DNA from: Nymphaea colorata | Taxonomy: Eukaryota; Streptophyta; Magnoliopsida; Nymphaeales; Nymphaeaceae | DNA: 64,000 nt | Direction: 5' to 3' | NCBI RefSeq assembly: GCF_008831285.2 | Contig: NC_045139.1 | Span: 9,146,204-9,210,203, forward strand | Part shown: one piece after another, positions 1 through 64,000 of the stretch | Layout of the letters: the number at the start of each line of letters is the position of its first letter | Numbering within the stretch: position 1 is the stretch's first letter | Program-made: the position numbers and the translations under genes | The notes under the pieces: model-generated | What the model was told of the DNA's origin: nothing | What the model saw: the letters and a program-made list of their open reading frames with translations, nothing else | Databases searched by the model: none

Positions 1-2532
1 AAATATTCCATTTGCAAGAGTTTTGTCCTGAAAATTCTCAATACGTCAGGACAAATAATTGGCTTAAGCTCTAAATATCACATCTAATGGAGAAATAAAG
101 ATCCCAATGTATACCCCTCTATTTTCATGGTGAGTTATCAATACCTTAAAACATTCCATTCTAGAATTTCTCGCTGAGCTCTTAACTTTAGCATTTGCCC
201 ACCTCAAGATATCTGAATCAGTTATCTCCCTGCCACTGGAGTGACGTGGTAGATTCTTTAGTAGATGGAGAATATTGTAGCGCATCAGTTGCCACAGAAA
301 AGCTGAAAGAACAGAGTCAAAAAAGAAAATGTAAACACTAAGAAAGACAAGTACATCAGTTACCAAAATAGACCAGACAATGTTTGCCAAAATTTTTTGC
401 ATTGGTTTCGTATAGATAACCTAATGGTTCTCACGTCGGTGCATGAGATTGCATGATATAATTCCTTGGCATTCACTAGATCCTAAAATTCTTAAAAGCA
501 AACACAAAGGTGTAATTGCTCAAAAATTCAAAATCTGAGAGATGTTCGAAAGCTTATTGTTCTAAACAAGAGGATATATAATAAACCTTTTTCCACAATG
601 AAAAGCAAACTTAAAGGGCAAAGGGATTTACCAAGAATAAGTTTCTTATTTCCTTGTACAATGTCATGTCCAGAAACATTAACAAGAGAAAACTTCAATT
701 GTTTTCCAATCATCACAACTTGATTACAGTTCTCCACTTTTCTGAACAATGTCTTAACTGGAGGCCTTGTTGCATGTTTCCAGTTAACTATTCCAGGTGA
801 CAGCTTGTCGAGAACCTCTAAAAGGACCCACCTACACATTAAATGATCTGTCATTTTGAAGACAACCAGGAACAGGAACTTAACTATTTAGAAATATTGA
901 ATCCTTACTGCCTTACCCATTTCTAACATCTTCAAAGATATTGTTAATGTAGATAGAGTTTCCAAGACTATTGATCCACATTCGAAATGATTTCTCCTCC
1001 CTGGAGACTAGTGTCTCTTCCAGAACAAATTCATTGACGGCAGGGAGATGCTTTGAGTGAGATGGCAGGCCATTCCTAAGAAATCACTAATTTAGTCAAA
1101 AAAAGTGAAACCACAATCACAAAATGAGGGGTCATTTACACTCTCAGTAAGTATGAAAGCAAGTCAGAGGAAGAAAATTCTTGGAGAAAATTGTCATATC
1201 TGTAATAAATGAGGATATTGAGAATCAATTATGAAAAGGAATTAACTTATATTATTGGACACACTCCATTGTCATAAAATAACATATTAGTATAAGTTGC
1301 AAAGAAACAACTGTCAAATATCCAGTCTGCTATGCTTCAAAGATTAATAGCCCATGCAGAGGCAGTCCCATCACTATTTAAACAATAAGATGACGATTGC
1401 AATAATTGCATTGAAGAAGGAACTCATAAATGTCCTTCATATGCAAAGTTAACTTGAAATGTAAGTTATTAAGACAGTTCATAATAACAAAAAGCTATTA
1501 CACATTTGTGTCCTACCAGTAAATGACTAGTCCATTTTCTCATCGTCCTAGACAGACATAGGTGCAACTTCTAAAATTATTAAGGACAACAAATATTTTA
1601 AATCAAATACTGGCTTGCTTTTGTTGAATATCATCACTTAAATGAACACTTTCTTCTTACCTATGTTGAAAAATGTGCGCCACAAAAGCAAGATTTAGAT
1701 TTGGTGAGCCATCTACTATATCTTTAGGTGTCAAATATCTCTTGCAACCAATTCTATCTGCATGTTCAAGGATTAGTTTCGCCCTTTCAGTGGGTTCCTT
1801 TACATCAAGAACTGTCCTTTTACTGTGTTCGGGTGCAAGCACATTCAGTAGAACAGCATAAGCCTCTCCATCCTGAACAAACAAAAAGTATTACTCAATA
1901 TATAAGGAACAGCTTTCTGACACCTAATGCTTCCAAGAATTTAGAAGCATGTCAGGATAGCAAGAAAAAGGCCACATAAACTATAAGTATCCAGAAGAAA
2001 TAAATACAGAATATCCTGGTAGTTTTGGTGTGCATAAGTTTACTTGTGGAAGATCAATTATATTTAGAAGTTGGTCAAGTTACTTTTAATACATTGAGAA
2101 GTGAATTGATCATGGTAAGGATCCAAAAGAAATGTAGGTTGAATAAGTTGAAGGTAACTCCTAAAAGAGACTCGACATGACCCTCTAGGAGCACACTCAC
2201 CCCCAAGGCCAAGGATATAGGTACTTGTAGGGTGCATGCTGACCTCAAATTTCATTAATCTTTCCAATATTGATAGGATATATCCCATTTTTGTTTAAAA
2301 AATAATTTGAAAAATAGTGACACATAAACTGCAGATGGCACTCAGTGTTAAAATGGATATACTTTTTAGATAATAAGAAGTAGAAATGTGAACACAAATT
2401 AGGTGCCAAACATGGACATTTCCTGAAACAGGTAATAAGATATGTTATGGATAAAGTCCTTGGTAACACCAACTCTTGAAGAACAGTTGTCTGTATATAT
2501 ATATATTATTATTATTATTATTATTATATGAT

Positions 2533-2571
<39 letters not shown>

Positions 2572-4315
2572 TGTTGTACGTATCGTACGATGCATATAGT
2601 CGCGTTTCAAAAATACGATACGATAGACCACTTGTATCGTACAGTTACAATGCATGCACTGTATCGTACGATACAATTACGATACATAATGATACAATTA
2701 TGATACGTTACGATACAGTTATGATATAGTTACGATACAGGTATGATACGTTAATTTTTACTGATTTTTTCATAATTTTTTCTATTTTTTCTGATTAATT
2801 TTTTTCCCACCTTTCTTCATTGCAAGTTGAGCGAGAGGCAGCAATTCTGGAATCTCCCGCACTCCACTATCAGAATGGTCTCCGATCAATGAAAGAAAGT
2901 AATGTGCTTCTCGCCTGAGCAAGTTGTTTATGTTCTCTCTTTATTCTTTTGTTTTTGTAGATCATATTGTCTTTGCGATGGAGGATGAGTCGGTGGCTTC
3001 TGTCGCATCCAACTCCATAATGGTGGGGGCGGGGATAGAGGGGAGTAGTAGTGGGTGGACATCTTTCGACGAAGGTGTCATAGCCGAATATGAAAGGGGG
3101 GGGGGGGGGGGGGGGGGAGAACGAAATCATCCCCCCAAACTGTTTTTTCACTAAAGAAGGAGCCATTGTTACTGTACCGGCTGTTCAAAGAAGGTCGGCT
3201 TGCCTAGGACTTGATCTTGGCACCAGTCCATAACGATCAAAGTAGAATCAAAAGCCGAATATGATACAGTTACAATACGTTACGATATTTTACAATACAG
3301 CATATCTTAAAGCCAGATCTATATGGCTTACAATACGCTTTTTACAACATTATATATATATATATATATTGCTCCTGTGACATAGAATACACTTACAGAG
3401 AAAGTTTAGAACAGTTGACTTCAAATTGCCTACCTTCACATCTGAAGAGAAGTTAGATATTGTTTTTCTATATCCAGCTTTCTTCAAATGAAAATTCATC
3501 CATCTCAGTAAAATCTTTTCAGGTGGTTGATTCATAAGCTCCTCGACATCCTGTTAGGTTATGGAAGTAAACTCTATGGTAAGGATAGGATCCAGTGAGA
3601 AACTTTAGAAAGTTCAAAAAATCAAAAGTAAAATGCAAAAGGAGATGGCTTGTTACTGAATAAATTCACCTTGCTGTCATCCACCAACTGCACCAACTGA
3701 GGTGTCTTCCTCAAGTTCAGGTCTGCCAGCAGTTGTATCTGAGATTAACAGGAAAAAAAAAAGAACTTCAGACCAAAGAAAGTTTTCAAATGTATAATGT
3801 ATACATACCATAAGACATGCACAAATTCATGATTATGAAGACAATCATCTAGCATTTTGTCATCGGAAGGCAAACAAAACTCACAATTCTCAAGAACTAA
3901 CATGATCTAACAAGAAAGTTAGAAATAGCTTGAAGAACTTACCTTGATAATTTGAAATATCAATCCGAGTACGAGATGTGGCTGAAAAGTAGAAAAATAC
4001 ATACATCATATAACTTGCAAGTTCATACTTGGAAAAACAACCATGAACGCATGCCACAAGCTGTACAGAATGATAAATCTAATTAAACATCTTCAAATAA
4101 AAGATTGAATCTAACTGACATAGTGACACCACATTTTCTTTTTTTCTGAGACGACAAAGAGCCCACCAGGATCAAGCCTTTCTCCCCCCAAGGTATGATG
4201 GTAAACCATTGGAGAATGGTTCAGACCTATGTCACATAGGTATGGGTATGGATTCGGGTACAGGTATGGCAATTTTAGAAGATCTTGGTACGGGGGTATG
4301 GCAAAAACAGTGTGT

Positions 4316-4357
<42 letters not shown>

Positions 4358-6490
4358 ACACACACACACACAACACATCATTAAGACAAATTTTAATAGT
4401 TTCTTTCATAATTTCTACACATAATCTGATAAAGCATAAATAAACTTACAAAAACATGGTTAACTGATCCAAAGGTACCTCCCCCATACCACTGTACCAG
4501 CATTGGTGTACCGTCATACTGGTACGTGGGCATAATCCACATACCAGTGTGACTTAGGTTCAGACACACATGACTCATCAATTGAACCGATCGCAGACTC
4601 CAACCAATTCGGTGACTCGTTATTTAATAATATAGTTAAACCTCAACTTGAGTTTCCTTGTTGTATCACAAATACACAAATTAGGCTTCCAATTTGCCCC
4701 ATGGAAATGTTTGCCAGATGATCTGATACCCAACTTGATCATTTCAAACTGGAAATAACGACATAAAAGATAGAACTTACACGCCCTTCTATTAAGTCTT
4801 CAGTACCAATATTCACAACTGTACATCCGATGGCTTTGGCAGAGTTGAGGCAAAGTGTGTGATTCTCGTTCCTCTCCCATGGATTAAGTGCGCCCTTTGT
4901 ATTGATTGTCCGATCATCAATAGTACCAGGAACAGCCACATTAATAAGCTTACTGCATCATGGCCATAAAATGTCTGAACGTTTACTGGGTCTACAAGTT
5001 CTTGTCAACGGAAAAGTATAAGTTCACAAGCATACCAGAGCAATACGCCATCTTTTACAATTTTAAAGAGGTCGTTAGTCAAAGGATCGATAGGAAGATA
5101 TTTTTTCAAAAATTGGTCTTCTGCAAGGTAGGCATTGATGTGAGAAACATAAGAAGCCTTCTCTGATTCGCTGATGGTGTGCAACAAGGTGGTTGTAGCA
5201 GCCTTCAGGAACGCTGATGAATTATTGATGCTTCCAATTTGAGCATCTATATGCTCTTGTAAACTCAAATGAACCTGTACGTGGAAAGAGAAGGAAAGGT
5301 TTAAGAAGATGAATATCCACATCGACCACGTACATCAAACTGTTGAGACCCTAGTTGCATGCTGCGGTCTTTGAAGTTTGAACATTACAGAGTAAACTCT
5401 CTCTGGAGAATGTAAGCATTTCTTAGAAGAACTTGAAGAAAATCTTAGCAGACGTATTAATTCAATGGAAATAATCCAGACTTTGCTTTATGCAATTTAG
5501 TGATCACAAACAGCACAGTCGACCAAATGTAATAGTTTCATATTGCTCTTGTCATAAATAAAAATGGTGAATCTTCGGCCCTGGGATAGAGCACTTTGAA
5601 CTCAACTATATAAGTAACTCCACAAGTGGTAAACCAACTTGCACCTATTCAACCATCTATCTTAGTGATTAGCATTTAAGCGATTCGGGAACATGAGTTT
5701 CAGTTCCTTTTCTTCATGTTGACATGTTACCAAATCATATATGGCTCCAATAAGAACTTCGCCAATACATTCAATCTAACCTATGAATGTAAGAGTTGTT
5801 GCGACTTAAATTTTGAGTTCCAACTTCAACCTTGTTCTCAGGCAGAACATTTCTTTTCAACCGTGCTTTTGCTGCAGCCTGCATGCGATCCATTTGACCA
5901 TCTGGGCAATGCATAATTTCTCATAGTCCAACAAGAAGTGCAGAAGCACAATGCCCAACTTATTTTTACCGCAAAGTGTGAGTCTTTGAGTCTCTTAGGC
6001 AAGTTATGACTCACACTTCTTCGGAAACAAAAAAAGAAGACTAAGGAAGGAAGGAAAACTGCATTTTGCAATAATCACATAAAAATGTGAAAAAGAGAGC
6101 ACTCACCCTAAGAAAAGTTTCAAAGTTTACTTCTTCATCCATGTTCTTATATTTGTTTCCCAAGAAGGAGGCTCTCTCCTCTTCTGTCAAAAACTCCCCC
6201 ACCACTTTGATGTTCGACATCCTTGACGGCAGGTCCCCAACTTTCACTTTCCCACATTCTCTCCTTATAGAATCAAACTTTAAAAGCCACCACAGAGAGA
6301 GAGAGAGAGAGAGCAGAAGCCAACCCCGATATCAGTATTTGAATGCAAGATAAAAGAATAAATGGGCAGAACCCGAGAAAAACGGAGTACAGATTTCACT
6401 CACATGAGACCTTAAGCTCCTCAGCTCCACTTGAGTGAACTGGTTTTGAAGCCATGGATCTGAAACTAAAACACCCACAAAGCCAGCCAT
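1..6490 (-). CDS. FIM: Fimbrin (actin-bundling protein), 3' end outside window
   Basis: Plant fimbrin cross-links actin filaments through two actin-binding modules, each made of two calponin-homology (CH) domains. Coding exons read on the minus strand: 6404-6490, 6107-6277, 5036-5274, 4781-4952, 3943-3981, 3670-3738, 3434-3550, 1661-1872, 917-1075, 632-831, 145-302, and 1-27 (partial). Every junction has GT/AG and keeps frame, giving about 550 residues; the family is usually 650-720, so roughly the last 100 or more lie outside. The start is the ATG at 6490, which opens [20 protein letters not shown], the standard fimbrin N-terminus. CH1 is at about 120-235 ([15 protein letters not shown]), CH2 about 265-370 ([14 protein letters not shown]), CH3 about 390-500 ([15 protein letters not shown]), and CH4 starts near 515 ([15 protein letters not shown]). 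Introns 4 and 7 carry transposon-like insertions. Identity is firm; which paralogue is not. Confidence 0.93.
2497..2571. repeat. TA/TTA microsatellite
   Basis: Impure (TA)n and (ATT)n array within fimbrin intron 7, immediately left of the GATACG-word element. A shorter TA run follows the element at 3350-3370. Confidence 0.9.
2572..3349. mobile_element. GATACG-word TIR element in fimbrin intron 7
   Basis: A 778-bp block inside a TA-rich stretch of the fimbrin intron. Its outer parts (about 2572-2760 and 3255-3345) are dense in degenerate GTATCG/CGATAC words in both orientations. The ends are inverted: left TGTTGTACGTATCG, right (reverse complement) TGTTGTAAAAAGCGTATTG. The interior (2800-3240) is unrelated to the word, is less AT-rich, and contains a 22-base G run at 3096-3117. 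Inserted in a TA array, so a target duplication cannot be read. Inferred non-autonomous DNA transposon; superfamily not determined. Confidence 0.6.
3096..3117 (+). repeat. Homopolymer of 22 G
   Basis: Uninterrupted G tract on the + strand (C tract in the sense of the fimbrin transcript), inside the GATACG-word element. Length is likely to be unstable or subject to sequencing error. Confidence 0.9.
4227..4558. mobile_element. GGTATGG-word TIR element with 7-bp target duplication
   Basis: A 332-bp block in fimbrin intron 4, packed with GGTATGG/GGTAC words in direct and inverted orientation and a central TA/CA microsatellite. Ends are inverted repeats: left CTATGTCACATAGGTATGG, right (reverse complement) CCTAAGTCACACTGGTATG. 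It is flanked by a perfect direct repeat TTCAGAC at 4220-4226 and 4559-4565. The duplication is direct evidence of insertion by a transposase. Superfamily unassigned. Confidence 0.72.
4318..4373. repeat. TA then CA microsatellite
   Basis: (TA)n at about 4318-4354 followed by (CA)n to 4373, in the middle of the GGTATGG-word element. Confidence 0.9.
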
Positions 6491-7980
6491 CGAAGGCAAA
6501 TGGTCTTCAAACCCCAAACCCCACAAAAAATTATCCTAAATATCTCTTTGTCAAGGCAAAAATTGGAGATGCCGAGAAGTTTGACGCTATAAAAATGATC
6601 TGAACACTAAAAATAAACACTAAGAAGAAGAAATGTGATCTTCAAGAAAAGGAGATCCTACAGGGGCTGCAGGCAACTAAGGAGAGGTGTAGGCTTTTCT
6701 TTCTCACTGATATTCTGTACAGCCGTTTGTATGTGTATGACCCACTATGAAAGCGGTAACCTTCTACATTTGAATTCTGTGGCTCCTTTTCAGTTTCCAT
6801 CCTTTATTTATTGCTCTGTGCTTTCCTTTTCGTAGTTTCGAGAAAGAAACAAATCTAGTAATAAATTTGAGGAAGCTCCAAACTTTAGTCGACTAGAGAT
6901 TTGAATCTGGAGTTTTCACGCGTTCATGCAACCCTGAGCCTGAGGCCGAGAGCTTCCTCCACCGACATGCCGGTAGGAGAAAAACACCCGTACATTTAAG
7001 TTCTATTAGAAGATTAGAGACCAAACTTTTCCATTTAGCGCATCCCCCTTTGAGGGTAACAGTAAAGAGGCACCCGTAAGTGCTCACTCGCAGCCGTCAG
7101 AAAAAGATTCGCCATTGTCAAAAGAATAAAAAAGATGAGGGATGTTCTCAAATTTCACGGCCCCAATATCGACTTTTTTCCTATAAAAGATTGACTACCA
7201 GTAAATGGTGAAAGAAATAGGCCAACTAATTTTTCAAATTTTTGTTGGGCTAGAACTTGGCAGGTTTTATGGAATTATCACATACGTCATCTCACCAACA
7301 ACTACATATATTTTTTGAAAATAATGCACCGTTTAATTTTGAATCTCACCAATGTCTACATTATTTTTGAAATTAATGCACCCTTTAGATTTTTGTATTT
7401 TTCAAAAATGTTTCGAGAAAATGTTAATATGTAGAGAATTACGTTTTTTTCAAATTCATGAGTAGATTGGCAAATCCATTAGTATCTAATCTTAGTGATA
7501 TGAACAAATTCATCACTGTTTATTTTTTAAATTAAATAAATTCTTCTTTGGTCAATCATGGTTGAAATACCAACATAACACATCAGTAGGGACACCAATA
7601 AATCAGATTTAAAAAAATTGGATATGGAAAAGATTCAACACTAGAATAAGAAATCAAATTGAACTTGGACTTCAAAAATGACATCTGATTGGATTTCAAT
7701 TCAAAATTTGATTTTAAATTTAGCTTTACATATCATATATCAAGTATCCACCAACTTTAAAAGTCAAGGTTTAACATAATATAATGTGGTTTGGATTCAC
7801 ATTAAATGTCATAGTCATGTTTGGTTGTAAATTTAAAAAATGGATTTGAAACAGATTGGATTGTGAATTAAGATTAATATTTGAATGTGGTTAAACTTTT
7901 TTTAAGTAATTATCCAATAAAAATGAATATGGGTAATAAGCGATTTGAATATGATCCATTGACATTTTTAAGTATCAAGT
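6491..7980. other. Fimbrin upstream region, no gene seen
   Basis: Fimbrin 5' UTR/promoter side followed by AT-rich intergenic sequence. No convincing TATA box could be tied to the start codon, and the open frames here are short and unrelated to known families. From about 7540 the DNA is rich in GATTT/AAATC words like the ATCCGATT blocks further right, but no ends could be found. Confidence 0.6.
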
Positions 7981-8414
7981 CCATAGTCACAAAAACGCAT
8001 TTTTCTCAAAAAAAAAACTTGAAAAAAACCTGATAAATTAAATGGCCGTTTAAAACTAAAAAAAAACATTTTTTTGAAAAAGTTAAAAACGAAAAAACGT
8101 GTTTTTAACCCTTTTTAACGTGCTTTTTTTTGCGTTTTTTCAATTTTTTTCACCTTTTTCATTTTTTCAATTTTTTTAATGCCAAACAGTTTTTTTTTCA
8201 TTTCTATTTTTTATTTGTTGCAAATATACTTATCATTTGATGTTTGTGTCATTAGTTTCCCACTTATTTTATTTTTTTCCAATTTTTAGTTTTTCAAATT
8301 TTTTAAAAATTTACTATATTTTTCTTGTTTTTTTCCTCTTTTTTCAAGCCCGCCATATTATACTCAAGAAAAACCTTGCTTTTTGAAATTCTGAGACGTT
8401 ATTTGTGACTATGG
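7981..8414. mobile_element. AAAACG/TTTTT-word TIR element
   Basis: A 434-bp block composed of AAAAACG, TTTTTGAAA and similar words. Ends are a long inverted repeat: left CCATAGTCACAAAAACG, right (reverse complement) CCATAGTCACAAATAACG. Flanks are only a weak match (GTATCAAGT against GTGTCAACA), possibly a decayed 9-bp target duplication. Inferred non-autonomous DNA transposon. Confidence 0.65.
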
Positions 8415-8519
8415 TGTCAACAAAGGAGCCAAGTGTTTCCCTTTTTTTATTGGAAAGAAACATTTCTAGTATTTTTAGAAAAAAAAACATAAAACATTTC
8501 AGTTATTCTATTAAAAGTA

Positions 8520-8838
8520 AGTTTGGGCATCAAGCCAGCCTAACACTCGAAACCCAGATTAGGGCCCAGCCCGACACCCAAAACCCAGGCTCGGGTCTTG
8601 CCCGATTAAATTAAAAATATGTTTTTAATTATAAAATAATATATAAATATAATTAATTGTAATAAAATATAATAATTATATATATAATTAATAAAATAAA
8701 TATCAAAAAATAATCGGGCTCATCCGAGCCAGCCCGGTAAATTATCAGGCCGGCCCGATGCCTTTTTTTTCGGACCGGAGCCCAAGTCGGGCATGGTATT
8801 GGGTACTGGACGGTGGCCCCACCGAATGCCTAGACTTA
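8520..8838. mobile_element. GCCCGA-word element with 10-bp flanking direct repeat
   Basis: A 319-bp block whose two arms (8521-8605 and 8715-8830) are dense in GCCCGA/TCGGGC/AGCCC words around an AT-only core. Flanked by the direct repeat ATTAAAAGTA at 8510-8519 and 8839-8848. Ends are imperfectly inverted (GTTTGGGCATC against GTCTAGGCATTC). A 9-11 bp duplication would fit Mutator-like elements, but this assignment is inference. Confidence 0.62.
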
Positions 8839-8848
8839 ATTAAAAGTA

Positions 8849-11072
8849 AACATTTTTTTTCAATTTTGTCTTTTTGTACCTGAAGCCTTTTTTTGTCATT
8901 CTCAAGCCTTACATTGGGCATGCAGCATTTGAACATAAGTAGTAAAGATTTTGCACATTTTTATAAGAAAGGGATGGTTTCAAGGAGTGCAGTTCCGCAT
9001 AACCCGACAGTGTGACTCACACTCTAGGGAAGATGGCCCAACTAGTGCTTGTGTCTAATATGGGGCCATGAAAAACTGCTTCCCTCTTACGTCATAACAC
9101 AGGAATCACCTCATCATCAAGGATGAATTTGGGGGGGAAATTACAAAAACATAAATTAATATAAGACCCCCATTTTACAAATCATGCTATTTTGTGCTCA
9201 ATATTCCATTTATTCATATTTTAGTCTTTTAAGGACCTTTTAGCTCACGAAGAAATGTTTTTTTTCCCTAGCATTTAAAAATCTTCTAGCGGGACAGCAC
9301 CCATCAGCTTGGGTATAGCGTATTGGGTAGTAAGGTGATTCACTTCAAAAAAGTCTGTGTCACAAAACCTGTGGTCATTGGTATGGTCCACAGGGCGAGA
9401 ACTACAGCTTCTATTAAAGGCTGTGAAAAAAGAAACACACTCTAAATAAATAAAAAATAAAATAAAAGACTGAACAATAAATATCAGAAACCAAGTTCGA
9501 TATCAAGTTAGATGGAGATAGGTCGATATTTTACCAGTTTATAGTTTATATCAAGTACCATAACTCGATTATTGAACTCTGAACTTGACATGACTAAAAA
9601 AAATAAAATAAAAAATTTTATGCATATTTTTTATTAGTTACAGAACTTAGGAATCGTTTAATTTTGTTAGATTTTGTGTGGAAGTTGTTAGAAATTTTCA
9701 TTTTTATGTTTTTAGTTTTTTTTTTTTATATATTTCTTCTGTATTTTACTTGTTAACTGGAAAACCGTAAGAATGATTGTTAATAAGTTGGAATACGATT
9801 GACTCGATTTGATTTGGCCGATAGCCTAAACCTTTTTAAAAATTTATTAGATCCCAAAACCATGAACTGTCTCTCTCATAAAACCTTACTTATGTTAACC
9901 ATCTGCATCTGACCTACAATGATGGCTAGAGAATGATCCTGATTATGATGGATAGGGCTCTGAGCTCGTGCTTAACTGAAAACTCGAGCTTATAAACAAG
10001 TCGATTTCAAGTTACATGAGTTTGACTCGATTAAACTCGAGTAAGCTCGTTTAATATAAGTTATCTTTTTCCTTTTTATAATTTCCAAATTCAAAACCAA
10101 AGAAAGAGATCAAGTCAAATGAAGAGTTAATAAACAAGCTTAAACCAGTCATAACTTGAGCCAGGACTTAAATCTGTCGAATGAAGCTCAAGCTTAACTT
10201 ATGCAGCTGGACTCAAGCAAAACATTGTCAGTGTTTTCAAAACAACCAAGTGGTGCAGAAGTTGATTAGATCCATCGCACGGTTTGGCCAACCAAGTCCG
10301 AATCCCCATACTTAACTCATCCAAATCCAATCCGTTGCAGTCCCTTGGGGCCCGTGCATGCACCCACTTACACCAGATATAATATAGTCCACCATGATGA
10401 ACCAGATCACATGTTGGATCCCGTTAGGTGTCTTTGTCCCCACAGAGGGAAAAAAACAGAGAGATCTATTAAATTCTAAGAGGCGGGAAGAGGAAAAGGG
10501 AAAGAAAAGACAATATTGGTAACTGTAAACAAACAAGAAAACTGTCTTAATAAAGCCAACAAGCAGGTCAAGGTAAAATATTTCAAGCCTTGAAGGTTGA
10601 AAGCTCTGCGACAAAAACAGTGAAGCGATAGAAGGCACTACCAGACATTCCCCATAAGAACAAAAAACAGAGGACCAGTTGAATTAGAAACAGCCAAGCA
10701 GATTACTCAAATTTAGGGTACATCATGTTCCACACATCTTCCTGTTCTACCATTTTGTCTTTAGGATAGCTCCCCCAATGTACAGGCTGTGAAACCATCC
10801 ATCAGTATCAATGGTGGTGGCTGAAATAGTTTCCAGGCCAAAAAACCAGCCATGGAAACCGTTGGGAACACCTTGATTGAATAATGAAGTTCCCGACTCC
10901 GGAATCATGGAAGTAACGGCTACAACAACTGAAAATTACAGTGGAAAATGTCCTATGAGAATGGCTACGACATAGAGGGACTTAATCTACATACATCACT
11001 AACTGCAAGGTGATGAATCCTCAGATAAAGACTGGAACTTGAGTACTAGTTGCCAAGATGAGGAGACTGAGG
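8849..11072. other. Intergenic region with CTCGAG-rich block
   Basis: No gene seen. Positions 9955-10225 are dense in CTCGAG/GAGCTC/AAGCTC words, resembling the other word-dense blocks, but I could not find matching ends or a target duplication. About 10700-11072 is probably the 3' UTR of the RhoGDI gene, which is transcribed toward it. Confidence 0.5.
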
Positions 11073-13111
11073 CTACGGCCATTCTTTTCTGATCTCAAAG
11101 CTGTAATTGATATCCAAGTAGACCTTGCCATCGTCATCCACAAACTGGTAACACAAAAGGAGAAAAATTATTCAGGAATTTTGTTGAAGGACTGAGTGAA
11201 CTTACGGAAAACCTCACTCAAGTGGGCACCTACCTTTGTTCTTGCTGAATAGGAGCCCCTTGCAAAGATCCCAGAAGGTGTGGTTTCTTCCTCCAGTTCA
11301 TAGGTGTACGGCTCTTGTTGTGGACTGAAGGTTCCCAGCATCACTCTTGTACTGTCAACTGCAACAGTTCATAGAAATGGGCATCCTGACATACTAAATC
11401 CTCGACAATAAAAAATAAGGCAACAAAACACACTATTAAGTGTGAACAACTACAAAGAAGGGTAAAGGCAGAAATTTTGCTTCAGTAACAGCAAAAGAAA
11501 TCCGAGAATTTGCAATAAACAAGAGTTGGCGGAATGATCCATATGTTATTAAAAGTTCCACAAAAACAGGACATAAAAGTTAACATCCGCAGAAGAACCA
11601 TTGATCCCATCACCAGTTATAGAAACGTGAAACTTTACACAAAAAGATAACATCCGATGTCAATGGATCCTTCATATGTTGACACTACGGGGGCACTGTA
11701 ATCTGTAAAAGTAAATCAGAATAAGTTCAGAAAAAGTTACTCAGAACTTGATCCACTGAACTTCAGCAAGTTAAAGGGTACAAGAAAAGTTCACTATTAG
11801 ATTATCGTATTAAGAACACAAGCGAATTGAAGAAACCTGCTTTTAGAGGGACTGACAAGCATGGCCTGTCCAATGAGCTACATACCCAGTAAGCAAACAT
11901 CATATCACTCTGTTCATAAATTTATAAGAAGAAACCACCGAAAAAGGGGATCCAGGTTCGCCTCACCAGAGTCATAATCCAATTCAACAAATTTTTAAAT
12001 ACAAGGAAATTAGCAAAAGAAAAGTTGGCACTTCACAGAGCATCCATATGTCAAATTTTCTTTTTGCTGAAAAGGAAAATAACAACCTAAGAATGGCCAG
12101 AAGAAGGGTTTGAAACCAAAGAAAGAAGAAGAAACTTGCCTCTTATGCCAGTCTTCCACACGGTGTTAGTATATTTGAGTCCAGAAACAATGTTCTTGGA
12201 AACCTGGAAGGTGAATTTGAGACGATAAGTGCTTCCATCTTTTAGCGCGAAAGCGTAGCCCTTTGCATTCGGTACAAAAGGAATGGGCAGATGCAGATCA
12301 GGCCGACCAGGGGACGAGATTGCAAGGCTCATTATCTTAACCTCTGGTTCAAGTGCCTCTGTGCCAATTAGATGTAAAGAACAGAGCAAGGTAAATCTTC
12401 AGTAGTACTGTAATAGGGTGAAAATTTAGTTTCACCTCGAAAAATAAGCATGTGAAATTCACAAAAAAAAAAAAAAACCTGCTCATGAATAATACCAAAA
12501 AAGGTCAATGAAACAGTAAACAATAAAAACGGTTAACTAGGTGAAAATCAGGGTACCTCCAACTGCTGTCAAATCCACACTTCCAAGCAATTGTTCTTTC
12601 CATCTTCTCAGGCTCTCATCTTCCTAATAAATTGTTTCCCCATGTTGACACAGCAATTACAAACCGAAGGAAGAACAAACCAAAAGCTCTTACAAATACA
12701 CAGCACAATATTCCAACAAAATTTCCACTGAAACATTTTAAGAAAAACCAGAAACAGAAGTACCCAAAACTAGGTTTTCCTCTCTTCAGGTACCTTGTCT
12801 TTCTCAATTTGCTCCTTGAGGGTGCACTGAGGACCAAGGGCAATAGCCGTTTCATCCTTGGACTTAGTGGACTCATCAACGCCATCATCATCACCATCCT
12901 CATCATCCTCGCCATCGTCCCCATCGTCAGTAGAGCAAATGGAAGCGTGGCTGGACTTCCTGCTCAACTTCTCAACCTCATCTCCACCACCCCCATTGGC
13001 ACGGACATCGCCAGAAGGACCAGCAATCCCACCGTTCTCCTCCAACACCTTATCTTTCTCTATCTCCGAGCAGAACCCAACGTTCTTCAACGCTCCCATG
13101 ACAGCAGACAT
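11073..13111 (-). CDS. RHOGDI: Rho GDP-dissociation inhibitor (RhoGDI)
   Basis: RhoGDI binds prenylated ROP/Rho GTPases, extracts them from membranes and blocks GDP release, restricting ROP signalling to chosen membrane sites. Exons: 12794-13111, 12557-12623, 12140-12358, 11234-11358, 11073-11144; total 801 bp, 266 aa. The ATG at 13111 opens MSAVMGALKNVGF; the stop is TAG at 11073-11075. Residues 1-106 form the variable N-terminus, with an acidic run of Asp/Glu/Gly near 62-80. The conserved immunoglobulin-like domain follows (about 130-266), including KYTNTVWKTGIRVDSTRVM, YELEEETTPSGIFARGSY, and the C-terminal YSFEIRKEWP. The intron after exon 3 starts with GC rather than GT, and only this choice keeps frame. 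The long N-terminal extension is typical of plant RhoGDIs. Confidence 0.95.
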
Positions 13112-13692
13112 CCTTCCCTTCTTCCCACCAGAGCAGACTCCCTTCCACCCTTACTCTGTTTCAAAAGAGCACCAAAAAAGCCGAGACACCCATCAAAAGA
13201 CAAACCCAAAAGCACGATTCAAAAAAAAGAACAGAGACACCCGCCGAAGAAAACCAAACAGAACGACGCAAAGGAGGCGCCGCCTCATCACCAAGGTCAT
13301 GAGAATCTTCGGAAGGAAGCAGGAGAAGAGGAGGCAGACCTTTTTTTTTGGCGGGCCTTTGCTAGAAAGAAAGACGAAGGGAAGCTTTGGTAGTCGAAAA
13401 TAGTTCCAGAATCGGCGGAGACAGATATAAGGAAACTTTGAAAAGGAGGAAGATTGGCCTGATTTCGCCTACCTTATGCGGACGGAATCCGGGCTCCGGA
13501 ACTCCAGTCGCTAAATTTAGTGGGCAGTGGAGGAATGGCCGCCAAATTTGCAAGGGGGGAAGAAATCATGCATCTCTGTCCTTCACTCAAGTGAACGGAG
13601 CGCCGAACCAGTCCGAAACTTTTCAAAAGGACTCGGTTACACAGGAATCGGTCAGCCTGCGCTACTGCAAAGAATATGTTTTTGTGGGCATC

Positions 13693-13723
<31 letters not shown>

Positions 13724-15683
13724 AGAACCATGAAATAAAACCTGATACGAAAATGAACCGCAACTGTAAGCTTCGATAATTGGTTATCGTCTCTGGATTA
13801 AAGGCAATATGTTCAAAGAGTTTTAAATGTATTTGGTGCGCACTCGAATCAATCTGAGCCGATCAGTAAAAAAAAAAACTGTCTTAATTTCCTCCTATTT
13901 GAAAACTCGGCTCTGTAAGTTGCGATTAAAACAGACCACATGGATGGATTAGCAGCCATAGTTTATTTAATGGAGATCGGCGATCATAAGCTAAATAATG
14001 AAAAGGTTCACGGGTTGAACTCTAGAAATTATTTGGAGCAGGCTCCCTGGCACTGCTTAAAACGTCAATTCATTTGGCCAGAAGCAACCACGCGAACCAA
14101 CAAAAAAACAAAGTTGCATTTACGCAGCAGACGTAGTCACTTGCCAAATCACATTTTTAAATAGGATTTATATTCAGACGGCAGAGACAATTATATTTAT
14201 ACGATTATGGGATTCATCTTGGCTTTAGGAATCCTAAGGACCAGCTACCTTTAATACGAAGGGATTCCTATTGGCCATAATCTATCGTTTGAAATCAGCT
14301 ACATTTATGTCTATCGTAGGATGGTTATTTTTTAATTTTGTATTACCAAAAATCTTTGCAAAATATGCATTTAAAAACTATAGCTAAGCAACTAGTCATA
14401 AAAATTACATCTTTTACAACATTTTTTAGCCACGTAAAATTAAAAAAATAACCATTCAACTGACCACACAAATGCTCCAGCTTCACAATGCGTTTATGCG
14501 TCCGAGTGGATTTTTAAATGTATAAAGCCTAAGTGTGACTTTGGAAATAGAGAATTGTTAAGGGGTTATCTTTTTCTTCTTTTAGACAAAAAAATCCTCC
14601 AACGTTCACCTTGATGAAGACGTTTCTCTTGATCGTCTTTATGGGTATTTCCGCCATTCAAAAATCCTAACGGTCGCCACTTTCATTCTTCGTTTATCCC
14701 TTTATCTCGAACAAAAGCAGGGGTCGGCCGTTAGGCAACTTGATAGGCCACTTGTAAAGGACATAAAAGGGGAAAAAAAATCCAGTTTGTTTGTATTATA
14801 ATATTTAAGAAATCCAGTGAATCTGCTTTAAAATAGAGTCGTGATCAAAACTTGACAATGTGAAAATTACTTCACGTTTATTTATCAATAAATTTTAAAA
14901 AATTCACTGAATCTACGTTAAATAGACATTGTTGGTCCCGTGACAAAATGAATTTAGCAAAGAATATATATAAAATGAAAGAGTAAATGGGTGTAAAAAA
15001 AAAAAAAACCATTTTATTCTAATCAGAAGCCCAACTCCCAGCAATCGTTGATAGGAACTAGTGACATTATGAACTCCGGTTTTCTAACTCATCCTCTTCA
15101 TCATGGGATTAGTACATCTTAAAGGTGTAGAAGGGCCTTTTCTTCCCTATAATTCACCAATCTTTCTTTACTGGTTGTGAAAAATATTAAAAGTGAAAAA
15201 AGAAGGGAGCGAGAAAATGACTAGGTGAAAGAGTGAGAAGAGAAGAAGGATTGAAAAATTAGTCTCATTTATAACTGATTTAACCCATTATGTGTGTGTA
15301 AGAGAGAGAGTGATAAACTGATAATAACAATTTGTCTGATACTGCATCTAACGGATGGTTAAAAAAATTAAAAGCAGTCAACGAAAAGCATTATAAACAA
15401 TTATTACACGTACCATATACCGTCATTGTACCATAAACCATTTTTGCACTATAAATCGTCACTAATGTCCCGACAACTACTATTTTTCAACAAAAAATTT
15501 TAATTTTTTGTCATTCAAATCTATGCCTATACGTTGTGTATAAAATAGAGATCCAAATACATCCAAAAACTTTGTTTTGTTTTAATTTGACATTCTAAAC
15601 ATGTTTTTATGATTAATTTGTTAAAGATATTGTTTTAATGAAAATTTTTGTCTGAATATGTTCTTCGAGCAATAAAGACTTTA
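13112..15683. other. RhoGDI upstream and intergenic DNA
   Basis: No gene seen. 13112-13560 is the least AT-rich part and probably contains the RhoGDI 5' UTR and promoter. A (TA)n run is at 13701-13724. The rest is AT-rich with no family recognised. Confidence 0.55.
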
Positions 15684-15853
15684 GGGGCTGTTTTGACAGT
15701 AATATTATGTTATTACCCTATGAACTTGCCCCAAAAAATAGAGTACATTCATAAAACATTGTCACAAATGTTCTATGAATTTGCTTTTTTCTTCTCTTTT
15801 TGAACTAGATTCATGAGAAACAGTAACAATGTATTACTGTTGCCAAACAACCT
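15684..15853. mobile_element. Tourist-like MITE, copy A
   Basis: A 170-bp element with inverted ends: left GGGGCTGTTTTGACAGTAAT, right (reverse complement) GGTTGTTTGGCAACAGTAAT. Flanked by TTA at 15681-15683 and 15854-15856. The TTA target and GGGGCTGTTTGG-type ends fit the PIF/Harbinger (Tourist) superfamily. No coding capacity. Confidence 0.72.
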
Positions 15854-15856
15854 TTA

Positions 15857-16006
15857 GGGAGCATTTGGCAACCATAACAATTTGCTACTGTTCCGCAGAC
15901 CTACCCCAAAGAATGGTTAGGTTCATATAATACCATAACTCAGTGCTAACTTTTTGAAGCAGATTAATGAAGCAGTAACTAACTATTGTCATTGCCAAAC
16001 AGCCCC
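15857..16006. mobile_element. Tourist-like MITE, copy B
   Basis: A 150-bp element with inverted ends: left GGGAGCATTTGGCAACCATA, right (reverse complement) GGGGCTGTTTGGCAATGACA. It lies directly beside copy A and shares the TTA at 15854-15856, with the second TTA at 16007-16009. Ends resemble copy A, while the interiors have only short similarity. Confidence 0.7.
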
Positions 16007-16009
16007 TTA

Positions 16010-19000
16010 GGTTCACAATGTCAAAAAATTGAAGAAAAATCAAGTCTGGCTGTTAAATCGATTTAAACCAAATGAAAAGGTAGTTCATGAAATGATTATG
16101 TCATTGTTGCATTGGCTTAAACTCAAAGACCTTTCCAATGTGTTTTTTTCAGTCACATGATATCTTGAGGGGAAACTGTGTCATTTTTTTATTTCCTTTT
16201 GCAGGTCAAAGGTCCGAGTTGGGTGCTCTTAATGAGCAGAGAAGAAAGCCCCCATTTCTGAAGGAGCTGTGTTTATAACATTTGGTAGTGGCAATCAATG
16301 AAAAGGAAAAGAAAAAAGAAAAAAGAACTGCATCTAGTTGCGCTGTATTGTATTGCAAAATTGCATGAATCTTTCCATGGACTCCAACTGGTTTGCTTAG
16401 AAAGGTCACACTCACATGAGGTCCTACATATGCTTGATGTTGATGAGCAATAAGTGCTTTCTTGCGGCGAAGATGATGAATCTATTGTATCCTACAGTCA
16501 TACCTAGAAATGCAGTGACTTTGCCCTCTTTTCTCTTTCATCTTTGATTTTATTTAATAAAACTTTAAATTTTGTATAACATAAAGGTAATCTTGATAAA
16601 AAATTTAACAGTATAGATAAATAAAACTACTTATATAGGAGGTTATATATATACATCTGCATGCAATTTTTTTTGAAACTTGCAGCATCTCACACTCGCA
16701 TCAGCACCCACACCCATGTGACACAGATGCATTTGCACCAGTTCACTTACTTATGCATCTTTAAAAGTTGTCACACAGAGAGAAAGGAAATAAAAGTTAG
16801 CTCTTATTGTAACAACAGCCTTTATTGAACAATCATGCAACTGGTTCCGTTTTTAAAATATGGGCCCTCGAGGATGGTGGGTAGCATTAAGATAGAGAGG
16901 GAGAGAATTGGATGTTATCTCAATGTGACAATAGTCGTCTCGTTGTAACAATAATTCCACAGGCTCCTTCATAAATTAATGACAGAGTTGGATACTATCT
17001 CACCGTAACAATAGTGTTCTTGCTGTAACAATAATTGGACAGGTTGCTTCATAAATTAATGGCTATTATTGGACAGGTTGCTTCATAAATTAATGGCTTC
17101 TGAAGCAAGTTGTGAACCATTAAGAACAGAGAGAGAGAGAGAGAGAGAGAGAGGAAGGCTAAGATCCAAAAACCTCAAAAATAATAACAACACTCCTCAA
17201 TGACAACAGGATAGGAGTACCATCAACAATCAAACCAAGGACGTGGTTAATAAACGCGACACAACCCGGCGGTTGTGCTACCCATCGAGAGAGAAAAGAG
17301 AAAGAGATTTAGAATTATCGTTTTGCTGTAACAACAGTCTTCCAGTGGCAAGCAAGATGCAGGAGATCCCTTGTTAATGACATGGGCCCTTTGTTGCAGC
17401 CTTCCAGTAGCCAACGCCCTTAGTTAATGATATGGACCCCAAAGGAAGGTGAGCAACATTAAGATCTCTCTCTCTCTCTCTCTTCTCCACATGGTCTCCC
17501 AATTTTTGTAACTACTAATAGTCCACAACCACTACTACAAGGAGGTGTGAAGCATGACCAGCCAGATCGTTTGAAATGGAAACAATGCAAGTGAGAAACT
17601 AAGAGCATGCTAGAGGAAGATCATTTCTCTAGGAAAAGATTTTATGGAAAAACGTCTCAACTGTTTGCTGGAAACAGGGAGAACGCTGCAGGACCAGAAA
17701 GAAAAAGAAAATTAAGGGACATCATCAACTATAGTGCAAAATTTCTACTACTACAAAGAAATTCAGATCTTGCCAACAAAAGATGATAGTTTAAAAAGGG
17801 GTTACCCATGAACGGAATCTTCTGCTCATTGGAAAGCTTTCACTCTTCTCTCTATTTTTTCTTTTTTATTTTTCCCCAACCCCACTTAGGAGTGGGTATT
17901 GAACCGAGGGCCCGTCCGGCTTTCGAGCCGCAGCCTGGGTCGTACCGAGCTGACCGGGGCTGCCAAAATGGCCCAGGCTGGCTGGATGTCCATCCCTAAC
18001 CCCACTCTTCCCTTCCATTTCCGCATGCATTATGTTATTATTGTTAAAAAGTTATTTTTCAATTTTACCATTCAGTTGATAATGACCACATGTAAAGGTT
18101 TGAACTCGGCATAATGAAGGCATTTTCCTTTTCATTTGACTCTATTTATCTTTTGTCAAGGGTAATTTTGTTGGACAAATTTTTTATTTTTTCATTTATT
18201 ATCCTTATAGGCGGCTTGCTTTTTTTTCAGCTTCTTATCAAGTTGGCAATCCCGTTAAACTTCTCTATAGGCGCACGATACCCTGAAGAGGTCGAAATTC
18301 TTTCCCCTATCTCCAAGGTAGGTCAATTAAGTCTGCCATTGTTTGTAGTAGAGAAAAATAACGTCTAGAGAATCAAACTAACCATGCTTTCACAGTCTAC
18401 TAGTCCAACCATCTATATTAAGCCTAGGGATGTCTTTTTTTCCAGATGGCGTTTTTTTTTTCTCAACTACGACACCCATTGAGTACAAGTGTTTGAGGTA
18501 GAAAATTCTATTATTTGTTTCTTTTGCATGACACATTAGACAATTAAGTTTGGCTAAAGTATTACAAATATCAAGAGGTTCATAAAAATTTCATATATAG
18601 TCATGACATAATTGTGCCGTAAGGAAGCAGGTAAAGTACACCTTTCTGTCTTAATTTCTACTGTTTTCACATCTGACCATTGATGAGCCTTGACTTACAT
18701 ATGCCACTCGGCTACCTAAAACCAAATAATTAATAATTTGTTGGGTTCGAGGAAGTAATGATCGACCATTTTTAAACTTCTAATTAGTGACGATAGATAC
18801 GGGACGTTTCTTTTACAAGCGCCGTACTCGAGTCCTCTAGATGCATCTTCACCATCCTCTCCGGCTGTTTTAGTTGTTCTCTACTGAGGCTGTTCGGCAG
18901 CTAGCCTGACAGTTACATGCTGTTTTATGAATCTGACTATAAGAATGAAACTGTCAAGCATATACTGATCTTCCTTGTAAAAATACTGTGTAGGTGGTGA

Positions 19001-19864
19001 GCTTTACAGTACATGACAGACTTCATATTATTCTACAGTTAATGATGGAGAAGGAATTGAGCACACTCTTCTCCTAGTACCCTAGATGCGCTAAAGAGTC
19101 TCTATATTACGTTGGGCTTGTGAGTTAATTTCAACACTCTCAAATATCGAATGTTGGACCTTCTTGAAATTCAAAGTTTTAAGCCAACCGTTTGAGCAGA
19201 TGAGCGCAGACAGTGACGGAGCAGCAGAGAATCGTGGGTAGCCACTAATTCTGCGACCCAAGTTACCAAACGGCACTACAGTTTTGTGAAATATCGACTA
19301 AACGCTATAAAACATCAATTAGCAACTCAGGCTGCAACAAATGAACCATGTCGAATGCATTTGAAAGCTCGTTTTCTGCTAGAGAAAAGGTCACAAACGC
19401 TTGATTCACACCCAATTTACATGCATATTTCACTTTTCCTATGCACTGGTGTCTGCGAGTGGGTGCACCTTCCTATCTCATATGACAAGAAAAACCACCA
19501 ACTTAGAAGAGGCGTATCAGGCTAACGAACCTAACGATGCATATTTACCAAGCTTCGTGCTGGCTGCCCCTTATAGGTGCAAAAAAGTCTCAAGCATTAT
19601 TTCCTTGTCCACCACAAAGAAAAGTCTTTTCATTACTCTATTCAATGATTTCAGGCACCTCATCGGTTTGATTCTTATGTACTATTTCTCGGAACTGTAA
19701 ATAGTAGGATCACACTATTTAGTTGATGGATGTATGGTACTCATTCAAGTCGCGACGCAGCATAGAGTGCTGAAACAAGGGAAATGGAGGCTTTCACCAA
19801 TTAGGCTCTGCTCACCCGAATGCACGGTCATATCGGATGATAATTAAAATTGTTTCCACCCAAG
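16010..19864. other. Intergenic region, no gene seen
   Basis: AT-rich sequence with GA/CT microsatellites at about 17129-17153 and 17466-17482. A 31-bp unit is repeated at 17034-17064 and 17068-17098, with a weaker third copy at 16951-16982. A less AT-rich patch at 17885-18000 is unrelated to its surroundings. No open frame resembles a known protein. Confidence 0.5.
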
Positions 19865-19869
19865 TATCC

Positions 19870-20154
19870 TGAAAAGAAAAGCGTGAGGGAAAGAGAGAAA
19901 AGAAGAAAACGAATGAGCCAAAAGAGATACTTCATTTCATATTTGATGAGGTATTTATACAAGTTTACATATATGTACAAATTCCAAAATTTTGAGATTG
20001 GAAGATCATAATTTTGTGATTTACAACAATAGAAGGAAAGATTATTATTTTTTTCCTGAAATTTAACTTGCTGATTTTCCTTTTTGATATACAGGAAAGA
20101 TTTTCTTGATTCTATCTTTCCTAAAAATCAGCTTGCTGATTTTCCTCCCTAATA
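19870..20154 (-). repeat. 3' LTR of the decayed copia element
   Basis: 285 bp. Pairs with 25314-25694; shared text includes the region of ATGAGCCAAA near 19911-19921 and the AAATCAGCTTGCTGATTTTCC end region. Confidence 0.9.
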
Positions 20155-20161
20155 CTCCTCC

Positions 20162-23100
20162 TCAAGTTTGTGTGTATAAATCTGAAACACTCAACTTGAT
20201 TCTTAAAGTTTGAAAACTGTCTCTCCCTAATGGTTTAGTGAAAATATCAGCTAGTTGCAAACATGATAATACATGATGAGCCCGAATTATTCTTTGCTGA
20301 ATTTTTTCTCTTACAAAGTGACATTCTAGCTCTATGTGTTTCATTTTTTCGTGAAAAACTAGATTTGCTGAAATATGCAAAGTTGTTTGATTGTCACAAT
20401 ATAAATTGACTGGTTTATCATGACTCCACCACAAGTCATTCAATAAAGGTTTTAACCAAACAACTTCACAAGTTGTCAAAGCCATTGCTCGGTATTCTGC
20501 TTCAGCAAAAGATTTGGCAATAGTAGACTGCTTCTTTGACTTCGAAGAGATAGAGCTATTCTCCAAGAACACAATATATCCACTAACTGATTTACGAGTA
20601 GTAGGACAAGTCGCCTAATCTGAGTCACAGTAAGCCTTCAATTGTTTTGCACTTGATGATGATAAAAATATTCTTTTTACTGGTGAAGCCTTCAAATACT
20701 TCAATACTCTAAGTGTTGCTTCATAGTGTATAGTTCGTGGCAATTGCATGAACTGACTGAGAACTTGGACTAAATACATTATGTTTGGACGAGTAATGGT
20801 TAAATAAATCAAACGTCCGACTAACCTCTTGTATGTAGCTAGATCTTTCAGTGGAATACTATCATTGGGAGTTAATCGTAATTTTTGCTCCATTGAAAAG
20901 TCCATAGGCTTGGCTCCCATCAAACCTGCATCATTCAAAATATCCATGATATATTTTCTTTGACTTAGAAATATTCTCGATGGCGCTCTTGCAACTTCTA
21001 TGCCAAGAAAATACTTAAGTATTCTCAAGCCTTTAATATGAAATTTCGAATGTAAATATTGCGTAACTGAAGCAATTCCTAGTTCATCATTTCCTGCAAT
21101 GATAAGATCATCAACATACACAAGAATAACAATACATTATTTTTCATGTTTTCGAGTAAAGAGAGTGTTGTCAGCTGATGATTGAATGAAACCAACACCT
21201 TTAAGTGCTAATAATAGCTTGTGAAACCAGTTACGTGGCGCTTGCTTGAGTCCATACAGAGACTTATGAAGATGACACACTTTATTAGTAGGATACTCCC
21301 CCTCACTCAAGAGGCCTGTGGAATGGACATGTATATTTTCTCATGTAATTCTCCATGTATAAATGCATTACTCACATCCATTTGATATATGTATCATCCT
21401 TAAATAGAGGCAAGAGCAAGAAGCGTGCGCATGGTTGTTAATTTTGCAACTAGAGCAAATGTCTCATGATAATCAAGTCCCTCTAGTTGAGTGTACCCCT
21501 TGGCGACAAGTCTAGCTTTGTAGCATTCAATACTTCCATCTGATCGTCATTTTATCTTATAAACCCAACGACAGTCAATTAGATATTTGTTTGGAGGCAA
21601 AGCAGTAATAGACCATGTACTGTTTTGTTTAAGAGCCCAAATCTCATCAGCCATGGCACTTCGCCAATATTGATACTTAACAGATTTTGTATACGAGTTG
21701 GGTTCTACATCACTCATGATAGAGGTTAAAAAGGCATAATGAGATTTAAAAAATTTGTGAACAGAGAGATACTTGTGTATGGGATAATGTGTACCTGAGA
21801 ATTGCTTAGTTGAAGTAGATTCCTTAGGCGGTGAACTTATAACCATCACATTGGAACACAGATAGTCTTGAAGGTAGGGAGGGGAATGACGAGTACAGCT
21901 AGATCGGTGTAAAGCAAGTGAGTTTGGAGGAGGTGAAACGTCTGACATAGGTTGTTGATATGAAATATGAGAGACTAGTTGATTTTGGTCATTGTTAATG
22001 GAATCGTGAGATTGAATGGGTGATAGTGGAGAAGAATTTTCTAGAACGCCATTCTCACATGATGTCATATACTTCTCATCAAGATAATAATCTTGGGGTT
22101 GAGGCAAAACGACGTTGTTCAAATCATTAGTATGACAATTTTTTGTTAGAAATGATAAATGATCCTCAAAAAAGGTTGTCTCTGCTTGTAAAAATTTGTT
22201 TCGTATCTAAATCGTATACACGATACTCTTTTTTATTGTAAGGATAACCTACAAAAACACATTTGTGTGCACGTGATGAAAACTTATGCAGTTGATTTAA
22301 ATTTTTGGCATAGTACAAGCATCCAAAAACACGCAAGTCTACATAATTGGGTTTTTTATTATAAAGAAGTTCAAATGGAGACTTGTCATTTAAAAGAGTT
22401 GACGACATTCTATTTATTAAAAAAGTTGCAGTCAAAATACATTCACCCCAAAAAGTAATAGATAGGTTTACTTGAAACCTAAGTGTTCGTGCCACCTCTA
22501 ATAGATGACGATGCTTCCTCTCAACATACCAATTTTGTTGAGGAGTTCTAACACATGAAGTTTGATGTTCTATGTCAGGTTTATGAAAATATGATTGCAT
22601 ATTATTAGCTGTAAAATCAATACCATTATCACTCTGAACACATTTCACGTGAGTATTGAATTGAGTAAATATCGTAGCACAAAAATGAGTTAAGCAAGAA
22701 AATGTTTCAGATTTGAACCTCATCAAGAAGACCCAAGTAGATCGTGTAAAATCATCTACTATGCTGAGAAAGTAATGTGCTCTCGTGTGTGACGGCATAA
22801 CATATCCTTCCTAAATATCACAATGAATCAAACCGAACGGATCACTTGCTCTACTAGTATTAGTTGGAAAAGGCAAACGAGTGAACTTAACTTTAATACA
22901 TGCATCACAAGGAGAACCATGCTTGAAAATAGAAATGTTTTCATTCAATAAAAAAGTCTTATCAAATGAAGGATGTTCAATGTCATATATGAGCTGTCAT
23001 ATTACTTAAAGAAGCAAGCAAAGCATGTGAAGTAGACAGAAGAAGAAGATGGTAAAGTCCACCGCTCAAGCTGTTCACTCCAATCAACTTCCTTGACAAA

Positions 23101-24482
23101 GGGTCTTGGAAAGCACAACAGGTTAAAAGAAAAACAACAATACAATTAGTAGACTTGGTAAACTTTGGAACTGATAATAAATTGTATTTAAAATCAGGGA
23201 TATATAGGACATCAGTAAGGCTGAAAGATAAACTGTTCCAGTAATAGAGACTAGTGTTTGATGTTCATTTGGTAGGTTGATCACACGATGTTTTGGTAGA
23301 GTTTTGATATCAGAGAGCAAATGTAAATGAGGTGTCATGTGGTCTGAGGTTCCGGTGTCAATAACCTAAGGAAAATGAGTTGAGAATGATTGTTTACCCA
23401 CTAGATTAGCAGCAGCCGGTGAAGTATCAACATTTAACCAAGATGCCAATTGACTGACCTGTTCTTCAGTAAGTTGTGACAAAACAACATTGACTTTTAT
23501 ACTGTTTTCTGATGTTCCTCATTGTTGCGCCTTTTCAATTTTAGAAGAATCACCAGTTGAACCTGCAACCTTAAGATGATTTGGAGGATAACCATGAAGC
23601 ACATAACATCAAGATTTTATATGCCCGAGCATTCCACAATAATCACATTTTAGTCAAAGACGATTGCGAGTAGCATTAGGCATCTTTACATGATTCTTTT
23701 TGGTATATGATGCAGGACAAGACCTGGCTGCAAGAGGTATGTTATTGGATCCAGACATTTTTGGTGTGAGAAGACGTTGAGTCTTTTCTTGAAGCAGCAT
23801 AGACCCTATTAATGTTGGGTAGAGGATTGATAGCAAGAATTTGACTATGAAGATTGCTAAAACTTTGATTCAACCCCATTAAAAATTGATGAACTTTTTC
23901 ATGATCTTGACATGAATGAAACTCTTTGAATGCACCACAAGTACACAGACACAGTTGAATAAGATCCAAGTTCATCCCAAAAAGTTTTGAGTATAGTAAA
24001 GTAGACAGTCAATGAATTTTGTTCTTGACGTAAATCAGATATATCTTCTTCAATTGATAAATACGAGTATTGTTACCTTGATAGAAACGTTCTTGAAGAT
24101 CAATTCAAACCTCGTGAGCTTCACTAGCATAGATGATGCTATTCGCTATCTCCTTGGATAATGAGTAAAGAATCCATGATAGAACCAAGTAATTACAGCG
24201 AACCTATGCCATGTAGTTTGAGCTAGTGGTTGCGGGTTTTGGAATAGAACAATCAACAAATCCGAACTTGTTCTTGGCACTAAGGGCCATCTTCATTGCC
24301 CATCGCCATGTGGAATAGTTGTCTTCAACAAGTGGATTGGTCACTAGAATAACACAAGGATTATCAAAATGGTGCATGACGAAAGGTGACTCATTCTGAT
24401 CACCAGAAATATCAGCCCGATCAACCAGAGGAGTTGTCACCATTGGAAAAATATCAAATGCGCACAAAAAATTAGTACAGCG
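20162..24482 (-). pseudogene. Broken copia gag-pol polyprotein
   Basis: Order on the minus strand is gag (about 24482-23650, with DNPCVILVTNPLVEDNYSTW and ALSAKNKFGF), protease region (about 23340), integrase (22798-22166, with SDNGIDFTANN and RTPQQNWYVERKHR), reverse transcriptase (about 21600-20980, with YVDDLIIAGND and YFLGIEVA) and RNase H (20700-20162, with AEAEYRAMA and KHIELECHFVRE). This integrase-before-RT order defines Ty1/copia. At least five separate open pieces are split by stop codons and frameshifts. In the integrase QNW replaces the usual QNG. No functional polyprotein is possible. Confidence 0.92.
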
Positions 24483-25300
24483 CATAGACGTCTAGATTCG
24501 ACTCGGAGAGAATCCCTTCCCGTTTCTCAGTCAATTCTTCCTCGGAGGTAGTGAGATAAAATAAAATTTCACACTTACGGGCGAGAACCTTGAGTTTTGC
24601 AATAACTCGAGAAGGGAGCGACAATATCTCCGTTAGTGCCCTTTCTGCTTCAGAAGTCCAGCAACAAAGATCTCCCTCCCAAGCAGAAGCAAAGATCTAA
24701 GAGAGAGGGGACAGAGACCTCCCAACAGCGTTTTCCCTTCTACGGTGGGCGGAGACCCTCCCGACCAGCGACGATGGTCTCTGGCGCATGCTCGGTAGCC
24801 GATTACAAGGTTGGTAGATGGTGGAGCAAGCGGTGGATGCGACCATTCAAGGAAAGCTGCTCCGGTGAGAGTGGTTGCAGAGGGCTGGCGAGATGGAGGA
24901 CTCTGGATTCTCCTTGTGTACTAGGGCTTCCCTCTCTCTCTGTGCAACAGGGAGAATGGGGCTAGAGGGAGTGTACAGAGAGAGAGGCAAAATAGGGAAG
25001 AGAGAGCGGGCGAGAGGATGGACCCAACAAAATCAAAGCCCGGTCTTGCCGCTGATTTCGCCTCCATGAAGGGAACCCCAGAATGAGCCAAACTAATTGG
25101 CGGAAACCCTCCCATGGCGATTTCCCTTCTTCCTCTTCTAAACCCCTATCCAACAAAAAGGGAGAACAAGGGAACAAAGCAAGAGAGGCAAAGAACAAGT
25201 GGGCGACCTCCTGATCTCAACGGCTCTCTCTCTCTTTCTCGCACTTCATGTAGAAATCAAACAGGGTATGCGACTCTCTTTTTTCCTGCTCTTCTTTCAA

Positions 25301-25313
25301 AGCTCTGATACCA
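25301..25313 (-). other. Primer-binding site, tRNA-Met(i) type
   Basis: Minus strand reads TGGTATCAGAGCT directly next to the 5' LTR. Confidence 0.85.
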
Positions 25314-25694
25314 TGAGAAGAAAAGCGTGAGGAAAAGAGAGAAAAAAATAAGACGAATGAGCCAAAAAGAGATACTTCATTTCATATATGAAATGATGAG
25401 TATTTATACAAATTTACAGGTATGTACAAATCCCAAAATTTTTGGATAAAAGAGAATAGATGAAGACAAATGAGGCAAAAGAGATATTTCATTTCATATA
25501 TGATTATACTTCATTTCATATATGATGGAGTATTTATATAAATTTACATGTACAAATCCCAAAATTTTGGGATTGGAAGATCACAACAATCATGTGATTT
25601 ATAACAATAGAATGAAAGATATTTCTTCCCTTAAATTTAACTTACTGATTTTCCTCTTTGATATAAATCAGCTGGCTGATTTTTCTCTCCAATA
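25314..25694 (-). repeat. 5' LTR of the decayed copia element, internally duplicated
   Basis: 381 bp, 96 bp longer than its partner. The extra length comes from a local duplication: the segment containing GAGATACTTCATTTCATATATG and the following AAATTTACA...CAAATCCCAAAATTTT occurs at about 25370-25441 and again at about 25484-25571. Confidence 0.85.
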
Positions 25695-25700
25695 TATCCT

Positions 25701-25778
25701 ACTCCGGGCCCAGACCTTTACATTCCGAAGTCAAGCACTACTCCGGGCCCAGACCTTTACATTCCGAAGTCAAGCACG
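25701..25778 (+). repeat. Two tandem 39-bp units
   Basis: A 39-bp unit beginning ACTCCGGGCCCAGACCTTTA is repeated exactly at 25701-25739 and 25740-25778, starting one base outside the copia target duplication. Its composition differs sharply from the AT-rich LTR. Confidence 0.9.
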
Positions 25779-27312
25779 GCCCTGTTTCCCGTCGCCATAA
25801 CTTTTGCCCCTACTAGACAAACACCTCCAATTGCGTCGCAATAATGTTAAATTCTTTGATCTTTTTGCTCCTAAAGAGAAGTGCATAATGCCCCCGTGAC
25901 ACCGGTGAGATGCTGTTGAGTGTTTGGGCCCCGTGCGGGGTTCCCCCACGCCACGACACTTTTTCTCTGTAGGTCCCATCCACTTGAGGCATGTGATACC
26001 ATAGAAAGGGTCCTAAACATGGCCAAAAGGGGCTCGGCCCCCCAGGCGTTTGATCAACTCTGGATACTAGCGGTTGGTGTTACGTTACCAATGGATTTGT
26101 CGCCAGCATCGTCGGCATTGGCTTGAATCGCCAGACTCATATCGGAACGGCTTCCGGCTACAAGACAGGCCGACGGATCGCATGTGAATACCATGTCCAC
26201 CCGCATAATCAACCAACTACTTTCTCCATGGTCTTGGTGGGACAGGCAATGGAGATTTTTTTCCGTGGTTTTGGTGAAGGAGAATGGAGACCAGAGTGGA
26301 GATGGAGATGAGCTGCAGTGGTGGCAATGAAATCAAAACGGGTTTTTCTTCGGACTCAGAGACAGACCTACCGAGACGCGCTTGAGGCTCAAGTCAAGAG
26401 TGCCCCTATATATGAAATGATTTAAAACCTTGAGCGGTTTCACTGAAAGAAATAATATCGAGGATATACCATCATGGGATGAGAATTTCAATAAAAGATA
26501 TTGAGGATCAAGTCAGATGAAGGAAAGAATTTGAGCCGATGATGATATTGGAATTTGCTAAAAATAATTATAAACCTTAGAGGAAAATCTTGATGGGAAG
26601 AGTTACCATCGTGTGAATTGTAACAGCTCCTTTTATTTAGTAGCGTTCCTTTCAGACGGTTGTAAAGTTCCTTATAAATACGAGGGACTTGAACTATGAA
26701 TTCTAAGGTTGATGGTGGCCTTCATCTACGTCAAATCATTTCTCATCCTTGTTTTATGTTTTTGTACATCCTCATCTGTTGCATTCGAGCGTCAAAATAG
26801 AAGCAATCGAATCACTTAAACTGGTTCAGTCACATCACCTTTATCACATCTCATACGTATACAATCAACTGAACATTCGCTTTGTATACTGCAAACCAAA
26901 ACATGATTGGAGAAGCTTTTCCTGGTCCACCTGAACCTAAGCATGGTTGCAGAAGCCTTTCCCAGCTAACTTTTAGTAATCCTTCAAAAAACTATTCAAG
27001 ATCATCGTTCGTTGGTGAAGCCTCACGTCACATATACCCAAATGTGCCAGCAAACTCTTGAACCGTCCACCGTCTAAACTCCTTCAGACATCGAGTTTTT
27101 GAAGCAGTGAGCTCACCTGATAATTTGCTATAAATACCAACCACGTTAAGACCGTCCATATCAAGTGCTAAGGAACAGACCAACCTTTGCTTATTTGTTA
27201 CTTTTCATCAAATTTTATGTGAAACAGTCTCTCTTTGTTTACATTTATTGTAAGCGCAATATGTATAACTGGCAAGATTACCTCTACGAGGGATATGCCA
27301 TGCGGCCTGTTC
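25779..27312. other. Intergenic region downstream of GWD3
   Basis: 25779-26320 is unusually GC-rich for the window and has short open frames on the + strand, none recognised. 26320-27312 is AT-rich and should include the GWD3 3' UTR, since that gene is transcribed toward it. Confidence 0.5.
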
Positions 27313-30300
27313 TCAGGGCTGCGGGCGAGTTTGAACAATGTATACGTCTTCACCTATTACACAACCTTCCACATCCTGTGGCCCACCAAACTTCTGCTCA
27401 AGAAATAATCCAACGGCGCCTAGCCTCTGCCCAAGTTGCCTGCGGAAGACAGGATCTACAGAGAGAGGCTTCTTGCTGTAGTTAACGGTCAACTTGATAA
27501 TCTCCCCGTCCGCCGGCACTGCCTTGCTAACTACCAACTCCTCACTGAAATTTGCGAACGCCAATGTGGTTACACTCCCATCAAATTTCCCGACTTTCAG
27601 ACGCCAAGGCGTGCCACGTGTTCCTGATGCCAGCGTCTCGCCAAGCCCGGAAGCAACCTCTGCCTGAACCATTTTATGGTCATGGTCAGTAGGGCTGACT
27701 GTGTGCAAGACAAAGGAAAGGTCCGGAGATAGCATCCCCTGAACAAGAACAGCCATGACTGCATCCTTCTGCGGGACACCGGCAGCTCGTCTGCTTAGTA
27801 CAGCCCTTCGTGTGTACAGCGACGCCCATACTCGAGCAACGGCGTGGCCAAAACTGTCAATATTAGAAGGTTTGACATTAGGAACGGATTCATATAAACC
27901 AGCTGCTGACATTCCAGCCAAGTCTTCGACATTGGCGCTTGAGCGCACGATCAGGCTGGCGTCGTTGGGAAAAGCTTCTGCAAGCTTCTGTATGGTTTCT
28001 ACAGAAGGGCGTTGAGCCGACAAGAGTGACTGCAGCTCGGTGCATAGCCTGTCCATTTCATTATCTTCCATCTTTGCGGTCTCCACTTTTTGCAAAAGAG
28101 CACCAAATTCTTCCATTGACCCACTCCTTACAAGAGCAGATTCCATCGCACCGAATGGAATGACTACGCCAGAAGGGACAAGAAATGATGCTGGAACGCC
28201 TTGTTCGTCGTACACTGAAACAACAGAAAAGAAACAGAATCAACAAGGCAAAATTGGATTACCATGGTGGTCTTTCATGAAAGGCCCAAAAGAAAGATAT
28301 AATCTAATCTTTGGGTATCACAATTTGTCCAGCTATCCACTTCCAAAATAGAAGGGGAACAAGGTTGTAGAAACACGAACCACAAGGAGAGTAGAGAAAA
28401 CACACACAGTATACGTGGAAAACCTCAGAAAGAGGTGAAAAACCACGGGGAAGCTCTGACCTAGGGGCAAATCGCAACCCTAGGAGAGAGAAAATCACAT
28501 TCACTTAACTCAACAATTACATGTAAGTGAAGAATATATAGGAGGGAGAGAAAGAGTGCCGCCTAGGATACCGAGCCCACCTCGGTATCCGTGCCCCATA
28601 GGACCGGGTCCAGATATGGACCCGGTTCCCCATTACAATATATTCTAACACTCCCCCTCAAGCTTGGCATACATGTCAAACATGCCAAGCTTGCTAACAT
28701 TTTTCTCAAACTGAGATGTACATAAAGACTTAGTTAAGACATCTGCAACTTGATCTTCAGACTTCATATAGGGCAGAATCAACTCCTTTGAATCTATGCG
28801 TTCCCGTATGGAGTGGCGATCGATCTCCACATGTTTAGTCCTGTCGTGCATGACCGGATTATTTGCCAGGTTAATAGCAGACTTGTTGTCACAATACATC
28901 CTCATCTTCTCTTCCATTTTAACCCCAATATCTGCTAAAAGAATTTTGAGCCATATCATCTCTGTAACCCCCATAGCAACCGCCCTGTATTTAGCCTCAG
29001 CACTGGACCTGGAACAAACTTCTTGTCGCTTACTTCTCCAGACCACAAGGTTACCTCCAAGAAAGATGCAGTATCCTGTGGTAGACCTCCTAGTATCTGT
29101 GCATCCTGCCCAGTCGGCATCAGAGTATCCTTCAATACTTAGTCGATCTTGCCGAGTGTAGAGCAATCCTTTCCCTGGGTCATTCTTTAAGTATCCCAAT
29201 ACTCTTTCAGCACTTTTCCAATGACAATCAGTAGGGACATGCATAAACTGACTTAACACACCCACAGCATACGTAATATCTGGGCGAGTAAGAGTGAGAT
29301 AAATAAGTTTACCAACCAGCCGCTGATACCTCCCTTTTCCTTCCTCATCCAAGATAGTCCCAGATTTGATACTTATCCTTGTGCCAGACTCCATTGGGGT
29401 AAGAAAGGGCCTGCATCCCAGTTTACCTGTCTCTTTTAGAAGATTTTTCTTTGGCTCATAACAAGCCCAGTCTCAGATCGCGCGATCTCAATTCCCAAGA
29501 AATACCTTAGTTTGCCCAGATCTTTGAGATCGAATTCTGCAGCTAACGTTTCTTTCATCTTCCTTTTTTCCCCCTCGTCGTCACCTGTGACAATCATATC
29601 ATCAACATATACAAGTAGAAGGCTCACCAGACCATTTCTCTGCTTGATGAAGAGGGTGTGATCACCATTTCCCTGTTTATACCCATTAGTCTTCATTACA
29701 ACCCTTAGTCTTTCAAACCACGCTCTAGGGGACTGCTTGAGACCATACAAAGCTTTCTTGAGATAGCAACACTTCCCGTTCCGAGCATATCCAGGCGGCA
29801 TGCTCATATAGACTTCTTCCTCAAGGTGACCATTCAAGAAGGCGTTCTTGACATCAAGTTGGTCCATGCTCCACTTCTTCTGCACTGCAAGAGCTAGGAT
29901 GACCCTTACGGTCTTCAGTTTCGCCACGGGAGCAAACGTCTCAAGATAGTCAATCCCATATTTCTGGCTAAACCCTTTAGCAACAAGGCGGGCTTTATAG
30001 CGTTCTACTGTGCCATCAGGTTTGTACTTCACATTAAACACCCACTTGGAACCAACTAAGTGAGTTCCCTTGGGGATGTCAACAACCTCCCACGTACTGT
30101 TCTTTTCCAGGGCGTCCATCTCCTCTGTCATGGCCTGTAGCCATTTAGGATCCTTCCTGGCATCTTCCACTGACCTGGGAATAACAGCCATAGATAAAGA
30201 GGTAACAAAGCACTTGTAGTCTTTGCTGAGTTTAGCATATGAAACAAATCTCTGAATAGGATGAGAAGTACATGACCTGGTGCCCTTGCGCAGGGCTATG

Positions 30301-33300
30301 GGAAGTTCTTCATTCATTGGACTTGGATCATCCGGAGAGGTCACAAGATTGGGAAGATTGGGATTGGCAACATCGACATCTTCCATCACATCCTTCTTCT
30401 TCCTGCTGTAAACCTGACCAAATAAGTGACCTCGAGACTGTTCTTCCACAGGGCCCCCCTCCATCTGACTGTCTCTGTCCTTCCTGACAACGTCTTCCAC
30501 ACTTGGAGAACTAACTGTATAATCCAAGAAATCCATGAACTGAATCAACTGATGCGAAGAATACTCTTCCCTTCTGTCACCTAGACACTCCCCCTGAAGA
30601 GGAGTCGCAGGGAAGTATGCCACATGTTCATGAAAGGTAACATCCCTGGAGACATATACTCTGGAAGTGCTAGGGTCAACACACTTGTATCCCTTCTGAG
30701 TGGAGGAATACCCCAAAAAGACCGCTTTGATGGACCGGGGATCAAGTTTCTTGAGAGTGGGACTATGATCATGGACAAAGCAAACACACCCAAACACTCG
30801 AGGGGTCAAAAGGCCAGGGATTCTGAGTAGGCCACAAAACAGAATAAGGGGAATGACCATTCAACACACGAGTAGGCATACGGTTAATGAGATGAGCACT
30901 AGTGAGAAGTGCATCACCCCAGTACCGCTTAGGGACATGACGTTGAAACATAATGGCCCGGGTGACATTTAACAAATGACAGTTCTTCCTTTCAGCCACA
31001 CCATTTTGAGGAGGTGTGTAGCTACAGGATGTTTCATGTATAATACCCTTGCTTCGCAGGAAGTCATCAAGGGATTGGGAGACATACTCTCGAGCATTGT
31101 CAGTACGAAGGGTCTGAACAGGGGTCTGGAATTGAGTTTCAACAAATGCCACAAAGTTTTTGACAATGTCGGGAACTTCACTACGTTCTTTCAACAGATA
31201 CACGAACGTACACCGGGAGTAGTCATCAATAAGAGTCATGAAATAGTGAAAGCCACGACAAGTGGGTACTCCCGAAGGACCCCAAACATCAGAATGAACC
31301 AAAGCAAAAGGACGGTCGGCTTTATTGAATGAAATAGGGTACGAGGCCCTAACATGTTTAGACAACTGACACACTTCACAGGCGAAGGTGTCCAAAGAAA
31401 CAGAATGAAACATCCTAGGAAACAACTTTTTAAGCAACGGGAATGGAAGATGACCAAGTCTCTCGTGCCAACGCATAATGATGGATCTGTCCTCCATGCC
31501 AGGCAACTGTCCACTGGTGGCTGAAATCAAAGCAGAAGCAACTTGTACGGGCAGTCTGTAGAGACCATCAATAACCGAACCAATCCCAATCTTCTGCCCC
31601 GTCCCCAAGTCCTGCAGTAAACAACGATCAGCAGAGAAAATTAGATTACAGTTTAACTCTTTGGTAATACTGCTGACAGATAACAAATTGACAGGAATGT
31701 TGGGAACATGTAGGGCATTATGAAAACAATATTTGTTCAGTAATGATAAACTCCCTTTTCCAGCCATAGAGATAGAGGAACCATCAGCCATAGCCACACG
31801 CTGCTGCCCAGAGGTCAACCTGTACTCTTGAAACATCGTAGGGTCCCCTGTCATATGATGAGTGGCCCCACTGTCAACAATCCAATCACCGAGGGAGGAA
31901 TTACCTTGATCACTAGTAGCAACTAGGGCCTGGGCTAACTTAGCCCCCTCAAAAGTAGAAGCATCATCCTGGGTAGACAAACGACTAATGTATGCTTGCA
32001 ACTCTCTAAATTGATCTGAGGAGAGCTTGGATTTTGCAACATTGGTCGACCCTGGACTAGGCTCGGGCACAGAAGGAGCACGGCGATGAGGAGGAGGACG
32101 ACCTCGGACGAGACGCTTCTCAGGATGAAGGTCCCAACAAAAATCAACAGAATGACCCACTTTGTTGCAATGGCTGCATCGGCGAGTAGGACGCTGCCCT
32201 GTCCCTGAAGTATGGCTCACAAAGGCTGCTGGAGAGCTCCCCTGATGGGAGTCAATATGCATAATCTGGCGCCGTTGCTCCTCAGACTCAATACGAGCAT
32301 ATACCTCTTCGATTCCAGGAATCTCATCACAGTTAAGAATCTGGCTCCGAATGGTTTCAAACTCATCACGCAGGCCTCCAAGGAAGATAAAGGTGCGGTC
32401 CATCCATTCCTTTTCCCAATACAGGGCATGATCTACACCACATTTCCAGTCATCATTCACATGATAGTCAAGTTCCTCCCATTTGGTCTTCAGGGCGGCA
32501 TAGAAGGAGGCAACAGATAAATCACCCTGTTTAAGAGCATATATGCTACGTTTGATTTGATATGCACGTAAAACACGTTTTTTACGACCATACATACGTG
32601 CAAGAACAGTCCACATATCATATGCAGTCGATTTACGCAAGATCAAAGGCTGAATATCTGCGGAAACCGAACTAATAATCCATACTTTAACCTGACTATC
32701 TTCCAAAGCCCAGGTCGGCCATTGCGAATCAGTTTTAGAATGTGGAGGCTTCTCCCCAGTGATATAGTGCAGGCGACCACGACTAGTAATGCCGATTTCT
32801 AGGGCAGCAGACCACGAGAGATAGTTATCCTTGTTCAGCCGAATGGAGGTGACATGAACAGGCAAGTTCTCACCCTTGGTATTGCTGCCCGTGTCCAGGG
32901 CATCATCAAGCTTGGAAATCACTGCGTCAGCCATGGCAATCCCCAAATAAGGTCACAACTGGCCGGCGGCGAAAACAAGATAGCCGGCGGCGACGCGGAA
33001 GAAGAGGGCAGCGGAGAAGAAAAAAACCAGTCGACGGCGGCGCTGGGACCTGTGACGGCAGCAGGGCAGGGCGGCGCTGATAACGACGGCGACGCTGGGA
33101 GCGGCGACGGCAGCAGGGCAGGGCAGAACGGCGCTGGGAACGATGACGACGGCGGTGTCGGACGGCGGCAGCGTTCCTGGTCGGCGACAGCAGTAGAAAC
33201 AACGACGGCAGCGGCGCTGGGAACAGTGTCGGCGGCGGTGCTGGAAACGGCAACGGGGGCAGCACGTGAACGGCGGAAAAACACTACTTGCACACCAACG

Positions 33301-36300
33301 ATCTCACACGCAGTGGCTCTGATACCATGTAGAAACACGAACCACAAGGAGAGTAGAGAAAACACACACAGTATACGTGGAAAACCTCAGAAAGAGGTGA
33401 AAAACCACGGGGAAGCTCTGACCTAGGGGCAAACCGCAACCCTAGGAGAGAGAAAATCACATTCACTTAACTCAACAATTACATGTAAGTGAAGAATATA
33501 TAGGAGGGAGAGAAAGAGTGCCGCCTAGGATACCGAGCCCACCTCGGTATCCGTGCCCCATAGGACCGGGTCCAGATATGGACCCGGTTCCCCATTACAA
33601 TATATTCTAACAAAGGTAAAAAAGGGTCGCCAATGCCTGCTTACCATTTGCAGAATCTGCTGCTAAGGACATGAGATGGCCACAAGCAGCTGCCTTTGCC
33701 CCCGACGTGGCTGGGGTTGCATTTGTTAGGTCCACAACTTCATCATGAAATGCCTGGTAATACAACAAGTCAAGTCAAGGCAGATGCCATAGAGAACGAA
33801 GAGACACTTGTTCCAACTAAGGTAGTAGGCATAAGAAATACACAAGAAATGCGTGCCCAATTTCTGCACATAACTGGATATGGAAGCATATCTGATTCCA
33901 TTGATGAGTACATGCACGTGTTCTAGAGGGGACATTACCTGTCTTGGAGTGTGCACATGAGACAGCGAAAAAGGCTCAACTCGAGATGGCTTTTCATCAG
34001 CTGTCAAATTAACCGTAGAGCTGGTCGCCTCAGATATACTACACGCTGATACGTCAACGCCACTAGATGAGGCTTCCAATCTATGAAAATGCAAGCATTG
34101 TGGCACCATAAGACACAATTTACTGATAACACCAAATGAAAGAAACTATTCACATATTACTCTCTCTCTCTCTCCCGGATTTCACCGGCATTTACCCCAT
34201 GTAGATATTTATCACTTTATCTCAATCATTGTCACATATATCATCGTTTTCCCCAAAAAGGAAAAGAAAAAGGGGGCAAATAAAAAATAAACAAATAGAA
34301 GGTAAAGAAGAGTGACATTTTGAAGAATGTGAAGATTAAAATTTAGCATTTCATCGTATTTTCTATCTTTTTCAGTAAGAAAAGAATTATTTCTATTACT
34401 TTTTTATTTTTAAAATTTTTTTAGCTCCTGAGAAAAACAAAATTCCAGATTAATAATCAAAGAAAATCCTTGTCAACAGAAACCGAAGAAAAATATTTAT
34501 GATAATGACCTCAAATGACATAGGTTCCTGGAGCTTGCATACAATGGACATGCACATATTTGCATAAAAATACATGTATGAAGGTGGTTTTCCTCTTGAG
34601 GACGTACTCCCTCATGTTCGTTTGTGTTTGTCAGTGTTATATGTTGGCATAAAACAGCCCAATGAAAGCCAGAAGTAGCCAATGCAATGACACTGGCAGA
34701 AAACTGAACTCTCCTCAGATGACCACTGCACTGGCTGTTTTTAGATGTCATGGGCTCTTTATACCAACAATGGGTATGAGCTGAACAAGTTTCCACAATG
34801 CTCAGCTTGCAGCTTTGGTGTTGTGTGGTTGATTGTTAATCATAGCAAGTCATCCACATCCTCCTACTCCGACATGAGTATTGCCATCTCCTCTATAGGC
34901 ACAAGCTCAAACTTTGCTTGTCTGATGCAGTCAATGCCGGTAGATCAACATAGGCAGCATGCCAAACCAGCTGCTTGATTTTCCACTCTTCTTCCCACCA
35001 CTTATGTTTCCAACAATAAAAACAGGCTAGCAAAATAAGCAAATCCCATTCTTGCCATTCAGATTGGCTTGTGGGTGCACTGTCGTAGGGAGTGAAGCAG
35101 GACTTGATGCACTCATATGGATTGAAAATCAGGGACAAGGTTTTGCCCAAATTTTGGTGTAACCGAGGCCCTGTATGACATCATCCATGAGTGCTTGGGG
35201 AGGAAGCCAAACCTGATCAGACCTCACAAAATTTTTGTGGTAAGAGGTCTGCGTCTACACAGCTGGAGGCCTGTCCTGAATAGGAGCTTACAGAAGCTCG
35301 TGCGCTCCTGATGACCAGGAACCATAATGGAACAGCTTGTTACATTGCATTTCTGACAACAGTGAGATCACTCTGTGCTTGCAAGGGGACATAACAACTA
35401 TTGACAGCCAAACGTTCATGGAACCCTCCCGTCTTCACCCCTGAAAGTTCTACATTCGAGTATTTGCTACTATTACCAAGATTTGCACTAACAGCCATCC
35501 TACCCAGCCTCAGAAGGACCTTCATGCACTCCAGTGGTGAATCAGCAAGACAATTTGATCAGCCGGAATTGGATGACTATTCAGCAAACATATTTTCACT
35601 GTTGGATATATCTGTTACAGCATGTAGAGATAGAAACAAGACACTAATCCAGCGTGCAGCCCATGCTATTGGCATTAGCTGCATCAGACAAGAAAAGTTT
35701 TGATCTTTCAGCCACAAAGGAGATTACTGATCCTCAAGTCAGGAAGCATCAAGATTTCAATGACTTGTTATGGCTGATAATCAACTGGACAACACCAAAG
35801 CTGCAACAAGAACATAGTGAAAGCATGAATATGGGCCCATGGCCCATTGTTGGGGTAAAACAGCCCTCCTAACAGTGAGAAGCAGCCATTGATAGCAGTG
35901 GAATCCAGAATTCTCCTCAGCTGATTGCTGCCTTCCATGTGCAGTGTAAATGCCAGGCAGGGACCAATCTTCCCTCATCACACAGACATATATAAGGCCT
36001 CAGAGGTCATGAATGGCGCAGCATATAGACAGTTTCTAAAATGAACCGCTGCACCTTCTGATGCATAATGGTTCAATCTTCTTCCCTTTCTCTGCCTGAA
36101 TGTCCCATAAAAGTCAGGCCAGTATCCGTATCATAGAATACGACTCATCTGGATGGAGAAAACTTAGAAGATATGGGTTCGATACACAATATGCCTGTGT
36201 ATCGCACCCGTATCGGGTGTATCGTATGATACATGACCTGTATCGTATGACAGACACGATACACCACGTATCTTACGATACGGGGTTAAAATTTAAAAAA

Positions 36301-39075
36301 TGAGCATGAGGTCCCTCTTTACTTGATTCTTTTAAACTGAGACCCTCTCTCCCTCTCTAAACTTCTCTAAAGCCTGTGAGAGTACGAGATTTTGCTGGTT
36401 TCTCCAAAAAATCGCTGATTTGAGGAAGAAACCATCATTTTGACGAACTCGGGATGCAGTTTACTAAACTCTACAACACTATAAAATCTAAATTCATATG
36501 TCATAGATGCTCTTCAAACTTGTGATAGATCATGAATGATTTAATATGTTATTTTGAATCTCTTAGTCTTACTTTTCATTTTTTGAAGTTGTTGTTGTTA
36601 TATATGCCTAAGGTTTATGAATGATGAATGAGGAATCATTAATGTGCTTTATGTGTGATGAGCTTTTTTTTATCGGAAATACATTGTTCTTAAATTTTCT
36701 GATGTTTTGGCTATTTTTATTGATTTTTCATTATTTTTTTATTAATTTTTTAGTGTTTTTTAATTAGAAAATCAATTTTACAATACGCTATGGTACATTT
36801 ACTATACATTACGGTACAGCGTATAGGTTGGCCCGATCGATACACGATATGATACGCCAGTGACAACATTGAGTCAGGCAGCTCGGGTTGGGAAAATTAT
36901 TTCCAACACGGTACTCATGAACTATTATGAATCACACTAGTTGTATGCTCGTGAAAGTTGAAACTAAACGCAAATTTGAAATGCGAGCAGGTTTTAAACT
37001 TAGATTCCATGGAAGAGGGGAAAGAACCATTTCAAGTAAATATAAATCTAAGAATCAATTGAAATATTTAAATTTTGAATTTCTATAATATCCAAAAAGA
37101 AGTAATTTAACTATAACCTGACAGGTCTTCCCATAAGACCTCGAAGCCCCGCAACTTTTTCTTCATCTTCACAACTTACAAATACCACTTTTTCCTGTAA
37201 ATTGTTACAAAAGCAGGTGGAAATTGAGGTTTCATGAAACGATGTACATAAGCATTTAAGAACCCAGAATAAGGTATGTAACTCACTTGTCGTGCCCTAA
37301 CACCTAAATGTGACAGATGTGGCAGCTCCTGCAGAAGTACAACTCCAGCAATATTGCCCCCAGCAGCCTTTACCTGGATAACAAATTATTACAGAGTACA
37401 GTAGCATAACAAAAAAAAAAATTAACTAACTGATCCTGGTTAGTAAGGGAAGGAGAAACTCCAGAAATAGAATCTGCAACCTCTTCATCACCATCAGCTC
37501 TATTGACAAGAAGAATAACAGGACCACTGATGGAAGCTGGCAAGCAACCAGGACCAATACTGTCGACCTGATACAGAATTTACAATTTTCTCAATAGAAT
37601 TGAAATATTATTTCAGGGAAAGAAGAGAAACATAGCAAGCATGCTAACAAAGCCATCAGAACCGTATCATAATTCTGAAGCATAGACTAGTCAATGTGAA
37701 ACAGAAATCCTTGATCAATGAATTGTTGTGAAAGAAAGTCACAATCCAATAACTATTGAAATACCTGAACAAGGGTCCCGACAGCTGTTCCTGCAACTAA
37801 AACATCCCAACCTTGGGTTCCCAATGTCATTCTTAGTGCTTTCAGAAGAAAAGAGCACATTTTTGAGACCTGGAAAATAACACTGGAAGAAGGTATTTTA
37901 TATCAGGACCATATTAATGGTTGATACCAGCTAAGAAACAGCTGATAATGTTTCCCCATGTCTCACAGATGCATCATATTGTCAAACACGTACAAGTGCA
38001 TGTTAGTAAAAGAAAAGTACTCGCATCACCATCAAATTATGACAATGAGAAGCGAGTCCATACCCTGCTCGAATTTCAGCTTCAGTATATGTTTTTATGC
38101 TGTCCTCAGGAATCCCTAGAGCATTTCCCAGTTTCTGCAACATCATGTTTTGTTAGAGAAAATGGGTGCAAAAAAGATAGAGTATTACTAGGAAACTTTT
38201 CAAGAACACTGAACAAGAAGAGAATATCCATCTGCATAAGCAAGATAAAAAGTAATAGAACATCAAGGTTGTACATTTAATTAGCTTCTATGGCATAGCA
38301 TGCCTACTGCAATTCAGAAGCACAACAGAGGAATTGCACAAACAAGCAACAAATTATAAAGATAGAACAGGATGCCAAATGATTGATGAGAAAATAAAAG
38401 TGTTACATAGCAGAACAGCAGAAAGAGTTTCTGGCATTCTATCATGTAAACACATGTACTATGGAACTAATGGAAGTCAATGCCACTTTCCTAAAACTTA
38501 GCTAGCAAACATTATGCATGTGTCGGCTTCAAAGATCAAATATGACAGACCTACAACTCTAGAGAACTCATGCGTCTACCAACCTGGACTTTGTCAGGTA
38601 AAAGTTGAAGAAGGATCTCTGTGTAAGACTCAGTCAGCCTCCTTGCTCTATCAAGAGTGGCCTTGATCCTCAAAGCCCAAATTTTCTTACCATCTTCATT
38701 ACCTACACAAAGAAAAGGCTAAAGTTTGCACACTTGAGAGATCACACATGTATGTGTATATTGCTGTGTGTGTCTCCTTACACTGTATCTCCCCAGATAT
38801 GCCTCCCAATGTTTTAATCTTTTTTTCATAAACATAACCACATGGACGTGTGCATACTCATAATGTGTGAAAGTACAGGAACAAAGAAAAAAAATAATGA
38901 AAACCCACATGGAGCTTTGATTTTAGGAACCATGAAAGCTAAGACAATAGACTTATTAAACATTATAAAATCTTATCCACAAATCAGATTTTCATGATTA
39001 TTGTAAATCCTATAAATTTAGATATTTTGCACCCCATCAGAATAGTTAGATTTGTGAAAAATAACACTGACATAG

Positions 39076-39140
<65 letters not shown>

Positions 39141-42100
39141 AGTAGTAAGAGGTTACCTTCACTTTCTGATAGACCTTTTTCTTTCCAGGCCAACAGCTCA
39201 TCCTCAATTGCTCTACACTCCCTTGGCTGCCAACCTGAGAGCCCAATTTGGTGTATCCCGATCATAAGAGCCTCCAGAGGATAGTTCCAAGAACCCACAT
39301 TCTTCAAGTCCACATTTTGAGCAAGCAAAGATGAACCACCCACAGTCTCAAGAGCATTGAGCAATCTGCTAGGAAAGCAGTAATTAAAGTATATGGAATT
39401 AATTACCTGAAAGATTGCTTGTATAGTTTTAACTGATCAGTGGGAAGCATCTAATTATCCTCTTAAGAGTTTATTAATGTTTACTACATTTATAAATAGA
39501 ATGAATGCATAGACAAAAGTTTGCACTTTGCACAGCATTCAAAAGATATACTTGGCGTAGAAATTATGACGTTTTTGACATTTCCTGAGACTCAAAACTT
39601 GCAATAGTACTGGAAGGTACTTCAGAATATTGAGTTTATATATCTGTAGGAATTTATGCTGAAAAATCAGGCAATCGAGGTAATAAAGGAAAGGAAGGGG
39701 CCTTCCCCTTCGAGGCCGGTTGCGGGCGAGGAGGGATTTGAACCCCCGACACTGTGGTTCGTAGCCATGTGCTCTAATCCTCTGAGCTACAGGCCCCACC
39801 CCGTCTCCACTGGATCCATTCCCAGGAGTACCCTCCAAAAGGAACCTTTCCTCTCCTCAGCCATTTTATTTCAGATTAAGAAGATGTGGAAGTGTGTTTC
39901 TCTCTACTCTATAAGAACAGTGCGTTGTTCCGAGGTGTGAAGTGGGAGAGAGGGGATGTCATAATTAGAGTTTTGAATAATCTCACTAACCTTATATTAT
40001 ACTTCATTGATTCATTCTATAGATGAAAATGTTCATAAAGCTACAAGCTTCTTCAGGCAATCAGTAAGTGAGATCCAAAGCAAGCAAGAACTGTGTTCTA
40101 CACCACCAAGGAATTAATATCAATCTTTCCTAGAAAATTTACTGCCATCTGAGACGATGCCTATGACTTGAACCACCAGTTATATTTCACAGCAAGGACC
40201 AAGGACCAGATGGAATTACATTTCACCCAGGCCACCACATAAATAAGCAGCAGTCAAATCATCTCTTTCTTTTGAAAAACTCAATTCCTGTGAAAGTGGT
40301 TATAACTTAATCTGTAGATTCCAAACTAATGGCCCAGATTCTCATATGAACTTTTCACTATTTCAAGCATCTTTTTGAAAAATGACAATAAATTTGTCAG
40401 AAGTGAAAAAAAAGAAAGGCTTTCAGTATGCCATATCAAAAGGTTCCATGCAAACAGCATTACAAATATTGCCCTGTGGTACCAATCTATTTTTTGTGGG
40501 TGTCCAAATAATGTCTTATACAACCAACATGCACAAAGAACAAAACAAAAGATCTAGACTGTACCTGCTCAAAAGAACAAAAGAATAATCCTCAAGGTTG
40601 ATCTCACAAAGCCGCCACTGTTTCACAATCATTTACAAGCTAAGACATTAGAATTATTATTGATGATCTAATATTTAATGCGAAAGAAAACAAAAAGACC
40701 ACTACCTGTTGACGCATTGCTATTGCTGTGTCAGATGCATCATTCCTGAGACCACTTTCCAGACCTTTGAAAAGCACCATTCTTAGTTCTGTTAAAGAAT
40801 GTAGGGTTTGCATCAGCAGATCCACATTATCTTTCAAAGTGTCACCAGACTCATCAAATATGTCAAGATTCTGCAGATGTATACAAGAGTTGACAGTAAT
40901 TAGTACCTTGATTAAGACAGGAAACTTTAGAAAACTAAGCAACAAAAAGATGTGTTTCCACTGGTTAAAGTTACATAACTACATAGCTTCTGATGGTACA
41001 CATAAAAGTGAAGTGGAAAAAAGGCCCTCATGGTGAGCTACTTCCATAGCTTTTTATGGTATAGTTCTTATTTCCTTTTTCATTCAACCAACATAACTAC
41101 ATATATAACACTTGGCAACATTAAGATAAAATATTCAAGCAATCGTATGAAAAAAAGGAAGCAAGGCTGTCACATAGAAGTAGACCTTCTTTGACTCCAA
41201 GAAAACTGTAAGAGCTTTTAAAGATTGCCCATCCAGCGATGGTTGGATTGATTCGAGCTGTTCAGCAAGGCTGCCATCAAATGCATGTCAGGAAATATCC
41301 AACTCAAGGGCAAGTGAGAAACAGCACGACTTGAAGGGTGGTCAAATAACTTGAATATCCATACAAAGAGCAATGCACATAAAAACCAATGTAAGAAACT
41401 AACAAGCAAGCAAAAGCTGTGTACATATTCTTATTACGTAATGATTTATTAATTTGTAAAACTGCCACTGACAGAAGCAACTTGCCAATAACCACAATAA
41501 TCATATTTTACCAATTAGAATGAAGTAAAGAGCATACCTTCCAGCATTGAAGAAGTCTTTGAGCTCACGATGGAATATCTTAAACTGTTCTATGAAACCT
41601 TCACTGTATTCTCCTGGCGTCTTTGTTATTCTAGCAAGCATAGCTTCTGTGGCAATCAAATCTTCAGGACCGGCATTTCGGTGGAGTTTGTTCTGTATTG
41701 TATGTTTGATCTCTTGCTGCCATTAAAAAGTATTAGGCTAAGTGAACTGTCAATAGATGTCAACATCAAAACCATGCAGTAAGAGATACCTTAAGACTGT
41801 GAGGTATATCATTTCTATGTGCGATATCTCTAATGCGAGTCAGCGGGACAGATGCAGTGAATTCTGACTTGAATGAAGGTAAACAAGAATGAACCTTGCG
41901 GATAAGAAGCATCTCCTGAACATAGGTAAAAAGAATTCTGTTAACGGAAAAAATGTGAAAAAATAAGCAAGTTATTGAGCTACTAGCCTACTAGACAGAA
42001 AAGAAAGTGCGGATATGAGCCAGTATGCGTAAGAAGACCCGCAAAATCAGAAACCAAAACAACATAAGTTCAAAAAACTGAGAGTAAAAGTAGTAAAAAA

Positions 42101-45100
42101 ACTAGTATCATGATTCCTAAAACACTCACCTTTTCTTCTTCTGAATATTATAGAAACAAATTCACTAAAAGAGGAAACAAATTGCCTGTGCAAAATCAGC
42201 AATAAGGCGTTATCGACAAAGAAAGATATCCACAACTGTTTATGTCAGTGTCACAAATATCGTGAGATTTTTTAAAATCTTATGATATTTACGAGAAAAT
42301 CAAATGAAACGGAAAAAAACAGGGAAAATTTGCGAGACTTTGAAAATCTCACCAAAAATGAAAATCTCATGAATTTATTGCAATTTGCTCACAACTTTTT
42401 TCCTGAGATTTTAATATTTTTATTCTCTTGAACTTTTAAAGTTTTTATTATTTTTATTGTTTTTAAATTTTTCAAAAATTGCTGAGATCTTTCCGAGATT
42501 TACCCGAGAAGAGGAACTTCGCCAAAAAATACTCAAGAAAGACCTGGCCAAGATTTTCCCGATTACAATATTTGTGATTACAATATTTGTAATAACGATT
42601 TATGTAGCAATAATCCTGATCTTAGGTGCAAAAATTCAGAAAATTGGCAAAATTAGTATGTTGTCTGAGTCTCATAAGCTTTTATAAACCATTCTAAAAA
42701 ATCTAAACCAAAAAATGTGCAGTCCATATTGATATTGTTATTGTTAAGACTAAACATTTTTTGTTAATCGAAAGAGTGAACAGGTTTTTCTAGGTGTCCC
42801 ATGTAACAGTTCTGTTGTTGAGCAATTGTGTAATCACAGGAGCCATGAGGTAAAGGGGTAAACATTGGAAGATGCGTGACTGCATGGTTCCTGAGCAAGA
42901 AAAAAGAAAAATGTGAATATCTCATTTGACTGTCTGAACTGGAAAGAACTCCTCTTCTTATCTGCTTTCATATCAAGTGTACTTTTACACTCTTAACATC
43001 ATTAGAAACCAAAAGTTTTCAATGTTTACCAGTTCTACAAACCAAGATTTCAGAATTAAGAACATCAAAAGGCTCCAATATTTTAAAACCCAATCGCCAA
43101 AAATTAGGCAAAATGCAGTGCATCTATTTGATATCAAAAATTAGGCAAAATGCAGTGCATAAATTTCTTAGCCAAGATTTATACCAAAATATGCACCCAA
43201 CTCATGTTTTTGGTAGAAGTTTTATCTTCTCCTTCCAAGCATAAGAAAAGTTACATAAAAAAGGAATTTAACATGCATGAAACTTCATCTTTATTGTAAC
43301 CAAACAATATATACACTACCCAAACAAGGTGGTGGAAAATAAAAAACATTGAACAACAAGCGCTGAGCAGTTAACCATATTGTTGCAACAAAAGAAATTG
43401 AAAGCTGACCTGCTTTAAGTGGTCATTCTAGCATCAACTAAGAAAACATAAATTCATTATGCATTGTAACCCTACCTCTGGTGTTGTATCTTTTGCATAG
43501 GTGAATCTCTCCAATTCACGAAAAATGAGCCTTGAAATTTCAGCATGCCTATTTGGCCGATGATGGCCCCCATCTTCAAAGCAAGGTATTTGACCTGTAT
43601 TAATCCACTGTTTGGGAAAAGCTCATCAGTACATATATGTCCAGCAAACATAATTCTAAACCTAAACTTTTTTGAATCTTTATAATCCTTTCCAACAAAA
43701 TAACCTCAAAAGAGGAACACCTTCAGATATATGGCAGAATAGATGATAGCTTCGAGCCGATCACTCCTCTTCGAGTCTCCCACCAAGAGCTCGCGCACAA
43801 CTTCCAGCTGTATCAGGGTAAAATTAGAAGGTAGTTCATTCTAGATGAAACCGGCGCTGCAATATTAGCCAAACATGGAGAAGTACCATCATGCCAACCA
43901 TCACATGATGAAAAAACCATCAAAGAGTTTTACACACATGGAAGCTTTCTGGTCTTCCAAAAGATTCTAACTCTCTTGTTACATGATGCCTAAAAAACAT
44001 AGAGTAGCTTCTATGTCAAGTAATATGCAACAAACCATAAAAACAGAAAAAAAAAAAAGTACTTGCTTTTCCCACCTTTTCTCTGTTGTATCAAAAAGCT
44101 GATACGATAATTAATAGAAATCTATCAGATAAATGAGATGAAAACAGAAAATCATAAGGAATGATCACTTGATGAAACTCAAGAGATAAGGGAAAGCCAT
44201 AGTGATGAGCTCATCTCTTCAAGCATAACTTCTTATCAGCTAAAGAATGGTACATAAATAATGGGAAAATAACAAGCAAACATTTAATAGAAATCTTTCA
44301 GATTACTAAGATTAACAGAAAATCATAAGGAACTTGATGAAACTCAAGAAATGGGGGAAGCCATAGTGATGAGCTCATCTCTTCAAGCATAACTTCTTAT
44401 AAGCTAAAGAATGTCATAGAGATTGATAGATCAAAAAAACAAGCATGTATGTGTATATAGATAGGTCAATGCATTGTGCATGTACAAAAGTGAATAGTAT
44501 ACCTTTCGCCTCCAGTTCCTTGAAACCTTGTCACCTTCAACTAATTTCAGTGCCACACCCAGTAACCCATCAGTGTTCCATCTCCTTTCAGTTTCTCTTG
44601 CAGAGTGTTGATTAGAACTCATAAATTGTACATCATTCCCCTGCCATTCTTGGACAAAAGAGCTAGGCTCGTTGACTGAAACAGGGGCATCAACCATAGA
44701 CCCATTACTACTTGCCACCGCCTCCTGTGTAAATTCTTCTTGAGGTAAAGTAACTACATCTGACAGTGCAATTAAACTGACAGCCTCTTTTGTCACGTTC
44801 CAGTGACAAATCATTTTATACTCTCCCTCCATTGGTAATTTCAAAACTCTGTTGCAACCCGCTTCCCACTTTATCTTGTTCTGGCTAGTTACAGTCACAA
44901 ATTTATACTCAACAGTCTCACCACCTTTTAATTCCAAATCAGACACCCAACCATCTGTCGTCCATGATAATTTGACCGGGTTTTTCCAAACGCCAAGCTC
45001 TTCAGAGGAACCCAAGATAGCAATATGTTCACCAAATTTCACTTGATAAGCTAACAAGACGTGAAGAACCACTTTTCCATGCTCCCGATGTGATGGTGTC

Positions 45101-46006
45101 CTCATTTCCCTAGTCACATACGGTAAGAGACTTCGTTAGATTTGATTTTCCTGCACGATTAAATTGCACCACTAATACAAGCGTGCACATAAGAAACATA
45201 GTTACATTTGATTTTCCTTTACAATAAGTTTGGTTAGATTTGATTTTCCTTCACAATAAAATTTTGATTAGTAAACTTGATTAAATACTTACATTTGATT
45301 TTCCATTAAACTTTATCATAGGATAAATGTGGACACCGAGAGTCGAGATAGTATGTTTTATCCCACAAAGCACGTTCTAGGCTATAGGTAGTCGAACAAC
45401 GAATGAATTAGTATCAACGTCCTAGTGCATGAATATTATAGGAAGTGTTCACCTCGATGAACTACTTTTATCAGCCATCTAAATTTTAAAATAAAACAAA
45501 AGGCCAGAGGCGCCACCATTTCTCGAAACATTCGGACCTTTTATCCCACTCAATCATAGACTTAAATTCCTTCAACAACCTGATCTCGTCCCGTCCACGA
45601 AAAACAAAATCCTTATTATCATCGACAAAACATCAAGGAAGCAACATCACTCATCAATATCATTAACAAACCACGTAATCTCCAACATTAGTTATCAGCC
45701 CTCATCAAAAACACGAGAAACTAAAGGAACAAATGCCGATGAATTAAGCAAGAAGAAGAAGAAGAAGACTCCAAGGAGCTGAATCAAGAAGCAAGAAATG
45801 TGAAACCTTCTGCCGGACGAAACATCGGCAGCACTACGAACGACGAAAGACGGGCTCCAGCACGGTTTCCGCTCCGGGCCCTGGAGAGGGAGGAAGAACC
45901 GGAGCTTCCTATGGAAGATATGCCTATGCGAACTCCCAGAGGATCCCTTCCGAGACGAGGCGTTGCAAAGGGGAGACGAGCAATGCACGAGGTAGAGAGA
46001 CGACAT
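27313..46006 (-). CDS. GWD3: Phosphoglucan, water dikinase (GWD3/PWD), chloroplast
   Basis: Phosphorylates C3 of glucosyl residues in starch already phosphorylated at C6, using the beta-phosphate of ATP and a phosphohistidine intermediate; needed for normal starch breakdown in plastids. Exons: 45807-46006, 44503-45109, 43721-43807, 43476-43607, 41790-41915, 41538-41716, 41186-41270, 40706-40870, 40565-40617, 39157-39368, 38584-38702, 38064-38134, 37765-37870, 37481-37567, 37287-37373, 37118-37194, 33939-34080, 33645-33753, 27313-28214. They total 3546 bp (1181 aa; Arabidopsis PWD is about 1196). Residues 1-65 are Ser/Arg-rich and fit a transit peptide. CBM20 is at about 75-175 ([17 protein letters not shown]). 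The catalytic His lies in [13 protein letters not shown] (exon 15). Exon 19 encodes the ATP-binding domain ([19 protein letters not shown]) and ends VQTRPQP. Exon 14 uses a weak GTTGCA donor; the exon 13 start is discussed in findings. Confidence 0.95.
28366..28650 (-). repeat. 3' LTR of the young copia element
   Basis: 285 bp, 284/285 identical by eye to 33328-33612. Confidence 0.97.
28645..32934 (-). pseudogene. Copia gag-pol polyprotein with two frame breaks
   Basis: Starts at the ATG at 32934 ([11 protein letters not shown]). Gag runs to about 32150 and includes the zinc knuckle [14 protein letters not shown]. Protease has [11 protein letters not shown], integrase has [21 protein letters not shown] and [11 protein letters not shown], reverse transcriptase has [19 protein letters not shown] and [11 protein letters not shown], and RNase H has [13 protein letters not shown] and [12 protein letters not shown]. 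One frame break is near 30815 between integrase and RT; the second is near 29440 after VMSQRK. The domains themselves look well conserved. The final codons overlap the first bases of the 3' LTR. Confidence 0.93.
32935..33313 (-). other. GC-rich untranslated leader of the young copia element
   Basis: Between primer-binding site and gag start. Rich in GCCGCC/CGGCGG words with several short near-repeats, in contrast to the rest of the element. Long open frames on both strands here come from this composition. Probably contains the RNA packaging/dimerisation region by position; nothing specific can be identified. Confidence 0.55.
33314..33327 (-). other. Primer-binding site, tRNA-Met(i) type
   Basis: Minus strand reads TGGTATCAGAGCCA directly beside the 5' LTR, the standard initiator-Met primer site of plant copia elements. 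Confidence 0.9.
33328..33612 (-). repeat. 5' LTR of the young copia element
   Basis: 285 bp; partner of 28366-28650. It would carry the element's promoter, reading in the same direction as GWD3. Confidence 0.97.
34081..37117. other. GWD3 intron 16, mostly inserted DNA
   Basis: A 3-kb intron. 34700-36080 is less AT-rich than the rest and has open pieces on both strands that I cannot assign. 36100-36870 is a GATACG-word block. No exon-like GWD3 sequence remains unexplained. Confidence 0.55.
36100..36868. mobile_element. Second GATACG-word element, left end unclear
   Basis: Outer parts (36120-36290 and 36778-36862) are dense in GTATCG/CGATAC words flanking an AT-rich centre. The right end, read inward, is TGTTGTCACTGGCGTATC, matching the right end of the element in fimbrin intron 7 at 13 of 18 positions. 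No matching left end was found, so it may be truncated. Confidence 0.5.
39079..39138. repeat. (TA)30 microsatellite
   Basis: Pure 60-bp TA array that begins only 18 bp past the 5' splice site of GWD3 intron 10. Confidence 0.95.
39690..39965 (-). other. Nuclear insertion of plastid DNA around trnR-ACG
   Basis: In GWD3 intron 9. On the minus strand it reads a spacer, a TGGATCCAGTGGAGACGGGG leader, a tRNA-Arg(ACG) gene, then CAACCGGCC. This is the order I recall for the plastid inverted-repeat trnR-ACG locus. The tRNA is recognised directly; the outer limits of the insertion are estimates. Confidence 0.65.
39724..39796 (-). tRNA. trnR-ACG: Plastid-type tRNA-Arg(ACG), probably a pseudogene
   Basis: Minus strand begins GGGCCTGTAGCTCAGAGGAT, carries anticodon loop CTACGAA and ends CTCGCCC. 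It differs from the plastid gene as I recall it by CACATGG for CACGTGG, CCACAG for CCACGG and GGTTCAAATCC for GGTTCGAATCC. The first two changes break two base pairs of the anticodon stem. Located in a GWD3 intron, so a functional role is unlikely. Confidence 0.8.
42248..42582. mobile_element. CGAGATTTT-word TIR element in GWD3 intron 4
   Basis: A 335-bp block dense in GAGATTTT/AAAATCTC/CGAGA words in both orientations. Ends are inverted: left GTGTCACAAATATCGTGAG, right (reverse complement) GTAATCACAAATATTGTAA. No clear target duplication. Inferred non-autonomous DNA transposon. Confidence 0.55.
44114..44414. repeat. Tandem duplication in GWD3 intron 2
   Basis: A segment of about 130 bp at 44114-44247 recurs at 44287-44414, sharing GAAAATCATAAGGAA, CTTGATGAAACTCAAGA and a long stretch around GCCATAGTGATGAGCTCATC. 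Period is about 173 bp. Confidence 0.85.
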
Positions 46007-46174
46007 ATTGCTTCTTTCCCGATGCAGAATCAATGGCGGAAGAGGGAAGAAGAAGGTGGTAAACTCGGAAATTTGTTGGATTCTCTCTCGTGTCTTCCCC
46101 TCGGGAGGGGAGAGGAGGGAAGGAGGGAGGGGGAGAAGCGGAGCTACACGGTTGTAAGAAGTCGACTGGCGCTG

Positions 46175-46186
46175 CATATATATAAA
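46175..46186 (-). promoter_or_regulatory. Candidate TATA box of GWD3
   Basis: Minus strand reads TTTATATATATG about 170 bp before the GWD3 start codon. If used, the transcript would begin near 46145-46150 with a 140-nt 5' UTR that is strongly pyrimidine-rich (46085-46140). Confidence 0.5.
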
Positions 46187-49100
46187 CCTATGCCCATCTG
46201 CCACGTGGGCTGCAGAGGATCATCACGAAGGTTGGGGCTTAATAACCCGCAGGAAAAAACTTAGGAGCGACAGAGATTTGCGTTTATTAATCAAGGTCTT
46301 CCCTTAATAAGCTGCCACGTCAGTCCACTCTATGCAAATTAATGAAGATTTTCACGGAGCTCGGACTATCTTTTTCGTCTGATATCTCGAAAAATATCCC
46401 TTCCTTTTTACACGGCGAAATGGGGCCCAAGATATTTTCTCAAGAGCGTCCGTTCGGGCCCACACACGAGGCCTTCCGTTTTGGGTTTTGTAAAAGAGAG
46501 AAAAAAAATATATTCTTATTTTAAAATATTTTTTTTAACATGGAAAATATTTTGGCAGCGCTTGAATAACACTTTAAAAAAAAAATCATTTTGTTAAAAC
46601 TGAGCCTTTTTGTAAACTTGGTTTAACTTAGATTCAAAAGTTGGTTTAGATGTTTGAATGATAAATGAAAAACTTAGATTTAGTGGTAAAAATCAATTTT
46701 ACCTTAAAAACTTAAGGAAAAACAGGTCTTTCATGTAAACCAAAAAACTCAGTTTTCATTTCGAAAAGTGCCCTTCAATTAATTTTGGCCTTGAACACAC
46801 ATTCTCTAGTTAAAGAGGTTTTTTCTCTTAAGTTTCTATCATTTTAAAAACAACAGCTTTTGTCGGTTATTCAAATTGCATCAAAATTAAAAGAAAAAAA
46901 AAAAGTAAGTAAAAGAATAATAACTTAATCACAATTAACCAAGGAACCGAATTATGGACGGTTCTAGTGAAATTCGTTTGTGGACAAGTTTTCTTGAAAA
47001 GCTTGGTCGTTTTCAGAGACTATTAGAGAAAACGTGACACCAAGGCTTACTAGTTACTAAATGCCAAAGAGAACAGTAGATTCTCCAATAATTTACAAGG
47101 CCTGCACATGTAATAAGTTTTTACAGAAGGCCCACCATTAGTTTGTCAGTTGTTTCTTTCGACTTGAATTTATTCGGGAAATCAGCTTGGCTGGCCCCCC
47201 ACGTAAGAATCTCCTCGTCCATTTCTTTTGGAAGCCTTTGCGATAAATTAAGTGTCATTTTATTTATACAAAAAATAAGCGAAGGTATTTTTGTTGGAGA
47301 GTTGTACAAAAGTAAGGTTTGTATCAAAATAAAAATCTGAAACTTTTCATTAAATTATGAAAAAAAAATGTCACGTAAAAATTCGTTTCGTTTCCTTAAC
47401 GTGTCAACTTCATTATGAAACCAAGTTCTTTGATGGGCAAACAATTAGAAGTTTTTTTTTTCTACAAAAAAAAAGCTTGGATTACGTGCCCTATAAATTT
47501 TGGTTTACCATATTTAGCAATGAAATATTTCTTGATAGATATGGTTTTTCGAAATCCCATTACGTACCCCAAGCCCGATATATGTTTCCCGAACTGGCCG
47601 ATTTGAACCGAATGGTAAGTCGATTCTATTCAGTAGCTGATTCAATGGTCTCCCATCTTACTTCGCTATTTTTAAATCAATTCTAAGATTTTGTATTTTA
47701 ATTCATTTTATAAAAAAATTCATTTTTTGAATAATTTTTGTAAGAAAATTTGATTTTTGTACTATCAAAATTTTGATGTGTTAGGAGCTGTTCATTTTTT
47801 ATTACTAAAAAACATTATTAAAGTAAAAAAATGACTAACTCTTCCATATCTATAAGGTTAGATTGCAAAAAAATTGCTTTAATAATTAATTTTAGTGGGT
47901 TTGGTTTTCATCCCTTACATAAATGGTTCGGTATACAACCTCAATTTGACAATTGTTAGCAAAGTTTAGCACTGTGGTGGGAAATCTGGAAAAAGCTAAA
48001 TATGAAATTGAAATTTAAGGGGAAAAAAAAAAACAAGTCTTTATTGGAAAAAATTCCAACTGATTACAGACAGCAAAATATTTCCAAATACAACCAAACA
48101 CTTGCATGTGCATCTCGGCAGTTGTACAAAACTAATGAAATCAATCTCCAACCAGCCATAGCCTTATATAGGAGGCAGTACTGCGCACCATGTTTCATGA
48201 GCAGAAGCCACTATCTGTAAAGTGATCAACAGCCATAATTCCTATGCCTTTATATGGTTGAGAAATGTGGCAAAGTCATGGGCATATACTACTAACTGCC
48301 ATCCAAGTTGTCCAATTCAGCAAGAAAGTTAAGAATGCGGTTGCAAAGCCTGTGAAAAATTTTCTCACATTAAGTAGAAAGTGTCCCGTTTTTTCCTTAA
48401 ATGCGTAGGCTGGTGCGTTGTTGAATTCTGCAACCAGTGCAAGAGTGTATCTGTAAAGCCTGTGGAAAGCTTTCTCAGCTTGGAAAAGGTAAGCCAATGT
48501 ATAAACGACTCATTCTTTTGAAGATGAACCATACAGTTTCTTTACATTCTCACGACTAAAGGGATCACAGAAATCTTGTTTGTAAGTTGCGTAGTTGCAG
48601 TGGCTTTTCTCCATTAACCAACCACACTTTGCGAAAGTAAATCATTCTCTACTGGGTATTACTTGTTGAAAGGTGATGCCAAACGTGAGGCGGCGAACTA
48701 TTTAAAGAAAAAGATCGTCAGGTTCACAGTTCCAAAAAGGGCACTCAAATTAAGGTGTCCATGTTCCTGTTATAACGTTCATGTGAAGAATGCGTTGTTT
48801 CTTTTACCTGTGGCAAGAAAAGAACAGTGGAATCATGTTCATCGGGTACTTGGGGATTTTGACAAGAGAAATTAAAGTGAACAGTTGATTGTGAGAAAGG
48901 TATAATTCTTTTAATTTCTTCCTGTTAACTACATCCAACTCCTGTAGCTGCATGTCCAGCAAAAGAGTTATTCCAGTGAAAAAGAGAGTGAGAATATTGT
49001 TGCTTGCCTTGCTGAAACGTCAGTACTGAGCCTCTGATCTTCAAGGCTTCAAATGATATTTAATCGAAATTTTACAAATAACTGCCAAAATTTTGATACA

Positions 49101-49250
49101 TTTTCAAATAACACTTAACATGGAAAAATGACGAACAACTGCCTAAGTTCATAAAATAATTAAAACAAACGCTCCATAATGGAAACATTGGGTTTATATT
49201 TTAAAGTTCCATTTTACTTTTAATGAAAAAATATGCACCATTAAGTGATG
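46187..49250. other. Intergenic region upstream of GWD3
   Basis: No gene seen. AT-rich. 47780-47880 resembles 56470-56600 (shared ATTATTAAAGTAA-type and TTAGATTGC words), suggesting a dispersed repeat. 48280-48490 contains two partial copies of an AAGCCTGTG-AAA-TTTTCTCA segment. Confidence 0.5.
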
Positions 49251-49252
49251 TC

Positions 49253-49600
49253 AGGATGCTCCTTTGGCTGATCTTTCTATGATCAGATTCCAAAAAAAAA
49301 AATATCTGATTGAGAAATCAGATCATTTAAGAACTGACATCCGATCGAATTTAGATTCTCAGATATACAATAATCCCATTGGATTCAGATCTGATTTAGT
49401 TTTTAAATAAATATCCTATCCCCTTGCATTTACATTTTTAAAATCGTCTACACTCAGTTCAAAATTAGGATTCTGTTTCAGATATAACCTTTTTATGTTT
49501 TTATTTGAATCTATTAGAACTCGAATAAGTGTATATCCAAAAAAAAGTAGATACGATTGTGGGTATTATCTGATTCAAAATCAAATCCTTGACATCCCTA
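49253..49600. mobile_element. ATCCGATT-word block, copy 1
   Basis: Rich in GATCAGAT/ATCCGAT/GATTCAGAT words. The right end is TTGACATCCCTA, identical to the right end of copy 2 (52866-53264). The left end (GATGTCAGGATG) is degenerate. Confidence 0.45.
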
Positions 49601-49891
49601 AAGCTCATGTAGGCCTATCTAACTCCATCGTTGTGTTTCACAGTCTACTGTCAAAACACGCCATTCTGTCAAGAAAAGAACAAATTTTATGCCCATTTGA
49701 AAGAAAGAAGACGAGCATAAAAGTATATCATGGAACCTGGCCAACATCAATAAAGGTCACTTGTTAGCTTATTGCATTTTTAATTTCGAGTCGAAGTCCA
49801 ATCCTGCCTCCCTGATAACATTGCTTGTGTTTTCGCATATGAAATCTTTTGACATTGTATTTCTAGAGCACTTCTGGCAGTAGCATCTACC

Positions 49892-50906
49892 CAGGGGCGG
49901 AGATAGATTAATTTGAAACTTTGAATTTACGTGTTGAATCAATTGGTAGACCTGACTTAAGTTACATGAAGGAGCCCCACGAGACCCGAGTCACTGCCCC
50001 AAGACCAACTGAAAATTTGTAAACCACATATTTAATGCCCCATGAAAAAAAAAAAAAAAAAGAACTCTAGATGCCGCTAACCTCCCTCGGCTGTATGATG
50101 ACTGTGCTGGCCAAGATGCTCTCAATGAACCATGGCAAGATCGGGATATTTATATTAAAAAAATCACATCCATGAAGGTCCTTTGGCAATAAGAACAATA
50201 ACAAACTGTTTCATGAATCTACTACTTTATGTAACAGGCGGCGCGGACTTGCAATTGGTATGGTTAATAACAGTAACAGGAGGTTCAGAAAGACGTAGTT
50301 TCTTTCTTTTATCTACAAGATAGTAGACATCTGAACATTTCGTCTCTAATTGAACAACAAACTGTGTCATTGTTCGGCGGCCACATTGAAAAGGTATCGA
50401 TCCACACACACATGTTGATTCTAAAATGCTCATAGTATTTAATTTGTGCATCAAACTTTCAATGATTCTTTTTAACTATACAACTAATTCGGAATGTTTG
50501 AGTTCTTGTGTGAAGTATTCAAATTGAAAAAACTGATCGCCGAAGTAGCCAAATAGCACTAAACAGCTAAAGGTAGTGTGGCCAAATTCATCAACCTATA
50601 GGTCTACATTATATCAGATCGATCAGGTTCAACATCTATGCCGTTTGATTTATGCAAGAGAACAAGCATACAATGATTTTTAATTTAGTTTTGAATTATT
50701 GCTAGAATTCACACTGAATTTATTACACTGTTAAAATTTTGAAGGGGGGGGGGCCTTGGGCCAATGAAAAAAAAAATTACATTGAAAAAAATATAATTTT
50801 TTAATTGTGTCATGTATTTTTTAGATTTGAATTCAATCTGGCCCTATTCAAATCTAGAGGTTGAACTGTCGGCTCGCCCCTAAAGAAAATCTTGACTCCA
50901 CCCCTG
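49892..50906. mobile_element. hAT-like non-autonomous element
   Basis: A 1015-bp segment with ends CAGGGGCGGAGATAG and (reverse complement of right) CAGGGGTGGAGTCAAG. CAGGGGCGGAG-type ends are common in plant hAT elements. No clear 8-bp target duplication (CATCTACC against ATCTTCAT). Contains one 75-codon minus-strand frame (50227-50454) without recognisable family. Confidence 0.5.
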
Positions 50907-52865
50907 ATCTTCATAAGATTTATAAAGAAATTTGTTTAAAGTACGAAGCAAACAGTCATGATTTCAATCAACTGAAAAAAAAAAAAAACTACTAATACAA
51001 GGAACAAGTGTACAGTAGTTGTCACTTCTGAGACATCCGACAAAGTGGAAAGTGTACAGCAGTTAACAACAGTTAAATAACGGTAACCTCGATTCATAAT
51101 TCAAATTCAGATCGGCACACGTTAATGAATCAGTTTATTTTGTCACTTTAAATTGCCAAAATTGTTTTAGACCAATGAATTATTCAATCCGTCGAAAATG
51201 TTATTATGCATTCAAGTAACAGATTCTCATGATTGATTTCAATGTTCTAAACCATCATCACGACTGCGTATCTAAATAGACATAAGATTTTGGGAAATTA
51301 ATCGCTTAAAATTTATAATTTTATAAGCTATATGCAGTTCATGATCAGGTCAAGTTTCAAGAACTGCAGTTGATTCTGGTTTCTAAATTCGACATTAAAG
51401 CTTCTATGTAATATGTTGTGACAAAATTTTGATCTATTATTAGGTCAAAGTTATAAAACTCCATAGTTAACAACAGGACCGAATATATTTTACGACTCGT
51501 GCAAAGAGCTGGTGCCCATAAAGCTGAAACCATGGCTGTTTGCACTGCGCTGCTCGACCCCTTGAAGCTCTGTTGAGGGTAAATGTATTCATTTCTCATT
51601 TAAGTGGTAAAAGATCAGTTGGAAAGCTGGCTTGCTTGGAGTTATTGTGAAAATAGCGTGCTTTTTGCCCATGCTTTATCACATTCATTGCTCAAATATC
51701 AACTTCAGGCAAGCACAATAAAAAAGTGAATATCAAATTCAATTATACCTCATTGTGCAGGTTTGGCCTGAATGGATGTAAGAGCTAAATTCCCTCGAAT
51801 AGAAACATATAAAAGGAGATTCGTGCTTCTAAAGTTTCTTGGAGCATTCTTTAAAAAAAAAAAAAAAAACTTTGGGTTCTGGGTAATGCTTACGGTGGTA
51901 TGCTAACACCATAAAATTGATTCAAGAAAGACACAACCTTCTCTCCCACTGACTTCCATCACCCAAACTTTATATTAAAAACTATACAAGAATGAAGTCC
52001 TAACTTCATCACCATATGTTTGATGAGCATCAGGTGCCGATGCAAAGTATTCTTCTCCGAAAAATGACTAAGCACATGGAATGACAGATTGACAATGTTA
52101 ACTAACTTTAAGATTTGGAGAAGCTATTCAAGTTATGCCTCCTAATCCGATTCAAATCCCCACGCAGGGATTTTTACATCTTAGTTGGATTATGTTCAAA
52201 TTTTCAATGTTCTGTATTTGGGTTCTATCTTCAATCAAATAGGAATACCAAAAGAAACTCGCTTTACGATTGAGCAGTACAATAAAGAACTTGAATCCTC
52301 CATTTGCAGCCATGGGGGATTTAGCGGTGCTTGGCACGAAAAGGCAGGCGTCCAAACACTTATTCATGTGTTGATTTCAATGTATTCTTGATCCCAACAA
52401 CTTGAAGATAGTTAATGACTCATATTCTTTGATTGAGAATGTGAGTGGCCAAGCTTCTTTGATTGTCAAACTGCATCCCTCTATAATTTTTCTTTGATTT
52501 TCGTATTCTTTAGCACCTTCCAATAAATAAAGATGCCAATTTTAGAGTGGCGAAGTTCAATGAGGGCATTTACTCACGGGCCTGTGCTTACTAATTTTTC
52601 ACAATTCCAGATTATTAATGCACTTGTGCAACATGGGTATTTCTTTTGCTACACAATTATGAAAGTTTTTCCTGTCTTCAAATATTTTGTTTTCTTTAGG
52701 TAATTACTACATTTAAAAATGCACTCACATATTTAGATGTACCTCGTCTGATCACCTAGTGAAACCCCTAGCTAGCTCCTTGGAAAGTGGTTGAATATTT
52801 TTTTGGTCTTCCTTCCCTTCAAACAACCCAACCCCCAGTACACCGATCTACTACCCATAGATTTT
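50907..52865. other. Intergenic region, nothing identified
   Basis: AT-rich, short unrelated frames only. No repeats with recognisable ends. Confidence 0.5.
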
Positions 52866-53264
52866 TAGGTATGTCAATCAGATATTCGACCAAACTGACC
52901 TGAAAAAAAAAAATTATCCGATTAAGAAACCAGGTCGGATTTGGATTTAATAAATTGCATCCGATCAGATTCGGACATGAACTTGGATCGGATTCATTTT
53001 TAAACAATATCTTGTATCTAATGCTACTATATTTTGAAAATTGGCTAAATCCGATTCAAATTTGGATATAAATATAAAAAATGAATTGGGATCGGATTCG
53101 GATTGTAAAATCGAGCTTCAGATTCGGATATGACTTTTCTTTATTTGTATTCAAATCCGGATTTAAATCCAAATATATGAATATCTGAAAAAAGTGAATA
53201 TGATCAAGGGTATATATATATATATATATAAATATAATCTGAATCCCACCCGTTGACATCCCTA
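52866..53264. mobile_element. ATCCGATT-word element, copy 2
   Basis: A 399-bp block dense in ATCCGATT/GGATTCGGAT/AAATCCGAAT words. Ends: left TAGGTATGTCAAT, right TTGACATCCCTA (reverse complement TAGGGATGTCAA). Flanks CATAGATT (two bases outside) and CATTGATT agree at 7 of 8 positions, possibly an 8-bp hAT-type duplication. Confidence 0.58.
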
Positions 53265-53654
53265 CATTGATTCAGCCAAAGTACTTGAAGCGTTACATTT
53301 ATTCATGAGCTATGATGGAACACCAAGCTTACAGACTATCTTCACACCAGTACCCACCAAGGCTCATTAGCTCAGCATTGATGCCAAGGATTTTTCATCT
53401 TCTTCCCATTCATATGTAGATTTCTTATCATCTCTCGTTTCAAGCAATCAACCTTCCAACTTTGTTGAGGATATACATGCAATCTCCTCATTGGCATAAC
53501 GCCAAGGCCCAAGAGGGAGGAGTGGATTTAACATGCTCCAACAGGGCCGACATGATATTCCCTGCTATCAAAAGATCTTTGGACACTTATAGGTAGCATC
53601 TTTGGACATATAGAAAGAATTCTAGAGGCCCAAGGTTAATGTGAGGATGGAAAT

Positions 53655-54015
53655 AAGGATGTAACTAATCCGATTGAATCGGATATAATGTTATTTTTAA
53701 CCACATCCGCTTTTTTGGATATTCACATATTTGGTTCCAGATTCAAATATAAAGAAATAAAAGTTATATCCAAACCCGAATCTAAAATCTAATTTTACAA
53801 TCTGAATCTAAGATTTTCAAAATGGAAGATTATTGAATATGGGATATTTATTCAAAACTAAATCTGATTTGAATCAGAATATGTATGCACATCCATTCTG
53901 AATCTAATTGGATGTCGTTTCTAAATCCGAATCAGATCTGATTTTTTAATGGGATATTATAGTTTTTTCCATATCCGATTTTTTTCAAACAGTTTGATGA
54001 GATATCCAATGCAAA
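53655..54015. mobile_element. ATCCGATT-word block, copy 3, inverted
   Basis: Dense in ATCCGATT/AATCTGAATC words. The left side reads AAGGATGTAACTAATCCGATT, which corresponds to the reverse complement of the right end of copies 1 and 2. Right end uncertain. Confidence 0.42.
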
Positions 54016-56597
54016 TCAGGCCCTAGATGGAAAAAGTGAGTTATCTCATTGTAAAGAACTACATAATAGGAAACATGCCAAATGCCAGCAAGTTCTGTAT
54101 TTCATTTTCCCTGGGCATAGCTCAAAAGGGTGAGCGTGGGGCACATAATGTGGCTCGTAATCATGGAGGGCTATGTTCTTGTTTCATAAGGAGGTGCAGA
54201 GGCCTATGTGCAATTGAAGCACATAGAGATTTAACTACCTGCTATGTTTAGACCCTTGGGAAGGAGGGTGGCTTGGGCTCGGGCAGTGGGATTAAGGCTC
54301 TCGCTCACCCGGTACGTTCTGTATTTTATTCTCAAAGGGCCAGAATATTATTATATGGTTGATCATTTGCCAGAGAGTCTTATATCTAGAAATTTTAAGT
54401 CTTGCAACCACCCTCCGTTCTAGAAATGAAAATTCCCAGCTTGGATTTCCCAATGCATCAATCTAAGCGAGGGTGGCGTCTATCTGGCCTGGGGGGACGA
54501 GAAGAATCATGTTGATTGCATCAAGAGAAGAAAATTCCAGATTAAGTGGAACAAAGCAATCGAGACAACGACCCGCTTCCTTATAGTCAAATGGGCTCTG
54601 CTTCTAGATTGTGGGAGGAGACTCCGTTTCCCATGTTTCTGGCTGACAAATTCAACCTCTGTAAATTTCAGGTGCCCTGGTTCGCACGTATCCCTTTCAT
54701 GCCAGTTTACTGAACAAGTTTGGGACTTTCTTAGCAGCCAGATTTGACAAGAAAATAACACTGTCTATGTCAATTAATGAGCCTTTGAATTGGTGGTGGA
54801 GAGTGGAAGGGCCGGGAAGTTGACTTGGAAGACGTTGGCTGTTGTTCCTCGTGGACAGCGTGGCCCCTTTGAAAGTGTCGCAATGCAGCAATTCATGAAG
54901 AAGAACAGCAGAGGCTGAGTTTGATGTTTGCTGACATGATTTCATGAAGATACGCTTTCAGGTTAGCTGGTCTTCCAATTACAGGAAAGACATTTGTATG
55001 GATAAAAACGAATGTTAGACCAGATTTTTGGCCAAACATGGGGAGTTTTTTTCAAGCAGCTGTGACATGCAACTATGGCAGAACACAGGTGGCTTTCTCT
55101 ATTAATGTAAAGGAGGGCGGCTTTCTGAAGGTGGGTACTGTCTGTTTAGGCCCTCACCAAATGTGAGATGAGATGAATATTTTAAGAATTGTGTTCAACT
55201 GTTTTCCTGGTGTACACGAAGAGGTAATTGTAGTTATAAGCTCATGGAAATGAAGATGGCACATCAGATAAAAGAAAGGGAATCTCAGAGATTCAGGATT
55301 AGGGAATTCCATGCTGTAAGATTGTAGCTGGGATGTTTTTTCTGATGACAGGAAACCATTTTTCTGAAGAACATAATACAGAAACCGCTTAGCAGGGATG
55401 AAGAAACAGAAACAAAGCAAATTTGCCTTGTAAAAGTTACAGGGCAATGTTGTGAAAGTGATTTCAGGGCGTGAAAGGCGCGCTTCCCTTTGAAAATAAA
55501 AAAGATGCTTTGAAGTTCAACCATGGCGTGCTTGCCCGAGTGCATTTTTTTTCTAAAGAAGAACGTAAGTTTGGGAATGTGGTGTTCTGAAAAGTAGACG
55601 AATTCGCGTCATACAAAACCCGTTTGAAGTCTCTACCAGCACAAATTTTTGGAAAAAAACCACCCTTTGCCCGAAGACTTTTCTTCTTCTTACGAATTTC
55701 TTTATCGTCTCGTTCCCTGAGTTCATCCTTTCGCTACTTTTTTCCGTCTCTCTCTCTTCGGTTTTTGACAATTCCAACTCGGCGAGGTTCTCTTTCGGCA
55801 CAAACCTTTTATTGTATCTAGAGTGTAAATGTTGATGTTATATAAATGTGAATCGTATCTATATTCTTTAACAAGCGCAAAGTTTATAGATAAATTTGAT
55901 TATATAAATTTTAGTGAAGCATCTTTTATTGTATAATTCTAGTGTACAATTTACTAGAGGCAAAAGAAAGACTCCCATGCCATCATTTCATGAGGAAGAA
56001 GAAAGTGCAGGTGACGAAGAATTGATATCAATGATGATGATAACTTATTGTGTAACAACACTTTGACTGTCAGTTCTTTTGATGAACAAAACAACAGAAC
56101 GATTAATGTGTTTTATATAATTTCCCTTCATATAGTTGTGTAACAACGTCTGTCCTCGCCGCATAGTGTTTAGTTCTATGCGTCGCCAGTGGCCTTTTCT
56201 CTTTGTACATTCTGTCCACCGTTTTTTGTAATTTTGTTCATACCATCTTAACAAATTGGTAAGGGCCTAACCCCAGCAAGTTTGCATTGGAAATGATGAT
56301 GAAAAAATAGAGTAATGGTTCCTTTATTTGTTTAGATAACAAGCCTTTTCCCTTCAATTACACTATCTGTACATATACCTATTAATGTGTTGATAAACAA
56401 AAAAATAATATAATCATGCTTTAATTCAAGTCATTTTTATAAAAAAAAATTATCAGCAAAATTTTGTTGTTATAAGAACAGTTTATTTTTTGACTATTAA
56501 AAAAGCATTATTTAAGTAAGAAAACGACTAACTAAATATATTTTCTCAACAAATCACTCTTTAAGATCATGGCCATAACATTAGATTGCCAAAAATT

Positions 56598-56637
<40 letters not shown>

Positions 56638-56802
56638 AGAGAGAGAGAGCGAGGAGGAGATATTACTAATTAAATGCACGCCTTTGCTTTTTTGCTTACA
56701 TTTTTTTCCCTGTTCCTTATGAAGCATTGGCTTTTTACACTTCAAAGTTCCATTATAGCCTTGCCCTGCAGGCGTCGCTTTTGCTTTTAACAACATTTAT
56801 CG
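54016..56802. other. Intergenic region, no gene assigned
   Basis: 54260-55150 is slightly GC-richer with open pieces on the minus strand (54507-54761 and 54697-54945) that match nothing I know. A (TA)n array is at 56604-56634. The right part from about 56803 is the start of the duplicated aldo-keto reductase segment. Confidence 0.45.
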
Positions 56803-57286
56803 GAAGTCGAGTTTGCCAATTGTAAGAATGGAAGTATGGATTTGTCAAGTCGCGTTATAGGTCAGGGATGAACTTAGAGAAATCCCAACAGCATTTTCTT
56901 ACTTCCATTAACCCATATCACATACAGATATTCAGATAGCAGGTACAGAAAATTGGACAGTTTAAGAACAAAACCATCAGTACATCATTTTATTATCGTA
57001 ATGCAACAAAAGCATTGTCTACAACAAAAGGAAGATACAACAGTATTTCCCAATATACTAAAGCATTCAACATCAAAACCGTTGTCTATAATAAGAGGAA
57101 ATTACAACAGTTTTCCCCAGTATACTCAATACATTCCACATAATGAGTCACAGTGCTTTCTTTATTTATACCTCCACGAACTCATTTTCACCACACTTTA
57201 AGTACCATATTTTGCTTTATTAAAGTATTAAAATAGTCTTCAGATCATGCACCAAAGGATAGTTCAACAGCCACTTTGGAGTAAGA

Positions 57287-59740
<2,454 letters not shown>

Positions 59741-59743
59741 TGC

Positions 59744-59792
59744 TCTCTCTCTCTCTTTCTCTATCTCTCTCTCTCTCGCTCGCTCGCTCGCT
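59744..59792. repeat. CT and GCTC microsatellite in 5' UTR
   Basis: (CT)n followed by (CGCT)n on the + strand, directly upstream of the reductase start codon and downstream of its candidate TATA box. Confidence 0.9.
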
Positions 59793-59818
59793 CAATAGCT
59801 AGATTGGCTGGGCTTAGA

Positions 59819-59826
59819 ATTTATAA
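59819..59826 (-). promoter_or_regulatory. Candidate TATA box of the aldo-keto reductase
   Basis: Minus strand reads TTATAAAT about 80 bp before the ATG. The implied 5' UTR consists largely of GAGC and GAGA repeats (59744-59792). Confidence 0.55.
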
Positions 59827-62529
59827 CCAGATACTGCTCCACTTGTCAACGCTCTCAACGCTCTGGTCAATGATTAAGTCATCAATCTTAAATCGTGGCG
59901 TTGAATTTTGAGTGATTGGTGTCGGATAATCGCCCAATCTCTGTAAAAAATGGTATGAAGGCCCTCCTCCGGACCCCCAGCTAAAGTATCACCAGGCCAG
60001 CGGCCGCCAGGCCCGCCACGAAGCGTTAGCGACACGATCTAGCGGCATCGCGCGCTTCAGCGAGCATCGTGTTTGAAAGTTCCATACGTGCAGTCCGCTT
60101 GAGGATCCAAATTCATCTCAAAGCTCATGGTTCAAACTCATCTCAAAGCTGACTAGCTGAGGGTAGATTTCTAAGATCCCAGATTCAGATACACCACTGA
60201 GGCAAGATCTACTGGTCTTTCATTTCTATAGAAACAGAAATTTTGTTGGGAACGAACAGTTAATCACGGGATAATTTAAGTGGGACGTGGATTTGACTAG
60301 TGAATCCTGTGCCATCTGAATCACATCGGGACCGACTCATTGAATCTAATCAACAGTTCAGTGGTCATGCGCACAGCAGGTCTAGTTCGATATAGGTACC
60401 TGTGTGTGCGGATCTCTGGAGAGAGAGAGAGAGATTGCTAAAGTACTTCTATTGCTGATTATGAATTTATGTTTGAAAAAAAAAAAAAAAAACTGATTGT
60501 TCAGATTCAAATGCTTATTAAGATATTATCAATAAGTTTTCCAGGATGACAAACCATTTAAGATCCAAATGAAATGTGATCAGATAGTTATGACCGGAGA
60601 GAGAGAGAGAGATTGCTGAAGTACTTTTGTTATTGTGATAATTTATGTTTGAAGGAAAAAAAATCAAGTCACTATTCAGATTCACATAAAGATATTATCA
60701 ATATTTGATGAGGGATGACAACTTATTTAAGATCCAAGACAATGTGACTAGATATTTATGACAGCTTCAAATGGATTTGATAGGAGAAGGATGATCATAA
60801 TGCCATTCTCTTCCAAGTTTCACACCCACAAGTGCTCATGTTTTAACTGAATCTGCAAGTGACCACCTACTTAACTGCATAACAGGCATTCCCAAGATTA
60901 GTTGGCAAAGGAAAGTCAAAGCATGAACAGTATATCATTACCTCTTCTATGCACTCTGGTCCATTAAACGATGGCTTGCGCATCATCGGTGTGACAGGAT
61001 ACCATGCCTTTTGACAGGAGAATTGCAATGTAGTCAGAAACCTCGTTAATCGACAATCATTTTCTCAGCAGGTAGTACTTTTATAATCACTTAGCAACAG
61101 TTAAAATACTCTCAAATATACAAATTTAATACAAATTTCCAAATAGAAAAAAAAAAAAAACAACACAGGATATATACTTACCTTTTGGCTAGAACAATAG
61201 AAGGATTACTTGTAGTTAGAAAGCATATTACTTCAATTATTTTACTGAGTTGACAAAATTCTTCGAGAAACACAACCACATGCCAATTTATGAGAAAGAT
61301 AATGATGAGTGACTGAAATTTTAGTTGCACGTGGACATCTTAAACTGACCGAACACATCATTTCCTCCATCCATACAGTTCGCCAGTTTACATCAAGCGT
61401 TCCAGTTGAAAAAATAAGCTATTTATGAATAGAGAAAATGCACATAGATAACAAGATAAACTTGGAGGAAGACCACAATCTTGATTCAAGCAAGCCGATT
61501 ACTAGATCAGTGCCTTTATATGGATGAAGCATGCCGACCACTTTAGTAGATGGCAAACTACTTAGCATGCATCCTTACTGTCATCATCTGTTTTTTACAG
61601 GGATCCTGTCTATGGTACAGTTTGTGAAAGATATACAAGCAACGTGCTACATTTGTGATACAAATATAAGTATAGCATTAGCAATTAGATGAAACAGCTT
61701 GTTACTCAGTTACTAACTCATTTTTAAGGGATCGCGCCAGCAGAAATATTTAAGGCGGCCAAGAAAGGAATGAATCAAATAAAGGAACTGCCATTTACCA
61801 TAGTTAAGCCAAACAAAAAATTAATTTATCATCCAGAAGTAAGTCTATTAGTGAAAGTGCCCAATGAGGCACAGGAGATTCTGTCATTAAGAAACGCTGT
61901 TCAAACCATAGCTTGGCAAGGTTCTACCTGGGAATTATTTTCTCAGATACAGGTTATCACGGGAACATGTTGGGAAAATTTGTAGACTTTGAACAGGAGA
62001 AGAATAGGAAACTAAAAAAATGGGGTAGCAGGTTTTATATAAATTTTCTTGCAAAAACTATAGAAGCAGGAAAACATTTTGAGAACATAAAATGATAAAA
62101 AAAAATCATTTTCTTAAAAATATGAAAAATTGACTTTTTGAAAGTTTCGAGAAAATATTACATCTATATTAGGATAATGTCAAGATATTTTCATTTTGGT
62201 GATATTTTGAAAAAGTTTCCATATTTTCCCATATTATCTGCAGGCGTCAGAGACGCAATGAAAATGAGATACTTTTCAAACATTGAAGATGTATGTGAGT
62301 ATGGACCAAAGTATCAATTTGAAATGACCTGCTTATCCAGCGATCCTTCAGCCATAGATTTTTTTTTTCTTCGACTATAGTTGTTTGCCAAAAAGCGCAT
62401 TTATTAACTTAATAAGGGGATAAAACCATGTAACCATTGCTGCTTAAATAAGGGATAAACATAAAACCACTTTGCATTGCCTGCTACACACCAGAAGCCA
62501 AGATATGACAGTTAAAATATCTTTTTTTT
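59827..62529. other. Region between the two aldo-keto reductases
   Basis: No gene seen. A GC-rich patch with many CpG is at about 59965-60075. A tandem duplication lies at 60418-60763. The rest is AT-rich, with AAAATATTTT-type words at 62090-62240. Confidence 0.5.
60418..60763. repeat. Two tandem copies of a 178-bp unit
   Basis: Units begin GGAGAGAGAGAGAGAGATTG at 60418 and 60596. Both contain AAGTACTT, TTTATGTTTGAA, an A run, AGATATTATCAATA, GGATGACAA and TTAAGATCCAA in the same order, with many point differences and small gaps. Confidence 0.85.
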
Positions 62530-62530
62530 C

Positions 62531-64000
62531 GGAAGTCCAGTTTGCCAATTGTGAGAAGGGAAGGGTGGATTTGTCAATCGCCTTATAGGTCAGGGATGAA
62601 CTTAGAGAAATCCCCAAACCATTTTATTACTTACAATAACCATGTCGCATACAGATTTTCAGACAGCAGGTATAGATAATTGGACAGTTTAAGAATAAAA
62701 GCATCAGTATAGCATTTATTATCGTAATGCAGCAAAATAATTGTCTATAACAAGCGGAAGATACAACAGTATTTCCCAGTATACTCAATACATTCTACAT
62801 CAAAACCATTGTCCAGAATAAGAGAAAAATACAACGGTATTTCCCAATATACTCAAGACATTCTACATAATGAGTCATAATGCTTTATTTATTTATACCT
62901 CAAACTCATTTTCAGCATACTTAAATACCATATTTTGCTTTTAAAATATCATAATAGTCTTCAGATCACCAAAGGATAGTTCAACAGCCACTTTGGAATA
63001 AGATTACTCGGCTTTCCACGAGGACAAAGCAGGTATCTCTGATGCGAAAAAAGTGGAACGCATGTCCGCGTACCTGTCTCCCTTAACGCCGTCCTTGGAA
63101 GCTATATGCTCAAGTTCTGCCATTTCTTCAGAGGTCAGGGTCACAGACAAAGCACCAATATTCTGATTCAGATTTTCAATTTTGGTGGTTCCAGGAATCG
63201 AGCAAACATCTTTCCCCTGATGATGAACCCAAGCCAATGCAAGCTGGGATGGTGTGCATCCCTTCTTAGTAGCTATTTCATGTACACGTTCAAACAGATT
63301 GGCATTATGTTGCAAATTCTCTGGCTGAAATCTTGGCAAGAACTGTAAGAAAATGTAATCTTACAGATCAAATGACAAAAAATAAATCCATGTATACGGT
63401 TATCATTTCTAACAAGATTAATCTAAAGATGCACCCAAAAGGAAAGGGAAAAAATATGCATTGGGTGACCTTATAGCCGATATAGCCGATAAAATGAGAA
63501 TGTATATCAAAATTTGAGGACAAGAAGTTCCCTACGTACAAAAATTGGGGACAAGAAGTCCCCTAGTTACAGTGACCTTATAGGTGCTGCATGTCTACAA
63601 TACTCTGCTGTTACCAGAATGATAATAATTTGCCATTTTGGGACAGCTTAATCCTTTACAAATATTTGAAGAAATGGCCACTAACATCAGTTTTACTTCG
63701 GGAGAATAAAGGGTTAAAAGAACTGTAGAGGAAGCTCGTACAGCTACAGAAGTATATCCATGAATTTGGTCTATGCAGTATGCACTAGTAAAATTTTCAA
63801 AATAACGTGTACTTCCAAATTATACCTGCTGATGCAGAAAGAAAGAAGTACAAGCATACTTCATGCCTCTTGCAAGAGAAACCAGACAAGTTTTAGATCC
63901 AGTATACAGGTTGATGTCTCTAGAACTTGACGTTTTTATTTCAGCAGAACAAGGGAAATATAATGAAAACAAGTGTCAGAAACTTTCTCTGTTCCACATC
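62531..64000 (-). repeat. Duplicated segment, copy 2, continues past the window
   Basis: Same order as 56803-58160. The offset grows from 5728 to 5836 because copy 2 has about 117 extra bases at 63462-63578. Confidence 0.9.
63004..63342 (-). CDS. Second aldo-keto reductase, last exon only
   Basis: Last exon (339 bp, 112 codons plus stop) of a tandem paralogue of the reductase at 57287-59740. It has the same length, the same AG acceptor and the same stop. I count five amino-acid differences in 112 residues (for example KDVCSIPG for KDVCPIPG and MRSTFF for MRPTFF). No stop or frameshift, so the copy looks intact here. Exon 4 and upstream should lie beyond 64000 on the minus strand. Confidence 0.93.

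Follow-up and report, generated by a model that had tools for sequence, protein, structure and literature searches.

Word-dense elements of a Nymphaea colorata locus are very likely non-autonomous hAT transposons whose tip is largely kept while the subterminal word differs between families

A 64,000-nucleotide stretch of the Nymphaea colorata genome (hereafter the window) contains blocks in which a short word recurs densely, and raises the question of what these blocks are and how blocks with different words are related to each other. We consider it very likely that they are non-autonomous hAT elements, in which the word is most likely bound by the transposase and the tip is largely kept while the word shifts between families. 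Nine word-dense elements and one partial element were delimited in the window (Table 1); B7 and B9, both of the ATCCGATT family, and the ACTCGA block B10 had gone unnamed in the initial annotation.

Table 1. Word-dense elements and one unpartnered tip in the window, with their probable assignments.
Element	Positions	Strand	Assignment	Tips and words	TSD
B1	2569..3358	.	hAT-like, TACGATAC word family	tips TAGTGTTGTA / TAATGTTGTA	unreadable; insertion site is a TA microsatellite
B2	4227..4557	.	hAT MITE	tip CTATGTCACATAGGTATG; word GGTAYGG	GTTCAGAC, 8/8
B3	7981..8414	.		13-bp TIR CCATAGTCACAAA, perfect; words AAAACG / TTTTTCAA	5/8 only
B4	8518..8838	.	non-autonomous relative, CGGGYC-class hAT	tip TAAGTYTRGGCAT; word GCCCGA	ATTAAAAG, 8/8
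B10	9871..10230	.	partial CGAGYC-class element	words ACTCGA / AGCTCG	
Single tip	16690..16726	-	GGTGYG-class-like	tip CTGTGTCACATGGGTGTGGGTGC; partner end not found	
B5	36120..36871	.	hAT, TACGATAC word family	tip CAATGTTGTCAC	AGTCAGGC, 8/8
B6	42246..42597	.	hAT-like	tip CAGTGTCACAAATATCGT; word YGAGATTTT	GTTTATGT/ATTTATGT, 7/8
B7	49241..49600	.	CGGATY class	word mostly ATCTGATT; right tip TAGGGATGTCAA	not found (4/8)
B8	52866..53264	.	CGGATY class	word ATCCGATT; tips TAGGTATGTCAA / TAGGGATGTCAA	CATAGATT/CATTGATT, 7/8 allowing a 2-nt slip, read by eye; 3/8 without slip
B9	53654..54025	.	CGGATY class, inverted relative to B8	tips TAAGGATGTAAC / TAGGGCCTG	GATGGAAA, 8/8

The dense repetition of a different word in each type of block is real, as shown by comparison with windows of the same length outside the blocks. 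Exact CGATAC occurs eight times in B1 and eight times in B5 (background means 0.05 and 0.04, maximum 1), and at their own blocks GGTATG occurs six times (background maximum 2), GCCCGA five times (maximum 2), GAGATTTT four times (maximum 1), AAAACG four times (maximum 2), and ATCCGATT two and three times (maximum 1); exact copies of CGAGATTTT numbered 0 and those of TGAGATTTT numbered 4. Near-matches stood at 21 against a background maximum of 24 in B6, 9 against 8 in B2, and 26 against 21 in B7, and exceeded the maximum more clearly in the other blocks. They cover 15–16% of B1, B5, and B2 and 24–44% of B3, B4, and B6–B9 (55% of B3 once its second word, TTTTTCAA, is counted), so that the earlier description of the blocks as built almost wholly from the word was overstated. 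In the two longest elements of the window, the words lie mostly within the outer ~200 bp, that is, in subterminal arrays and not throughout the element; the interior of B1 is without dense words, and B1 and B5 have in common the AATGTTGT..GCGTAT end and a T-rich internal stretch. No helical phasing of the words was found, the best period exceeding the 95% point of the null in none of the nine blocks (closest in B6, p 0.054). When 300-bp windows were compared with dinucleotide shuffles of themselves, most of what stood out was microsatellites, runs of G, and GC-rich sequence, and only two blocks were recovered, because the shuffles retain the composition of the word itself.

The reading of the blocks as TIR transposons was supported, and the flanks point to the hAT type. 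Target-site duplications (TSDs) are 8/8 in B2, B4, B5, and B9, 7/8 in B6, and 7/8 with the slip in B8, while no usable TSD was found in the flanks of B1, B3, and B7; among random pairs of flanks, 8/8 was reached in 9 of 200,000. The elements have short TIRs, but the hAT tip pattern YARNG fits only 7 of the 18 window ends (1.3% of window positions fit it). Subterminal repeats adjoin both ends of the elements. A de novo search of 263,797 bases for exact 8-bp TSDs with TIRs gave 11 matches, compared with 6–12 in five shifted controls; it did not discriminate by itself, and therefore only matches with a known tip were kept. B2 gave 70 match rows across the genome, and GTCACAAATAWCGT is common to B6 and the right tip of B3. 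Both B5 and B6 sit between two exons resembling one starch-dikinase-like gene. B6 also aligns with 61,900–62,300 (65% over 158 bases), where AT-rich controls score as well; AGATTTT occurs six times in B6 and not at all in the latter stretch, ATATTTT once and five times, respectively, and neither a TIR nor a TSD was found at 61,900–62,300.

The 407.8-Mb assembly was searched for relatives; of about 1113 candidates with a hAT dimerisation domain, 150 were scored, and 13 hAT transposase loci were examined. Five are hAT elements of 5.0–6.8 kb with TIRs and open transposase frames of 657–759 aa, the TSD being 8/8 in four of them and 7/8 in one (for C13, the TSD/TIR pair accepted was the second-ranked match, the top-ranked one pairing array against array). 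Word arrays occur at both ends of all five and are nearly absent in between; for example, CGGGCC occurs 27 times in C6, 30 times in C10, and 26 times in C2 when the terminal 400 bp at either end are pooled, and 0.0 times per 800 bp in the middles. Five further loci, for which just the 3′ side was read, have a matching tip and words, which brings the total to 10 of the 13, with L071 a weak case (GGGCCA four times; its top-enriched 6-mer, AACTGC, is no class word); ends or class words were not found in the other three within the limited flanks taken. All six transposases read carry the Pfam hAT dimerisation and hAT RNase-H domains, and three of the six carry zf-BED.

Three word classes come with a transposase, namely CGGGYC (the GCCCGA block of the window), CGAGYC (the ACTCGA block), and CGGATY (the ATCCGATT blocks), and the tips of all three fit YARGSMTG. 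In B4, B7, and B9 the match to their own class starts at the tip and runs inward, and in B8 it lies within the array (best of ten controls, E 0.034): B4 is similar to C10 (E 1.3e-9) and C6 (E 2.5e-8), anchored at the tip, and B8 to L074 (E 3.0e-20), while B10 resembles bases 92–189 of C8 (E 1.9e-12), the left end of B10 being extrapolated from that alignment. A hAT transposase is present in the classes of B4, B7–B9, and B10, and the view of the word as the counterpart of the hAT subterminal motif was supported. The expectation of an autonomous relative for each word held, with matching tip and word, for these three classes; for B1, B2, B3, B5, and B6, no transposase was found among the 13 loci. 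No hAT domain was detected at E 0.01 in the 82 open frames of at least 90 aa in the window, nor among the best 25 of 34 Pfam families for the 101 frames of at least 125 aa in the next 200 kb. Pattern scans of viral contigs gave 0, 0, and 2 matches, both in word-free sequence.

Subterminal repeats of hAT elements are already known. A literature search with 12-mers matched 37 papers, and among the 30 listed none is, by title, on such plant transposons. The TIR of Tag1 of Arabidopsis begins CAATGTTTTCAC, close to the B5 tip, and its zinc finger reportedly binds subterminal motifs. Ac/Ds of maize has an 8-bp TSD, an 11-bp TIR, and subterminal regions of ~200 bp in which the hexamer AAACGG recurs; the hexamers hold a CpG and are bound cooperatively by the transposase, and Ds1 (<500 bp) has only the TIRs and a few hexamers in common with Ac (PMC3260210). 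Methylation is reported to inhibit the binding of Ac (PMC3878927). The Nymphaea elements are similar to Ac/Ds in the 8-bp TSD, the subterminal word arrays, the CpG in the word, and the short riders, but differ in word and tip and in that several word classes coexist in one genome. In maize, many Ds1 elements are without the hexamer, some of them still mobile, and tested hexamer-bearing Ds-like elements were immobile (PMC3260210); such words are therefore neither strictly needed nor sufficient there. Herves is likewise a hAT element with a short motif at both ends (CG/AATTCAT, necessary and sufficient for transposase binding), but a mosquito one with an unusually long left end and another motif (PMC3143072). 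In Hermes, the BED domains of the transposase multimer bind the subterminal repeats, the TIR is bound separately, and the AT-rich stretch adjoining the repeat matters; most hAT transposons are stated there to have subterminal repeats near their TIRs (PMC10368747). The AAGT repeat of Hermes lies near the tip with strict spacing (PMC10368747), unlike the arrays described here, in which phasing was not detectable. By analogy with Ac, Herves, and Hermes, the transposase probably binds the word in Nymphaea as well.

The proposal of a conserved tip with a diverging word was supported at the level of families, in which the word differs at nearly all sites together. CGGGYC and CGAGYC stand at 100:7 over C6, C10, and C2 and at 0:39 over C8 and C13, and in short elements with the CTATGTCAC tip, GGTAYG and GGTGYG stand at 74:2 over 11 elements and at 0:25 over three. 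Across 12 tips, between-class identity is 0.71–0.88 at bases 1–8 versus 0.37–0.49 at bases 13–24. A check for unrelated ends among genome-wide copies covered the GGTATGG type: of 20 copies, nine have recognisable CTATGTCAC-type ends with TSDs of 6–8/8, and in the other 11 no convincing ends were found within the sequence retrieved. The recognition helix of the BED finger (GTSHLxRH, xTSSMxRH, and GTSLLKNH) tracks the three words in all six transposases read. We infer that this helix sets the word and that one word has been converted into another.

Most blocks would then consist of hardly anything but the subterminal arrays from either end of an autonomous hAT element, and for this reason a single word would seem to fill the block. 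The word would most likely be the binding site of the N-terminal BED-type zinc finger of the transposase; judging from Hermes, Herves, and Ac, its many copies would recruit a multimeric transposase, whose catalytic part would recognise and cut the terminal ~10 bp. During the divergence of hAT families, the tip would be largely kept (the YARGSMTG series and the CTATGTCAC series), and the word would shift jointly at almost every site in the two arrays (CGGGYC, CGAGYC, and CGGATY for the first series, GGTAYG and GGTGYG for the second). That these are concerted switches of the binding word of whole two-sided arrays, with the tip nearly fixed and changes in the BED recognition helix as the driver, is in our opinion an even bet. 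It is rather unlikely that the classes are independent hAT families with unrelated words, whose tips are alike only through a hAT-wide terminal consensus that the catalytic domain maintains, and in which no word was ever converted. Such independence fits a transposase identity of only 35–38% between classes, a shared tip of only 8–12 bp, and the statement of the Herves authors that bound regions differ in sequence among hAT elements (PMC3143072), but fits less well with class words that differ by few bases and follow the tip in a common register, give or take one base (CAACGGGCCGGG in C2; CAACGAGTCGAG in C8 and C13; CAACGGATCGGA in L074 and L075), or with the tip and the word-GCA-A-rich-spacer-word-word block common to the GGTAYG and GGTGYG elements.

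Part of the word variation between copies is CpG decay, and the claim that each difference in the word amounts to a new binding site sequence was not supported. For B7–B9 we rejected it, as these three align end to end at 63–67% identity (B8 against 20 random segments, ≤52%). Once families have diverged, individual copies decay, and the CpG that the word contains is markedly affected.

Membership in another TIR superfamily is improbable. Mutator-like elements have 9-bp TSDs and long TIRs, and CACTA elements have CACTA/G tips and a 3-bp TSD. The direct repeat of B2 can be read as 9 bp (GGTTCAGAC), but its TIRs align only with an 8-bp TSD and more 8-bp TSDs occur elsewhere; the TIR matches span about 8–18 bp, the observed tips are not those of CACTA, and the elements matching B4, B7–B9, and B10 carry hAT transposase domains. 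We give almost no credence to arrays that are degenerate satellites or low-complexity sequence carried incidentally by transposons. A tandem-repeat finder gave short arrays in B1 to B6, mostly AT-rich and one of the word (TTTTTTCAA five times, in B3), but the word arrays lie at both ends of 5/5 full elements and nearly spare the middles. The finder gave no arrays inside B7–B9.

GTCAC had been noted within ten bases of four block ends, with the reservation that this could be chance. It does occur in the first 14 nt of four of the nine elements (6 of 18 ends), but the tip at 36871 (CAATGTTGTCAC) has it at bases 8–12, and the true start of the GTCAC-tipped element placed at 42248 is two bases upstream of that position (CAGTGTCACA). 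When nine end pairs were drawn at random 5000 times, no set had four GTCAC elements and one had three; the best of any 5-mer, TGTCA, occurs in five of the nine elements and was matched by 5 of the 5000 sets. Random sets rarely match what is observed, and the shared core is therefore unlikely to be chance, with the caveat that we placed the ends ourselves. Among pairs of GTCAC ends, 5 of 306 have a TSD of at least 7/8, and two of these score at least 20; each of eight other 5-mers gave none or one. A single transposase lineage for the GTCAC-tipped blocks was not borne out, no transposase having been found for B1, B2, B3, B5, or B6 among the 13 loci; the unpartnered GTCAC families would use a related one.

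How a transposase and its many scattered sites change specificity jointly is, to our knowledge, an open question. Because a single genome holds classes that can be compared, complete with transposases, arrays, and non-autonomous riders, both a recognition code of BED fingers and the way in which arrays are homogenised become directly testable, and the genome offers a natural test case for the co-evolution of an enzyme and its DNA address. For annotators, the elements suggest that those without common internal sequence may be kin, told by tip and architecture. If words have indeed been switched, the classes would form a natural series for deciphering the BED-finger recognition code, and a self-mobilising enzyme would shed its old parasites, the non-autonomous elements, by changing its address.

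The enrichment in short words reported by the initial annotation was real: in all nine word-dense, non-autonomous hAT-like elements (B1-B9) the exact word was more frequent than in stretches of equal length from the rest of the 64 kb. Degenerate copies clearly exceeded background in most blocks; B2 was marginal (9 against a background maximum of 8), and B6 was not clear (21 against 24). A 6-mer scan recovered the places already reported, together with 49.2-49.6 kb, 53.65-54.03 kb, and the ACTCGA block near 10 kb (B10, a partial element). The claimed GTCAC near the tips was confirmed in 4/9 elements, higher than in all 5000 random sets; with any 5-mer allowed, the best observed was TGTCA (5/9 elements), equalled by 5/5000 sets.

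Target-site duplications (TSDs) are listed below; agreement at 8/8 arose by chance in 9 of 200,000 random flank pairs. When ends of different elements were compared, four of the 144 pairs passed p < 0.005, namely the right end of B7 with both ends of B8 (TAGGGATGTCAA type), the right ends of B1 and B5 (AATGTTGT..GCGTAT), and the right end of B3 with the left end of B6 (GTCACAAATAWCGT), indicating that B3 and B6 have one end in common, but no common word.

Elements, TSDs, and other features (bare coordinates are window positions)
Feature	Coordinates or length	Strand	Frame or class	TSD or flanks
B1				inserted in TA microsatellite
B2				GTTCAGAC, perfect 8-bp direct repeat
B3				agreement 5/8
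B4				ATTAAAAG, perfect 8-bp direct repeat
B5				AGTCAGGC, perfect 8-bp direct repeat
B6				7/8
B7				agreement 4/8
B8				3/8 as it stands, 7/8 with 2-nt slip (read by eye)
B9				GATGGAAA, perfect 8-bp direct repeat
C6 element	5009 bp		681 aa	GTATTGGG/GTGTTGGG, 7/8
C10 element	5373 bp		670 aa	GTTTAGAA
C2 element	5372 bp		657 aa	CTCCCAAC
C8 element	6645 bp		759 aa	CATTCAGC
C13 element	6750 bp		699 aa	CACACGGG
L071			CGGGYC (weak)
L072			CGGGYC
L073			CGGGYC
L074			TAGGGATGTCAACGGATCGGATTCGGATC, class of B7-B9
L075			TAGGGATGTCAACGGATCGGATTCGGATC, class of B7-B9
hAT dimerisation-domain gene pair	C6:2002214-2002462, C6:2011959-2012207		668, 670 aa
Pyruvate-phosphate-dikinase N domain	27316-28239	minus	frame
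Starch-binding CBM20 domain	44434-45135	minus	frame
Copia-type LTR retrotransposon	28366-33612		gag-pol
Older copia-type relic	20165-22810
tRNA-Arg(ACG)	39722-39796	minus		to about 39680-39810
Aldo/keto-reductase duplication	56796-58164, 62525-64000
Extra ~100 bp in one reductase copy	63465-63575			TGACCTTATAG on both sides
B6-like block	61950-62260
Inverted pair	34758-34938, 35671-35859

The dikinase N and CBM20 frames, between which B5 and B6 are positioned, presumably belong to a phosphoglucan, water dikinase gene, judging from the domain pair, which points to a plant host. The Copia-type element located between the dikinase-like exons is probably a recent insertion, because its 285-bp LTRs (direct repeats) are 99.65% identical and its gag-pol frames are long; the older relic is broken, its RVT_2, integrase, and SH3-like fragments being spread over separate frames. 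The tRNA-Arg(ACG) and its flank resemble plastid DNA (trnR-ACG) and are probably a plastid insertion. The aldo/keto-reductase copies share 86-89% identity, one carrying the extra segment between direct repeats, and the inverted pair (about 190 bp) 71%. The AT-rich B6-like block (65% over 158 bases) has ATATTTT at matching sites where B6 has AGATTTT; no terminal inverted repeat (TIR) or TSD was found in it.

In the 407,766,735-base assembly, where the window corresponds to C2:9146204-9210203, B2 gave at least 70 match rows, several from some single copies. Common ends for this word type were borne out in part: 9/20 copies fetched had CTATGTCAC-type tips, some with one base changed, and TSDs of 8/8 (four), 7/8 (four), or 6/8 (one), while 11/20 had no credible ends within the stretch taken. 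The differing TSDs indicate repeated transposition.

B7, B8, and B9 mutually align end to end with 63-67% identity (B8 against 20 random segments, at most 52%), indicating that one family is present here in three copies, whose words ATCTGATT and ATCCGATT represent the same sites in different states. Over their three pairwise comparisons CpG stood opposite TG/CA 22 times, opposite another dinucleotide 18 times, and opposite CpG twice. CpG transitions accounted for 40/94 single-mismatch word variants in all nine blocks, as compared with 18/204 possible variants, and for 24/71 as compared with 12/132 without B2, B6, and B7, whose word had been written in CpG form; 0/20,000 permutations matched either excess. 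The words contain CpG if GGTATGG is a decayed GGTACGG and TGAGATTTT a decayed CGAGATTTT; the second B3 word, TTTTTCAA, is without CpG. The CpG observed/expected ratio was 1.07 in the pooled window elements and 0.55 in the remainder.

The hAT dimerisation domain (PF05699) gave 1113 candidate places in the genome, of which 150 were scored; the first eight loci were picked for long open frames, and all loci for frame length and variety, not randomly. Elements with TIRs and TSDs, named here by contig, were found at 5/8 loci; for C13 the accepted end pair was the second-ranked match, the top rank being array against array. The other three (C6:2.01M, C6:2.00M, and C14:1.1M), with neither ends nor class words in 1.7 + 1.3 kb of flank, could be domesticated genes, or elements that extend further. 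The dimerisation-domain genes 10 kb apart on C6 are possibly tandem domesticated transposase genes. At five further loci (L071-L075, 3' flank only) tip and class words were present in 5/5, and the open frame beside L074 (L076) has 654 aa in one reading and 682 aa in another.

In C6, C2, C8, and C13 (100-bp bins) the words are concentrated in ~200 bp at the start and ~300-400 bp at the end of the element and are sparse in the rest. The middles of all five elements have the listed words at low density (CGGGYC and CGAGYC forms, 0.0-0.2 per 800 bp, except CGAGCC, 0.4 in C2), and CpG observed/expected drops from 1.0-2.1 at the ends to 0.36-0.49 in between. Because the words are confined mostly to element ends, a short derivative formed by internal deletion would seem to be filled with words. 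This accounts for the main surprise of the initial annotation, that the word fills nearly the whole element. In B1 (words at 12-176 and 606-763 of 794), B5 (3-157 and 662-731 of 752, with a single outlier at 551), and B2 the words are mainly subterminal.

Transposase-bearing relatives were found for some words but not for others. B4 matched the tips of C10 (E 1.3e-9) and C6 (2.5e-8) inward, B7 (2e-10) and B9 (4e-12) matched L074 from the tip inward, B8 matched L074 inside the array (3e-20), and B10 matched C8 at bases 92-189 (1.9e-12), as compared with a best E of 0.034 in ten control segments. B5 and B6 had no match to these elements at E 0.1, and B1 (0.026), B2 (5e-4, inside C8), and B3 (0.1) matched weakly, away from tips.

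The tips of the CGGGYC, CGAGYC, and CGGATY classes fit YARGSMTG. Among 12 tips (six of C6, C10, and C2; four of C8 and C13; two of L074 and L075; L071-L073 left out), between-class identity was 0.71-0.88 over the first eight bases, but only 0.37-0.49 over bases 13-24, and the register in which the word begins differs by no more than one base between C2 (CAACGGGCCGGG), C8 and C13 (left tips CAACGAGTCGAG, right tips one A shorter), and L074 and L075 (CAACGGATCGGA); C6 and C10 read CACCGGGCC and CATCGGGCC. CGGGYC:CGAGYC was 100:7 in C6, C10, and C2, and 0:39 in C8 and C13. The CTATGTCAC series shows the same pattern, with 11 GGTAYG elements (74 sites, 2 GGTGYG) and three GGTGYG elements (25 sites, 0 GGTAYG) having the tip in common, as well as a block of word, GCA, A-rich spacer, and two words, clearest in 2/3 GGTGYG elements. 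The latter have 8/8 TSDs (CTCCCAGT, TCGTTAAC, and TTTTGGTG, the last, of two letters only, skipped by the search filter and read separately); one right tip has GATAC instead of GTCAC, and one tip starts CAATGTCAC.

Transposase identity was 59-89% inside a word class and 35-38% across classes. The BED region ends in GTSHLxRH in 3/3 CGGG transposases, xTSSMxRH in 2/2 CGAG transposases, and GTSLLKNH in the one CGGAT transposase; this correlation with the word (n = 6) may serve as a lead, shared ancestry accounting for it equally well. Pfam zf-BED passes in the three CGGG transposases only, and the one protein searched against solved structures (L051, C2:26.6M) matches Hermes transposase chains in the dimerisation region only.

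Subterminal repeats, short elements with little beyond them, and family-specific motifs are already known. Studies on Hermes (PMC10368747), Herves (PMC3143072), and Ac (PMC3260210) describe short subterminal repeats bound, often cooperatively, by transposase BED or N-terminal domains, terminal repeats dealt with separately, and short elements mobilisable with TIRs and few repeats. The maize study (PMC3260210) also reports limits to this: certain Ds1 elements move although they lack the hexamer, and the tested Ds-like elements that carry it failed to move. Among the titles and abstract openings searched, none dealt with concerted switching of hAT subterminal words; as the search covered few subscription journals, this argues only weakly that no such work exists. 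Methylation inhibits binding at Ac sites, and hemimethylated sites are selectively bound, as reported in a review (PMC3878927); the CpG in the present words is consistent with, but not proof of, such control. As a guess, many sites might switch jointly via slippage or gene conversion inside arrays.
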